Assembly (NCBI GenBank): GCA_938743325.2
Contig: OW568870.1
Span: 186,001 to 250,000 of the forward strand
Origin: Pycnococcus provasolii
Lineage: Eukaryota; Chlorophyta; Pseudoscourfieldiophyceae; Pseudoscourfieldiales; Pycnococcaceae
Length of the DNA stretch: 64,000 nucleotides
Direction: 5' to 3'
In this document: in pieces, positions 1-64,000 of the stretch
Layout: every line of letters begins with the position of its first letter
Numbering within the stretch: position 1 is the first letter of the stretch
Made by a program: the position numbers and the translations under genes
Notes under the pieces: model-generated
Told to the model about the DNA's origin: nothing
The model's input: the letters and a program-made list of their open reading frames with translations, nothing else
The model's database searches: none

Positions 1-505
1 GATAACTGAGACAAACAGAAGACTGACTATACGGGTACCCGTACTATGACACAAAAGAAACACCAAAGACTGTACTCTAGGCGCCACAACACAGATAGAT
101 TTAGATTATGCGTGAAAGATGAGATGCGAAATTATATTTATGGAACGACGACGCTGAGAATCAGACAAAAAAACAAAAAACAAAAAAAGACGAAGTTTGT
201 TTTGAGTTTCCCAAAGCCAAACAGGAAAAACCACAGAGAGCAAACCCTAACCCTAACCCTAACCCTATCGTCCTAACCCTAACCCTAACCCTAGTTCGGA
301 AAACCCTATCCCTACCGGGTAGGCCTTCCTATGAGTAGTAGTAATTAAGCTTAAGCTATGAGTAGTCTTATATAGTGGTAGGAAGTCAACAGGGCTTTTG
401 AGAAGTTCCTTCAACTTCGAAGTTGGGTTTGGTTTGACCGAACCAAACCGTCCCTCCCTCCGCCATTCCCTTCCTTATTCCTAACTCGTTCTCCACAGGC
501 CAATC
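1..505. other. 5' flank, no supported gene
   Basis: AT-rich, A-rich sequence with a 76-codon open frame (46-276) that runs straight into telomere-like repeats and resembles no protein. Later parts hold a CCCTAA array (243-293) and a pyrimidine-rich stretch (about 450-480) just before the start codon at 506. I read it as intergenic or promoter DNA. The 3' end of a gene to the left could reach into the first 200 bases. Confidence 0.5.
243..293. repeat. Interstitial telomere-like array (CCCTAA)n
   Basis: Two blocks of perfect CCCTAA repeats (243-266 and about 272-293), separated by a short interruption, lie about 210 bp upstream of the ATG at 506. The same motif recurs upstream of several other genes in this window, so it is probably not a chromosome end. 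Confidence 0.9.
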
Positions 506-1243
506 ATGTCCTCTATGTCTCTCTCTCAGTCTCTTTCAAGGGATCCCGAGGCACCTGAGCTCGATATATTTCTCCACATGGAGTCGCTGATTTCAAACCT
601 GGGGTTGGCCGCCGGGAAAAGGAATCCTGCTCTTCTACAGCCTGCCGTTCTTACTCATCACCAAAATAGATCCGGCTCTGATGCTGATGAGTTTGCACAC
701 AGCGTTTCTTGTTCTTCTACCCTTTGGACTACAAAAGATCAGGAGGAGGAAAACCTAGTTCAGCAGTGCCTCATTCAAGCGGGATATTCGCCAACCGCGT
801 CGCACACGCAAAATCTGCAAACGCACATATCAGAGAACCATATGGAGGAGACGCAGAGTAGTCATACTTCGTACGACCTCTCGGACGACGAACCTTCTTC
901 GCCTTCTACGATATCAAACTACTACGAAGATGAAAGGGACCTAATGGTCATAGACGAAGACCGAGTACTACTTACAGGAGCAGGAGAAATAAAGTCAGCA
1001 CAAAATATGCAGAAGCAGCAGCAAAGCAAGCAAAGGCTAGCACCTAAGAAGAAAAAAACCGCAGCCAAAAAACGAACAAAGACTACAACGGAGGACGAAC
1101 AAACCAACAATACTGACAACCTTAAGGTGGGTCTGACGCCTGAGGAACGACGCACACTCATGCGCATGCCACACGAACAGCTCGTCGCCATTGCAGCCGG
1201 CCTCGCGGCTCGCGCCGAGAGAGCTGGGGCGCTGATCCTCTAG
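506..1243 (+). CDS. Hypothetical protein with basic segment
   Basis: A 245-residue protein of no family I recognise. The N-terminal half is Ser/Gln/His-rich and probably disordered. An acidic stretch lies around residues 125-155. A strongly basic Lys-rich cluster (KKKKTAAKKRTK, about residues 180-192) looks like a nuclear localisation or nucleic-acid-binding segment. The last 35 residues (starting LTPEERRTLM and ending in an Ala-rich helix) form the only part likely to fold. There is no signal peptide or membrane segment. The start at 506 is preceded by a pyrimidine-rich leader and a telomere-like array, as for other genes here. A nuclear protein is an inference from composition only. Confidence 0.55.
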   Translation: MSSMSLSQSLSRDPEAPELDIFLHMESLISNLGLAAGKRNPALLQPAVLTHHQNRSGSDADEFAHSVSCSSTLWTTKDQEEENLVQQCLIQAGYSPTASHTQNLQTHISENHMEETQSSHTSYDLSDDEPSSPSTISNYYEDERDLMVIDEDRVLLTGAGEIKSAQNMQKQQQSKQRLAPKKKKTAAKKRTKTTTEDEQTNNTDNLKVGLTPEERRTLMRMPHEQLVAIAAGLAARAERAGALIL

Positions 1244-1283
1244 AAAACAAAAATTCTGTAACGATAAAATGTTTTTTTTTGCA

Positions 1284-3374
1284 TTAAAGCTCGCTAAACG
1301 TGGCTGGACCGAGCGAGGGACGCGTGGTTATCCCTCTACTGCCAATGCCGCCGCCGCCACCGCCACCGCCACCAAAGTAGCTCGCCTTAGCATTGTCAAG
1401 GATAGCCGACGCTGGCGCTGTGAGCGCGTGCTTCTCCATGTCAGCAAGAACGAAACCGCTCTCCTTCATCGTCTTCCCGCCGCCAAGCCACCGCGTGTAG
1501 AATTCGTACATCATGCCGAGGTAAAAGTCGTTCACCACGCGCCACATGCTCTGTGACTGCATAGCGGCGCGATTCAGACGGCCGGCGCGTAGAGCCTGCA
1601 GGCAGTAGCGCGTCACATTAATGCTGACGATCGCAAGAGGGAAGTTCTGCACGGGATCGCGGCTGAGTTCGAAGAGATTTCGCGCATTCATGAGATTTGC
1701 CGAGCTCATCAGGAGAAGGTGCACGAGACCGAGCATGCCGCAGCCACGCAGGTCGGTAGCCGGATCGTTGCCCTGGAACCCAACTTCGTCCCAGTGGCCG
1801 CCGTACCTCTCGGGGGCTCGCTTTTTGCTCGTGAAGTTCATGAAAATGGTTGCAAGGATCCGAAAGTGCATCTTTCTCTGGTCCTTGAATGCCTCGTCGG
1901 CAAACGACACCTTCGCCAAGCTGAAGACGCAGAGCCGCTCGTGAATAAGCACCGGGTCATTGAGTGGGGTATTGCCAGCACCGCACATGCCGAGGAGGGC
2001 TTTCATGATACGCGACAACAACGGCTCGTCGTCGTCCACCGCTTCCACCTGCACATCCTTCGCATACTTGGCAAGATCCTGCGAACAGAAGTACTGCAAG
2101 GCTGCGGGATGCGCAATCTGCCTTACCTCACCTCCAGTCTCACCTGCGGCTGCCGCAGCTGCCATCTCCGCCTCCGTCGCTTTGGCAGCGGCGTCGAACT
2201 CGGCAAGAGAAGGACCTTCGGATGGCTGAGGCTGTGGTGGGTGCGATGGCGGTGGTGGTGCTGCTGCTGCATGTGCTACCGGCGGTGATGGATGCTTTGG
2301 TGGGGGTGCTGCTGCTGCCGCTGCCGACGATGGTGGCGGCGGCTTGGGCACTGTCGGAGGCGGTGGCTTGGGTGCCGCCTTGGCCCTCTTCACTGCCGCC
2401 AACGCCGCCTGGGCTGATTCCGTAGCTGAGGGAGCCGCTGCCGCTGTCTTTGGCGGCACCTGAACGGGTTGCGGAGGCTTAGGCTGTGGCACCACGGCTG
2501 GCGGCGGTGCTGATGCTGGCGCCGGCGGCGGTTCCTGCGTCGCCTCTTCCTTGTCCGCGACATGCTGCTCTTCCTCCTCTTCCTCCTCCTCTTCGTCGCC
2601 CTCCTCGACGAGCGCCTCGAGCTTTACGCCGTGGACGACTGTCTGCAGTTCGCGTGGCATTGGCTTTGCCTCGAACTTCTCCTTGTGAATATTCTTTCTC
2701 ACACCTCCCTCCAGCGCGTAGGCAAACTCGTCGTCGTCATCCTCCTCAGCTACACGTCTTAACGACGATCCGGCGCTGGCTGTGGGCACCTCAATATTCG
2801 GTTCACTGCTGCTGCCACCTCCCTCGCCGTCCTCGCGACTGCTATCGTCGTCGCTGTCGTCGTCACCAGCTGCGCCACCTCCCGTTAAGCTTCCCACGAC
2901 GACGCGCGAGTCTTCCGGTGCAGCAGGTTTGGAATTTGCTTTCACAGAGTCGCCTGTGAACATGGAGTCGCGTAGAGCGTTGGACTTGCCCACCTCGGGC
3001 AGGTTTTTGTCCTTCAGAGCGCTTCCCGCGCCCTGGTTCGCGAACGTCTTCGGTCGTTTGGCCACGGGCACCGAAGACGGGCGCAAGTCCACGCTTCCTG
3101 TCTTTGCGTCACTCGACTTAGGCGCCTTTTGCCTAAACAAGTTCGCCGATGCTGCCCCTCCCGCTTCGTCGAACCCGCCAGCCGCGTGTGCTCCAAGGCT
3201 GGTGCCGCCCGGTGCCGCGGCTTGCGCGAACATGACGGCTTGTTTCGAGGTGGACGACGCTGCCGAGAGTGCCGCGGCCGGGCCGAGGGCTGGCTGCTGT
3301 GAAGGAGCACCGGACGCGTCGTCGCCGCCAATCAAGTCGTCGAGGTTGATTTCGAGGTCGTCCACGTCCGCCAT
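1284..3374 (-). CDS. ELMO-domain protein (ELMOD-type)
   Basis: A 696-residue protein. The C-terminal third is an ELMO/CED-12 domain: it contains WDEVGFQGNDPATDLRGCG, which fits the ELMOD consensus W-x3-GFQ-x3-P-x-TD-(F/L)-RG including the arginine needed for ARF-family GAP activity, followed by FPLAIVSINVT. ELMODs act on ARF/ARL GTPases in membrane traffic. The N-terminal two thirds are disordered: acidic runs (a nine-Glu run), Pro/Ala-rich stretches and a conserved-looking start MADVDDLEINLDD. I chose the ATG at 3374. The frame stays open to 3512, but that part translates the telomere-like repeat (TLTLTRTRTLT) and is most likely 5' leader. The C-terminus has a Gly run from a GGC microsatellite. 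The domain assignment is firm. The exact GTPase partner is unknown. Confidence 0.85.
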   Translation of the reverse strand: MADVDDLEINLDDLIGGDDASGAPSQQPALGPAAALSAASSTSKQAVMFAQAAAPGGTSLGAHAAGGFDEAGGAASANLFRQKAPKSSDAKTGSVDLRPSSVPVAKRPKTFANQGAGSALKDKNLPEVGKSNALRDSMFTGDSVKANSKPAAPEDSRVVVGSLTGGGAAGDDDSDDDSSREDGEGGGSSSEPNIEVPTASAGSSLRRVAEEDDDDEFAYALEGGVRKNIHKEKFEAKPMPRELQTVVHGVKLEALVEEGDEEEEEEEEEQHVADKEEATQEPPPAPASAPPPAVVPQPKPPQPVQVPPKTAAAAPSATESAQAALAAVKRAKAAPKPPPPTVPKPPPPSSAAAAAAPPPKHPSPPVAHAAAAPPPPSHPPQPQPSEGPSLAEFDAAAKATEAEMAAAAAAGETGGEVRQIAHPAALQYFCSQDLAKYAKDVQVEAVDDDEPLLSRIMKALLGMCGAGNTPLNDPVLIHERLCVFSLAKVSFADEAFKDQRKMHFRILATIFMNFTSKKRAPERYGGHWDEVGFQGNDPATDLRGCGMLGLVHLLLMSSANLMNARNLFELSRDPVQNFPLAIVSINVTRYCLQALRAGRLNRAAMQSQSMWRVVNDFYLGMMYEFYTRWLGGGKTMKESGFVLADMEKHALTAPASAILDNAKASYFGGGGGGGGGIGSRGITTRPSLGPATFSEL

Positions 3375-3465
3375 TTCGAGGTTGCTGCCGTCGAGGGAAA
3401 AGTTCAACGGGGGAAAAAGGGGCGGCAAAAAAGGAACCAAACCACCAGAGCACCACCAGGGGCCC

Positions 3466-3508
3466 CCGGTTAGGGTTCGGGTTCGGGTTAGGGTTAGGGT
3501 TCGGGCTT
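3466..3508. repeat. Degenerate TTAGGG array upstream of ELMO gene
   Basis: TTAGGG and TTCGGG units are mixed between about 3466 and 3508, 95-135 bp upstream of the ELMO-gene ATG on the minus strand. On the coding strand of that gene they read CCCTAA. The TTCGGG variants suggest drift from a perfect array. Confidence 0.85.
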
Positions 3509-3532
3509 TCATCGTTTTTACAAGTCAACTCT

Positions 3533-4249
3533 TCAGTCATCGCCGCTCAGCGTTTGGCGAAACGTGCTTGCGACGGCTGTCGTCGACGTGTACAACATGC
3601 TCAACCCAAACGCGAACGCAAAACCTTCGACGCCAATCACAGGAACGCCAGTCTCGAGGCTCAACTGCTCCAGGGGTCCTTGCCCTGTGATCTCCTCGCC
3701 GAACGCTGCGAATGTCATGCCAATCATCGCGAGACGGCCGTTGAGCAGTTCAGCGTCCGTATTGTTTTGCGCTTGAGTCACCGCCGCGGCGTACGCGTCG
3801 CCAAGGCTCGGCGACTGCGGGTTGGCGGCACTGTCGTCGTCGTCGACGTCGACGACGGGTGTCGCGCGCACGAGCCCGCTTCCGAGTCCCAGGACGAACA
3901 CGCAGAGTACCCACACCCAAAGCAATGTGAGTGTTTCGATGTACACCTCACCCACCTCGAGAACGTCTTTGACGAAGGTGAGCGGGTCTATGTGTGCAAC
4001 GGCCCAGCTTTCCTCGAGGCTGAGCTGGAGTATGGGCCCGTCGCCGTTCGTCATGGCGTCGAAGACGGTGCAGGCGACAAATCCCAGCATCGCGGCGCGT
4101 CCCGCGTTCGTCTCGACGTCGCGTGCCTGCTGGAGGCTTGCATCATCGTCGTCAATATCTTGCGCTGTCGTTTCGTTTCCTTGGTTTGATGCGCTCAGAC
4201 GCACGCATCTTTTGCTTGCAATTTGTGCCTGCAAACTCATTCCCATCAT
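3533..4249 (-). CDS. PsbS-like four-helix LHC-superfamily protein
   Basis: About 238 residues with a putative plastid transit peptide (MMGMSLQAQIASKRCVRLSA) and two LHC-type repeats. Repeat 1 has the helix motif NAGRAAMLGFVACTVFDAMT, then GDGPILQLSLEES, then a second hydrophobic helix (LLWVWVLCVFVLGLG). Repeat 2 has ELLNGRLAMIGMTFAAFGEE, then GQGPLEQLSLETGVP, then a fourth hydrophobic segment (VEGFAFAFGLSMLY). The two-by-two arrangement and the QLSLETGVP loop resemble PsbS, the pH sensor of non-photochemical quenching in thylakoids, whose lumenal loops carry functional glutamates. ELIP-like proteins are the alternative. An Asp-rich linker separates the repeats. The frame is open to an upstream ATG at 4432, but the paired ATGs at 4249/4246 give a PsbS-sized protein. 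LHC superfamily is sure; PsbS is likely. Confidence 0.7.
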   Translation of the reverse strand: MMGMSLQAQIASKRCVRLSASNQGNETTAQDIDDDDASLQQARDVETNAGRAAMLGFVACTVFDAMTNGDGPILQLSLEESWAVAHIDPLTFVKDVLEVGEVYIETLTLLWVWVLCVFVLGLGSGLVRATPVVDVDDDDSAANPQSPSLGDAYAAAVTQAQNNTDAELLNGRLAMIGMTFAAFGEEITGQGPLEQLSLETGVPVIGVEGFAFAFGLSMLYTSTTAVASTFRQTLSGDD

Positions 4250-4899
4250 CGTGTTCGCGTTGGCGTGCCGTACAAGGATATGTTTCCCATCATCGTGACG
4301 ATTCTTCTTCCTATCCCTGAAGTTAATGATGGGGCCAGAGCTTTTTCTGGTCCCACAACGAGGACTAACTTTCCTCCTAGGGGAAAGCGAGGGAAGCGAA
4401 CTATGGTTCCTATTAAGACATGAAGACGACATAGTTTTGGCGAATACTCGGACGGATTAAGAACCTAATAAGCCAAGGGTATCTAACTAAGCACGCAAAC
4501 CACCACCAACCACTGGTCACTGGTCACGAGAGGAGAGTGCCTGCGACACCTGACGGAGATGAAACAAAATGAGAAGAGACGAGCCAACACCGCAGCATGG
4601 GCCTCGTGCCCTTCTCCATCTGGGGTTTCCTTCCCCGAACCATTCCTCCCAGGGGACGCGTTTCAGCCGCACACACACTTCCGATGATTCGTGGCGGAGC
4701 AGCAAGGCAGGGCCGCAGGGATCCCTTGTTCAAACCCTAATTAACCCGAAGAGCCCTAACCCTACCCTTAACCCCTAACCGGATCACCCAAACCCTAACC
4801 CGAATTCGGGATTTGGGATAGGCGCAGCTGCCTGTTTTCTTTTTGACTTTTTCTCTCCCCCTGTTCACCACCACACATATCTATCTTCGAAGCTCGTTC
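4250..4899. other. Divergent intergenic region (PsbS-like / DUF1295)
   Basis: A 650-bp spacer between divergent genes. The left part may be 5' leader of the PsbS-like gene. The right part holds degenerate CCCTAA repeats (4734-4800) and a pyrimidine-rich leader before the ATG at 4900. No supported small gene is visible. Confidence 0.5.
4734..4800. repeat. Degenerate CCCTAA array upstream of DUF1295 gene
   Basis: Imperfect CCCTAA, CCCTTAA and AAACCCTAA units, including sequences identical to the plant telo-box core AAACCCTAA, end about 100 bp upstream of the ATG at 4900. Confidence 0.8.
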
Positions 4900-5835
4900 A
4901 TGTCCTCTTCTAATAATGTCTCTCTCGGCTACCCCGCCATCCTCGGCATTTCTGCCGCAGTCACCGTCGTCTACCAGCTCACGTTCTTTATCGTCGCCTT
5001 CGCGTGCACGTTCGATAAACTCACGGACTTCGCGGGGGGAACCAACTTCCTCGTCCTCGCGCTCCTCTCCTTCTTCGTCGGAGACAACCGCGCGGAGTCA
5101 CGCCCGCTTCTCCTAACCGTCCTCGTCGCAATCTGGTCACTCCGCCTCGCTCTCTTTTTGCTCACACGCATACTCATGTGGGGAGAAGACCGACGCTTCG
5201 ACGAAACAAGAACCAACTTTTGGAAGTTTCTGGCGTTCTGGGTCGCACAGATGATATGGGTATTCACCGTGACCTTACCAGTCCAGCTTACAAATGGCGG
5301 CGCGGGAAACACCGCGCCTGTCGGCGCCAACGCGCTTGACATCGTAGGCATCGCAATGTTCGCAGCAGGTCTAGTCTTGGAGGCGTGGGCGGACCAAACC
5401 AAGCTCAACTTCAAAAAGAGTCCCGAGGCGAGAGGAAAGTGGTGCACGGCAGGACCGTGGGCGTGGAGCCGACACCCCAACTACGCCGGCGAAATTGCGC
5501 TGTGGTTTGGCATATTCCTAGTCAGCCTGCGTGGATTCGTGCAAGAGAACGTGAGGTGGAACGTCTACGTCATCGCCGCGCTGTCGCCAATCTTTGTGGC
5601 GGTTCTGCTGCTCTTCGGAAGTGGCATGCCTCTCCTCGAAGCTTCTGCAAATAGGAAATTTGGTGTGGACACCAACTACCTGGACTACCGGAGACGCACC
5701 AGTCCGATCATCCCGTTGCCTCCAGCCGTGTACGCAAACCTTCCCATGTTTCTCAAAAGCACGCTACTCTGTGAGTGGAATATGTACGCTCCCAAAGATG
5801 AAGAGCAGAGTCTCTCGGCGCAACCTGCCGCATGA
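4900..5835 (+). CDS. DUF1295 / steroid 5-alpha-reductase-like membrane protein
   Basis: A 311-residue polytopic membrane protein. The C-terminal region has GPWAWSRHPNYAGEIALW, the DUF1295 signature (R-H-P-N-Y-x-G-E), found in the family related to steroid 5-alpha reductases and isoprenylcysteine methyltransferases. Several hydrophobic helices precede it (for example VTVVYQLTFFIVAFAC and FLVLALLSFFVGD). A long upstream extension from an ATG at 4843 is possible. I chose 4900 (MSSSNNVSLGYP) because DUF1295 proteins begin close to the first helix. It is convergent with the next gene, with a 263-bp spacer and no feature seen in it. The substrate is unknown; an NADPH-dependent reductase of a sterol or lipid is an inference from the superfamily. 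Confidence 0.85.
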   Translation: MSSSNNVSLGYPAILGISAAVTVVYQLTFFIVAFACTFDKLTDFAGGTNFLVLALLSFFVGDNRAESRPLLLTVLVAIWSLRLALFLLTRILMWGEDRRFDETRTNFWKFLAFWVAQMIWVFTVTLPVQLTNGGAGNTAPVGANALDIVGIAMFAAGLVLEAWADQTKLNFKKSPEARGKWCTAGPWAWSRHPNYAGEIALWFGIFLVSLRGFVQENVRWNVYVIAALSPIFVAVLLLFGSGMPLLEASANRKFGVDTNYLDYRRRTSPIIPLPPAVYANLPMFLKSTLLCEWNMYAPKDEEQSLSAQPAA

Positions 5836-6098
5836 TGTTCTTCTGTAAAGGTTTAAGCAATTCATTCAACAAATGGAACTAACCATAGGTTTGCTTCGTC
5901 CAACGGTCATCCATTCTCACCATTCACATTTCACCGTATTACCCCATTCAATGGCGTGAGGCACAGCGTGTTTTTTTACATGGCGCTGGTGATCTCTTTT
6001 CGTAGAAGCTGTTGCGTGAAAAAATATTTCGTGGGACACCGGTTGTGACATCAAAAAACTGTTGTAGGTAACACGAAACGAATTCATTTTTTCTGTCC

Positions 6099-7817
6099 TC
6101 AGAGCGGGTAGTCATGCCGACTCCACTCGAGAGTCGAACGTTGTCCCAGCATGTTGTGGTGGTTGAATAGCAAGCCGAAGAAGCCAAAGCAAAGCCCGCT
6201 CTTTCGCACGTCCGACACGGCGATACCGCGTTCCGGATGTGCGGGTTTTGCCATGTCACTTAGCTGGCACCACAGGTCGTCGAGGCCGATGCTAGGTGCG
6301 GCGTCGATGGGCATGCCGTTCACCGCGAGCTCGTACATTCGCTTGACGTCGGGGAAGGTGATGTAGCCGTCGCCGTCGCCGTCCGCGACCGCGAACCAGA
6401 AGGCTGAGCTCTGCTTCGAGTTCTTGTCCTCGGCAAAGTTGCTGATCAAAACAAAGTCGTCGAGCGTCAGCAAGCCGCGCTTGCCAGTCGCGGAGAAGTC
6501 CCACTGCGACCACACCGCCTGCATCGTCGACTCGGAGTAGCTTGCGAACAGCTCGTAGCGTCGCACCTCCGCGCAGTCAATCACTCCGTCGTGGTCCGAG
6601 TCGAGCAGGCAGAAGGCGAAACGGCTTGCGAATCCGCGGCGTTGCATTTCGCTCTCCTGAAGCGCCGACTCGAGTGTCTCGACATCTTTCTGCAGCGCCT
6701 CGGCACGCTCGCGCTCGTAGCGGAGCTCGTTCAGCGTCGCGTGCGCGCGAGCCTCGGCCGCTTCGACCGCCGCAGACTCGCTCGGTCTACTGCTCAGCAC
6801 CGCGGCGCCCGTCGACGTGCGCGGCGAGGTGCCCGCGCTTTTTGTTGCCATTGGCGACGATGGCAAATCCGTAGGTTCGAGTGCGGCGCCAATGCGCTCG
6901 TCGAGGTCGCTCAGCAGCGCCGCTTCGAGGTTCGCGAGGCGCTCGCGAAGCGCTGCATTCTCGTCTGACTTTAGCCGATTATCCGCCTCCAGGCGTCCCT
7001 TCTCCTTCTCCAGCTGGTTGACTCGCTCACGCAGCGTTCGCGTCGGCGTTCCCGCCGCGCGGCTGCCGAGCATGGTTGCCGGTGAGTCCGCCGCGGCAGC
7101 GTCGCCGCGAGGCTTGGGCGTTGGGTTCACGCCAAGGCTCGTCGCGCGGCGCTTGACCCCTTGGTTCTGCTGCCTTGAAGACGACGACGCGGTGGTTCTA
7201 TCTGATGTGCTAGAGTAGCGCGGCGTGCCACGCTTGTTGCTGTTTCCGTTGCTGGCGGCTGCTGCTGCGGAGGAGGGTGTAGGTCGTGAGAAGGCGGCAG
7301 GCGGCGGCGGTGGTGGAGAGTTGAAGTTCATAGGCGGAGTTGGCGGACTCGGCGGCGAGACGATGTCAGCGTCGGTGACTTCTCTTCGCGGCGGCGGCGG
7401 CGGACTGAATTCCGGCGTCGGCGAGCGTAGCTCAAGCACGGCCACCTCGCCGCCCGCGTACCTCGCGGGTCTGGTTGGCTGGGGCGGCATAGGCAACGTC
7501 ACCTCGCTTGGGTCTGCGTCCATGGAGACGGTCGAGCTCGTCCAGGCGAGGTGGTTCTCCTTTCCCGCCGGCTCCCTGTGTGCGAAGGCGCGTATTCCGG
7601 TGGTTCCGTTGTGCTGTCCCTTGGCGTAGTTGACGGCGTCCTCCTCCTCCTCCTCTCTTCGCGGCGGCATTGGCGGCGGCGGTTCCTTGGCGTTGTTCCT
7701 TGAGTTGGCGGACGCCTTGAGGTTTCTCCTTCCCTGAAATCCTCTCGCGCGACCTCCCGACGAGGTTGGCGGCATAGGCGGCGCCATGGGAGGCTGCGGC
7801 GCGATTGTCTCAGCCAT
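6099..7817 (-). CDS. PP2A B''-like regulatory subunit, EF-hand protein
   Basis: A 572-residue protein. The first half is a disordered Pro/Arg-rich region. A coiled coil follows (LREKVNQLEKEK-type heptads, then LNELRYERERAEALQKDVE). The last 190 residues resemble the B''/PR72 family: an EF-hand (DSDHDGVIDCAEV), the WSQWDFSATGKRGLLTLDDF segment, a second EF-hand (ADGDGDGYITFPDVKRMYE), then LWCQLSDMAKP and GFFGLLF. B'' subunits bind calcium and direct PP2A; the plant TON2/FASS member organises cortical microtubules. The C-terminus is shorter than in animal PR72. The start at 7817 (MAETIAPQPP) was chosen; an ATG at 7934 would add 39 residues of atypical sequence. B'' family membership is good. 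The coiled-coil N-terminus is unlike classical B'' and may be specific to this lineage. Confidence 0.75.
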   Translation of the reverse strand: MAETIAPQPPMAPPMPPTSSGGRARGFQGRRNLKASANSRNNAKEPPPPMPPRREEEEEDAVNYAKGQHNGTTGIRAFAHREPAGKENHLAWTSSTVSMDADPSEVTLPMPPQPTRPARYAGGEVAVLELRSPTPEFSPPPPPRREVTDADIVSPPSPPTPPMNFNSPPPPPPAAFSRPTPSSAAAAASNGNSNKRGTPRYSSTSDRTTASSSSRQQNQGVKRRATSLGVNPTPKPRGDAAAADSPATMLGSRAAGTPTRTLRERVNQLEKEKGRLEADNRLKSDENAALRERLANLEAALLSDLDERIGAALEPTDLPSSPMATKSAGTSPRTSTGAAVLSSRPSESAAVEAAEARAHATLNELRYERERAEALQKDVETLESALQESEMQRRGFASRFAFCLLDSDHDGVIDCAEVRRYELFASYSESTMQAVWSQWDFSATGKRGLLTLDDFVLISNFAEDKNSKQSSAFWFAVADGDGDGYITFPDVKRMYELAVNGMPIDAAPSIGLDDLWCQLSDMAKPAHPERGIAVSDVRKSGLCFGFFGLLFNHHNMLGQRSTLEWSRHDYPL

Positions 7818-8464
7818 GTGAGGCGAGCTGAAGCTTGAGCTTGAGCTTTGCCTTTCACAGATACACGATATGTGCAACGAAACGGCACGAAACGAGTAAA
7901 GTGACAAAAGCAACGTATCGCACCTAGCGTCCAAGCTCCTATATTGTAGTCCTTAAGGCCGCGAGCGCGAGCTGGACCTTAAGGCCGGCCTGATGAACCA
8001 CCTGACTGCCTGCCTGCCTGACGAGGATGTCAGACGAGAACAATGGCGACGAATGGAATGGAGTTCACTCGTGAATAAGGGGGGAATAAGGGCCTTCGGG
8101 AGGTGGTGTGACTTTTCGGAAGTCTTCGAAGTCTTCGGGACCCCTCGTGCCTGGTGCCTGGGCTGGGAAGAGTGCCAGGATAGTACTACCCGTACTGTGT
8201 ACACCAGGTTTTACGGAACGAACTCAAAGGCTCAACGAACGAAGAAAGAAAGCTTTGGATGTACTTCCTACCCTTAAGTCTAACCACGGGTGTCCCACTG
8301 TCCCTTACAGTATGTATCCTCAACCAAATGTACCCGGGTACTCTTCAAAGAAACAGCATTGGGTGACTTTGGGTGAGGGGAGAGGGGCACTGAGGCACCT
8401 GGGGGAGGATTAACAACACATTCATTGGATGTGGCAATAGAATACGGGTAATTGAGGGCTGCCC

Positions 8465-8504
8465 CGTTGCGTTGCGTTGCGTTGCGTTTCGTTGCGTTGC
8501 GTTG
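8465..8504. repeat. GCGTT pentanucleotide microsatellite
   Basis: About eight tandem GTTGC units with one GTTTC interruption. Confidence 0.9.
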
Positions 8505-8560
8505 GGGATGGCCTTACCTCTTGTTGGTTGGAGACGGTCCAATCCTCCTTGCAAGCGATG

Positions 8561-8581
8561 CTCCTTGCAACTTGCAAGGAG
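8561..8581. repeat. 21-bp palindrome
   Basis: Arms CTCCTTGCAA and TTGCAAGGAG around a single central C form a perfect inverted repeat. A partial copy of the left arm (TCCTTGCAAG) lies 15-20 bp to the left, and GTGCAAGG lies just to the right. Function unknown. Confidence 0.85.
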
Positions 8582-8810
8582 GGTGCAAGGACCTGATGAC
8601 CCTACGATAGTCTAGGAAGTAGGTCATTTCATGCAATGGCGCCTCAAAGGCTCAAACTCAACGTCCGCCTGCTGGTCAAGCTTAATTCACGACTCTCTTT
8701 TGGATGTCTGGTCAACCAACCAGGCAACCAGGTGCTGAACAGGTGCCTGAACAGGGGGTGGCCGGTGGTGAGAAGGCAGAAAGTTAACAGCGTGGGAAGG
8801 GAAGAAGGCC

Positions 8811-8842
8811 CTTAGGGTTAGGGTTAGGGTTAGGGTTAGGGT
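8811..8842. repeat. Perfect TTAGGG array upstream of saposin gene
   Basis: Five consecutive TTAGGG units, about 255 bp upstream of the ATG at 9096. Confidence 0.95.
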
Positions 8843-9095
8843 CTATGATAGTTCGCAGTTCGCCCAGACGTTCCCTTTTTCGTCTACCCGTACAGTAGCA
8901 ACTAGGTATCCCCATATACAGGTAGATGAAAGAGGCGTGTCCCAAGTGTCCAGTATCCCCTAAGGTAGACTTCCTCACGTGAGCAGGTGCCAGGCCGAAT
9001 CACGTAGAACTAATTTTAAGGTTAGTCCGTCAGCCAACGCTTTTCTCCGCGTTGGCTCAACGCTCGCCGTCATTTCGTTCCTACAGGTCAGGGAT

Positions 9096-10109
9096 ATGGT
9101 GCGCCTCCTCCTGCTCTTGTCCACCTGCAGTGCAGTGGTGGCCTCCGCGGCACCTAGTGGCGGCCTTCTCTTTTCTATGAAGGGGAAGGGATTCCTACAG
9201 TGCAAGGTGTGCGAGGAGTCTTTGTCGAAGGTGGAACAGCTCGTCGCCTCCGAGGCCGTGCAGAATAAGGTCGTCGACGTGCTCGTCAACGACGTCTGCC
9301 CCAAAACACCGGAAGTTGAGAAATGCCAGCAGTACGCAAAGGCGGGCGTGCCCATGGCTGCGCAGTACATAACCGCGCACTTCGCGCCAGACACGACGTG
9401 CACGGACCTCAAGCTCTGCTCAAAAACCATGGCTGCGCAGGTGGCGAAGACCGTTGGAGCAAGCAACGAGACGTGCTCCTTCTGCAAGGCGGCTGTAGGC
9501 TTCATCGACGAGAAGTTCGTTCAAAACAAGACGAGCGCGGAAGTTGTGGACGAAATGAAGGCGGGGTGCGACAAGCTCGCCGCGTTCAACGCGGGACTGG
9601 GAGATCAGTGCACGAAGTACGTCGACGAGTACGGGACGAAGATTTCGTTCGTGCTGACGACGCTCGGGCCGGACCAGCTGTGCGGCTTTGTTCACGCGTG
9701 CGAGACGGAGGTGGACCTCACGCACCCCGTCGTGTCGCCCGTGTTTTCTGCCGCCGTCGCGGAGAGTGTCCAGCTTCACCCGGCGTACGTCTCCGGCGGA
9801 GATGTCGTGAACGAAGGCGAGTGCGGCGAGTGCAAGTTCGTCGTCACGCAAGTGAAGAACGTCTTGTCGTCAAACAGCACGCAGCAGAAGATCGTTGGCA
9901 TTGTCGAGAAGCTGTGCGGCGACTTGCCCGGAGGAATGGCTGGTGAGTGCACGTCGCTCGTGGACGCGTACGGGCCGATGGTGCTGAGCACGGTGGCAGA
10001 CAAGCTGGACCCGGAGGAGGACTGCAAGAATATCGGCGCTTGCAGCAGTGGCAAGGACGTCCTCGTCCTGCCTGGTGGCTCTGTGGGTGCGGGTGTGGAA
10101 CACGCGTAA
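9096..10109 (+). CDS. Secreted protein with three saposin-B domains
   Basis: A 337-residue protein with a cleavable signal peptide (MVRLLLLLSTCSAVVASAAP). Three saposin-B-type modules follow, each with the Cys spacing CxxC ... C ... C ... C ... C: CKVCEESL to DLKLC, CSFCKAAVGF to FVHAC, and CGECKFVVTQ to NIGAC. Saposins bind lipids and assist hydrolases or perturb membranes in the lysosome or vacuole, or outside the cell. There are several N-x-S/T sites in or beside the modules. The short tail has no membrane anchor or GPI-like end. I started at 9096 because the signal peptide begins there; the frame is open to 8979, but that part lacks sense as protein. It is convergent with CAP-G (145-bp spacer). 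The role in this alga (vacuolar lipid handling or defence) is inferred. Confidence 0.85.
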   Translation: MVRLLLLLSTCSAVVASAAPSGGLLFSMKGKGFLQCKVCEESLSKVEQLVASEAVQNKVVDVLVNDVCPKTPEVEKCQQYAKAGVPMAAQYITAHFAPDTTCTDLKLCSKTMAAQVAKTVGASNETCSFCKAAVGFIDEKFVQNKTSAEVVDEMKAGCDKLAAFNAGLGDQCTKYVDEYGTKISFVLTTLGPDQLCGFVHACETEVDLTHPVVSPVFSAAVAESVQLHPAYVSGGDVVNEGECGECKFVVTQVKNVLSSNSTQQKIVGIVEKLCGDLPGGMAGECTSLVDAYGPMVLSTVADKLDPEEDCKNIGACSSGKDVLVLPGGSVGAGVEHA

Positions 10110-10254
10110 TCACTGATAGTGCCTTGGAATGGGGTGGATCACTAACAACTGCACGAGGCGTGATTTCAGTTAAGTAGGTTAGCCTAACACGAACGGAAAA
10201 ATAGTTTTAAGAATACCTTGATTTTTGATTTCATTTAAAAAGAAACACCTCTCT

Positions 10255-13248
10255 TCACTGCTCCTCAAAAGGAGCACCCACATCCTCGACGTGCGCCTCC
10301 ACCACTTTCTCCGCCTGGCTGAGAACAATCGCCAGATCCTCCTCAGTCAGCCCCTCCTCGTCCACAACCGCTGCCGCGCACGCATCGCGGAATGTGCGCA
10401 CATTCTTCGCGGCGTGTGTGGCACGCCCCATTTTCGCCAGCAAGCTGTCTGCCATCGCCACAACCTCGCGCGCCTCGCGCGATTCACTAAAGTGAGGCTC
10501 CAGCACGCCAATGATCGCGGAGACCCCCGTGACGTACGCTTTCGCATCGCTCGTCTTGCTGGCAGAAGCGCTGAGCGCCTCAGCCAGCAACATGCGACCA
10601 AGCGCAGAATGCCCGAGATCCGAATCTACCATCCCTTCCGCCACCGGTGTCACCAGCACGCCGCGGGCGCACTTTAGCATCGCCGTCGTCGTTTTGCGCC
10701 CAGCGCGCAGCGCCGCCCGCAGCGGCGCCAGAAGTGCGCGTCCCATGACGCGGTGGTGCGCGGCACCTGTTTGCGCGTACGTGTCAAAGAACACGGTGAG
10801 CGTCTGCTGGAGACGCTCCTCCTCCTCCGGCGAAGCTGTCCAGGCGAGAAGCAGACCGCCGAGCACGTGTTCGGCAGTCGCGTGCACGCCACTGTCCTGC
10901 TCCTCCTCCGCAGATCGCAGCCGTCCACAAAGCACCAGCTTGGCGAGCGCTGTGGACGCGCTTGCGCGAACATCTCCACCTCGTCCATCGACGCAGCTCG
11001 CGAGCACACCAACCACTCCACCATCCTCACCATCCTCAACAGCCTCATCCACCGCGCTGACGCCGAAGAGCAGGAGCAGATCTCCAAGTGCGTCCGCAGC
11101 CGCGCTCGCCACCTTGTCGTCATCTGCGCTGACCGCCTTTGCCAATAAAGGAACAGTCGCCACCAGCGCCGGTCGGCAGGATGCCATCTGTGCGTGCAGT
11201 CCGAGCGCGCGCACCGCGGCAGCGCGCACAGCCGGTTCCTCGGAGCTCACTGCGCCTCGCGCAAGAGCGAGTGCCGGCTCCATCGCCTGCAGAGTAACGG
11301 CGCAGGCATTCGCTCCCCCCGCGCACGCGATGCGCGCAGCGAGTGCAATGAATGTAAGCACCTGCACCCAGCAGCAATGCGCACCTTCACCTCCTTCTTC
11401 CTCCAGTTTCCACTCTTCCGCCAGCTTGCACGCCATCTCAAGTAGCACGACGCCACCCTCCGCAGCTCCGTGCACTCTCGCCGCGAATGCGGCGAGCGCC
11501 TCCTCGAAGTTTCCGTCGCCGCCATCTCCGGCAAGGGGCGCGTCGCCGCTCGCCTTTCCAACTGGTGCCTCCGCAAGCAGAGATTGCAGCAGCTTGGACG
11601 CATTCTCCCTGCTTGCACCGTCGCTCGTCTCCATGTGCGCGCCGCACGCAAGCAGCTGCCTGAGAACGAAGCGTGCGGCACTCTTGTTGTCCTCCGTGGC
11701 ACTCAACTTTGCCGCCGGTCCTGCGCACAGCTTAACCAAATCTGCCATGCTCTCGGGCAGAGCCTTTTCGAGGGCATCCAGGCTCCTCTCGCTCTGCGCC
11801 GCAGCCACCTCCATCACGGCTCCGAGGCTGACTGCCACCTCGCGGCTCTGCTTCTCAGTCAGACTAGCGAGATGCTCGACGACAATGCGCGCCAGCAGCG
11901 CCTGCTCCGGCGTGAGGACGTCGTCTTTCTTCAGTGGTCGCTGCTCCGCAAGAGCAATCGCATCTAGTACTGAATCGCTCAGCAGGCTACGCAGTGCCGC
12001 GGCGGCGGCGCCCTCGTTCGTCTCTACGTCGAGCAGACTGAGCAGCTTCAGCGCGTCGCCGTCGCACGGGCCGTTGAGCCATGCCTTCACCATCGACGCG
12101 CAGGCTGACTTGACGGTGGGCGTGCGATCTCCGAGCCCACGCTGGAGTACCGCCGCTCTCTGCGCGATGGTCAGATTCTCCACGCCAACCTTCTCGCTGA
12201 GCACCGCGTATGCCTGGCGGCGAACCGCGTCGCTGTCGTCGCGTGTGCGTTCGACAATTGCAGGAACTGTGGCGTCGCATGCGACGATGGAGCTAAGTGC
12301 CATCTTGCGCACGCTGGCGTTGTTCTCGCGGCGCAGCATGAGCAGGAATGCCTCTGTGATTTGGCAGTCTGCAAAGTCGCCGTCGTCTCCGCCATCCTGA
12401 AGGCGTGCGAGCGCACGGCACGCCATGGCGCGAACGAGGGGCACCTTGTCGCTCAGCCTCTGCAGCATTCCCTCTTGCACGGCATCCCAGACGTCGTCGT
12501 CGATGGACGCGTCGTCGCTGAGGCTGTTGAGCACGTCTCCAACCACCTGCGCAACGCGAAATCGCACGGCGCGGTCGGTGGCTGTGGCATAGCGCAGCAG
12601 GAAGTTGAGCAAGTTTTCGACGAATGCGTCCGCCTCCTCCTCGTGTCCCTCCGGTCGCGCGGTTGCGAAGGTGACAACAAATCGCACGAGGCGTTCGATG
12701 TGCGGGTCTCGGCGGTAGCACAGCAGCACGGGGTGCAGCGCGGCTGCAAAAGCGGTGAAGAACGCGTCGCCCTCGCAGTTGTCCCTCGCTTCGACGAGCA
12801 TTCGCGCGCACTTTCTGTGCGCCGCCGACGACCTCTGGCACGCGTCGAACGCGGATGCGACGGACGTTTGCACGGGCGTCCTGCTCTTGTTTGGTTTCGT
12901 TGTAGTAGTAGCAGTAGTAGTAGTAGTAGTAGTCTTAGTCTGCTGCTGCTGCTGCTGCTTCGTTGTTGTACTTTTCTTCGCCAACGTCGGCGGTGGTGGC
13001 GGTGGTGCGTCCTGCTTATTTTCCTGAGTAAGAGGTTTCGACGACACCTTGGTATTTTTTTTGTTTGTTTGACCTGCTGGTTTGCTTGAAGCATGTGCCG
13101 CAGCATTCGCATTCGTTGTTTTCTTGGATGAAGACGCATTCAAGGCGTTCATCGCGGAGGACGAAGAGAGAGGAGCACCAGCACCAGCGTCATCTGAAGA
13201 AGGTACTAGCGCAGAGGCTGAGGCACGCGTCGCACGCGTCGACGGCAT
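10255..13248 (-). CDS. Condensin complex subunit 3 (CAP-G, HEAT-repeat)
   Basis: About 997 residues, the usual length for CAP-G/Ycg1. After a low-complexity Thr/Lys/Gln-rich N-terminus (about residues 1-125, with CAG/CTG and GTA microsatellites) the protein is all helical HEAT repeats: the first includes CARMLVEARDNCEGDAFFTAF, later ones DKVPLVRAMACRALARLQDG, NNASVRKMALSSIVACD, DDSDAVRRQAYAVLSEKV and DRTPTVKSACASMVKAWL. The central and C-terminal region matches the Cnd3 layout. CAP-G binds the kleisin CAP-H and DNA and is required for mitotic chromosome compaction in the nucleus. The start at 13248 (MPSTRATRAS) is preferred to an ATG 26 codons upstream. It is divergent from NEMF. The condensin assignment rests on the order and sequence of the HEAT units; a generic HEAT protein is the alternative. 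Confidence 0.85.
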   Translation of the reverse strand: MPSTRATRASASALVPSSDDAGAGAPLSSSSAMNALNASSSKKTTNANAAAHASSKPAGQTNKKNTKVSSKPLTQENKQDAPPPPPPTLAKKSTTTKQQQQQQTKTTTTTTTATTTTKPNKSRTPVQTSVASAFDACQRSSAAHRKCARMLVEARDNCEGDAFFTAFAAALHPVLLCYRRDPHIERLVRFVVTFATARPEGHEEEADAFVENLLNFLLRYATATDRAVRFRVAQVVGDVLNSLSDDASIDDDVWDAVQEGMLQRLSDKVPLVRAMACRALARLQDGGDDGDFADCQITEAFLLMLRRENNASVRKMALSSIVACDATVPAIVERTRDDSDAVRRQAYAVLSEKVGVENLTIAQRAAVLQRGLGDRTPTVKSACASMVKAWLNGPCDGDALKLLSLLDVETNEGAAAAALRSLLSDSVLDAIALAEQRPLKKDDVLTPEQALLARIVVEHLASLTEKQSREVAVSLGAVMEVAAAQSERSLDALEKALPESMADLVKLCAGPAAKLSATEDNKSAARFVLRQLLACGAHMETSDGASRENASKLLQSLLAEAPVGKASGDAPLAGDGGDGNFEEALAAFAARVHGAAEGGVVLLEMACKLAEEWKLEEEGGEGAHCCWVQVLTFIALAARIACAGGANACAVTLQAMEPALALARGAVSSEEPAVRAAAVRALGLHAQMASCRPALVATVPLLAKAVSADDDKVASAAADALGDLLLLFGVSAVDEAVEDGEDGGVVGVLASCVDGRGGDVRASASTALAKLVLCGRLRSAEEEQDSGVHATAEHVLGGLLLAWTASPEEEERLQQTLTVFFDTYAQTGAAHHRVMGRALLAPLRAALRAGRKTTTAMLKCARGVLVTPVAEGMVDSDLGHSALGRMLLAEALSASASKTSDAKAYVTGVSAIIGVLEPHFSESREAREVVAMADSLLAKMGRATHAAKNVRTFRDACAAAVVDEEGLTEEDLAIVLSQAEKVVEAHVEDVGAPFEEQ

Positions 13249-13653
13249 AGTTGTTGAGCTCTCTTGAAGAATCGTTGAGAATGACTGACGTGCACTCCCG
13301 TGACAGCTGTTGGTTCCAAGTTCCAACGGTCAAAGAAGGGGGCCCCGTGAATGAACCTTTCTTGAGGAGTGGAGTGAATTAGGTCGGGAACGTTGGTCGG
13401 TCGGCGAGGCCTGGGAATTTGTTCCTCGGTCCTTTCTTCTCTTCTTTTCTGTTCTCAATCTGCATCCCATCTGGAAGTTTTTTTAATTAACAACGGCCTT
13501 GGGTACTCTTAGGAAGGAGGGTTAGGGTTAGGGTTTGGTTAGGGTTAGGGTTAGGGTTACGATTGTTAGGGTTTTAGGTTTCCCCTCACAGCCTGAGCCT
13601 GGGTGGATCTTCTTCTGGCGTCGTCGTCCCCACCACATACTGTAAGTTAGTTT
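13249..13653. promoter_or_regulatory. Divergent promoter region CAP-G / NEMF
   Basis: A 405-bp spacer between two divergent start codons. It must contain both promoters if neither has a distant leader exon. The right part carries TTAGGG repeats (13519-13580), 75-135 bp from the NEMF ATG. No TATA box could be assigned with confidence. Confidence 0.5.
13519..13580. repeat. TTAGGG array upstream of NEMF
   Basis: Six to eight TTAGGG-type units, some with an extra T (TTTGG, TTTTAGG) and one interruption (TTACGATTG). Confidence 0.9.
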
Positions 13654-16531
13654 ATGGCGTCGTCAGCATCAGCATCAGCATCAGCGCCTCCGGTTCCAGG
13701 GTCTGTTCAGGTCTCACTGAAGCAGAGGTTCACGTCCGCGGATGTCGCGGCGGCGGCGGCGTGCCTGCGCGCGCACATATGCGGGTACAGAGCGTCGCAG
13801 ATCTACGACGTAGGGAGCGCAGACAAGGCTTTTAGACTGCGCATGGTCAAGTCAGCAGGCGGGGAACTCACCAAGGAAGGCGCGAAAGCTCACGTGATTA
13901 TTGAAAGCGGAAACGCCGTGTACGTCGCACGCGAAGAACACCTGCCCGACAACGAACCCAAAGACCCCAAAGCTTCAGCGGCCGCCATCTCGCCGTTCAC
14001 GACGAAACTCAGAAAACACATCAAAAGCAAACGTCTCGAGGATGTGAAACAAGTTGGATTCGACCGCCTGCTCGACCTGACGTTCGGAAGTGGGGAGGCG
14101 GCGTCGCACGTGATACTCGAATTCTTCGCACAGGGAAACGTCGTACTCACAGACAACGAGTACCGCGTCATTGCACTGCTGAGAAGCCACCGCGACGACG
14201 ACAAGGGCGTCGCAACCATGCCCAACCACCCGTATCCACTTCACGTCGCGAGACAAGCGATCGTGAACGACGACGGAACGCCGAACACATCAGGGGGATA
14301 CCCGGGTGCACGGCAAGCCGTGCTCGATGCGCTCGACGCGTGGAAGTCGGACAAAACGACGGCGCTGCGCGACGCACTGCGAGCACTGCCTCACGGCGCG
14401 GAGGTTGTCGACCACTGCCTGCTGTCCGCACGCTTGCACCCGCTGCAGGCGGCGGCTGGTGCGACGCAGGAAATGCTCGGTGACGTTGACCAATCGCCGC
14501 TGAAGGCGCTCGTAAGCTCGCTCGAGGAAGTTGACGCGTGGATCGCCAAGTGCAGCGCGGTGCCGCCGCCGCCGCGAGATGCCACGGCTGATTGGACGCC
14601 TGATTGGCTACCATCTGGATACCTCGTCGGCGTCGACGGCAATGACACAGACTTTCCGTCCTACGCGCCGCTGCTTTTGATCCCGCCGCGTGCCTCTGAT
14701 GGCACAAAGGCGAAGAATAATCGTCGAAAGAAGTTATCGTCGGATCCCAACGCCGCCGCCGCAGCAGCAGCAGCAGCACCAGCAACGCTGCCACAACCGC
14801 CGCCACCTCGCGCGCCGCCTCACCGCGCCTTCGACACGTTCGAGGCTGCGCTCGCAGAATTCTTCGCTGCTCGCGAACGCGTTCGCTCGGACATGAAGCG
14901 CAGGCAGCGCCAGGATGAGGCTCAGAAAAAGGTGGACAAGGTGCGAGCGGATCAGGCTGCTCGCGTCAGCGGGCTCGAGAGCGAGGTGCAGCTGCTCGAC
15001 CGCCGCGCCGCGTTCCTCGAGGCTAGGCACGAGGACGTCACCGCGGTAATTGACAGCGTGAAGGGTCTGATCACGGGTGATACACCCATGCCGTGGGACG
15101 ATGTTGCTCAGCTCATCGAGGAGGAGGCGAAGCTCGGAAATCCTATGGCGGCGCTGGTCAAGCGCCTGAAGCTCGATTCGCGCGAGGTTGTGCTGCACGT
15201 CGACGACGGGGAAGAAGATGGCGAGCCAGCGGCGGACGTGAAGGTAAGCCTCGACAAAACACCTCATGCAAATGCCGTGACGTACCACAATCTCAGAAAG
15301 AAGGCTGAGGAGAAGCTTGCAAAGACGCGTGAGGCTCAGACGCGCGCTGTATCGGCGGCGGAGACCAAGGCGGCGGCAGGCTTGCGCAAGGCGCTCAAAA
15401 ATGCTGGTGGGGACGCGGCTCTCGTTAGCAGTGTTGCAGCACGCGTGGGATCCAAGCGGTGGAGTGCGACGAGCGCCAACTTCGCCTCCTGCCACTACCA
15501 CCCACTCGTGATGGACGTGCTCGCGGCGAGCATTGGCACCGCCACTGCCACCGCCACCGCGGAGCAGGATGATGAGTCTCTCACGGCGACGCGTGCTTTG
15601 GTGGCATCGGAGCGCACGCGCCGCTTCTGGTTCGAGAAATACGCGTGGTGCGTATCGAGCGAAAACTTCCTTTTCGTGAGCGCGTCTGAGGATGCGGCAA
15701 AGGAACGGCTGCTTGCGAGACATCTCGACGCCGCGGCGGGCGACATCGTCGTTAGCTGCGACGCCCACAATGCCACCTTCGTGGTCGTGAAGAACCGTGC
15801 GCGTTATCTCGACGACGGAAGTGTCGCGCGTGGCACGGTGCCTCCGTACACGCTGCACCAGGCTGCGCAGTGGGCGGTGTGCCGCAGCCCGTGCTGGGAT
15901 GCGAAGGAAACGCCGCCAGCCTTCTGGGTGAAGGCTTCGCAGGTGCGCCTGCGTGGCGAGATCAGTGGAGAGGAGGCTGGGGCCGTGGCCCTTGGTGGTG
16001 GTGCTCACGCGCTTGGCCATCGCCGATACCTACCGCCAACGCGACTTGAGCTCGGCTTGGGATTCCTCTTTTGGATTGACGAGGTGTCCGCGAAAGACAG
16101 CCATGCTAGCGAACGCGTGGTGCGGGGCGGCGAGGGCGAGGGTGTCGTCGTCGTTGAAGAGGAATTGGAGCAAGAGCAGGATGTTGAGGAGGAGCAGCAG
16201 GAAGCGTTGGGAGATGCTGCAGTTGGGAGCGACGAGGAACAGGAACAGGAACAGGACCAGGAGGACGTACCTAGCGTGGCGGCAATGGGCATTTTTGCAT
16301 CCACCTCCGCAAACGTGACGACGGAGGAGATTCATAAGGAGGCAAGTGCGACTTCTGCTAACGATGATGCAACCAATGCCAATGACGATGGGACATCCTC
16401 TCCTTCGAAGCGAGGTGGAGGTCACAAGTACCTCAGTGCGAAGGAGAGACGCCGTTTGAAGAAGGGCCTACCCGCCTCGGAGGAGAAGGAGAAGGAGAAG
16501 GATGATATGAAGGTGGAAGACGGTGACGGCA

Positions 16532-16566
<35 letters not shown>

Positions 16567-17352
16567 TCTTCCGTGGCTGCCAGCGAGGCTCCATCGTCGT
16601 CAGCAGCGAGCAACAGCGGAAGCCGCCCGCCTTCGGCACCGCTTCCGCGTGGCAAGCGCTCGAAGCTGAAGCGCGCCAAGGCGAGGTATGCAGATCAGGA
16701 CGAAGACGAGCGCGCGCTTGCGATGGCGGTGCTACGTCCGGACGGAAAGGGCAAGAGGCAGGCGGAGCGCGAGGCGAAGCTGGCTGCTGCTGCGGCGGCG
16801 GCTGAGGCGAAGGCACGTGCGCAGGAGCGCCGTGTGGCGACGCAGGAGCGCCGTGCAGCGGCAAATGCCGAGCGTCGTGCGAAGATGGAGCGAGACGGCG
16901 AGGGTGGAAAAAAGCAGGAAGCTGCCGCCGCCGCTGCTCCTTCTTCGTCGTCTCCTCCTCCTTCGGCTGCGGCCCCATCTCGCGTTCCAGAGGAGTGGCG
17001 TACAGACCTTCTTCCCATCCTTCGTCGCCTCAGCGCGAAGCCCACCGCGTCCGACGTGGTGATTCGCGCGCTTCCCGTGTGTGCGCCCTACTTCGTTCTT
17101 TCCGACTACCGTTACAAAGCGAAGCTCACGCCGGGAAATACTCGTCGAGGTCGCGCCGCGAAGGCGGCGGCGGAGCTCGCGCTCACATCCGCCGGTGCGG
17201 TGCTTGGGTCTGGAGGCAAGAAATTCGCGCCGCGTACTCCGGAGGATGTGCAGCGCCTTCTCGAGCGTCTGCTGGTAGAGGAAGTGGCTGATGCCGACTT
17301 GACGAACCAGCTCGTGGCGAACACCAAGGTGGCTGCTGCACAGAAGAAGTAG
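13654..17352 (+). CDS. Ribosome quality control factor NEMF/Rqc2 (NFACT)
   Basis: A 1232-residue protein, the length of animal and plant NEMF. The NFACT-N domain begins about residue 16 (VQVSLKQRFTSADVAAAAACL). It keeps the adjacent Asp-Arg pair (GFDRLLDLTFGSG, D137-R138) that corresponds to the residues needed for C-terminal tailing by Rqc2/NEMF. A coiled coil lies in the middle (about 400-640). The NFACT-R domain follows (RFWFEKYAWCVSSENFLFVS; QAAQWAVCRSPCWD). Then come a long acidic, low-complexity linker and a C-terminal NFACT-C region (DYRYKAKLTPGNTRRGRAAK). The protein binds 60S subunits with stalled nascent chains in the cytosol and works with Ltn1/Listerin. It is divergent from CAP-G and convergent with MATE (100-bp spacer). 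It is uninterrupted by introns. Confidence 0.93.
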
Positions 17353-17452
17353 CAAGAGGTGATGGGTGTTTGTGTAAAGTACAGTACAATGTGATAATTG
17401 ATACATGAAAAGAAAAAAGGAAACAAAGAGCGGAAAGGCAGATCTCTGTGCT

Positions 17453-19039
17453 TTATGCAGTCACCATCTTCGCCTCTCCGCCGCCAGCTTGAAAGTAGCG
17501 CTCAAACAGAACTTTTTTCACAAATCCACGAATTGCGCATGATAGGGCGATCGCAAGCCAAACGTAGTCAGCGGCACTGGCACCCTTGCCAACAGGCAAA
17601 GTGTGCACCGCGAGGTACGCCCCGCCGATGCGCAAGACATTCGAGGAGACGCTCACAATCAGGCTTCGTGTGGTGGCTCCGCACGCCGTGAACGCGCCGT
17701 CAGCGACACCCTCCAGAGCCATGAATGGCCACACCCAGACGTTCGTGAGGAGGTAGCGACGGCAGCTGTCAGCTGTGACGGGATCGGATGCGAACGCCCC
17801 TGCAATCTGAGGCGTGACGAAAGACATCAAAATAGCCAACGGGATCATAATGCGAAGGAGCGTCGTGCGCGCCAGCAGGTACGCGGAGTAAGCCTCGGCG
17901 CGTTTGCCGGCGCCCAGCCATTGCCCAACCAAGCTTGAGCTCGCAACGCCGTATCCTTCCGTCACGTGGTACGCCAACGACTCGATGCGATGCCCGAGAC
18001 CGAGTGCCGCAAGGTGAACTGTGCCAAGCGAGGCGCAGAGACGGCCGAGAAGCACGTACGCGAGGCTGAAGAGAATTCCGCTGAAGGACAGCGGCAAGCC
18101 CACGACAACAAATTGCAAAATTTGCCTCACGTTTGGAAGAGGCAGCAGTGGTGATTGATTCGTTGCGGCTGTTACCGAGCGAAGGCGCACGATGAGCAGA
18201 ATCCCAGCGATGAGCGCGGATATAGAGGTTGCGTACGCCGCGCCAGCGACGCCCATCGCGGGTATGCCTAGCGACGGAACGCCCCAAATCAGGACGGGAT
18301 CGAGCGCGGCGTTGATCACGCCGCTGATGGCAGTTACGACAAGCGCGAACCTCATGTCTCCGAGCCCGCGAAAAGCAGCTGCCGGAACGGCGCTCAAGGC
18401 TAGCAAAGGAGAGGAGACGAGCGTGGCGTACAGGTACTCGACAGCTCGTGCGTGCACCGCAGTGGTATCCGCAAGCCCTAACATGTGTGCATAGATGTGG
18501 ACGTGCGGAGCGGCAAGCACGAGCACCAAGCTGATTGCGCACGCGGCATATGTGCCCTGAACCGCGGCGGTCCAAATGCCCTGCCTGGCTCCTGCGCCTT
18601 CGTTCTGTGATGTCGCACACTGCGCGCCAATGGCTGGCACATCGAGGAGCAGCAGCACCATCCAGTACGCGAACGAGCAGCCGCTGACAGCTGCGAAGGC
18701 GTCAGTGCCTAGTTTCGACACCCAGTATGCGTCGACGACGCCGTAGAGCGTGCGAACGAGCCCGATGGCTGTCGTGGGCAGGGCGACGGACCACAGTGCT
18801 GCTCGCGGGTGCGTTTGATAAGCGACGAGAAGAGGTGGCAGTGAGGCGCCAGGCCACTTTTCGTGCTTGGATGACGTTGGCAATGCGCTTTCGGCATCGT
18901 TTTCGTCGAATTTGTTCGACGAAGACTCGCCTCCAAGCGGGTTGACAGCGGCTTGCAGTGCTGACGGTATCCTGTTTCTGAATCGGAACGACTGCCTGGA
19001 ACCACCGTCTGAGTTAAAATTGGAAGTGGTTGTCGTCAT
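17453..19039 (-). CDS. MATE family efflux transporter
   Basis: A 528-residue membrane protein with about twelve hydrophobic segments in two halves. Typical MATE features include WSVALPTTAIGLVRTLYGVVD at the first helix (Pro and polar residues), LGTDAFAAVSGCSFAY, AAFRGLGDMRFALVVT (the RGxGDM motif) and a second half beginning VGLPLSFSGILFSLAYVLLG. MATE proteins export organic compounds in exchange for H+ or Na+. The N-terminus is Ser/Thr/Arg-rich and of transit-peptide type, and DinF-like MATEs of plants are often plastid proteins, so a plastid envelope location is possible. The start is uncertain: the frame is open to 19243 with further ATGs at about 19147 and 19138. I chose 19039 (MTTTTSNFNSDGG). 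Substrate unknown. Confidence 0.85.
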   Translation of the reverse strand: MTTTTSNFNSDGGSRQSFRFRNRIPSALQAAVNPLGGESSSNKFDENDAESALPTSSKHEKWPGASLPPLLVAYQTHPRAALWSVALPTTAIGLVRTLYGVVDAYWVSKLGTDAFAAVSGCSFAYWMVLLLLDVPAIGAQCATSQNEGAGARQGIWTAAVQGTYAACAISLVLVLAAPHVHIYAHMLGLADTTAVHARAVEYLYATLVSSPLLALSAVPAAAFRGLGDMRFALVVTAISGVINAALDPVLIWGVPSLGIPAMGVAGAAYATSISALIAGILLIVRLRSVTAATNQSPLLPLPNVRQILQFVVVGLPLSFSGILFSLAYVLLGRLCASLGTVHLAALGLGHRIESLAYHVTEGYGVASSSLVGQWLGAGKRAEAYSAYLLARTTLLRIMIPLAILMSFVTPQIAGAFASDPVTADSCRRYLLTNVWVWPFMALEGVADGAFTACGATTRSLIVSVSSNVLRIGGAYLAVHTLPVGKGASAADYVWLAIALSCAIRGFVKKVLFERYFQAGGGEAKMVTA

Positions 19040-20210
19040 CGTCGTGGTGGTACGTAATCGCGTAAGAGGGCGAGGCAAGGGGTTAGGAAGTAAGGAAGTG
19101 CGAACAATTGTTGACTTCTTTATTATCGGCGCCGGCATCAATGTCATGCGCGTCAATGTTACTGGCGCTACTGGCGCTGGTGCTGTGCTTGTGTCGCGTG
19201 AAAAGCTGTGCGCCGCACAAATGCAAACCCGGAAGAAGATCACTGATCACGGGAAAAGGTCAACCCCCAATTGAATTCAAATTTAATATTTATCCTCCTC
19301 ATGCAAACCCGAATCCCTTCGATGGGGATTCGGCTTTGAGTGTTCTTCTTGTGCAGTCTTGTTCGTTCCAAGTCGTTCGAAAAGGTCGCTACTTTACGGT
19401 CGAACGGATACCGCTTGGCCTCGCCTCAAGAGTCAAGAGTACTACTCCGCCACCAATGTGGTTGTCTTGGGACGTTTCTTGTGATGGTCAAGAACCAAAA
19501 CGGAGCCTGGCCTATGCACCCAAAGCTCCAAGACATGAATGGTCGGTCATCAGAATCCCATTATTACGAGCTGCGAGGGAAATCCACTCCTGGAGGCGAA
19601 TAGGAACACAGGTGAATCCCCAAGACCCACGGGTTTCTTCCCTCTAAAAAGGCGGTCTGGCCCATGACCGCCCCATGAAATAACGCCACGGAAAGAAAAC
19701 AGAGCCAGAAAAGAAAACTACGATAGAAACGATCTCAAAAGAGCTCGAAAGAGAACAACAAAGTCGCCCAAAAGGTTGCGTGAGGAAGAATGCTCGAAAG
19801 AGGAGAAGCAGCCAAGCCAAAGAGCACACGGAAAAAAATGAAGCAGAGACGAAGCAGAGACGAAGCAGAGACGGAGCAGGCCCAAAAACATTTTTTTGTG
19901 TATTTTTTTTCCAGGTTTTTTCTTTCTTTCTTTCTTTGGCACGCACACACACACACTCTTTTCGTTTCGACTTCATCGAAAGGTTTACATAGTGAGCCAA
20001 GTGAGGTGTTTTTCCTGCAGGTTGCCGCGAGCGTCGAATATACGCCTCGAGGTGGAAGAACGCGCCCAGGTTCTCCGGAGCTCCCTCCCCTCCCCTCCCC
20101 TCCCCCCCCCCCCCCCCCCCTCTCGGGACCCACCCCCTTCCCTTCCCTTCTCCCCCTCCCTCTCCCTCCCGATCCCTACATATCACTTCGTGAGTGGGAG
20201 ACGGCCGGCC
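19040..20210. other. Divergent intergenic region MATE / TM9SF
   Basis: A 1.17-kb spacer. The right third contains TTTC repeats (19921-19938), a short CA run and a C/T-rich segment ending in a run of 19 C (20102-20120), less than 110 bp before the TM9SF start codon. Open frames in this stretch are low-complexity translations of these repeats. Confidence 0.5.
20102..20120. repeat. 19-base poly-C run in C/T-rich leader
   Basis: TCCCC repeats (20085-20101) pass into an uninterrupted run of 19 cytosines, then CCC-rich sequence to about 20170. This may form a G-quadruplex on the minus strand or an i-motif on the plus strand. The run length may be uncertain in the assembly. Confidence 0.85.
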
Positions 20211-22827
20211 ATGGCGCGCGTCTCACTGCACCTCCTCGCCCTTGTGGCTGGCCTGTGTGGCCTCTCCGTTTCCACATCGGCCTTCTACTTGCCGGGTACG
20301 TCCGATACGTTGCTTTTCTTCCAAAGCAACCCGCGAACCAACCAACGAACCAACCAACCACCGCGTTCCCGTTGTTTTTTTTCTTGTGATCTCACTCACT
20401 AACGCTTTCATCCAATCGTTTCATCCCCGTTTCGATACATCAACAGGTGTCGCACCGCAAGATTACGCAAGGGTACGTACCTTTTGAGGGGGTGAGAGAG
20501 GGGGTGAGAGCGCAACCAGGCACGGCCGGCGAGGGTAGGCAGGGGGGGGAGAGGGATGTTGTTGAGGCGAAAAATCTTTAAGCACGCGACGAACTGAGAT
20601 ACACGCAGACGGTGGGCCACACGGGCTCGTGATGAGGCGGCGGTTTTTATACAGCCTGCTGTGGATCTTCACGAGCCGTGCGACGTGGCCTCTTCGCTTG
20701 TTTCGCTTGCTATGTTCGGCGTGCTGTTTCGCTGCACGACAACTTGCTGGCGTCTGTGCTCGAAGATGACCAAAACATAACAAAAACCGAACAAGAGAAC
20801 TCGGTCGGTTGAGGTTTGCGCGATCTGCGTGCACGCGATCGCGCGTCTCAAAGCCGTCTTTGGCGGTTTTTGGGACGCGTCAATCCACAGACGACCACGC
20901 ACGCGCGCACGCGCGCGCACACACGCAGTCTACTACTACTCATCACATCCAAAATATATAAATAGCTTCTCACACAAAACATCAACACACAAATAATCTT
21001 TTCCTACCACAGGATGACATCGTCAACCTTAAGGTGAACAAGTTGACGTCCACCAAGACGCAGCTCCCGTATGAGTACTACAGCTTGCCATACTGCCGTC
21101 CTGATCCGATCGTCAACAGCGCTGAGAACCTCGGAGAGGTGCTGCGCGGCGACCGCATCGAGAACAGCCTTTACCAGATCGAGATTCGTCTCGACGAGCA
21201 GTGCAAGGTTGTCTGCAAGATCGACTCGCTGTCCGCCAGCCAGGCGAAGGCGTTCCAGGGCAAGATCGACGACGAGTACCGCGTGAACATGATCCTCGAC
21301 AACCTTCCCGTGGCCATGGTGAAGATGCGCGAGGAGAACGGCAAGCCGTTCAAGACGTACGAGCGTGGCTACCCCGTCGGCTTCAAGGCGGCGATTGAGG
21401 AAGGTGGCGAGGAGAAGTTCTTCCTGCACAACCACCTGCGCTTCACCATCCTGTACCACAAGGACATCGAGACGGACCTCGCGCGCATTGTCGGCTTCGA
21501 GACGGAGCCGTTCAGCGTCAAGCACGAGTACGAGCCGCCGTGGGACAGCGTCAAGCCTCTGCTCGACACGTGCAGCCCCGGCCGCATGCAGTATGTCACG
21601 CACGGACTTGCGCCGCAGATGGTGGCGGAGGGCGAGGAGGTGATCTTCTCGTACGATGTCATCTTCAAGATGTCGGACATCAAGTGGGCATCTCGATGGG
21701 ACACCTACCTGCTGATGATGGACGACCAGATCCACTGGTTCTCGATCATCAACAGCCTGATGATTGTGCTGTTCCTCTCTGGAATGGTGGGCATGATCAT
21801 GATGCGCACGCTGCACCGCGACATCTCGAAGTACAACCAGCTCGAGACGGTGGAGGAGGCTCAGGAGGAAACTGGCTGGAAGCTCGTGCACGGCGACGTG
21901 TTCCGCCCGCCGGAGTGCTTCAGCCTTCTCAGCGTGTACGTCGGAACGGGCGTGCAGATCTTCGGCATGTGCCTCATCACGCTCGTGTTCGCGGTGCTCG
22001 GCTTCCTGTCGCCGGCCAACCGCGGCGGGCTCATGACGGCGATGCTCCTGCTCTTCGTGTTCATGGGACTGTTCGCCGGCTACTTCTCCGCGCGCTTCTT
22101 CAAGATGTGGAAGGGCACGGAGTGGAAGGCTAACACGCTGCGCACCGCGCTGATGTTCCCCGCCACGGCGTTCGCCATCTTCTTCACGCTCAACATGCTC
22201 ATCTGGGGAGAGAAGTCGTCCGGCGCGGTGCCGTTCGGAACGCTCTTCGCGCTCATGTTCCTCTGGTTTGGCATCTCCGTGCCGCTCGTGTTCATAGGCT
22301 CGTACTTCGGCTACAAGAAGCCGGCTATGGAGGACCCGGTGCGCACGAACAAGATCCCGAGGCAGATTCCGGATCAGGCATGGTACATGAACCCGATCTT
22401 CTCGGTTCTCGTCGGCGGTATCCTGCCGTTCGGCGCCGTGTTCATCGAGCTCTTCTTCATCCTGACGTCCGTTTGGCTGCACCAGTTCTACTACATCTTC
22501 GGCTTCCTCTTCCTGGTGTTTGTCATCCTGATGATCACCTGCGCGGAGATCACCATTGTGCTGTGCTACTTCCAGCTCTGCTCTGAGGACTACCAGTGGT
22601 GGTGGCGGGCGTACTTCACGTCCGGAAGCAGCTCCATCTACCTCTTCTTGTACTCGTGCTTCTACTTCTTCACGAAGCTCGATATCACGAAGCCGGTGAG
22701 TGGCATGCTGTACTTCGGATACATGGCGCTCATCTCCTACTGCTTCTTCATTCTCACGGGCACGATGGGCTTCTACGCATGCTTCATGTTCGTGCGCACC
22801 ATCTACGGGAGCGTGAAGATTGATTAA
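20211..22827 (+). CDS. Nonaspanin, TM9SF family (three exons)
   Basis: A 641-residue protein. Exon 1 (20211-20295) encodes a signal peptide and AFYLPG. Exon 2 is a 26-nt microexon (20447-20472) encoding VAPQDYAR. Exon 3 (21013-22827) begins DDIVNLKVNKLTSTKTQLPY. Introns are 20296-20446 and 20473-21012, with GTACGT donors and ACAG acceptors. Joined, the exons give the universal TM9 start FYLPGVAPQDY followed by KVNKLTS. The lumenal domain is followed by nine membrane helices, and the protein ends in GSVKID, the KxD-type COPI and Golgi-retention signal of this family. TM9SF proteins act in the Golgi and endosomes in sorting of membrane proteins. Splice phases fit (exon 1 ends after one base of a Gly codon; exon 2 ends in phase 0). 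A 642-codon frame on the opposite strand is a shadow. Confidence 0.95.
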
Positions 22828-23152
22828 GCGAATGGAGGACCTTGGGTGGAACGCCAAAAAAAGTATATATTTCTGATTTGCGAGCAAGAGCAGTACTGGT
22901 TTTTTGCTATGATTTTTGGGCGATAATAACAACTGAAGGATTAAAAGGAAAAACTTGGGTAAGTTGGGTACTTGACGACGACGACGACGACGAACAATAT
23001 ATTTATTTTATTTGTGTGGGTGTGTCGTTTTTTTACCAACAAAAAAAAAATTAATAGGAGAACAGTTTGTGTGATTTTTCACGGAAATTTTTAATAGTTA
23101 CTTACAAAGTGTAACTACGAAAAAGACCCAACTTTCTCGAACTGAAATTCGC
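22828..23152. other. Convergent spacer TM9SF / PsaK
   Basis: A 325-bp AT-rich spacer with CGA trinucleotides (about 22976-22992) and an A-run (23040-23050). It should hold both 3' ends. No gene seen. Confidence 0.5.
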
Positions 23153-23974
23153 TTACGCCGCGCCAGCGCCGTTCAGTCCCAAGATCACGGCAGCACCGAC
23201 GATGTGTCCGAGCGATCCCAGGGCAGCGACGTCCACCCAGTTGAATCCCGACGGATCTCCCGTGGCAATGTCCATGTCCTTGACATCATTCAGCTTCATG
23301 GGCGTCGCCGCACCCGTGACGCGCGCCGACGTCGGCGCGAGTCCGAAGCGTCCCGCAGCGAGGAAGGTGGCGACAGACGTTGCCATCACCTTGTTCTCAA
23401 AGCTTCCGAGGAAGCCCGCATCCGCCTTGACGACGACGTTGCGGCGAGACTGCACGCGAGGTGCCTGTTGTGTGTGTGTGTGTAGTTTTGTTTTGTGAGT
23501 ACAAGGTTTAGGTTCCTTATGATTCTTTCTTCTGCACCACCGCAAGTACGACCGCCACCACTCTTGACTGAACTACGCCGTTTTGTCAGCTTCGCAGAGC
23601 AAAAGAAGGAGCACACACACAGAGGAAAGATTGGCTGTTTCTGAAGTGTCTCTGAGCCTCCCTTCCTCTCTCTCTCTCTCTCTCTGTGAAGACTTTACAA
23701 AGGGCCAGGAGCCTATGGGTGCATCCGTATGATGACCTGATGCGCTTGTGTGCCGACTCAAAAGCAATCCCCAACAAAGAACAAGCCGCAACGCAACGAG
23801 AGAGGAGGAACACGCAAACCTAAAACATAACATGACACCAAACCATAAAGATGACACCTAAGTCAGCTGCGACCCACCCGATAACGGTACACAAGCCTAA
23901 GCCCAAGCCCAGTAGGTACTTACCCTGACGGTTTTCGCGGAGATCTTAGGAGAAGACGTCTTCATCATCATCAT
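23153..23974 (-). CDS. Photosystem I subunit PsaK, plastid precursor (two exons)
   Basis: Exon 1 (23974-23924) begins with four consecutive ATG codons and encodes MMMMKTSSPKISAKTVR. An intron (23923-23465, donor GTAAGT, acceptor CAACAG) follows. Exon 2 (23464-23153) encodes APRVQSRRNVVVKADAGFLG and the rest. Both parts join in phase 0. The mature region matches PsaK: MATSVATFLAAGRFGLAP, the two-helix layout, then ATGDPSGFNWVDVAALGSLG and HIVGAAVILGL. The precursor is about 120 residues. The Arg/Val-rich N-terminus is a plastid transit peptide. PsaK is a peripheral PSI core subunit on the LHCI side and helps antenna docking. A nucleus-encoded copy is typical of the green lineage and is the best taxonomic marker in the window. 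Confidence 0.93.
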
Positions 23975-24230
23975 CGTGCTGTGCTGTGAAAGAATTCTTG
24001 AAGCAAACGCACCCTCGGGAACAAGCAAAGGCAACAAGGGCACCGACGAAGAGGGGGGGAGCCAGAAAGAAAGGGCGGGTCCCAGCAGCCCCTTGGTTTG
24101 ACAAAGCTAGCTGTGAGTGAGAAGCTCCCAAAGATGATCCCAAAAGATTAGAGGATTGCTCCCGATTGGGCTTCAAGGCGATCCCATGGACTTGGCGAGT
24201 TGGCGACTGGGGTGTTTTTTAAAAAATTTG

Positions 24231-24362
24231 GGGGGTTGGGATTGGGGGTTTGAGATTGGGGTTTGGGATTGGGGGTTTGGGATTGGGGGTTTGGGATTGG
24301 GGGTTTGGGATTGGGGGTTTGAGATTGGGGGTTTAGGATTGGGGGTTCATGGGTTTGAGATT
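24231..24362. repeat. 15-bp G-rich minisatellite
   Basis: About eight to nine tandem copies of a 15-bp unit, GATTGGGGGTTTGGG, with GAGATT and TAGGATT variants, lie in the divergent spacer between psaK and the next gene. The plus strand is rich in G runs of 3-6, so it can form G-quadruplexes. A T/A-rich patch (TTTTTTAAAAAATTT) borders it on the left. Confidence 0.93.
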
Positions 24363-24440
24363 GTATTGAACCTAGCTAGGGTTACTAAGGTTTAGGGTAT
24401 GTACCCGGCCCGGTACCCGTAAAGGTAGGCGCTGTCCCCG

Positions 24441-24470
24441 TTCGGGTTCGGGTTAGGGTTAGGGTTAGGA
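24441..24470. repeat. TTCGGG/TTAGGG array
   Basis: Two TTCGGG units followed by three TTAGGG units, about 240 bp upstream of the ATG at 24710. Looser GGTTTAGGG words lie at 24377-24400. Confidence 0.9.
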
Positions 24471-24709
24471 GTTTTCGCTCCTTCTATTATTATTGTTCTC
24501 ACCAACGATCTTGTTGTTGTGTTCTCAAGATCCCAGTTTGCAAGCACTTCATCACAGTTTGACGTTTTGTTTTCTTTTTCATTTTCATTCAAGTGCTCGT
24601 CAAGTGCTCTTTGTTTCATCCATAAAGTCAAGTGCTCTTTGTTTTTGGTTTTAGGGACCGTGATCGACCGTGCGTGATGAGACCAACCGTGAACCAAAAC
24701 ACGACAACG

Positions 24710-25123
24710 ATGACTGCACGTTTGGCTCGTGTGCAAAGTCATTGTCGTACACTGTCTCACCACAATAAGAACAACTGTATCGTCTCACGTCAATGTTGTC
24801 AACGTACCGGTACCGCAAACAACAACAACAACACGCACTGTCACCTGAAGAGGAAAAGATCAGGTAACGTCGTTCGTCAAAACGCAGCGCGGCACGTTGC
24901 TGTTCGCGCATTCGACGGCGACGTTTCAGGACTCGAGTACATATACACGACGAAAGATCTCGTGCTGGACCTCTGCTCGCCCATCATCGCGTGGAGGGTC
25001 GTCACGTTGGCGCTCAACCAGGAGTGCCCAGCATGGCTCAATGCGCTCTCCATCGCACTTGTCGGCGTGTGCATATGGGCAGTGTTTGGTGACGTCAACT
25101 TTGCCGACCAGTACCTCCTCTAG
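24710..25123 (+). CDS. Small probable plastid membrane protein, unknown family
   Basis: A 137-residue protein that I cannot assign. The first 70 residues are rich in Arg, Ser, Thr, His and Asn and poor in acids, like a plastid or mitochondrial transit peptide, ending near VAVRAFDGD, which resembles a plastid processing site (VRA/F). The probable mature part (about 70 residues) starts FDGDVSGLEYIYTTKDLVLD, has one or two hydrophobic segments (SPIIAWRVVTLAL; LNALSIALVGVCIWAVFG) and ends DVNFADQYLL. Size and layout are those of small photosystem or thylakoid subunits, but no such family is recognised. The ATG at 24710 is chosen over one at 24632. It lies next to psaK in divergent orientation. 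A GTAACG at 24864 could be a splice donor, in which case the transit part would differ. Confidence 0.55.
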   Translation: MTARLARVQSHCRTLSHHNKNNCIVSRQCCQRTGTANNNNNTHCHLKRKRSGNVVRQNAARHVAVRAFDGDVSGLEYIYTTKDLVLDLCSPIIAWRVVTLALNQECPAWLNALSIALVGVCIWAVFGDVNFADQYLL

Positions 25124-25186
25124 CAGTTCAAAATAGCAGTTCTTTTTGTATACAAGTTCAACGGGTACAAAACATAACCTCTCAAG

Positions 25187-25942
25187 TCAGTCCCACCAGT
25201 TTTTCTTCGCACGTGGTCGTTTGTTTGGCGGGACGCCACGTCCGCCGCCGCCACCTTGTGCTTGCCGCTTGGCGTCGCGACGTGCCATAGCTTCCACGTC
25301 GTCATACGCGTGCGTCTGCGCCTTCGACAGCTTCATCGGACGATTGCCGCAGTACTTGCCCTGCATCTCACTCATAGCACGCACGTACTCCTTGCTATCT
25401 GAAAAACTCACAAAGCCATATCCACGGCTCTTCTCGCTGCGCTTGTCACGCACAACGCGCGCGCGATTAAACGTCGAGTAGTGCTGAAACGACTTTGTGA
25501 GCAGGTCATCGGTGACGTCGTTTCCTATGTTGCCGACGAAGATGCGAAAGTCATCGTCAGGCCAGTCTGCGAGCGTCGCGTCTTTCCACTTCTCGCCCGC
25601 GGCGCCACGCAGCACGGGCTCACGTGGAGCCCTGCTCACCTTTGCCTTGTCGAATACGCTCGCAGACTGTGGTGGAAGCAGTTGCGCAGGAATAGGTGCC
25701 ACCGCTTCTGACTTAGGAGCTGTGTCCTGCTGCACGGCCGGCACCGCCGCCGCCGCCGCCGCCGATGACGTTGGCGGCGGCGCTCGAGAGTGAGGCAACG
25801 CCGCGTCAGCCCCTTTCGTTGGCTTCGCCTTCGCAGCTGCAGCAGCAGCGGACGTCGTCGGAGGTGGTCTGGCAGCGGCAGGCACAGCCGTGGGGTCGAT
25901 TGCCGAAATCTCCTCGAAGAACGCACCGAGCTCGTCGTCCAT
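25187..25942 (-). CDS. RBM42-like RNA-binding protein
   Basis: A 251-residue protein beginning MDDELGAFFEEISAIDP. The middle is Ala/Pro-rich and disordered. The C-terminal half has the RBM42 signature LADWPDDDFRIFVGNIGND leading into one RRM: RNP2 is FRIFVGNIG and RNP1 is SRGYGFVSF, followed by MQGKYCGNRPMKLSKAQ. The tail is basic with Gly and Arg and ends KKNWWD. RBM42 associates with the spliceosome and hnRNP K in animals; the plant homologue is less studied. The start at 25942 was chosen over an ATG 15 codons upstream because the acidic N-terminus is typical. It is convergent with the upstream small protein gene (63-bp spacer). Confidence 0.88.
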   Translation of the reverse strand: MDDELGAFFEEISAIDPTAVPAAARPPPTTSAAAAAAKAKPTKGADAALPHSRAPPPTSSAAAAAAVPAVQQDTAPKSEAVAPIPAQLLPPQSASVFDKAKVSRAPREPVLRGAAGEKWKDATLADWPDDDFRIFVGNIGNDVTDDLLTKSFQHYSTFNRARVVRDKRSEKSRGYGFVSFSDSKEYVRAMSEMQGKYCGNRPMKLSKAQTHAYDDVEAMARRDAKRQAQGGGGGRGVPPNKRPRAKKNWWD

Positions 25943-26145
25943 GGTGACGCCACAGCGACCCAAACCGGGAGTGAACGGGCAGACCAATACGTTCCCCTAA
26001 CCCCCATTTCGCTCCTAGCATGCATCAGAGTAGGGTTTTAACTTTTAAGGTTCCGGGGGTTGGGGATGACGGAAAGAAAGAAGTTTTGTTAAGTTGTTAC
26101 GGCACGGCAGTCACTGCCGCACAAGCTCGCTCGCTCGCTCGCTCG

Positions 26146-26787
26146 TCAGCACAATTTGGCCTCACCAAGCACCTTTTTGAAAGCAGGCTGGTTCACGACC
26201 GTGGTGAAGTACCGCGTCGTGTTCGGGAAGCCCTTGCGGAAGTTGGCGTCAAACACGCCAGGCACCGTGAAGCCGGGGAAGAGGTTGCACACGCACACGA
26301 TGTCCGCGAGCGTGACGGTGTCGCCAACAAGGTAGGTGTGTGTCATGAGGTGCTTCTCGAGAACCGCGAGTCCCTTCCTCACAGCCTCCTGTGCCGCCTT
26401 CTCCTTCGCCGCATCCTTGGGCCAGACACCTATGATGGGAAGCACCCAGCTGTTTAGTGGCGCGTCGATCTCGTTCGTCGACACGTCGATCCACATCTCA
26501 ACCTGCCCCAGGTCCCACGTCGACGTTCCGAACAGCTTCGCGGAGTCCCCTCCAAGTCGCGCGACGTACCTGGCGATGGCGTTGCTTTCGAAGATGCATC
26601 GCCCGTCGTCGAGTTCCAGCACGGGCACTTTTCCGTGCGGGTTCTTCTTCGCGAGGAACTCGGGTGTTTTGTTCGTGACCCCCATCTGGAACGGCGGGAG
26701 TTCAATCTTCACGCCAACGAGTTGTGCGGCGACGAGCGACTTCGCGGCGTTCTTGCCGTTCGGGTACGTGTACAGCTTCATCGGCAT
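26146..26787 (-). CDS. GST-fold protein, eEF1B-gamma N-domain type
   Basis: A 213-residue protein with a thioredoxin-like N-domain (MKLYTYPNGKNAAKSLVAAQ; NPHGKVPVLELDDGRCIFES; NAIARYVARLGGD) and an all-helical C-domain (LGQVEMWIDVSTNEIDAPL; HTYLVGDTVTLADIVCVCNL). This pattern, notably ESNAIARYVA and the LVGDxxTLADI motif, is that of the GST-like domain of translation factor eEF1B-gamma. The C-terminal EF1G domain of the full factor (usually about 400 residues in total) is absent and a stop codon follows, so this is either a stand-alone eEF1Bgamma-like GST or a free glutathione transferase. No splice continuation was obvious in the 200 bp downstream, which contain a CTCG repeat (26126-26145) and then the RBM42 promoter. 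Cytosolic. Confidence 0.85.
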   Translation of the reverse strand: MPMKLYTYPNGKNAAKSLVAAQLVGVKIELPPFQMGVTNKTPEFLAKKNPHGKVPVLELDDGRCIFESNAIARYVARLGGDSAKLFGTSTWDLGQVEMWIDVSTNEIDAPLNSWVLPIIGVWPKDAAKEKAAQEAVRKGLAVLEKHLMTHTYLVGDTVTLADIVCVCNLFPGFTVPGVFDANFRKGFPNTTRYFTTVVNQPAFKKVLGEAKLC

Positions 26788-27078
26788 GATGCAGCGTTTT
26801 GCGGATGGGACGAGGATCAGACGGCGATGACGGCCCCCAACGCTGCCAGGGAGAGAGAGGGTGGCGGCGTTTACTGTACTGTACGCCCTTGCAGAAGAAG
26901 GCTAAAAGGTTCCCTGATTCTGATTATTCGGGGTTTCATCATTCCTCGCATGATTGATTATTTGATTTTGGCATTTTGCTTCTTTTTCCTCCCCCCTTGA
27001 TCCCCCACCCAAAATGTCGAACCCCTTCATCTTGATCTCAGCCACTCGTTTTCGTAGTACTCTTAGTCTCGTAATCAA

Positions 27079-27816
27079 ATGATGGCGCCTTCGATGTCTA
27101 CGCGCAGCACGGGGGGGAATGTGCGGCACGTGCGCACGTGGCGCCGGAACGCTAATCACCCGGTACGCCGCTCTCTCGTAATTCGCGCATCCTCAGGCGA
27201 CGCATCCTCAGCGTCGCCGTCACTCGCGCCTTCTGACACGTACAACGCGCTGGCGAGCCTGCCCGTGATACGCGCATCCGACCAGCAAAGTGTCACGCTG
27301 ACATCCGAGTGGAACGACGAAGATAGGGCAGTCGTCGTATTCGGACGGAGCTTTGGCTGATTCTTCTGTTGGGAGCTGGCGCAAAAGCTGGCTCGCGACG
27401 TGAAGCCCAAGCTCGACGAAAAAAATGTCAAGCTGCTCTTCGTCTCCATCGGAACCGGGCCGCGTGGGCTCGAGTTCGCCAAGGAAACGGGATTTCCCGC
27501 GGAGAGTATCTACGCCGACCCGGACAACAAGTGCTACGATGCTCTGGGATTCGTGAAGGGCGTTCGGGAGACGTTCTTCGACGCGGCGACGCCGTTTGCT
27601 ATCCTTGAGCGCATACAGACGTCGTCGACGGGCGACCTCATGGATATCTTGCCTCGCTGGAAGCCTTGGATCCCGCCTAAGCTCGACCAAGGATTCCAGC
27701 AGGGCGGCGTGCTCGTGTTCGAAGGCACGCAGGTTCTGATGACGCGCAAGGATCCCGCCACGGGCGCGCACATCTCGACGTCTGACCTGCTCGCCGCGAG
27801 CGTCGCTGACCTGTAA
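27079..27816 (+). CDS. SelU/PRXL2-type peroxiredoxin-like protein with in-frame TGA (probable selenocysteine)
   Basis: A 245-residue protein if the TGA at 27358-27360 is read as selenocysteine. The N-terminus (about 50 residues: Arg/Ser/Ala-rich, RRSLVIRASSGDAS) is a plastid-type transit peptide. The domain is the AhpC/TSA-like fold of the PRXL2/FAM213 (SelU) family: VVVFGRSFG, then the TGA codon, then FFCWELAQKLARDVKPKLDE, then LLFVSIGTGPRG, FAKETGFPAE and IYADPDNKCYDALGF. The family has CxxC or UxxC here, so the TGA falls exactly on the first catalytic residue (U94, with C97). The reading frame continues without other stops for 152 codons. Alternatives are a Cys-to-stop nonsense mutation or a base error. 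No convincing SECIS element was found by eye in the 364 bp downstream. Confidence 0.8.
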
Positions 27817-28180
27817 ACGACGACCAAAAGAAACAACAACCTCGAAAGGATTAGCAGTCTGAGAAAGCAAACGTGACGGCGCGCTGTTCGAAACTCTCTC
27901 CGTATGTACGGAGCGGGCACGGCGATAACAATAGCCTGATAAGAAGACGAAGACGACGACGACGGCTTATATACCTTACAGTGTGTTTTGTTGTATGCTT
28001 GTATTAACTACACCAATAACGTGCACGCCAAACCCCCAAACCCAACCCCCAATTCCCGTCCTTTCCTTCGCAGTTTGCACGCACACAGGCTCATCGGAAA
28101 ATCTCCTTTTTGCTGCTTTTTGAGGCGGAGAAATCACCCGGTGGTAAAAAACGACATCCGCCAGAAAAGAAAAAGATACG
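27817..28180. other. 3' flank of SelU-type gene / promoter of SLC25 gene
   Basis: A 364-bp spacer between two genes in the same direction. It contains a CTCCGTA/TACGGAG hairpin with a 2-base loop (27899-27914), GAC/GACGA repeats (27948-27965) and C-rich CCCCCAAAC words (28032-28050). If the upstream gene makes a selenoprotein, its SECIS element should lie here. A segment around GTGAC (27873) to CGAT (27923) has the spaced core bases but only a poorly paired stem. Confidence 0.4.
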
Positions 28181-29209
28181 ATGGCGGTGCCCACAAATCC
28201 AACCATATCGCCGCCGTCTGTGTCTGTGTCCTCGTCTATGTCTGTGTCGCGGCAAACGGTCGTCTCGTCAGCAGCTGCCGCTGGTGCTGGCGTGCTCGCA
28301 ACTGTTATGCTACAGCCACTCGAAGTCGCAAAGACGCGCACGCAGTCCGGGGCGATTCCCGCCACAATAGGACGAGGCGTGGTGCCTGTGCTCAGGCACG
28401 TCGTACGTGCGGAAGGAGTGCGAGGGCTTTGGAGCGGAGTGGGAGTGAGCGCATTTCGCGTCGGGCTGGGACAGGCGCTGTACTTCGGCATGCTCGACCC
28501 CATCGCACGCGCCATCAAGGTGCCCTCGACCAAGCGCGTGGCGGCGCGAGGCGGCGAGCAGCACGCGGCCGCCGCGCCGGCGGCGAGCACAGACGCACCC
28601 ATGGCGCCGATGCGCGTTCTCCTTGCAGGCACGGCAACACGAGCTGCCGCCGCAGTGCTCATGAATCCTGTGCAGGTGGTGAAGACGCGCATGGAAATGG
28701 GAAGCGCGATGGGGCGCACGTACCCTTCAAGCATCCACGCGCTCGTCGCGCTCGTTCGTGAGGAACGCTTTGCCGGCCTCCTGAAGGGCGTCGGTCCCAC
28801 GCTCGTTCGCGATGCGCCATACAGCGGCCTGTACCTTCTACTGTACGAGCGAGCGCGAGAATACGCGCGCAGCCAGCCCTCGCTCTGCACGGGTGAGGAG
28901 GGAGTACTCACGAGGTGGGCAAGCTTCGGCGTGGGTGCGTCGTGCTCCGCGATTGCTACCGCCATCACACACCCGCCAGACGTAGTACGCACGCGTCTGC
29001 AGCTCAACATAGGTCAACCACGCAGCGGTCCCATTCGCCTCCGCGACGGCGTTGATGCCTTTCGCACGATAGTTCGAACGGATGGCGCACGTGGCCTGTT
29101 CCTCGGATTGACACCTCGCCTCGTCAAGCGTGCACTTCAGATGGGCCTCACGTGGATGCTCGTCGAGGAGGCGCTCAAGCGAGCAGGCGAAACGTGGACA
29201 TTCCGTTAG
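28181..29209 (+). CDS. Mitochondrial carrier, SLC25A38/Hem25-like glycine transporter
   Basis: A 342-residue protein with three carrier repeats, each with P-x-(D/E)-x-x-(K/R)-x-(K/R) at an odd helix: QPLEVAKTRTQ, NPVQVVKTRMEMG and HPPDVVRTRLQ. The second repeat resembles SLC25A38 specifically (VKTRMEMGSAMGRTYPSS, then LVRDAPYSGLYLLLY, then the third-repeat end LVKRALQMGLTW). SLC25A38/Hem25 imports glycine into mitochondria for 5-aminolevulinate synthesis in animals and yeast. Green algae make ALA from glutamate, so the physiological role here would differ (glycine metabolism or photorespiration); this is an inference. The N-terminus is Ser/Val-rich and there is an Ala/His/Gly-rich loop after the first repeat. 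Carrier family is certain; the subfamily is likely. Confidence 0.85.
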   Translation: MAVPTNPTISPPSVSVSSSMSVSRQTVVSSAAAAGAGVLATVMLQPLEVAKTRTQSGAIPATIGRGVVPVLRHVVRAEGVRGLWSGVGVSAFRVGLGQALYFGMLDPIARAIKVPSTKRVAARGGEQHAAAAPAASTDAPMAPMRVLLAGTATRAAAAVLMNPVQVVKTRMEMGSAMGRTYPSSIHALVALVREERFAGLLKGVGPTLVRDAPYSGLYLLLYERAREYARSQPSLCTGEEGVLTRWASFGVGASCSAIATAITHPPDVVRTRLQLNIGQPRSGPIRLRDGVDAFRTIVRTDGARGLFLGLTPRLVKRALQMGLTWMLVEEALKRAGETWTFR

Positions 29210-29421
29210 CAAAAACCGGAGTGGTTTCGATTTTCCCTCCTTCGTAAACTGTGTAAGAACTAGTTCAACTGTTACAACATATCATTCGTGGCATCCATTT
29301 TTAGTACTCATTCGTTACTCCTGATCCCCATCCCCGCGCGCGAGTCGTGCAAACCCAACCACAACAAACTTTTTTCTTCTTCAATATTCAATAGAGAAGA
29401 ATCTTTTCGCATTCTTCTTCT

Positions 29422-30819
29422 CTATTGCACGGCCGCGCGAGCTTGCTGTGCAACCACCGCAGCTGTGCTCGCCTGTCTGTGGATGCGCCCGGCCGCCGCG
29501 CTTCGGCGCGGTACCTGAAGGCATTTGTCGCGTGAATCCCAGCCATCGCGCATGCACCGCCTGTAGCACCGGGAAGGTGCAGCGCGACTCCCGCACGGCG
29601 CGCTTTTGCGAACACGGCATACGGGACATCGCGGTATGCGCACACGCTTTGAATCGCTCTCGCTATCGCCACCGCCAGCATCGAAATCAAGGGGTAGTGG
29701 TGTCGCATCGTCGTACATGACCGCTTCTTCAGCAGTCTGCTCCTGAATGGCGGGGGTGTCCCGCGGCGAGATCACCTCGAATGCTGAGCGCGTGCCACCT
29801 CCGAGCACATCTCTCCTGCTGCTCACGTGGGTATGGGTATGCTGCTGTTGGCACGTATTGAAGTTGCTGGTGTAGGAGGCTGGATGTACATGAGGATGAG
29901 GTGTTGTAATCATCGCGGTTTGAAGGAGAGCCGCTGACATCATCAACTGTGCCGCCTGTGCGACGCTTTGGTTGAAAGAATCCAAGCCATCGTGGCTTGA
30001 GATTGTGCGAATGAGATTTGAGGACGTAGTCCTACTCACGTGATGATGATGATGATGCTCCTGCTGCTGGTGACTCGAGAGGAGTTCTGGCGCCGTCATG
30101 CCGTCAGCAGCACCTTCCTTCTCCATACCAGGTTGGCCAGGATGTGGTTGTTGCTGCTGCTGCCGATGTTGTTGCTGCTGCTGCATCATCATGTTTCCAA
30201 CAATTGCTCCGAGAAATTGATGTGCAGCATATGGCGACGACATCATCATCATCTCTGCCCCTGGGGTGCAGCATTCCGTTGAATATTTGTTTGAATCCTG
30301 ATCTTCTCTAACCGTGGCAACTCGATGGGACAAGCTACGCCCAAAAAGCTCTTTATCGACGGCGTATATCTCTGCCTCGCAGAGTTGCGCTTCGTCGTCA
30401 GCGTTGCGGAACATGCACTCCACGTCGGCGTGGTTGTCGTCGTCGTCATTGACTCCGTCGACTCGGGCGCGTACACGCCGATTCACAGGATTCTGAGGAT
30501 GGGACTGCATTGTTGTCGCCGCGGCTGCCCCAACCCTCCTCTTCCTCATTCCCTTTTTCGATGGTGTTTGGTTAGCATCGACAACATTTTTCGACCTGTT
30601 CTGCAGTACAATCTTCGTCGTCGTCGCCGTCGCGGTTGCGACTTCGTCATGGAGCGATGAGCCCACTCGTGGAAAAACGCCATCATGTTCCTCCTCTGGC
30701 TCAGCCCCGTTGGTTCCCCTGCTCGCTCCCCCGCCAGCCCCGCCACCACCACCACGCGCGACCGCAACAACGGCAGGCGCGGCATGAGCTTGTGCAGGAG
30801 GAGGCGGCATCAGCGTCAA
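29422..30819 (-). CDS. Low-complexity hypothetical protein
   Basis: A 465-residue open frame of low-complexity composition: Ala/Gly-rich start, basic cluster (KKGMRKRRVGAAAA), His and Gln runs (six His; Gln-rich stretch) and a Ser-rich part. The only hint of a domain is near the C-terminus, where CPVCRVRKSAPC and later Cys and Arg residues might form a small metal site. Codon use and composition resemble coding DNA in the middle (repeated CAG/CAC tracts kept in frame). The C-terminal 90 residues look less protein-like and the true end may differ. A nuclear regulatory protein is a guess. No family recognised. Confidence 0.45.
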   Translation of the reverse strand: MTLMPPPPAQAHAAPAVVAVARGGGGGAGGGASRGTNGAEPEEEHDGVFPRVGSSLHDEVATATATTTKIVLQNRSKNVVDANQTPSKKGMRKRRVGAAAATTMQSHPQNPVNRRVRARVDGVNDDDDNHADVECMFRNADDEAQLCEAEIYAVDKELFGRSLSHRVATVREDQDSNKYSTECCTPGAEMMMMSSPYAAHQFLGAIVGNMMMQQQQQHRQQQQQPHPGQPGMEKEGAADGMTAPELLSSHQQQEHHHHHHVSRTTSSNLIRTISSHDGLDSFNQSVAQAAQLMMSAALLQTAMITTPHPHVHPASYTSNFNTCQQQHTHTHVSSRRDVLGGGTRSAFEVISPRDTPAIQEQTAEEAVMYDDATPLPLDFDAGGGDSESDSKRVRIPRCPVCRVRKSAPCGSRAAPSRCYRRCMRDGWDSRDKCLQVPRRSAAAGRIHRQASTAAVVAQQARAAVQ

Positions 30820-31147
30820 CGAAGGTTAGGCAGGCGGAGATCCACGACCCGCGTGCTGCGTGAGCAGCTTTTTGTTAAAGTTTTAACGGACGGGGACGGA
30901 GTGGCGGCTTGCGTCCGAGTGGGTCCGCTGGTGCGGCGAGGCGAGGGGTCCGACACAGCCGGGATTCTGAGGATCCGAACCGATTTTTTGAGGGATGATT
31001 TTTCTTCATCCCGTCGACGTCTTACAAGGTAGTCTAGGTAAACTTTAATATTACCCACCGCAGTCGTCGTTCGGACTACTTCCTAGGAAGTACTGGGGGA
31101 AAGAAAAGCCGAGCCAGCCTGATAGGTAGTACTAAGGTTAACTAACC
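30820..31147. other. Intergenic region with two palindromes
   Basis: A 328-bp spacer. It contains a perfect 14-bp palindrome ACTTCCTAGGAAGT (31078-31091). At the right border there is an inverted repeat, arms CTAAGGTTA and TAACCTTAG around AC (31132-31151), which overlaps the stop codon of the next minus-strand gene and may form the 3'-end hairpin of its transcript. No gene seen. Confidence 0.5.
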
Positions 31148-31453
31148 TTAGCCTACCGCTGGCAGAAAGGTTATGGCACGCTGCCTTCCGTCGAGAGGAA
31201 CCCAAACGGCGGCGGCAAAGGCGGCGACCCACGCGTGCGCGACGTACGAGAGTGCGTCCAGCACGTGGTGATACACCTTGTCATCGCGAGGCTTTCTCTT
31301 GCGCAGATCGAAAATGAGCCTATTTCCAAGTCTTCGGGACAGCAGCAAACTTGTGAAAATGATCTGTGGTGTTTTCACAAAGGGGTTAGCGTTTGTTATG
31401 TTTGTCTCTGTTTATGCGGAGGGTTGGGAAAGCAAGCAAGCAAGCAAAAGTGT

Positions 31454-31505
<52 letters not shown>

Positions 31506-31873
31506 ACCAAAAAAAAGAGACGGGGAAAGATACGTACGATGTTTATGTTCGCGTACTTCGGCAGGGCGTTTCTGTACATGTTGAAGAGTTGGCAGAAAAG
31601 CGTCGTGCAGAGGTAGCAGAAGAGCACCACCTCCACAATGATTGTTTTGTAGGTTGCAAAAATCCTTGCTTGCGCGGCGGATTCCCTGCTGATCTCCCTC
31701 GCCGACGCGCTCTGCTGATTCCCCTGTTGATCAGCTGAGGATGGCGCTCTGTCACCTGCTGAGGCTGTGTTGGCGGCGGAGAAGGCTGACGCCGACGCCG
31801 ACGCCGACGCCGACGCTGACGAGGACGCCGACGCGCCTCCGCCTCCTCGACGGCGCATCCAGGTGCTATCCAA
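31148..31873 (-). CDS. Spliced membrane protein of unknown family (two exons)
   Basis: Exon 1 (31873-31538) and exon 2 (31363-31148) are joined across a 174-nt intron (31537-31364, donor GTACGT, acceptor CACAG), phase 0. The intron contains the (CA/TG)n microsatellite. The protein is about 183 residues. The first 65 are Ala/Ser-rich and low in complexity, from GACGCC repeats. The conserved-looking core has hydrophobic segments TIIVEVVLFCYLCTTLFCQL, then NMYRNALPKYANINIIIFTS, a basic loop LRKRKPRDDKVYHHVLDALS and a last hydrophobic part VAHAWVAAFAAAVWVPL, ending FLPAVG. Two to three membrane spans are likely. I cannot name the family. It is divergent from the gene start at 32033 (about 160 bp apart). 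Start uncertain, because the N-terminus is repeat-derived. Confidence 0.6.
31451..31504. repeat. (TG)n microsatellite in intron
   Basis: About 26 TG dinucleotides with one TA interruption, wholly within the predicted intron of the minus-strand membrane-protein gene. Confidence 0.95.
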
Positions 31874-32032
31874 CGAGAGAGAGGCGAGGCGCAGAGCGGA
31901 AGGCGTGGAAGGCGGAGCCCGGCTGCCCGGGCCCGGGGGGGCTCTCCTCTCCGACCGCTCCAGGGGATCCGTCCTAGCACCTCGGCATGGCCTCGTCCCC
32001 CTCTCGCTGTCCTCTCGCTCGTTTTCCCGGAC

Positions 32033-32106
32033 ATGAGGACGGCGGCGGCACGCTCGACGACGTGGGTACGCGCGTGCGCGCTGCTTGTGCTCCTGGCCAC
32101 CGCGCT
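32033..32106 (+). CDS. Start of a secreted or membrane protein, cut by the gap
   Basis: An ATG at 32033 begins MRTAAARSTTWVRACALLVL, continuing LATAL into the run of Ns: a short basic N-terminus and a Leu/Ala-rich hydrophobic core, a textbook signal peptide. It is the only N-terminus pointing into the gap from the left, and it opposes the giant minus-strand gene entering from the right. It could be a separate convergent gene, or the left contig may be joined in the wrong orientation or to the wrong neighbour. Nothing of its mature protein is visible. Confidence 0.5.
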
Positions 32107-32306
32107 NNNNNNNNNNNNNNNNNNNNNNNNNNNNNNNNNNNNNNNNNNNNNNNNNNNNNNNNNNNNNNNNNNNNNNNNNNNNNNNNNNNNNNNNNNNNNN
32201 NNNNNNNNNNNNNNNNNNNNNNNNNNNNNNNNNNNNNNNNNNNNNNNNNNNNNNNNNNNNNNNNNNNNNNNNNNNNNNNNNNNNNNNNNNNNNNNNNNNN
32301 NNNNNN
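32107..32306. other. Assembly gap (200 N)
   Basis: Exactly 200 Ns, a round number that usually means a gap of unknown size. The right edge is inside a 447-bp tandem repeat unit and the left edge is unique sequence. The array may therefore be collapsed, and the true distance may be much larger. Confidence 0.97.
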
Positions 32307-35300
32307 GAACTCGGCGTCCGTCGTGTCGCCAGCCATGATCAGCACGTCGCCGCCGTTGTCGAAGTCGCCCGTGCCGATCGCAAGCGTGATGTCGCCGCCG
32401 TTGCCGTTCGTCGCGTCGCCCGTCACCACGGAGAAGTGACCGCTGCCGCCGTCCGTCGCGTCGCCCGTGGACAGGCTCATGCCGCCAGACACGCCCGCAG
32501 CGCCCGAGTCAGCCGTCGCGAGCGTCATCGTGCCGCTCGACGAAGAGTTGCTGAAGCCCGTCATCACCGTCACGTTGCCTCCGTGGCCCGTCACGGCGTA
32601 TCCGGCCGTCACGATCACGTCGCCGCCGTTGTCGATCGTCTCGTTGCCGCCCAGCGACTCGCCGGCGGTGATGATGATGTCTCCGCCGTCGCCGCCGTCC
32701 GTCGCGTCCGTCGAGTTGCCGTCGCCAGCCTTGATCGTCACGTCGCCGCCCTTGAACTCGGCGTCCGTCGTGTCGCCAGCCATGATCAGCACGTCGCCGC
32801 CGTTGTCGAAGTCGCCCGTGCCGATCGCAAGCGTGATGTCGCCGCCGTTGCCGTTCGTCGCGTCGCCCGTCACCAAGGAGAAGTGACCGCTGCCGCCGTC
32901 CGTCGCGTCGCCCGTGGACAGGCTCATGCCGCCAGACACGCCCGCAGCGCCCGAGTCAGCCGTCGCGAGCGTCATCGTGCCGCTCGACGAAGAGTTGCTG
33001 AAGCCCGTCATCACCGTCACGTTGCCTCCGTGGCCCGTCACGGCGTATCCGGCCGTCACGATCACGTCGCCGCCGTTGTCGATCGTCTCGTTGCCGCCCA
33101 GCGACTCGCCGGCGGTGATGATGATGTCTCCGCCGTCGCCGCCGTCCGTCGCGTCCGTCGAGTTGCCGTCGCCAGCCTTGATCGTCACGTCGCCGCCCTT
33201 GAACTCGGCGTCCGTCGTGTCGCCAGCCATGATCAGCACGTCGCCGCCGTTGTCGAAGTCGCCCGTGCCGATCGCAAGCGTGATGTCGCCGCCGTTGCCG
33301 TTCGTCGCGTCGCCCGTCACCAAGGAGAAGTGACCGCTGCCGCCGTCCGTCGCGTCGCCCGTGGACAGGCTCATGCCGCCAGACACGCCCGCAGCGCCCG
33401 AGTCAGCCGTCGCGAGCGTCATCGTGCCGCTCGACGAAGAGTTGCTGAAGCCCGTCATCACCGTCACGTTGCCTCCGTGGCCCGTCACGGCGTATCCGGC
33501 CGTCCACGATCACGTCGCCGCCGTTGTCGATCGTCTCGTTGCCGCCCAGCGACTCGCCGGCGGTGATGATGATATCTCCGCCGTCGCCGCCGTCCGTCGC
33601 GTCCGTCGAGTTGCCGTCGCCAGCCTTGATCGTCACGTCGCCGCCCTTGAACTCGGCGTCCGTCGTGTCACCAGCCATGATCAGCACGTCGCCGCCGTTG
33701 TCGAAGTCGCCCGTGCCGATCGCAAGCGTGATGTCGCCGCCGTTGCCGTTCGTCGCGTCGCCCGTCACCACGGAGAAGTGACCGCTGCCGCCGTCCGTCG
33801 CGTCGCCCGTGGACAGGCTCATGCCGCCAGACACGCCCGCAGCGCCCGAGTCAGCCGTCGCGAGCGTCATCGTGCCGCTCGACGAAGAGTTGCTGAAGCC
33901 CGTCATCACCGTCACGTTGCCTCCGTGGCCCGTCACGGCGTATCCGGCCGTCACGATCACGTCGCCGCCGTTGTCGATCGTCTCGTTGCCGCCCAGCGAC
34001 TCGCCGGCGGTGATGATGATATCTCCGCCGTCGCCGCCGTCCGTCGCGTCCGTCGAGTTGCCGTCGCCAGCCTTGATCGTCACGTCGCCGCCCTTGAACT
34101 CGGCGTCCGTCGTGTCGCCAGCCATGATCAGCACGTCGCCGCCGTTGTCGAAGTCGCCCGTGCCGATCGCAAGCGTGATGTCGCCGCCGTTGCCGTTCGT
34201 CGCGTCGCCCGTCACCAAGGAGAAGTGACCGCTGCCGCCGTCCGTCGCGTCGCCCGTGGACAGGCTCATGCCGCCAGACACGCCCGCAGCGCCCGAGTCA
34301 GCCGTCGCGAGCGTCATCGTGCCGCTCGACGAAGAGTTGCTGAAGCCCGTCATCACCGTCACGTTGCCTCCGTGGCCCGTCACGGCGTATCCGGCCGTCA
34401 CGATCACGTCGCCGCCGTTGTCGATCGTCTCGTTGCCGCCCAGCGACTCGCCGGCGGTGATGATGATGTCTCCGCCGTCGCCGCCGTCCGTCGCGTCCGT
34501 CGAGTTGCCGTCGCCAGCCTTGATCGTCACGTCGCCGCCCTTGAACTCGGCGTCCGTCGTGTCACCAGCCATGATCAGCACGTCGCCGCCGTTGTCGAAG
34601 TCGCCCGTGCCAATCGCAAGCGTGATGTCGCCGCCGTTGCCGTTCGTCGCGTCGCCCGTCACCAAGGAGAAGTGACCGCTGCCGCCGTCCGTCGCGTCGC
34701 CCGTGGACAGGCTCATGCCGCCAGACACGCCCGCAGCGCCCGAGTCAGCCGTCGCGAGCGTCATCGTGCCGCTCGACGAAGAGTTGCTGAAGCCCGTCAT
34801 CACCGTCACGTTGCCTCCGTGGCCCGTCACGGCGTATCCGGCCGTCACGATCACGTCGCCGCCGTTGTCGATCGTCTCGTTGCCGCCCAGCGACTCGCCG
34901 GCGGTGATGATGATATCTCCGCCGTCGCCGCCGTCCGTCGCGTCCGTCGAGTTGCCGTCGCCAGCCTTGATCGTCACGTCGCCGCCCTTGAACTCGGCGT
35001 CCGTCGTGTCACCAGCCATGATCAGCACGTCGCCGCCGTTGTCGAAGTCGCCCGTGCCGATCGCAAGCGTGATGTCGCCGCCGTTGCCGTTCGTCGCGTC
35101 GCCCGTCACCAAGGAGAAGTGACCGCTGCCGCCGTCCGTCGCGTCGCCCGTGGACAGGCTCATGCCGCCAGATACGCCCGCAGCGCCCGAGTCAGCCGTC
35201 GCGAGCGTCATCGTGCCGCTCGACGAAGAGTTGCTGAAGCCCGTCATCACCGTCACGTTGCCTCCGTGGCCCGTCACGGCGTATCCGGCCGTCACGATCA

Positions 35301-38300
35301 CGTCGCCGCCGTTGTCGATCGTCTCGTTGCCGCCCAGCGACTCGCCGGCGGTGATGATGATGTCTCCGCCGTCGCCGCCGTCCGTCGCGTCCGTCGAGTT
35401 GCCGTCGCCAGCCTTGATCGTCACGTCGCCGCCCTTGAACTCGGCGTCCGTCGTGTCACCAGCCATGATCAGCACGTCGCCGCCGTTGTCGAAGTCGCCC
35501 GTGCCGATCGCAAGCGTGATGTCGCCGCCGTTGCCGTTCGTCGCGTCGCCCGTCACCAAGGAGAAGTGACCGCTGCCGCCGTCCGTCGCGTCGCCCGTGG
35601 ACAGGCTCATGCCGCCAGACACGCCCGCAGCGCCCGAGTCAGCCGTCGCGAGCGTCATCGTGCCGCTCGACGAAGAGTTGCTGAAGCCCGTCATCACCGT
35701 CACGTTGCCTCCGTGGCCCGTCACGGCGTATCCGGCCGTCACGATCACGTCGCCGCCGTTGTCGATCGTCTCGTTGCCGCCCAGCGACTCGCCGGCGGTG
35801 ATGATGATGTCTCCGCCGTCGCCGCCGTCCGTCGCGTCCGTCGAGTTGCCGTCGCCAGCCTTGATCGTCACGTCGCCGCCCTTGAACTCGGCGTCCGTCG
35901 TGTCACCAGCCATGATCAGCACGTCGCCGCCGTTGTCGAAGTCGCCCGTGCCGATCGCAAGCGTGATGTCGCCGCCGTTGCCGTTCGTCGCGTCGCCCGT
36001 CACCAAGGAGAAGTGACCGCTGCCGCCGTCCGTCGCGTCGCCCGTGGACAGGCTCATGCCGCCAGACACGCCCGCAGCGCCCGAGTCAGCCGTCGCGAGC
36101 GTCATCGTGCCGCTCGACGAAGAGTTGCTGAAGCCCGTCATCACCGTCACGTTGCCTCCGTGGCCCGTCACGGCGTATCCGGCCGTCACGATCACGTCGC
36201 CGCCGTTGTCGATCGTCTCGTTGCCGCCCAGCGACTCGCCGGCGGTGATGATGATATCTCCGCCGTCGCCGCCGTCCGTCGCGTCCGTCGAGTTGCCGTC
36301 GCCAGCCTTGATCGTCACGTCGCCGCCCTTGAACTCGGCGTCCGTCGTGTCACCAGCCATGATCAGCACGTCGCCGCCGTTGTCGAAGTCGCCCGTGCCG
36401 ATCGCAAGCGTGATGTCGCCGCCGTTGCCGTTCGTCGCGTCGCCCGTCACCAAGGAGAAGTGACCGCTGCCGCCGTCCGTCGCGTCGCCCGTGGACAGGC
36501 TCATGCCGCCAGACACGCCCGCGGCGCCCGAGTCAGCCGTCGCGAGCGTCATCGTGCCGCTCGACGAAGAGTTGCTGAAGCCCGTCATCACCGTCACGTT
36601 GCCTCCGTGGCCCGTCACGGCGTATCCGGCCGTCACGATCACGTCGCCGCCGTTGTCGATCGTCTCGTTGCCGCCCAGCGACTCGCCGGCGGTGATGATG
36701 ATGTCTCCGCCGTCGCCGCCGTCCGTCGCGTCCGTCGAGTTGCCGTCGCCAGCCTTGATCGTCACGTCGCCGCCCTTGAACTCGGCGTCCGTCGTGTCAC
36801 CAGCCATGATCAGCACGTCGCCGCCGTTGTCGAAGTCGCCCGTGCCGATCGCAAGCGTGATGTCGCCGCCGTTGCCGTTCGTCGCGTCGCCCGTCACCAC
36901 GGAGAAGTGACCGCTGCCGCCGTCCGTCGCGTCGCCCGTGGACAGGCTCATGCCGCCAGACACGCCCGCAGCGCCCGAGTCAGCCGTCGCGAGCGTCATC
37001 GTGCCGCTCGACGAAGAGTTGCTGAAGCCCGTCATCACCGTCACGTTGCCTCCGTGGCCCGTCACGGCGTATCCGGCCGTCACGATCACGTCGCCGCCGT
37101 TGTCGATCGTCTCGTTGCCGCCCAGCGACTCGCCGGCGGTGATGATGATGTCTCCGCCGTCGCCGCCGTCCGTCGCGTCCGTCGAGTTGCCGTCGCCAGC
37201 CTTGATCGTCACGTCGCCGCCCTTGAACTCGGCGTCCGTCGTGTCGCCAGCCATGACCAGCACGTCGCCGCCGTTGTCGAAGTCGCCCGTGCCGATCGCA
37301 AGCGTGATGTCGCCGCCGTTGCCGTTCGTCGCGTCGCCCGTCACCAAGGAGAAGTGACCGCTGCCGCCGTCCGTCGCGTCGCCCGTGGACAGGCTCATGC
37401 CGCCAGACACGCCCGCAGCGCCCGAGTCAGCCGTCGCGAGCGTCATCGTGCCGCTCGACGAAGAGTTGCTGAAGCCCGTCATCACCGTCACGTTGCCTCC
37501 GTGGCCCGTCACGGCGTATCCGGCCGTCACGATCACGTCGCCGCCGTTGTCGATCGTCTCGTTGCCGCCCAGCGACTCGCCGGCGGTGATGATGATATCT
37601 CCGCCGTCGCCGCCGTCCGTCGCGTCCGTCGAGTTGCCGTCGCCAGCCTTGATCGTCACGTCGCCGCCCTTGAACTCGGCGTCCGTCGTGTCACCAGCCA
37701 TGATCAGCACGTCGCCGCCGTTGTCGAAGTCGCCCGTGCCGATCGCAAGCGTGATGTCGCCGCCGTTGCCGTTCGTCGCGTCGCCCGTCACCAAGGAGAA
37801 GTGACCGCTGCCGCCGTCCGTCGCGTCGCCCGTGGACAGGCTCATGCCGCCAGACACGCCCGCAGCGCCCGAGTCAGCCGTCGCGAGCGTCATCGTGCCG
37901 CTCGACGAAGAGTTGCTGAAGCCCGTCATCACCGTCACGTTGCCTCCGTGGCCTGTCACGGCGTATCCGGCCGTCACGATCACGTCGCCGCCGTTGTCGA
38001 TCGTCTCGTTGCCGCCCAGCGACTCGCCGGCGGTGATGATGATGTCTCCGCCGTCGCCGCCGTCCGTCGCGTCCGTCGAGTTGCCGTCGCCAGCCTTGAT
38101 CGTCACGTCGCCGCCCTTGAACTCGGCGTCCGTCGTGTCGCCAGCCATGATCAGCACGTCGCCGCCGTTGTCGAAGTCGCCCGTGCCGATCGCAAGCGTG
38201 ATGTCGCCGCCGTTGCCGTTCGTCGCGTCGCCCGTCACCAAGGAGAAGTGACCGCTGCCGCCGTCCGTCGCGTCGCCCGTGGACAGGCTCATGCCGCCAG

Positions 38301-41300
38301 ACACGCCCGCAGCGCCCGAGTCAGCCGTCGCGAGCGTCATCGTGCCGCTCGACGAAGAGTTGCTGAAGCCCGTCATCACCGTCACGTTGCCTCCGTGGCC
38401 CGTCACGGCGTATCCGGCCGTCACGATCACGTCGCCGCCGTTGTCGATCGTCTCGTTGCCGCCCAGCGACTCGCCGGCGGTGATGATGATATCTCCGCCG
38501 TCGCCGCCGTCCGTCGCGTCCGTCGAGTTGCCGTCGCCAGCCTTGATCGTCACGTCGCCGCCCTTGAACTCGGCGTCCGTCGTGTCACCAGCCATGATCA
38601 GCACGTCGCCGCCGTTGTCGAAGTCGCCCGTGCCGATCGCAAGCGTGATGTCGCCGCCGTTGCCGTTCGTCGCGTCGCCCGTCACCAAGGAGAAGTGACC
38701 GCTGCCGCCGTCCGTCGCGTCGCCCGTGGACAGGCTCATGCCGCCAGACACGCCCGCAGCGCCCGAGTCAGCCGTCGCGAGCGTCATCGTGCCGCTCGAC
38801 GAAGAGTTGCTGAAGCCCGTCATCACCGTCACGTTGCCTCCGTGGCCCGTCACGGCGTATCCGGCCGTCACGATCACGTCGCCGCCGTTGTCGATCGTCT
38901 CGTTGCCGCCCAGCGACTCGCCGGCGGTGATGATGATATCTCCGCCGTCGCCGCCGTCCGTCGCGTCCGTCGAGTTGCCGTCGCCAGCCTTGATCGTCAC
39001 GTCGCCGCCCTTGAACTCGGCGTCCGTCGTGTCGCCAGCCATGATCAGCACGTCGCCGCCGTTGTCGAAGTCGCCCGTGCCGATCGCAAGCGTGATGTCG
39101 CCGCCGTTGCCGTTCGTCGCGTCGCCCGTCACCACGGAGAAGTGACCGCTGCCGCCGTCCGTCGCGTCGCCCGTGGACAGGCTCATGCCGCCAGACACGC
39201 CCGCAGCGCCCGAGTCAGCCGTCGCGAGCGTCATCGTGCCGCTCGACGAAGAGTTGCTGAAGCCCGTCATCACCGTCACGTTGCCTCCGTGGCCCGTCAC
39301 GGCGTATCCGGCCGTCACGATCACGTCGCCGCCGTTGTCGATCGTCTCGTTGCCGCCCAGCGACTCGCCGGCGGTGATGATGATGTCTCCGCCGTCGCCG
39401 CCGTCCGTCGCGTCCGTCGAGTTGCCGTCGCCAGCCTTGATCGTCACGTCGCCGCCCTTGAACTCGGCGTCCGTCGTGTCGCCAGCCATGATCAGCACGT
39501 CGCCGCCGTTGTCGAAGTCGCCCGTACCGATCGCAAGCGTGATGTCGCCGCCGTTGCCGTTCGTCGCGTCGCCTGTCACCACGGAGAAGTGACCGCTGCC
39601 GCCGTCCGTCGCGTCGCCCGTGGACAGGCTCATGCCGCCAGACACGCCCGCAGCGCCCGAGTCAGCCGTCGCGAGCGTCATCGTGCCGCTCGACGAAGAG
39701 TTGCTGAAGCCCGTCATCACCGTCACGTTGCCTCCGTGGCCCGTCACGGCGTATCCGGCCGTCACGATCACGTCGCCGCCGTTGTCGATCGTCTCGTTGC
39801 CGCCCAGCGACTCGCCGGCGGTGATGATGATGTCTCCGCCGTCTCCGCCGTCCGTCGCGTCCGTCGAGTTGCCGTCGCCAGCCTTGATCGTCACGTCGCC
39901 GCCCTTGAACTCGGCGTCCGTCGTGTCGCCAGCCATGATCAGCACGTCGCCGCCGTTGTCGAAGTCGCCCGTGCCGATCGCAAGCGTGATGTCGCCGCCG
40001 TTGCCGTTCGTCGCGTCGCCCGTCACCAAGGAGAAGTGACCGCTGCCGCCGTCCGTCGCGTCGCCCGTGGACAGGCTCATGCCGCCAGACACGCCCGCAG
40101 CGCCCGAGTCAGCCGTCGCGAGCGTCATCGTGCCGCTCGACGAAGAGTTGCTGAAGCCCGTCATCACCGTCACGTTGCCTCCGTGGCCCGTCACGGCGTA
40201 TCCGGCCGTCACGATCACGTCGCCGCCGTTGTCGATCGTCTCGTTGCCGCCCAGCGACTCGCCGGCGGTGATGATGATATCTCCGCCGTCTCCGCCGTCC
40301 GTCGCGTCCGTCGAGTTGCCGTCGCCAGCCTTGATCGTCACGTCGCCGCCCTTGAACTCGGCGTCCGTCGTGTCGCCAGCCATGATCAGCACGTCGCCAC
40401 CGTTGTCGAAGTCGCCCGTGCCGATCGCAAGCGTGATGTCGCCGCCGTTGCCGTTCGTCGCGTCGCCCGTCACCAAGGAGAAGTGACCGCTGCCGCCGTC
40501 CGTCGCGTCGCCCGTAGACAGGCTCATGCCGCCAGACACGCCCGCAGCGCCCGAGTCAGCCGTCGCGAGCGTCATCGTGCCGCTCGACGAAGAGTTGCTG
40601 AAGCCCGTCATCACCGTCACGTTGCCTCCGTGGCCCGTCACGGCGTATCCGGCCGTCACGATCACGTCGCCGCCGTTGTCGATCGTCTCGTTGCCGCCCA
40701 GCGACTCGCCGGCGGTGATGATGATGTCTCCGCCGTCGCCGCCGTCCGTCGCGTCCGTCGAGTTGCCGTCGCCAGCCTTGATCGTCACGTCGCCGCCCTT
40801 GAACTCGGCGTCCGTCGTGTCACCAGCCATGATCAGCACGTCGCCGCCGTTGTCGAAGTCGCCCGTGCCGATCGCAAGCGTGATGTCGCCGCCGTTGCCG
40901 TTCGTCGCGTCGCCCGTCACCACGGAGAAGTGACCGCTGCCGCCGTCCGTCGCGTCGCCCGTGGACAGGCTCATGCCGCCAGACACGCCCGCAGCGCCCG
41001 AGTCAGCCGTCGCGAGCGTCATCGTGCCGCTCGACGAAGAGTTGCTGAAGCCCGTCATCACCGTCACGTTGCCTCCGTGGCCCGTCACGGCGTATCCGGC
41101 CGTCACGATCACGTCGCCGCCGTTGTCGATCGTCTCGTTGCCGCCCAGCGACTCGCCGGCGGTGATGATGATATCTCCGCCGTCGCCGCCGTCCGTCGCG
41201 TCCGTCGAGTTGCCGTCGCCAGCCTTGATCGTCACGTCGCCGCCCTTGAACTCGGCGTCCGTCGTGTCGCCAGCCATGATCAGCACGTCGCCGCCGTTGT

Positions 41301-44300
41301 CGAAGTCGCCCGTGCCGATCGCAAGCGTGATGTCGCCGCCGTTGCCGTTCGTCGCGTCGCCCGTCACCAAGGAGAAGTGACCGCTGCCGCCGTCCGTCGC
41401 GTCGCCCGTGGACAGGCTCATGCCGCCAGACACGCCCGCAGCGCCCGAGTCAGCCGTCGCGAGCGTCATCGTGCCGCTCGACGAAGAGTTGCTGAAGCCC
41501 GTCATCACCGTCACGTTGCCTCCGTGGCCCGTCACGGCGTATCCGGCCGTCACGATCACGTCGCCGCCGTTGTCGATCGTCTCGTTGCCGCCCAGCGACT
41601 CGCCGGCGGTGATGATGATATCTCCGCCGTCGCCGCCGTCCGTCGCGTCCGTCGAGTTGCCGTCGCCAGCCTTGATCGTCACGTCGCCGCCCTTGAACTC
41701 GGCGTCCGTCGTGTCGCCAGCCATGATCAGCACGTCGCCGCCGTTGTCGAAGTCGCCCGTGCCGATCGCAAGCGTGATGTCGCCGCCGTTGCCGTTCGTC
41801 GCGTCGCCCGTCACCACGGAGAAGTGACCGCTGCCGCCGTCCGTCGCGTCGCCCGTGGACAGGCTCATGCCGCCAGACACGCCCGCAGCGCCCGAGTCAG
41901 CCGTCGCGAGCGTCATCGTGCCGCTCGACGAAGAGTTGCTGAAGCCCGTCATCACCGTCACGTTGCCTCCGTGGCCCGTCACGGCGTATCCGGCCGTCAC
42001 GATCACGTCGCCGCCGTTGTCGATCGTCTCGTTGCCGCCCAGCGACTCGCCGGCGGTGATGATGATGTCTCCGCCGTCGCCGCCGTCCGTCGCGTCCGTC
42101 GAGTTGCCGTCGCCAGCCTTGATCGTCACGTCGCCGCCCTTGAACTCGGCGTCCGTCGTGTCGCCAGCCATGATCAGCACGTCGCCGCCGTTGTCGAAGT
42201 CGCCCGTACCGATCGCAAGCGTGATGTCGCCGCCGTTGCCGTTCGTCGCGTCGCCTGTCACCACGGAGAAGTGACCGCTGCCGCCGTCCGTCGCGTCGCC
42301 CGTGGACAGGCTCATGCCGCCAGACACGCCCGCAGCGCCCGAATCAGCCGTCGCGAGCGTCATCGTGCCGCTCGACGAAGAGTTGCTGAAGCCCGTCATC
42401 ACCGTCACGTTGCCTCCGTAGCCCGTCACGGCGTATCCGGCCGTCACGATCACGTCGCCGCCGTTGTCGATCGTCTCGTTGCCGCCCAGCGACTCGCCGG
42501 CGGTGATGATGATGTCTCCGCCGTCGCCGCCGTCCGTCGCGTCCGTCGAGTTGCCGTCGCCAGCCTTGATCGTCACGTCGCCGCCCTTGAACTCGGCGTC
42601 CGTCGTGTCACCAGCCATGATCAGCACGTCGCCGCCGTTGTCGAAGTCGCCCGTGCCGATCGCAAGCGTGATGTCGCCGCCGTTGCCGTTCGTCGCGTCG
42701 CCCGTCACCAAGGAGAAGTGACCGCTGCCGCCGTCCGTCGCGTCGCCCGTGGACAGGCTCATGCCGCCAGACACGCCCGCAGCGCCCGAGTCAGCCGTCG
42801 CGAGCGTCATCGTGCCGCTCGACGAAGAGTTGCTGAAGCCCGTCATCACCGTCACGTTGCCTCCGTGGCCCGTCACGGCGTATCCGGCCGTCACGATCAC
42901 GTCGCCGCCGTTGTCGATCGTCTCGTTGCCGCCCAGCGACTCGCCGGCGGTGATGATGATGTCTCCGCCGTCGCCGCCGTCCGTCGCGTCCGTCGAGTTG
43001 CCGTCGCCAGCCTTGATCGTCACGTCGCCGCCCTTGAACTCGGCGTCCGTCGTGTCACCAGCCATGATCAGCACGTCGCCGCCGTTGTCGAAGTCGCCCG
43101 TGCCGATCGCAAGCGTGATGTCGCCGCCGTTGCCGTTCGTCGCGTCGCCCGTCACCAAGGAGAAGTGACCGCTGCCGCCGTCCGTCGCGTCGCCCGTGGA
43201 CAGGCTCATGCCGCCAGACACGCCCGCAGCGCCCGAGTCAGCCGTCGCGAGCGTCATCGTGCCGCTCGACGAAGAGTTGCTGAAGCCCGTCATCACCGTC
43301 ACGTTGCCTCCGTGGCCCGTCACGGCGTATCCGGCCGTCACGATCACGTCGCCGCCGTTGTCGATCGTCTCGTTGCCGCCCAGCGACTCGCCGGCGGTGA
43401 TGATGATATCTCCGCCGTCGCCGCCGTCCGTCGCGTCCGTCGAGTTGCCGTCGCCAGCCTTGATCGTCACGTCGCCGCCCTTGAACTCGGCGTCCGTCGT
43501 GTCACCAGCCATGATCAGCACGTCGCCGCCGTTGTCGAAGTCGCCCGTGCCGATCGCAAGCGTGATGTCGCCGCCGTTGCCGTTCGTCGCGTCGCCCGTC
43601 ACCAAGGAGAAGTGACCGCTGCCGCCGTCCGTCGCGTCGCCCGTGGACAGGCTCATGCCGCCAGACACGCCCGCAGCGCCCGAGTCAGCCGTCGCGAGCG
43701 TCATCGTGCCGCTCGACGAAGAGTTGCTGAAGCCCGTCATCACCGTCACGTTGCCTCCGTGGCCCGTCACGGCGTATCCGGCCGTCACGATCACGTCGCC
43801 GCCGTTGTCGATCGTCTCGTTGCCGCCCAGCGACTCGCCGGCGGTGATGATGATATCTCCGCCGTCGCCGCCGTCCGTCGCGTCCGTCGAGTTGCCGTCG
43901 CCAGCCTTGATCGTCACGTCGCCGCCCTTGAACTCGGCGTCCGTCGTGTCGCCAGCCATGATCAGCACGTCGCCGCCGTTGTCGAAGTCGCCCGTGCCGA
44001 TCGCAAGCGTGATGTCGCCGCCGTTGCCGTTCGTCGCGTCGCCCGTCACCACGGAGAAGTGACCGCTGCCGCCGTCCGTCGCGTCGCCCGTGGACAGGCT
44101 CATGCCGCCAGACACGCCCGCAGCGCCCGAGTCAGCCGTCGCGAGCGTCATCGTGCCGCTCGACGAAGAGTTGCTGAAGCCCGTCATCACCGTCACGTTG
44201 CCTCCGTGGCCCGTCACGGCGTATCCGGCCGTCACGATCACGTCGCCGCCGTTGTCGATCGTCTCGTTGCCGCCCAGCGACTCGCCGGCGGTGATGATGA

Positions 44301-44790
44301 TGTCTCCGCCGTCGCCGCCGTCCGTCGCGTCCGTCGAGTTGCCGTCGCCAGCCTTGATCGTCACGTCGCCGCCCTTGAACTCGGCGTCCGTCGTGTCGCC
44401 AGCCATGATCAGCACGTCGCCGCCGTTGTCGAAGTCGCCCGTACCGATCGCAAGCGTGATGTCGCCGCCGTTGCCGTTCGTCGCGTCGCCTGTCACCACG
44501 GAGAAGTGACCGCTGCCGCCGTCCGTCGCGTCGCCCGTGGACAGGCTCATGCCGCCAGACACGCCCGCAGCGCCCGAGTCAGCCGTCGCGAGCGTCATCG
44601 TGCCGCTCGACGAAGAGTTGCTGAAGCCCGTCATCACCGTCACGTTGCCTCCGTAGCCCGTCACGGCGTATCCGGCCGTCACGATCACGTCGCCGCCGTT
44701 GTCGATCGTCTCGTTGCCGCCCAGCGACTCGCCGGCGATGATGATGATATCTCCGCCGTCGCCGCCGTCCGTCGCGTCCGTCGAGTTGCC
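32307..44790 (-). repeat. 447-bp tandem array, about 27-28 units
   Basis: The unit is 447 bp (149 codons, no frame change), repeated head to tail with anchor positions every 447 bp from 32467 to 44537; one interval is 448 because of the insertion near 33504. Units differ at only a handful of positions, mostly silent or conservative: GCC or ACC after GT(C/G), ATGTCT or ATATCT, AAG or ACG giving Leu/Val, CCCGTACC for CCCGTGCC. Each unit holds about eight solenoid coils, for example GGDGGDIII, NGGDVIVTAG, HGGNVTVMTG and NGGDITLAIG. No cysteine occurs in the unit. Confidence 0.97.
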
Positions 44791-47700
44791 GTCGCCAGCG
44801 GAAATGTAGACGCTTCCTCCAGTGTACTCGGCGTCCGTCGTGTCGCCAGCATTGATGATCACGTCGCCGCCGTCTCCGAAGTTGCCGGTTCCGACGAGCG
44901 CGCGAATGTCACCTCCTGATCCAAGATTCGCATCGCCGGTCGTCAACTGGATGTACCCAGACTCTCCACTTGTCGTGTTTCCGGTCTCTACGAGGACGAA
45001 GCCGCTCACGCCGCTGTCTCCTGCGTCATCAGTAAGCAGCGTCATCGCACCGCTGTTGCCTGTTCGACCCTTTCCTGTCGTGAAGGACATGGCGCCACCA
45101 TCGCCCAAGTCGCCTATGCCGGCGGTGAACATCATATTGCCACCAGTCATATTTTGGGCAGTCGTGCGGCCGGATCGGAACGCCATGTCGCCACCGTTGT
45201 TGGTGTCGCCATCGCCCACGGCAATCGTGATATCGCCGCCGTGGCCTCCCACTGCTGTTCCGGTCACGAGCGTCAGTGTGCCGGTGTCGCCATTGCACGA
45301 ACTACCCGTTGCTACTTCGATGTCGCCGCTGTTGGCATTTGATCCGCCGTTCTGTGTACGAATCACAACATCTCCGCTCGTTGTGGAAGCTTCACTCGTG
45401 CCACTAGTCACGTACACGGAGCCTCCGAAGTGAGAGTTTGAGCTTCCACCCTCAATGTGCACATCTCCGCCACGGCCAGTGCCGCTCGAGTCGATGCTCG
45501 ATCCGCCCATGATGCGAACAAGTCCTCCGCTACCCACGTGAGCGTCTCCCGCAGTTATCTGCATCTTTCCACCCTGGCACTGCTGAGTGCATCCCGCGTA
45601 AATCGCAGCGACCGTCACGTTGTCGACATCCATGCCATTGCACGTGTAATCGCCATTCGAGCAAATGCGCTCGCATCCGCGAGTCACAGCGTAGTACACG
45701 CTCGCATTCACCATCGTGCCGCTGCAATCGAACGTGGCCATGTCACAATTTGCCACCACATTCGCCAAGGCATCGCCGCCGCTCAGCATGAAGCCGCCGC
45801 CCTGCGAGGAGCCATCGGTGTTTGCGGCATTTCCAGCCTCCATCACTATAGTACCACCGTTGCCGTTCTCGTCAAACGTCCTGCCTGCAAGCATGAAGAT
45901 GTCTCCGCCATGTCCAACCGACCCATCGCCCACAGACATGCGAATGTCGCCTCCACGACCCGTCACGGTGTTACCAGTGACAGCCAGAATGTCGCCAGAA
46001 TCACCGGCATTCGAGTAGCCCGTGTTTAGCGAGATTCCTCCGCTCACGCCTGCCACGCCAGACTCAGGCGTGAAGATACTCACAGCTCCGCTATCCGTCG
46101 CGTTGCCAATACCAGAACGCATGATCAGCGCACCGCCACCTCCCTGAGTCGCTGTACCAGCTTGAATTCGGACGTAACCGCCAGTCCTATTCACTGCGGT
46201 TGTATCACCAGCATCAATGTAAACATTTCCACCATCGTCGACGTCACCGGTGCCAGACCAAAGCATGATGTCGCCGCCGTTGCCGTTCGTCGCATTACCG
46301 GTAATGACGGAGAAATCTCCGCTTCCGCCGTCCGTCGCGTCGCCCGTGGACAGGCTCATCGCGCCAGACACGCCCGCAGCGCCCGAGTCAGCCGTCGCGA
46401 GCGCCATGGCGCCGCTCGACGAAGAGTTGCTGAAGCCCGTCATCACCGTCACGTTGCCTCCGTAGCCCGTCACGGCGTATCCGGCCGTCACGATCACGTC
46501 GCCGCCGTTGTCGATCGTCTCGTTGCCGCCCAGCGACTCGCCGGCGGTGATGATGATATCTCCGCCGTCGCCGCCGTCCGTCGCGTCCGTCGAGTTGCCG
46601 TCGCCAGCCTTGATCGTCACGTCGCCGCCCTTGAACTCGGCGTCCGTCGTGTCACCAGCCATGATCAGCACGTCGCCGCCGTTGTCGAAGTCGCCCGTGC
46701 CGATCGCAAGCGTGATGTCGCCGCCGTTGCCGTTCGTCGCGTCGCCCGTCACCACGGAGAAGTGACCGCTGCCGCCGTCCGTCGCGTCGCCCGTGGACAG
46801 GCTCATGCCGCCAGACACGCCCGCAGCGCCCGAGTCAGCCGTCGCGAGCGTCATCGTGCCGCTCGACGAAGAGTTGCTGAAGCCCGTCATCACCGTCACG
46901 TTGCCTCCGTGGCCCGTCACGGCGTATCCGGCCGTCACGATCACGTCGCCGCCGTTGTCGATCGTCTCGTTGCCGCCCAGCGACTCGCCGGCGGTGATGA
47001 TGATGTCTCCGCCGTCGCCGCCGTCCGTCGCGTCCGTCGAGTTGCCGTCGCCAGCCTTGATCGTCACGTCGCCGCCCTTGAACTCGGCGTCCGTCGTGTC
47101 GCCAGCCATGATCAGCACGTCGCCGCCGTTGTCGAAGTCGCCCGTGCCGATCGCAAGCGTGATGTCGCCGCCGTTGCCGTTCGTCGCGTCGCCCGTCACC
47201 AAGGAGAAGTGACCGCTGCCGCCGTCCGTCGCGTCGCCCGTGGACAGGCTCATGCCGCCAGACACGCCCGCAGCGCCCGAGTCAGCCGTCGCGAGCGTCA
47301 TCGTGCCGCTCGACGAAGAGTTGCTGAAGCCCGTCATCACCGTCACGTTGCCTCCGTGGCCCGTCACGGCGTATCCGGCCGTCACGATCACGTCGCCGCC
47401 GTTGTCGATCGTCTCGTTGCCGCCCAGCGACTCGCCGGCGGTGATGATGATGTCTCCGCCGTCGCCGCCGTCCGTCGCGTCCGTCGAGTTGCCGTCGCCA
47501 GCCTTGATCGTCACGTCGCCGCCCTTGAACTCGGCGTCCGTCGTGTCGCCAGCCATGATCAGCACGTCGCCGCCGTTGTCGAAGTCGCCCGTGCCGATCG
47601 CAAGCGTGATGTCGCCGCCGTTGCCGTTCGTCGCGTCGCCCGTCACCAAGGAGAAGTGACCGCTGCCGCCGTCCGTCGCGTCACCCGTGGACAGGCTCAT

Positions 47701-50700
47701 GCCGCCAGACACGCCCGCAGCGCCCGAGTCAGCCGTCGCGAGCGTCATCGTGCCGCTCGACGAAGAGTTGCTGAAGCCCGTCATCACCGTCACGTTGCCT
47801 CCGTGGCCCGTCACGGCGTATCCGGCCGTCACGATCACGTCGCCGCCGTTGTCGATCGTCTCGTTGCCGCCCAGCGACTCGCCGGCGGTGATGATGATGT
47901 CTCCGCCGTCGCCGCCGTCCGTCGCGTCCGTCGAGTTGCCGTCGCCAGCCTTGATCGTCACGTCGCCGCCCTTGAACTCGGCGTCCGTCGTGTCGCCAGC
48001 CATGATCAGCACGTCGCCGCCGTTGTCGAAGTCGCCCGTGCCGATCGCAAGCGTGATGTCGCCGCCGTTGCCGTTCGTCGCGTCGCCCGTCACCAAGGAG
48101 AAGTGACCGCTGCCGCCGTCCGTCGCGTCGCCCGTGGACAGGCTCATGCCGCCAGACACGCCCGCAGCGCCCGAGTCAGCCGTCGCGAGCGTCATCGTGC
48201 CGCTCGACGAAGAGTTGCTGAAGCCCGTCATCACCGTCACGTTGCCTCCGTGGCCCGTCACGGCGTATCCGGCCGTCACGATCACGTCGCCGCCGTTGTC
48301 GATCGTCTCGTTGCCGCCCAGCGACTCGCCGGCGATGATGATGATGTCTCCGCCGTCGCCGCCGTCCGTCGCGTCCGTCGAGTTGCCGTCACCAGCGGAA
48401 ATGTAGACGCTTCCTCCAGTGTACTCGGCGTCCGTCGTGTCGCCAGCATTGATGATCACGTCGCCGCCGTCTCCGAAGTTGCCGGTTCCGACGAGCGCGC
48501 GAATGTCACCTCCTGATCCAAGATTCGCATCGCCGGTCGTCAACTGGATGTACCCAGACTCTCCACTTGTCGTGTTTCCGGTCTCTACGAGGACGAAGCC
48601 GCTCACGCCGCTGTCTCCTGCGTCATCAGTAAGCAGCGTCATCGCACCGCTGTTGCCTGTTCGACCCTTTCCTGTCGTGAAGGACATGGCGCCACCGTCG
48701 CCCAAGTCGCCTATGCCGGCGGTGAACATCATATTGCCACCAGTCATACTTTGGGCAGTCGTGCGGCCGGATCGGAACGCCATGTCGCCACCGTTGTTGG
48801 TGTCGCCATCGCCCACGGCAATCGTGATATCGCCGCCGTGGCCTCCCACTGCTGTTCCGGTCACGAGCGTCAGTGTGCCGGTGTCGCCATTGCACGAACT
48901 ACCCGTTGCTACTTCGATGTCGCCGCTGTTGGCATTTGATCCGCCGTTCTGTGTACGAATCACAACATCTCCGCTCGTTGTGGAAGCTTCACTCGTGCCA
49001 CTAGTCACGTACACGGAGCCTCCGAAGTGAGAGTTTGAGCTTCCACCCTCAATGTGCACATCTCCGCCACGGCCAGTGCCGCTCGAGTCGATGCTCGATC
49101 CGCCCATGATGCGAACAAGTCCTCCGCTACCCACGTGAGCGTCTCCCGCAGTTATCTGCATCTTTCCACCCTGGCACTGCTGAGTGCATCCCGCGTAAAT
49201 CGCAGCGACCGTCACGTTGTCGACATCCATGCCATTGCACGTGTAATCGCCATTCGAGCAAATGCGCTCGCATCCGCGAGTCACAGCGTAGTACACGCTC
49301 GCATTCACCATCGTGCCGCTGCAATCGAACGTGGCCATGTCACAATTTGCCACCACATTCGCCAAGGCATCGCCGCCGCTCAGCATGAAGCCGCCGCCCT
49401 GCGAGGAGCCATCGGTGTTTGCGGCATTTCCAGCCTCCATCACTATAGTACCACCGTTGCCGTTCTCGTCAAACGTCCTGCCTGCAAGCATGAAGATGTC
49501 TCCGCCATGTCCAACCGACCCATCGCCCACAGACATGCGAATGTCGCCTCCACGACCCGTCACGGTGTTACCAGTGACAGCCAGAATGTCGCCAGAATCA
49601 CCGGCATTCGAGTAGCCCGTGTTAAGCGAGATTCCTCCGCTCACGCCTGCCACGCCAGACTCAGGCGTGAAGATACTCACAGCTCCGCTATCCGTCGCGT
49701 TGCCAATACCAGAACGCATGATCAGCGCACCGCCACCTCCCTGAGTCGCTGTACCAGCTTGAATTCGGACGTAACCGCCAGTCCTATTCACTGCAGTTGT
49801 ATCACCGGCATCAATGTAAACATTTCCACCATCGTCGACGTCACCGGTGCCAGACCAAAGCATGATGTCGCCGCCGTTGCCGTTCGTCGCATTACCGGTA
49901 ATGACGGAGAAATCTCCGCTTCCGCCGTCCGTCGCGTCGCCCGTGGACAGGCTCATCGCACCAGACACGCCCGCAGCGCCCGAGTCAGCCGTCGCGAGCG
50001 TCATGGCGCCGCTCGACGAAGAGTTGCTGAAGCCCGTCATCACCGTCACGTTGCCTCCGTAGCCCGTCACAGCGTATCCGGCCGTCACGATCACGTCGCC
50101 GCCGTTGTCGATCGTCTCGTTGCCGCCCAGCGACTCGCCGGCGATGATGATGATGTCTCCGCCGTCGCCGCCGTCCGTCGCGTCCGTCGAGTTGCCGTCA
50201 CCAGCGGAAATGTAGACGCTTCCTCCAGTGTACTCGGCGTCCGTCGTGTCGCCAGCATTGATGATCACGTCGCCGCCGTCTCCGAAGTTGCCGGTTCCGA
50301 CGAGCGCGCGAATGTCACCTCCTGATCCAAGATTCGCATCGCCGGTCGTCAACTGGATGTACCCAGACTCTCCACTTGTCGTGTTTCCGGTCTCTACGAG
50401 GACGAAGCCGCTCACGCCGCTGTCTCCTGCGTCATCAGTAAGCAGCGTCATCGCACCGCTGTTGCCTGTTCGACCCTTTCCTGTCGTGAAGGACATGGCG
50501 CCACCGTCGCCCAAGTCGCCTATGCCGGCGGTGAACATCATATTGCCACCAGTCATACTTTGGGCAGTCGTGCGGCCGGATCGGAACGCCATGTCGCCAC
50601 CGTTGTTGGTGTCGCCATCGCCCACGGCAATCGTGATATCGCCGCCGTGGCCTCCCACTGCTGTTCCGGTCACGAGCGTCAGTGTGCCGGTGTCGCCATT

Positions 50701-53700
50701 GCACGAACTACCCGTTGCTACTTCGATGTCGCCGCTGTTGGCATTTGATCCGCCGTTCTGTGTACGAATCACAACATCTCCGCTCGTTGTGGAAGCTTCA
50801 CTCGTGCCACTAGTCACGTACACGGAGCCTCCGAAGTGAGAGTTTGAGCTTCCACCCTCAATGTGCACATCTCCGCCACGGCCAGTGCCGTTCGAGTCGA
50901 TGCTCGATCCGCCCATGATGCGAACAAGTCCTCCGCTACCCACGTGAGCGTCTCCCGCAGTTATCTGCATCTTTCCACCCTGGCACTGCTGAGTGCATCC
51001 CGCGTAAATCGCAGCGACCGTCACGTTGTCGACATCCATGCCATTGCACGTGTAATCGCCATTCGAGCAAATGCGCTCGCATCCGCGAGTCACAGCGTAG
51101 TACACGCTCGCATTCACCATCGTGCCGCTGCAATCGAACGTGGCCATGTCACAATTTGCCACCACATTCGCCAAGGCATCGCCGCCGCTCAGCATGAAGC
51201 CGCCGCCCTGCGAGGAGCCATCGGTGTTTGCGGCATTTCCAGCCTCCATCACTATAGTACCACCGTTGCCGTTCTCGTCAAACGTCCTGCCTGCAAGCAT
51301 GAAGATGTCTCCGCCATGTCCAACCGACCCATCGCCCACAGACATGCGAATGTCGCCTCCACGACCCGTCACGGTGTTACCAGTGACAGCCAGAATGTCG
51401 CCAGAATCACCGGCATGGGCGTAGCCTGTGCTCATTGAAATTGTTCCACTCACGCCTGCCACGCCAGATTCGGGTGTGTATATTGTGACTGAACCGCTAT
51501 CCGTCGCGTTGCCAATACCAGAACGCATGATCAGCGCACCGCCACCTCCCTGAGTCGCTGTACCGGCTCGAACTTCGATGCGTCCACCTGTCATATTTGG
51601 CGCAGTGGTCAAGCCAGCGTCAATGAAGACATTACCTCCATCTCCTGTATCACCTGATCCGACTCTTGCCTCGATATCACCTCCAGAGCCATTGGTTGCA
51701 TCGCCTGTGTAAAAGCGAATCGATCCAGTTTTGCCGCACGTTGAGTCTCCCGTCAACAGTGTCTGATTTCCACTCACACCACAAGTTCCAGCGTCATCAG
51801 TGAACAAAATTATTTCTCCAGACGATGTGGAGTTGCTGAAACCCGATGTGAGAAGAAGGTGTCCACCGAAAGAACTAGTTGCGCGCCCACCTGTAATCTG
51901 AACACTTCCACCGACATCCGTGACGTTGTTTTGGCCATAGCCTTTGCCGCCGTCAATGATGACATCTCCGCCACTGCCTCCCGATGTTACAGCAGTACTT
52001 CCATTCACCCCATACGTGCCATTTCCTCCTACGATATGCACAATTCCACCAGAACTGTTCGAATCTCGGGTTTCACCAGCGACGATTTGAACGTAACCAC
52101 CATCTGTGTAGTTGCCGTGTCCAACAAAGAGGTTGATGTCGCCTCCAGATGCAGCATCGCTGGGACCAGTCTGTAAGCTTATGTCTCCTGAGTCACCAAA
52201 ATGAGACAGGCCGGTAAAGACTTCGAAGTCTCCTGAAACGCCGTATGTTCCTGAATCTGGAGTTTTCATGTGAATATCACCGGAAGAACCATGCACCGAC
52301 TCGCCAGAGAATAGCTGGATGTGTCCACCCTCAGCGTGATTCTTGTAATCAAACTCACCAATAACGCAAGGGGCGGACGACGAGGTAGCTTGACAACCGC
52401 CAGATGCGACTCCATCAGTAAAGGCAGCAGACGTATTACCCGCCTGAATGCGAACATAGCCGCCCGCGGTGTCGATGCCAAGTCCTGCGTTAATGTGAAC
52501 ATCTCCACCTATTGAACCGCCACTTCCAGCATCAATGTCAACAACGCCACCAGCCATGCCGTGCTGATTGTTCACTCCTGCGTTCACTCTAACTTTGCCG
52601 CCATGGAACAATCCAGTACCAGCATTCATGTACAGGTTGGATCCGACGATTAGAGATATATCACCAGCTCCGCCGTCTATTGCGTTGCCCGTGGTTACGT
52701 TGTAAGCTCCTGAGTAGCCATTGGTGGTGCCTCCGGTGTCAAAAGTCATCGCACCGCTCACCCCACCCATTCCACTCTGTCCACTTGATCCGCCAGCATC
52801 AGGCGTTTTCACAACAATGTTTCCAGAGGAGGTTGCCTTGCTTGTACCGGACGTGATCGATACATTGCCTCCAAAGGAATTCGCAGAAACACCGGCGGTA
52901 ATGTTCACTGAACCCCCTTGATCACACATCGGGGTGGATGCGCCATTATAACCAGTTGGGTCACAAGCACCTATTCCTCCCCGCGACTCGCCAGCGAAGA
53001 GTTCAATCCACCCGCCGAGATGATTGTCCGATGACCCGCCAAGGAGAGTGACATTTCCACCTTCACCCCGCATTGACTCGCCGCCTTTCAATTGAATGTT
53101 GCCACCATTTTCCTTTCCGTCACCGTATGGTACCCTCCGCAACGCGAAGTTGTCCGGAGGGAGTTCGAACGGAACCCACGGCAAACCTGACGACAGCTGC
53201 GTATACTTCAGTGCAACTTCAGCATCTCCAGCGGTAAACCACATATCGCCACCCGCCGTGTGCGAATCTTCTGCCGCCGAATTTCCGTACGTAGAGACTC
53301 CCAGACCAGCTGTCATTGAGATATTACCACCCTCTTGGCGATGTGCTGCGGCAAGTCCGGCAGTCACTAGGAAAGATCCGCCGCTCTCTCCCCCTGAGCC
53401 GGGGGTCGTGGCGAAAGTCGTCGACCCACCGTCTCCACCAAAGCCGAGCTGGTCTGTTCCGTTGCCAATCTCAAAGATCATATGACCACCGCGACCACGA
53501 ACGGCATCACCTGTTGACACAAGCAAATCTCCAGAATTTCCGTTTCCGGCGTCTCCCGTTCCCATCGAGAAGTTTCCCGATACTCCTGTGGAGACGGTGC
53601 GAAATACGCTGGGAAATGCATCAGCGCTAAATATCGTCACATTTCCCGACGAAACCTTAGCATTGCACCATCCAGGAGACGTCGGGGACGTTGGTATTTC

Positions 53701-56700
53701 CAGACCAAAGGTGCCAGCGCCACAACGATTGCCACCACCCTCGCCAGCCTGGTTGGTACTATTTCCAACGCCAGAGATGATCTCGATGGGACCTCCGTGG
53801 AATGAATGACCCTCTCCACCATGAATCTGGATGTAGCCGCCCAGGTTGTGTTCCGAATTGCCACCCCAAAGGTCAATTGTTCCTCCCTCGTAGTCTCCAT
53901 TGTGAGACTTGTATTCAAAGGAGTTGTACATTTCGTCCAACGCGTCCCCGCCACGGATCACAACACGTTGGTTTCCCGTTATATTTGCATGCTTCTTTGC
54001 ATTCATGAATATGCTTCCATCATTATTTCGGACGTCCCCGTCGGCGCAGCCAGTTGCTGTTGCTGGACTGGACACTTGCTTGCCTGTGCAGTAAGATCCT
54101 CCAGTTCCAGAGGTAATGTTGACATCACCGCCGACGCCTTGAACCGATCCGTACAGATTGCCACCATTGCCAGCACGAATGTTCACACCGCCGGTGTCCC
54201 CCTCGGTGCTGTTGCCGGTGACAATGTCAATCAGTCCGGAATCTGTGTATGCCTCACCTGTACGGAATTGCATTTGACCCGAAATGCCGTAGTCCGGTCC
54301 AGGCTTGTCCAACTTTTCACCGTCGGCTCGCGGTGTGCCGGCATTGTTGAGGTAGCGCTCAAACATTAAAGAATTCGAACGGTCAAAGGCGTCGTTGGTG
54401 ATGAGGCTTATGTTGCCGGATCGAGAAGTTCCGTCCATGCCCGGGTCGCCGGAAAGCATTAGAATAGAACCGCCATTTTTGTAAGATGACGAGCCGGCTA
54501 TGAGCGAAATGTTACCACCCCAGCCATACCCACGCTCCGCACTGCCTAGCGGCCAGTTGGTGCGAAAGCCTTCCGCGCCATGGCCGTCACCAGCCTTGAT
54601 CGTAAATTCACCGCCGGGACCCGCAAGGCCGTGACCTGACTCCATCAGAACGTTGCCACCATTTCCCTGCGCTTTCGTCGACGAGTCTCCTCCCAACATG
54701 GTGTACATAGCTCCGTTTGCCTGCGCTGCGTTGTTTGTTCCCAGCTCGATCGTGAAATTGCCACCCTGACCCTTTTGGCCCAAATCTTCGTCGCCGTCGG
54801 GATAGTAGTTCAATTCAGCCAATTCGGTAGATTCACCAGTGCGGAAGTAAAAGCTGCCAGCGCCACCGATTTCACCTGAATCAGAAGTGTTCAACCAAAA
54901 ATCGCCAGAGTGGGTCTTGCCCGTGCCTGTTATCATCTTGATCTCGCCTCCTCGGCGACCCTGCTCTGAGCTCGATTGCCCGCCATTGACAAAAATGTGT
55001 CCTCCGTACTGCACACCATCGCCACCGAACAAGGACACGTTTCCTCCCTTGCCAATTGCGTTCCAATTCGTAGCTCGGCCTCCCATTAGGGTAACTGTAC
55101 CTCCCTCGGGATAGTTAACGGGAAATTCCTTGGTTCCAGTAGCCGATGCTGCCTGCTCGGTAGCCTCGCCAGCTTCGAGCGTCATATTAGCTCCGAAGTA
55201 TGAAGACATGCCATTTCTCATGTAAATGTCGCCCGCTATACTGTTTGCGCTATCACCGGTGCTGATATTCAGCCCACCAGTATGCGCGCTAACCGTGGAG
55301 GCGGTTCCGATGATCACGTCACCCGTGCGATGGGGACCATTCAGCGGCCTGACTTCGGAGCTAACTTCGAAGGCATACCGTGTTGCCGCGCCGAACTTTA
55401 TGTTAGCATGACTAAGATCGCCGGTGTAACCCGTGATACCCGACGTAAGCTTAATTGAGCCTCCGATGTTCTTTGTACTCGGCCCGCCATGTAGCGACAC
55501 GTCGCCACCAAAACCGGGATACTTCGCATTTGATTCGAGACTTCCCTCCACAGATTCGCCCAGCATGCCGTGACCTCCGACAATCGAGACATTACCGCCA
55601 ATGCCTTGCGCACTGTAGCCTCCGTTGACGTGAAAGGCGCCGCCGTATGCATTCTTGCTGTCCATGGTGGTGTTGCCCGCGTACACGCGAACAGAGCCAC
55701 CATGTGATCCCGAAGAGTGGCCGTTCGTGATGTTCACGTCACCAGATGACTTTGCACCTGAGCTGCCGGTGCGAATCCACACATAACCGGACATGCCTTC
55801 GTAGCTATATCCATCCGATTTGTCTCCAGAATGGCCCGTGGCGATGGTTATATTACCTGAATCGCCCTTCGGAACGGTTCCCGTATACATTTCGATCTGT
55901 CCAGTACTGCCATCGTTGGGACTCACCGAGGTACGTACCGTCACATTGCCAGTCGTGCCCACCCATTTCGTATAGCCAGCACCACCAGATTCAACAACAA
56001 CGTCGCCGGTAATCAGATCGTCGTAACGTGTGGAGCCTCCCGTGATAGTGATAAGACCCGATCGCTGGTCATCGTCGAGCATCTTCCCAGCCTTTCGTCC
56101 TGCATTGATACGAAGTGATCCATCGCCGCGGATGGTGTTGGGAAGATCGCCATAATCGGGATTCCACGATTTTCCCTCAAGCTCTGCTGCGTCCTGACTC
56201 GAGACTTCGCTAAATGCATTCGGCCCGTCGCTGGCTTGCCTTCCTTTGCCGTCGAAGAAAATGCCGCCAATCTTCACACGTGCGCGTGCATCAAAGTCCA
56301 CGTAGTTGTGCGATGTGATGTACAGCTCCTTCGCCTCACCTTCCGCAGGATTTGGCCAGTCGTCGGTGCTTGACGTACGATACGCACCAAATAAGTTTTC
56401 GCTGCCGAGTTTGGGGAGGATGCCGATGCGCGACACACAAGTTCCTTGCCTTTCCTTATACATCATTTCCCACTCTTCATCTACTTCGCCGTCGAGATTG
56501 GTTGTTCCCACCGTCTTCAGAGGTCGAGAGCAACCATCAATCTCGATGTCGTTTGCCACAAACAGCGGGCGACCGAATGTAGCAAAATCTTGCTTCTGAT
56601 CAAGCTCGATGGCTTCTTTTGTCGTGAGGCGGTAAGGAGTTTCGCCCTGATCCGCCATCAGAAGGGCGCGCTCGTCATTCAGCGAGCCAGCTTCCACGCC

Positions 56701-59391
56701 TTTGTCAGCCATCAGGTGGAGTGCTTTGTCAAGATCATCACCCTTGATGTATTGGTACGTTCCGTTCACAGCGATCGACTCGCCGGGAACACCGACGCGC
56801 AGCAGAGCGCCTCCGTGCGTGTTCGACGTCCATGTTGCAGCAGCCTTAGAACCACGAGTGTTGTGTGTGATCTTGCAAATCTCTGAATTGGGGTCGTCCG
56901 CACAGGTGGGGTCGCGTCCGCCGTCGATTCGCACCTCAGCATCCTTCGTACGCAACACAATCAAGCCGCTGTGCAGATTCGTAGCCTGAGTCGCGGGATT
57001 TTCCGCGAGAATCGGGTCGGCATTATCTTCCGTGGTTGGCGCGCCAACGGCTTTCACCTCCTTGTCGTCATCCGTCACAGATCCTGTGGAGATGAGGAAG
57101 AAACGCTCACCGTCGTTGTATTTGTCCTCAGCCCCTTGACGAACAGGACGCAAGTCCTGGAAGTTGTCGTTCATTCGAAGATTGCCAACACGCAGTGCGG
57201 CATGACCAGGGACATCGTTGCCGTCAACGTAAAATTCGCTCAGGTCATCGGGGCACTCGCTCAGAAGTTCGTCGCGACTCGCATCATTTCGTCCCGAGTA
57301 TCCCGCGGGCGTGACCAAAGCGCCGCTCGATTTGCAGAGCGCCGTTAGGCGCGTCGTGCCCGCCGATGTCAGCTGCGTGATGGTGCGTTTTGCTTCGTTG
57401 ACTGTAAGCGAACGTCGTGCGGTAATGTTGCTCTCGTCGAGCGTGTCATTCTCGCCCAGAGCGCGACGTACGGGGCTTGTTCCGGTGCCAAGCCACTCGT
57501 TTGTGGCGAGCACAATGCTACCCACGGTAACCATGTGAACACCCTTCGTCTCGATTCCACCCTGTTCAACTGAGCCCTGCACGGGCTCTGTGTTGAGCCA
57601 CAGCGGCTGGCCAGGACTTGTCTGGTATACGCCGGTGCCGTTGATTTGAAGCACGCCACCACGCGAGAAAAATCCCTTCGCTTTTTCTTCTGACGAAGTT
57701 GTAAAGCGACTCTTGAGGCCCACAGGTCCTTCGCCAACGTAAAGAGCCGGTGCCTCAACTTTGACATGTTCCGTGGAGGTGAGGTAGAGCGGGTATGATC
57801 CCAGGGTGCCGTCCGACGACTCAGGCCTCTCGCCGTACGGTATGTTCTTTTCCCGCGTGTTCCCCGTGACCAGGTTGATGCGCTCACCCTGATCAGGGTC
57901 CTTTTTCATTTCAGTTATCTTGTCGGTGTTAAGCCACGTGAAGCGATGTCCCGCGTCGCCGTTCGTATTGATCTCGATCACTGGCATCCGCAGGCGCTTC
58001 ATCCCCGCCTTGACCTTCTGTAGGTGGTCGTAGAAGTAAGGCGATTGGAGGAATTCCGGATCGTCCGCACTTCCCAGAAACTCCATGTTAAGCTTCGCCA
58101 ACGCGAGCCTCGCGCCGTGATAGCTGTTGACAGAAGAAGTGAGGTGGCTCGGAAGTCCGCCGACGACGTTCCCTGGTGACGTTGGCGGCATCGTCTTTCC
58201 AATTCGCACCTTACCCAGGCGGTTGTCACTTGACATCGAAAGCTGATCGAACGTGAAGTTCACGAGCGACACCGATCCGTTCCGAAACATGACGACGTCC
58301 TTGTCCTGGAGAGGAAGCGAGGTAATTTCGAAATTTGTCATGCCCTGAAGCAGCCGAATCCCCGCGCGAGCCATGCCCTCGACGAAGCCTTGAGGCACAC
58401 TGCTGTCCTGCGCACCTCGCGCGCCGAGCGAGTTGCCCTGAGTGTCCCGGCCGTGAGGAGCCACAATGTCAAGCACGCTCGCGCCGTCAAGCGTAACGTT
58501 GAGCTTGATGCGTGGGAAGTCGCGAAAGTTGTCGGCAAGCCGCGTGCGCAGACCTGGGCCGCGATCGTCCTGAAGATCCGCAAAGTCCGGCGTGTCACGG
58601 GAATCTGTGAACGTCATGAGGCTGTAGGACTTACCCGCGAAGCCGAGGGAACTTTTCGTGTTCTCGATCTTGTACTGGCTCTTGATGCCTGGGTAAAGCG
58701 GGTCGTCATTGTTGTAGTTCTCCGTGAGCATCAGACGTGCGCCGGACGGAAAGTCTTCCTCCTCGCCGGTGACCCCGCCGATGTAGTTCACGTCAAACGT
58801 CGCATCCGTGCCATTGACCTTGACGAGCACGTCGCCTTTGGCCCAGCCGCCCGAGGCTACGTAGTCGGAGTCCTCGGTACCCATCTTCACGACAAACAGG
58901 TCGGAGATTTGCTTTTCGTCTGCCAATCCCAGCTGCCGAGCCACGGTCACCGTCTGGTTCATCACCTCGCAGTTCGAGCCCGTCAGCTCGTTGCAGGTTG
59001 GCTTGATGTCTGACACGGCTTCCATGTAGAGGAAGTCTGGGCGACTGTCCAGCGCCATTAGCTTGCGCTTACCCGTGTTCACCGTTCCGTCGGCGGGTAA
59101 GTACGTGCCTCCGTCGCGAAACACAATGCCGCCCGTCTGCACCTTGCCCTGGACGTTCACGCCTGGAACCTCCGTGAAGGGGTCGACGATGTTAGGCCGG
59201 CCCACGTTCATGTTGCCGTGCACGTTCAGGTTGTAATTGGCGTCGCTATCGTACGGCCCGATGTTGACGGGAAGGTGAAACGTCATGTTCTGACCCGCGT
59301 CGATAGTTTGGTATGCCTGCGCGACGTGGTGGCACGCGTGAGCGAGAAGCGCGATGATTGCCAGAACGAGGCGTGCTGCAGGCCACTGCAT
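32307..59391 (-). CDS. Giant secreted beta-solenoid repeat protein (partial, one frameshift)
   Basis: The frame runs from 59391 to a one-base insertion near 33504 (8,629 codons) and resumes in the shifted frame to the gap (399 more), so over 9,000 residues. The start is MQWPAARLVLAIIALLAHAC, a signal peptide. The unique N-terminal region (59300-56050, about 1,100 residues) contains N-glycosylation sites but no domain I recognise. From about 56050 on, every 12-20 residues carry GG(D/N)(V/I/L) followed by a short beta-strand and a G: the pattern of a parallel beta-helix. The region progresses from degenerate coils to 1809-bp super-units with a cysteine-rich insert, then to nearly identical 149-residue units. 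There is no C-terminus, anchor or intron visible. The frame is also open upstream to 60048, but that part translates a (GGT)n tract. Likely a cell-surface or extracellular-matrix protein or adhesin; function unknown. Confidence 0.8.
46012..49608 (-). repeat. Super-unit 2, 3597 bp (1809 + 4 x 447)
   Basis: This segment matches the super-unit at 49609-51417 over its ends but is longer by 1788 bp, exactly four 447-bp units (anchors 46793, 47240, 47687, 48134). It shows amplification of the small unit inside the large one. Confidence 0.92.
49609..51417 (-). repeat. Super-unit 1, 1809 bp (603 residues)
   Basis: Reference copy of the super-unit: it contains one 447-like section, then coils with MAFRSGRTTAQ and VIRTQNGGSN motifs, then the cysteine-rich insert. 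Identity to super-unit 2 breaks sharply at about 51415, where GCATGGGCGTAGCC replaces GCATTCGAGTAGCC. A third copy of its upper part lies at about 44790-46011. Confidence 0.9.
50978..51160 (-). other. Cysteine-rich insert, copy 1 (also 49169-49351 and 45572-45754)
   Basis: About 60 residues that break the coil pattern and hold seven Cys: NCDMATFDC, RGCERIC, YTCNG, AGCTQQC. It includes N-glycosylation sites (VNASVYY, DNVTVAA). It sits between the coils GGFMLSGGDALANVV and GGKMQITAGDAHVG, so it should project as a disulfide-linked loop or small knob from the solenoid. Three copies, spaced 1809 and 3597 bp, are almost identical in DNA. The rest of the repeat region is nearly free of cysteine. 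Confidence 0.85.
51418..56050 (-). repeat. Degenerate beta-solenoid coils
   Basis: About 1,540 residues of the same coil type but with no long DNA identity between units: for example GGDVSLHGG, GGSIKLTSG, GGTVTLMGG, GGNISLIAG and GGYVQIVAG. Codon use and spacing vary. These look like the older part of the protein, from which the amplified units derive. Confidence 0.88.
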
Positions 59392-61148
59392 CGCACGCCA
59401 CGGTGGTCGGCGTGCTGCGGCGCAGGTGGCTGTGACGGTTGTGGTGGCGATTGTTGTTGCTGCCGCTGCTGTGGTGGTCGTAATGGTGGTGGTGGTGGTG
59501 GTGGTGGTGGTGGTGGTGGTGGTGGTGGTGGTGGCAGCGGCTTTTGTGGCGAAGTATGGGTTGGTGGTGGTGGCGATGGTTGTGTTGGCGGATGTGGTAT
59601 CGGCAGATGTGTCGTCGGATGGGTAGAAGCGACTTGACCCCCGCGTCACTTGCGGTGGTGTCTGTCGCGGTGACGGTGCTTGCACATCCCCCCCGGTCTG
59701 CGCACGGTAAACCGCCTCACCTGGCCGACACCAAGCGGCACACGTGTCGCACGACGCTCCCCCCCCGGAAAGCGCAGTGCCGTCTTCGTGTTGTCGCGAT
59801 GCCGCTGGCGCACGCGCGACGTCGCCTCCCCCCCGAAAGGCTGAATCGCAGGTGTCTGCCGGTGACGTCGCATCGCTTACGCCATGGCGCACCTCCGCGG
59901 CTCTCTCGCCGCGTGGCACGCCGCTTCTCCTTCGCGCGCTAGCGGCGCGACTGCAATCTGCTGGCTGTGACGAAGGAATCGTCATATGCCGCGGGCCTTT
60001 ATCAGGCTCGTGTCGTGGTGCGCCTCTTGTACTCGTCTCCGCGGCCATCGCCGGCTCACCAAGGCCGCTGGTGGACCCTGCTCGGTTGCCGTCGACGACA
60101 CGCCGCGTCGCTACACGTGCGTGGCTTGCGCACAGCGCAGCACTGGCAGGTTCCCTGTGTTGCCGTATGTGTGCCTGGCACCACCACTCGTTGCTTGCAA
60201 GCGGCCAGCCAATCGCAGCGGCCCACGACGACGGGTACTACGACTGGTTGATTGCGAGCCGCTTCGAGGTTTTCTGCCTCCAAGCTTTCTTTCCGAGCTC
60301 TCTCTTTCTCTCTCTCTCCCTGAGGTGCCTCCGAGGTCCGGGAGCTTGCACGTCTCAAGCAGCGGCTGGAGAGGAGGAGAGAGGAGAGAGAGGAGAGGAG
60401 GAGGAGGAGCAGACCGGAGGGATGGCAAAAGCTGCTATGTACCTTAGAACGTGTATCATTCCTTCGGCGTACTTCCTACTCGCCTTCCCTCTCGCACACT
60501 ACTGTAGTACTTACTCGGTGTTTGGCAGCGTGTTTGTTCGGACTTCTTCTTCTTATGATGGGCGATGGGCTGATGGGAGAAGCGATGGCGATTGGCGATG
60601 CGCTCTCTCTCCTCTCCTCTCCTCTCAGTTGTCAGTCGGGCGGCCACATCGATTCGCTTGCCGGCCATCATTCCACACATTACATCAGGCAAAATGCGCA
60701 GCCTTGCACGTTTGCAAACTACAACAAAAAATAGAATCATATCAATGTGTGTGCCGATCACGGTCGACTTCTTCCTTGAACCGGGGCCGTGAACACGGTA
60801 AATATGAGTGGGAGATTCCACGAATGGAAAACTTCCACGTAAAATTGCCGTGAACGAGAGACGCCACGGTATTCGCTCGTTTCGTCGCTTCTTGCTTGAA
60901 ATTTTCGCAAATTCCGAAAAATCACTCACTCCAAACCGAAGGACGACAACGTTGATCAAGGCATTCAAAACCACATCATTTTCAAAGCACGCCGGAGGAG
61001 AGAAAACGTGGCGACATTGCAGAGATCGCTGTGCGAAACCCTAATAAGTAAGCGAGCTCAATTTCGTTTTCGGGGTTTCCGGAGGGCCAACCCCCATTTC
61101 CGTCCCCTCCCTCATCTGAACACTTCGTGCGGGCGCCTATTTGTCGCC
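59392..61148. other. Divergent intergenic region, giant gene / C53
   Basis: A 1.76-kb spacer. The left part is GC-rich with the (TGG)n tract and an open minus-strand frame to 60048 that looks non-coding. CT/GA-rich simple sequence follows at 60296-60325 and 60368-60412. The right part (60430-61100) is more AT-rich and probably carries the C53 promoter; AACCCTAAT at 61027 is a single telo-box-like word. No other gene seen. Confidence 0.5.
59484..59534. repeat. (TGG)n trinucleotide tract
   Basis: About 17 tandem TGG units (ACC on the giant-gene strand), with more imperfect units to 59580, 90-190 bp upstream of the preferred start of the giant gene. Translated in the open frame it gives a run of Thr. 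Confidence 0.95.
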
Positions 61149-62789
61149 ATGCCCGCCGCCGCCGCCGACGTTCTCGACGTCCCGTTCGCGAAGGTGTCCG
61201 CGTTCCTGGCAGACCGACGCCTCATGGCGAACGACTGGCGCGCGAGACTCGCCGCGCTCAAGCACGCACTCGACACCATGGCGGCGCCGTCAGCGAGCCA
61301 CGACGCCTGCTACCTGCGCGCCATCGCCCTGCGCGATGAAGCCGCAGCACAGCCTGGAGGACGTGGCGTGCTCGGAGGGTACGCGGGAAAGGCCAAAAAA
61401 TTTCAGGCAGTCGTCAAGGCGTTTGAAAAATCAGGCGTGCACGCTGGCGAGGCGATCGTCGAACTCGACCAGCTTGTCGGTTTCGATATCCCCTACCTGA
61501 AGACGCAGGTGAACAGGCATAACGCCGCAGCGGCGGACCTCGATAAGAAGGCGGCGGAGCTTACCAAGGCGGCGGCAGCTGCAGCTGTCACGGCACAAAA
61601 AGCGTTTGAAGAGGCGGGCATCGACGCTCCCGCTGCCGCACCCGCGCCACCTCCCACGGAGGCGCAGGTGCTCCAAAAGCTCGAAAGCAAGGTTAAGCGA
61701 GAGTTGCCCGCGGCGCTTGCAAATGTCGCGCGACTCGTGCTTGATGAACGCGTGTATGACGCTGCTCAGTACTACGCAAAATTTACCAAAGACGTGCATG
61801 ACGCTGATGTCTCGCTCGAGGCGCTCAGTGCACTGCGCGATGCCGCGGCGGCGGCAGGAGCATCGGCGACGTCTGCGGCACCTGAGCAACTCTGTCAGCC
61901 GGACTGGAGCGTGGATGAGGAGGCGGCGGCTGCGGCGGCGGCGGCGGCAGAGCCTGTGCTTGACTTGGACCTCGGAGATCTCGATCTTGGAGGTGGTGGT
62001 GGAGGCGCCGATCAGCTGGAGATTGACTTCGACATCGATCTGAGCGTCGACGATGCGACGGCTGCGGACACCGGCGACGCAACCGGTGGTGAAGCGCCTG
62101 TTGACATTAAGTGGGACATTGACGTTGGCGGCGACGGCGATGGAGTGCAGGTCATCGACGACAACGACGACGACGTGGTAATTGTCGAGAGTTCCGATGC
62201 CGAGGCTGGGAATCCGGCTGCGGATGGCACGCCGGCGGCGATGCTTGCACGCAACGACGACAACCTTCGCGTAAAGTTGGCATGCGACTTAACGGAGCTT
62301 GCCAGCTTTCTCGCGACAAGGGCGAGGGAGAGCACCGCCGCAACTGCAGCATCTCTGGAGTCGGCTCTGGCCACGCGCCTGTCCTCCGAGGCACAGGCGA
62401 GCGGTGCACACGCTGCGCCAGCGATGCACGCTGATGCGGTGCAGGCGGCACTCGATGCACTGTCCGGTGGCACATGCCGCGACCTTCTCTTGATCAAAAC
62501 GAGCAGGAGGTACGCTAAGCGATTGGCCAGTGCGCTTACGGCTCAGGGTGGCCAGGAGAAGAGACTGCTCACGCAGTCGGAGGATGCGCAGGACAGGCGC
62601 CGCGATGCTCTCAGCCGCCGCGAGGAGGCGAGAGAGAAACTCGCGGCTGCGCAGAAGCGTGGGTCGGAACGGCAGGTATTCCTGGAGAAGGCGATCGCTT
62701 CCATGCTCGCGTCGATTACGCGCTCGGGAGCCAATGTGACTGTTCGTCTTGTTGGCGAAATTCGCACCGCACTTGAGAGTGCTTCGTGA
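61149..62789 (+). CDS. CDK5RAP3/C53 homologue (UFMylation, ER-phagy receptor)
   Basis: A 546-residue protein, the usual length. The N-terminal helical region matches CDK5RAP3: VLDVPFAKVSAFLADRRLMA, DWRARLAALKHAL, then LVGFDIPYLKTQVNRHNAAA. A disordered acidic middle region (about 250-370) has an EIDFDIDLS element and a W322-centred DIKWDIDV element, resembling the shuffled ATG8-interacting motifs (IDWxx) through which C53 binds ATG8 and UFM1. The C-terminal part is coiled coil (LLIKTSRRYAKRLASALTAQ, then KRLLTQSEDAQDRRRDALSR). C53 works with the UFL1-DDRGK1 ligase at the ER when ribosomes stall. The start at 61149 (MPAAAADVLDVP) is preferred over an upstream ATG at 61008. It is convergent with the protease gene, with only 66 bp between. 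Confidence 0.92.
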   Translation: MPAAAADVLDVPFAKVSAFLADRRLMANDWRARLAALKHALDTMAAPSASHDACYLRAIALRDEAAAQPGGRGVLGGYAGKAKKFQAVVKAFEKSGVHAGEAIVELDQLVGFDIPYLKTQVNRHNAAAADLDKKAAELTKAAAAAAVTAQKAFEEAGIDAPAAAPAPPPTEAQVLQKLESKVKRELPAALANVARLVLDERVYDAAQYYAKFTKDVHDADVSLEALSALRDAAAAAGASATSAAPEQLCQPDWSVDEEAAAAAAAAAEPVLDLDLGDLDLGGGGGGADQLEIDFDIDLSVDDATAADTGDATGGEAPVDIKWDIDVGGDGDGVQVIDDNDDDVVIVESSDAEAGNPAADGTPAAMLARNDDNLRVKLACDLTELASFLATRARESTAATAASLESALATRLSSEAQASGAHAAPAMHADAVQAALDALSGGTCRDLLLIKTSRRYAKRLASALTAQGGQEKRLLTQSEDAQDRRRDALSRREEAREKLAAAQKRGSERQVFLEKAIASMLASITRSGANVTVRLVGEIRTALESAS

Positions 62790-62855
62790 ATTATGAATAA
62801 TTCATGTCGTGTTTTGTAAAAGATACCAGATAGAACAAAAAAATTGTTTTGCTTA

Positions 62856-64000
62856 CTAAGAGCAGTAATCCCAGGCTACGGACGGTGCACGAATGGCGCC
62901 AAAGGGCACAGCTTTCTGAGGATCTGACGCGGGCGATGCAAGGCATGAGCGCGCGTCGACAAAGCATCGACTTATCCGTAAAGAAAGCTGTGAAGTAGGT
63001 GGGCAGAGCTGATCGCGATTCTGCAAAACTGGCGACGGCGACGACGACGATGCAGGAGAAGTAGAAGATCCTCCACCACGCATGCGCATCCGAGCAACCA
63101 TTTTTTCCGGACCATCAGGCCACAAATCGGGTGGGTCGCACAGGCATCCGTGTTGTGTCACGATGCGATCGCAAAGCGTTCCATTGTAGCCTTCGTTGCA
63201 GCTGCACGTAAACTTCTCTGAGTCCACGAGCGTGCCACGGCCATTGCAGATCGGATCGTCGGGTGATTGTTGTTGTTGTGGTGGTGGTGGTGGTGACGAT
63301 TTTTCCGTTCCAATCCACGGAGCGAAGTATGAGGCATCGTGCATCACCTCTCCCGCACTTAAGCTACCATCGTCGCAGCGCACAGCAGCAGCCAATTTTC
63401 CCGTCACCATCTCTCGGCAATGGTTGGTGCGCAGGCATCCTCCTGGCTCTTCGTCAGATACAAGGTAATCGTACGTATGTCCTCCCGTGAGAATACCAGC
63501 AAGTCCCAGCACTCGGTTGTTCGTATACGCAATCACAGGGCCACCGCTTGAGCCGCGGAACGCATCCACGCTAACCACGTGGCGCGTGGGTTTGCGCGGA
63601 GTCATGATGGCGGCGGAGGAGGAGTCAGTCGAAGACGAAAGTGCTGATGATTGAGCAATCGTAAGAACTCGAGACCACAAATTCACGACGTCGTTTGGCG
63701 ATGCGTTGCCGTTGTCGTCTCCTTGATTCTTGCGACTGCTGACGATGGGTGGCTCCGGATCGATGCGTGAAATCCAGCGACCGTCGAGGCCGTACTTGCG
63801 TGGCATTCCACTTGGATGTCCAATTGCAAGCAGTCTTAGCGATTGCAAGTTGCTATTAGTAGCACTAAAAACAGCTGCCGGATCAAAGATATCGAGCGGT
63901 GGCAGCATTGCGTCGTCGACGGTGGTGGGAAGCAAAGGCTTGTCTAGGCGGAGAACTGCATAATCAAGATGAATACCTGCGGAGGGAGATTTGCCACGCG
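62856..64000 (-). CDS. Trypsin-like serine protease with EGF-type module (N-terminus outside window)
   Basis: The frame is open to the window edge (381 codons visible). It contains HLDYAVLRLDKP, where the Asp (codon 63963-63965) fits the catalytic Asp of S1-type proteases, and DAFRGSSGGPVIAYTNNRVL, where the second Ser of GSSGGP is the nucleophile. The His would lie outside the window. Between them is IGHPSGMPRKYGL, as in V8/glutamyl-endopeptidase-like or Deg-type proteases. After the protease there is an EGF-like module (CNGRGTLVDSEKFTCSCNEG, then YNGTLCD), then another Cys pair (HGCLCDPPD) and a Ser-rich tail. Probably secreted or vacuolar. Not DegP, since no PDZ domain follows. Confidence 0.82.
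   Translation of the reverse strand, partial: RGKSPSAGIHLDYAVLRLDKPLLPTTVDDAMLPPLDIFDPAAVFSATNSNLQSLRLLAIGHPSGMPRKYGLDGRWISRIDPEPPIVSSRKNQGDDNGNASPNDVVNLWSRVLTIAQSSALSSSTDSSSAAIMTPRKPTRHVVSVDAFRGSSGGPVIAYTNNRVLGLAGILTGGHTYDYLVSDEEPGGCLRTNHCREMVTGKLAAAVRCDDGSLSAGEVMHDASYFAPWIGTEKSSPPPPPQQQQSPDDPICNGRGTLVDSEKFTCSCNEGYNGTLCDRIVTQHGCLCDPPDLWPDGPEKMVARMRMRGGGSSTSPASSSSPSPVLQNRDQLCPPTSQLSLRISRCFVDARSCLASPASDPQKAVPFGAIRAPSVAWDYCS

Follow-up and report, generated by a model that had tools for sequence, protein, structure and literature searches.

The locus considered here raises the question of whether an open minus-strand frame of many thousand codons encodes a genuine protein and, if so, what such a protein might do. 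It lies in a window of 64,000 nucleotides (the whole stretch of DNA analyzed, C10:186001-250000) from a genome of 32.33 Mb in 46 contigs.

The genome and the reading frame

The host is read as an alga, as the original prediction assumed, because PF00504, a chlorophyll-binding family, is matched 51 times in the genome and because L009, the sole light-harvesting protein compared with the PDB, matches green-type chlorophyll a/b-binding chains, ranked after eight multi-domain 9vfj chains. Its plastid is probably green. Nine other frames of the window were scanned against Pfam, yielding ordinary eukaryotic domains in five (ELMO, NFACT, MatE, EF-hand, and CDK5RAP3) and none in four.

Several further features of the genome can be observed. 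TTAGGG/CCCTAA repeats (31-48 units within the outer 1,500 bases) occur at all six contig ends sampled, from three contigs, and short interstitial tracts of the same repeat are seen in the window at 245-288, 3470-3499, 8812-8841, 13522-13571, and 24453-24464. Twelve light-harvesting matches with identical scores lie on both strands in two clusters, C31:133072-142609 and 360395-366434. The small-subunit rRNA region (C2, locus L052), inspected by eye, has an apparent insert, perhaps an intron, upstream of its 3' end.

On the minus strand, a frame without stops covers 33403-60048, with 8,881 codons counted from the first ATG. The methionine at 59391, which opens the signal-like sequence MQWPAARLVLAIIALLAHACHHVAQA, is the likely start codon. 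From this position to an extra G at about 33505 we count 8,629 open codons, which reproduces the predicted length. Past the indel, the neighboring frame provides 399 further open codons, up to an assembly gap of unresolved bases. With the indel taken as an assembly error, the giant protein would have about 9,028 residues, and the claim of more than 9,000 residues would hold to that extent; the end of the protein is missing, its C-terminus lying within or beyond the gap, and the length and copy number of the repeat array are those resolved by the assembler. The C-terminal part of the gene was sought beyond the gap and not found: the strict coil motif occurs 0 times in the three minus frames of 25000-32106, vs. 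72 times in a 5.8-kb coil stretch.

Within the array, which repeats one unit about 34 times, the length of the frame is weak evidence of coding. The coding evidence independent of the array consists of homologues, described below, and of the 3,055 codons that precede the first array unit. These codons contain no stop in this frame, vs. 118, 126, 55, 93, and 127 stops in the other five. Opposite the array, an antisense frame of 3,852 codons (33361-44919, plus strand) is open, probably as a by-product of the repeated unit.

Coils, repeated units, and relatives

The encoded protein begins with a putative signal peptide followed by a conserved head, and the remainder is dominated by short coils (Table 1). 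The signal-like start proposed originally is supported by hydropathy, and in two environmental homologues, P0001 and P0003, a hydrophobic segment stands directly ahead of the conserved head, as in the window protein. The motif of the coils, [GS]G-x-phi-x-phi-x-x-G, is extended by six residues; the full profile reads [GS]G-x-[VIL]-x-[ILV]-x-[AGTS]-G-x-[SGAT]-x-x-x-x, and successive coils are most often spaced by 15 residues. The predicted coil architecture is borne out by the frequency of this motif, which far exceeds that in shuffled sequences: the loose form occurs 457 times in the frame (mean 58, maximum 76 in 20 shuffles), and the strict form 71 times in pre-array frame residues 1401-3275 (mean 2.9, maximum 7 in 200 shuffles). 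Nine successive coils form one 149-residue unit (447 bp). The frame contains 32 unit starts (one diverged, five, and 26), and about two more lie below the frame shift. Cysteine-rich modules, kept in a paralogue, break the run of coils three times.

Table 1. Features of the giant gene and the adjoining sequence (window coordinates).
Feature	Position	Strand	Remarks
Coding span, giant coil protein; 3' end not assembled	32307..59391	-	27,085 bp
Putative signal peptide	59314..59391	-	visual and hydropathy assessment (15-residue maximum 2.15)
Conserved head, ~1,085 residues	56059..59313	-	one genome match; 29% identity to P0001 and P0003
Pre-array coil region, 15-residue coils	50227..56058	-	colinear with P0001 to about frame residue 2,701
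Cysteine-rich module, copy 1	50983..51153	-	7 Cys and an eighth ~94 residues further downstream; kept in the C32 paralogue
First nine-coil unit copy, diverged, 149 residues	49780..50226	-	
Cysteine-rich module, copy 2	49174..49344	-	
Sub-array, five nine-coil units	46183..48417	-	
Cysteine-rich module, copy 3	45577..45747	-	
Main array, ~28 tandem 447-bp / 149-residue units	32307..44820	-	cut by gap
One-base insertion, frame-shifting	~33505	-	one G more than the neighboring array unit
Assembly gap, 200 N	32107..32306	.	abuts array

The N-terminal region was originally described as unique, a claim contradicted by P0001 (2,378 aa) and P0003 (1,726 aa), metagenomic proteins of ENA source. The head is 28.9% identical to P0001 over 1,108 columns (E 8e-92) and 29.1% identical to P0003 (E 2e-90). 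The coils match P0001 with 33.7% identity over 1,423 columns (E 5e-107), and frame residues 1417-2701 align with P0001 residues 950-2235 at 34%. With a shared layout of signal-like segment, head, and colinear coils, both proteins are homologues of the window protein. A head query of 5.8 billion proteins yielded no relative among the 7,989 candidates scored. That search missed P0001 because the latter is outside its length limits; P0003 is inside them and was presumably missed at the word-sharing step. A coil query of the protein collection retrieved P0001 together with P0002, a fibre protein considered below, and a query with the P0001 head retrieved P0003 (7,988-7,990 candidates were scored in each of the head, coil, and P0001-head searches).

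The homologues differ from the window protein in extent. P0003 comes from a contig of 5,323 bases and ends inside the coils. P0001 is without the long nine-coil array and without the approximately 6,500 residues located after frame residue ~2,700 of the window protein: past the aligned part, it continues for 143 residues to its own end (a stop codon is not seen), vs. about 6,550 in the window frame. The last 133 residues of P0001 gave no match in the genome, in a search run without a positive control and with the window gene ending in the gap. The simpler reading is an expansion in the window lineage rather than a loss from P0001.

Within the genome, no paralogue of the head was found. A second giant gene is located on another contig (C32:143779-181372; loci L029-L031, L037, and L038). 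It spans about 12,530 aa including a 200-N gap (166706-166905); its frame is shifted at least once and, past a C-terminus free of repeats, ends at a stop codon. The two genes share the coils, the nine-coil order, the cysteine modules, high-GC3 tandem repeats, a gap, and a frame shift. The C32 giant differs in its length, in its repeats of 508 and about 252 residues, and in its N-terminus, whose PPC-like match is weak (E 2e-4; its 22.6 bits fall short of the Pfam cut-off, 25.9). Broken-looking fragments of the C32-type repeats are found at C28:546219-549833 and C6:235545-236243. Eleven bases separate the C28 unit from the 508-residue unit of C32, and two TGA codons stand in frame in the C6 piece.

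The order of the nine coils is conserved between proteins and is not an artefact of one array. Nine-coil models built from units of other proteins, the target's own unit being excluded from each, scored 57-98 bits in the true order for seven model-target pairs. Cyclic shifts of this order gave broadly similar scores (53-106 bits). Block-permuted orders (60 for each pair, means 25-50 bits) reached the true score in 0/60 cases for five pairs and in 1/60 for two, the two exceptions scoring 83.8 vs. 79.0 and 85.3 vs. 82.6 bits. Thus, the result largely survives permutation.

Purifying selection has acted on the amino acids of the array, as follows from an excess of synonymous changes in the window array and the same tendency in the C32 repeats. 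Among 29 array units we observed 11 distinct non-synonymous and 19 synonymous changes, against an opportunity of 997:344 (2.9:1). Counted by occurrence, the changes are 29 and 53, respectively, with 55 of the 82 at codon position 3. These 29 remained of 32 units after three that differed at 15 or more residues, among them the unit with the frame shift, had been set aside. The 252-residue repeats of C32 have 8 non-synonymous vs. 15 synonymous changes (opportunity 641:259; 27 of 28 units, with units of more than 30 differences skipped).

These results bear on another scenario, in which the locus is decaying or was never fully translated, the product being a short protein of the head and first coils and the array mostly a passive expansion. 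Such a history could account for the one-base indel at about 33505 and the adjoining assembly gap, for the broken appearance of the related C28 and C6 fragments, and for the existence of P0001, in which the head and first coils occur but the array does not. However, it is at odds with purifying selection within the array and with a frame that stays open through 27 kb save one indel, and the C32 giant, despite its own frame shift and gap, still reaches a stop after a non-repeated C-terminus. We therefore regard decay as unlikely.

Base composition suggests how the array may have been maintained. The third-position GC rises from 0.51 in the unique coils and 0.66 in the head, through 0.68 and 0.79 in mixed parts, to 0.92 in the main array; in C32, the unique parts have 0.29-0.55 and the repeats 0.87-0.88. 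Because two loci show a like contrast, these values would fit GC-biased gene conversion acting together with tandem amplification. Codon choice or mutation bias in the repeats may be other causes of this contrast.

Predicted fold, fibre-type relatives, and sequons

The statement that the protein belongs to no described family agrees with the scans run against Pfam, NCBIfam, PHROGs, and PDB. Nothing exceeded the Pfam and NCBIfam cut-offs for the three parts scanned, which were the head, the pre-array coils, and 44401-51561. For the head and pre-array coils, PHROGs gave no match at E <= 0.01, and the PDB sequence search gave no significant relative. Weak matches to DUF5789, Ig_ZP2_N, and LisH_2, and 41 antibody-like PDB chains with E of 0.022-0.096, were set aside as chance. 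In a search of open PMC papers, mostly judged by title, no title describes such genes or proteins, and the words "alga" and "solenoid" are absent from the main text of one survey of huge proteins (PMC11573180).

The sequence pattern of the coils makes a beta-solenoid the likely fold. Structure prediction was consistent with the original proposal only in the regularity of the strands: in the AlphaFold model of a 753-residue coil stretch (8 sequences) strands recur about once per coil, but the mean pLDDT is 40.6, too weak for assigning a solenoid, with block means of 59-74 confined to the region of the cysteine module. The head model is unusable (pLDDT 28.7). A Foldseek search with the coil model found nothing at E <= 0.001, the best match being IgA1 protease (E 0.66), followed by antigen 43. 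Alternatively, the coils may form an intertwined trimer as in S74 fibres.

Beta-helical antifreeze proteins with 15-residue coils exist. By analogy, the Ser/Thr/Asp face of the coils might be a surface that binds ice, minerals, or polysaccharides rather than part of a structural rod, and the regular small polar residues of the coil profile could be read in this way. As neither the head nor the pre-array coils have a significant sequence relative in the PDB, we consider such a binding function very improbable.

A different origin might be suggested by the relative P0002 (2,114 aa, NCBI source). Like the window protein, it contains tandem nine-coil units, and the window unit matches it with 42.9% identity over 147 aa. 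Unlike it, P0002 carries fibre chaperone domains (three Peptidase_S74 matches), and it also matches two PHROG tail fibre families; possibly, it is a polyprotein of fibres. The giant gene could accordingly be a domesticated or inserted gene of viral or phage type, encoding trimeric coils similar to those of tail fibres and not a host matrix protein; the low confidence of the monomeric AlphaFold models could fit an obligate trimer. However, viral contigs yielded no relative in exact short-peptide scans, which are insensitive to diverged relatives, and neither did tblastn against phage genomes; the same holds for bacterial and archaeal genomes and plasmids, and the negative PHROGs scan points the same way. 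The genome, in which the window gene is assembled without its own C-terminus, gave no match to the Peptidase_S74 chaperone domain (PF13884), and among 14 control genomes E. coli alone matches it. In addition, the genes for CDK5RAP3 and NFACT in the window are eukaryotic.

A further argument is provided by the distribution of N-glycosylation sequons. In the window protein, 10 of the 15 coils with Asn at position 3 carry Ser/Thr at position 5, vs. 10 of the 69 coils without this Asn (p 1e-4), a p-value that, like those that follow, is indicative only because the coils share ancestry by duplication and are not independent. The same coupling is found in P0001 (9/11 with Asn vs. 14/50 without, p 0.0015); in P0003 (5/7 vs. 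8/24, p 0.10) and C32 (4/7 vs. 5/28, p 0.055) it has the same direction and is not significant. In P0002 it is absent (4/14 vs. 17/62, p 1). Among control residues at position 3, tallied with P0002 excluded, Ser/Thr is more frequent after Ala (10/21), Thr (4/7), and Glu (5/9), less frequent than in the rest after Asp, Ser, and His, and about equal after Gly. Thus, the coupling is strongest for Asn, though not exclusive to it.

The number of sequons also exceeds that in 500 shuffles for the pre-array coils of the window protein (37 vs. mean 21.6, maximum 32) and for the coils of P0001 (30 vs. mean 16.3, maximum 28); the 14 sequons of the P0003 coils equal the shuffle maximum. The counts for the three heads, for P0002, for a single array unit, and for the parts of C32 did not exceed the shuffle range. 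Because of this coupling and excess in the coils, passage of the protein through the ER appears to be favored. The coupling, though by itself compatible with a virus, adds to the arguments against a viral or phage-type gene, an origin that we consider distinctly unlikely.

Proposed role and comparison with other giant proteins

We find it most plausible, with a probability of roughly 0.6, that the product of the gene is an extracellular rod, secreted and N-glycosylated, which was lengthened by concerted tandem amplification. The signal peptide would direct the product into the secretory path. Behind the head of about 1,085 residues, the 15-residue coils, which number in the hundreds, recur in an order of nine, and are broken here and there by cysteine-rich modules, would form a long fibrous rod, closed by a C-terminal cap that is present in P0001 and unassembled in the window gene. 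Tandem amplification and homogenization of one nine-coil unit would have made this rod about 6,500 residues longer than that of P0001. In the C-terminal 250 residues of P0001 and C32, the 19-residue hydropathy maxima are 1.22 and 0.64, respectively, with no strongly hydrophobic segment.

From these features we infer that the protein is secreted in vivo and that its most likely role is that of a structural coat, spacer, or adhesive fibre at the cell surface or in the extracellular matrix. The earlier, still tentative suggestion of a function at the surface, in the wall, or in adhesion gains some support from the sequon coupling.

If both genes are expressed, two loci of 27 and 38 kb, which together take up about 0.2% of the 32-Mb genome, would yield extracellular proteins of about 9,000 and 12,500 residues. 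Tentatively, and with somewhat less than even confidence, we suggest that they represent a new eukaryotic family of giant extracellular rods with a conserved nine-coil super-repeat, in which tandem arrays, kept uniform by GC-biased gene conversion, set the length and thereby provide an alga with adjustable megadalton surface fibres; the coils shared with S74 proteins may mean a common origin with viral-type fibres. Handles are offered by the head family, by the nine-coil unit, and by the GC3 specific to the repeats: relatives can be looked for in algal transcriptomes, and the unit lends itself to expression and structure solution. Strains could also be compared for rod length, a trait that may bear on protection of the surface, on adhesion, or on escaping grazers and viruses.

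Known giant proteins of bacteria offer analogies by description, not homologies. One example is SwmB of Synechococcus WH8102, a surface protein of 10,791 aa cited for motility and grazing defence in the accounts consulted (PMC4949707, PMC7994388). Like the window protein, it is presented there as a giant exported protein of a marine phototroph, but a bacterial one. Another example is provided by the giant open reading frames of Omnitrophota, one of them of 39,678 aa, for which a coat has been proposed (PMC10066038). As described in that source, these proteins resemble the window protein in being extremely long and putatively extracellular, whereas they are bacterial and the 39,678-aa protein has 42 predicted transmembrane helices.
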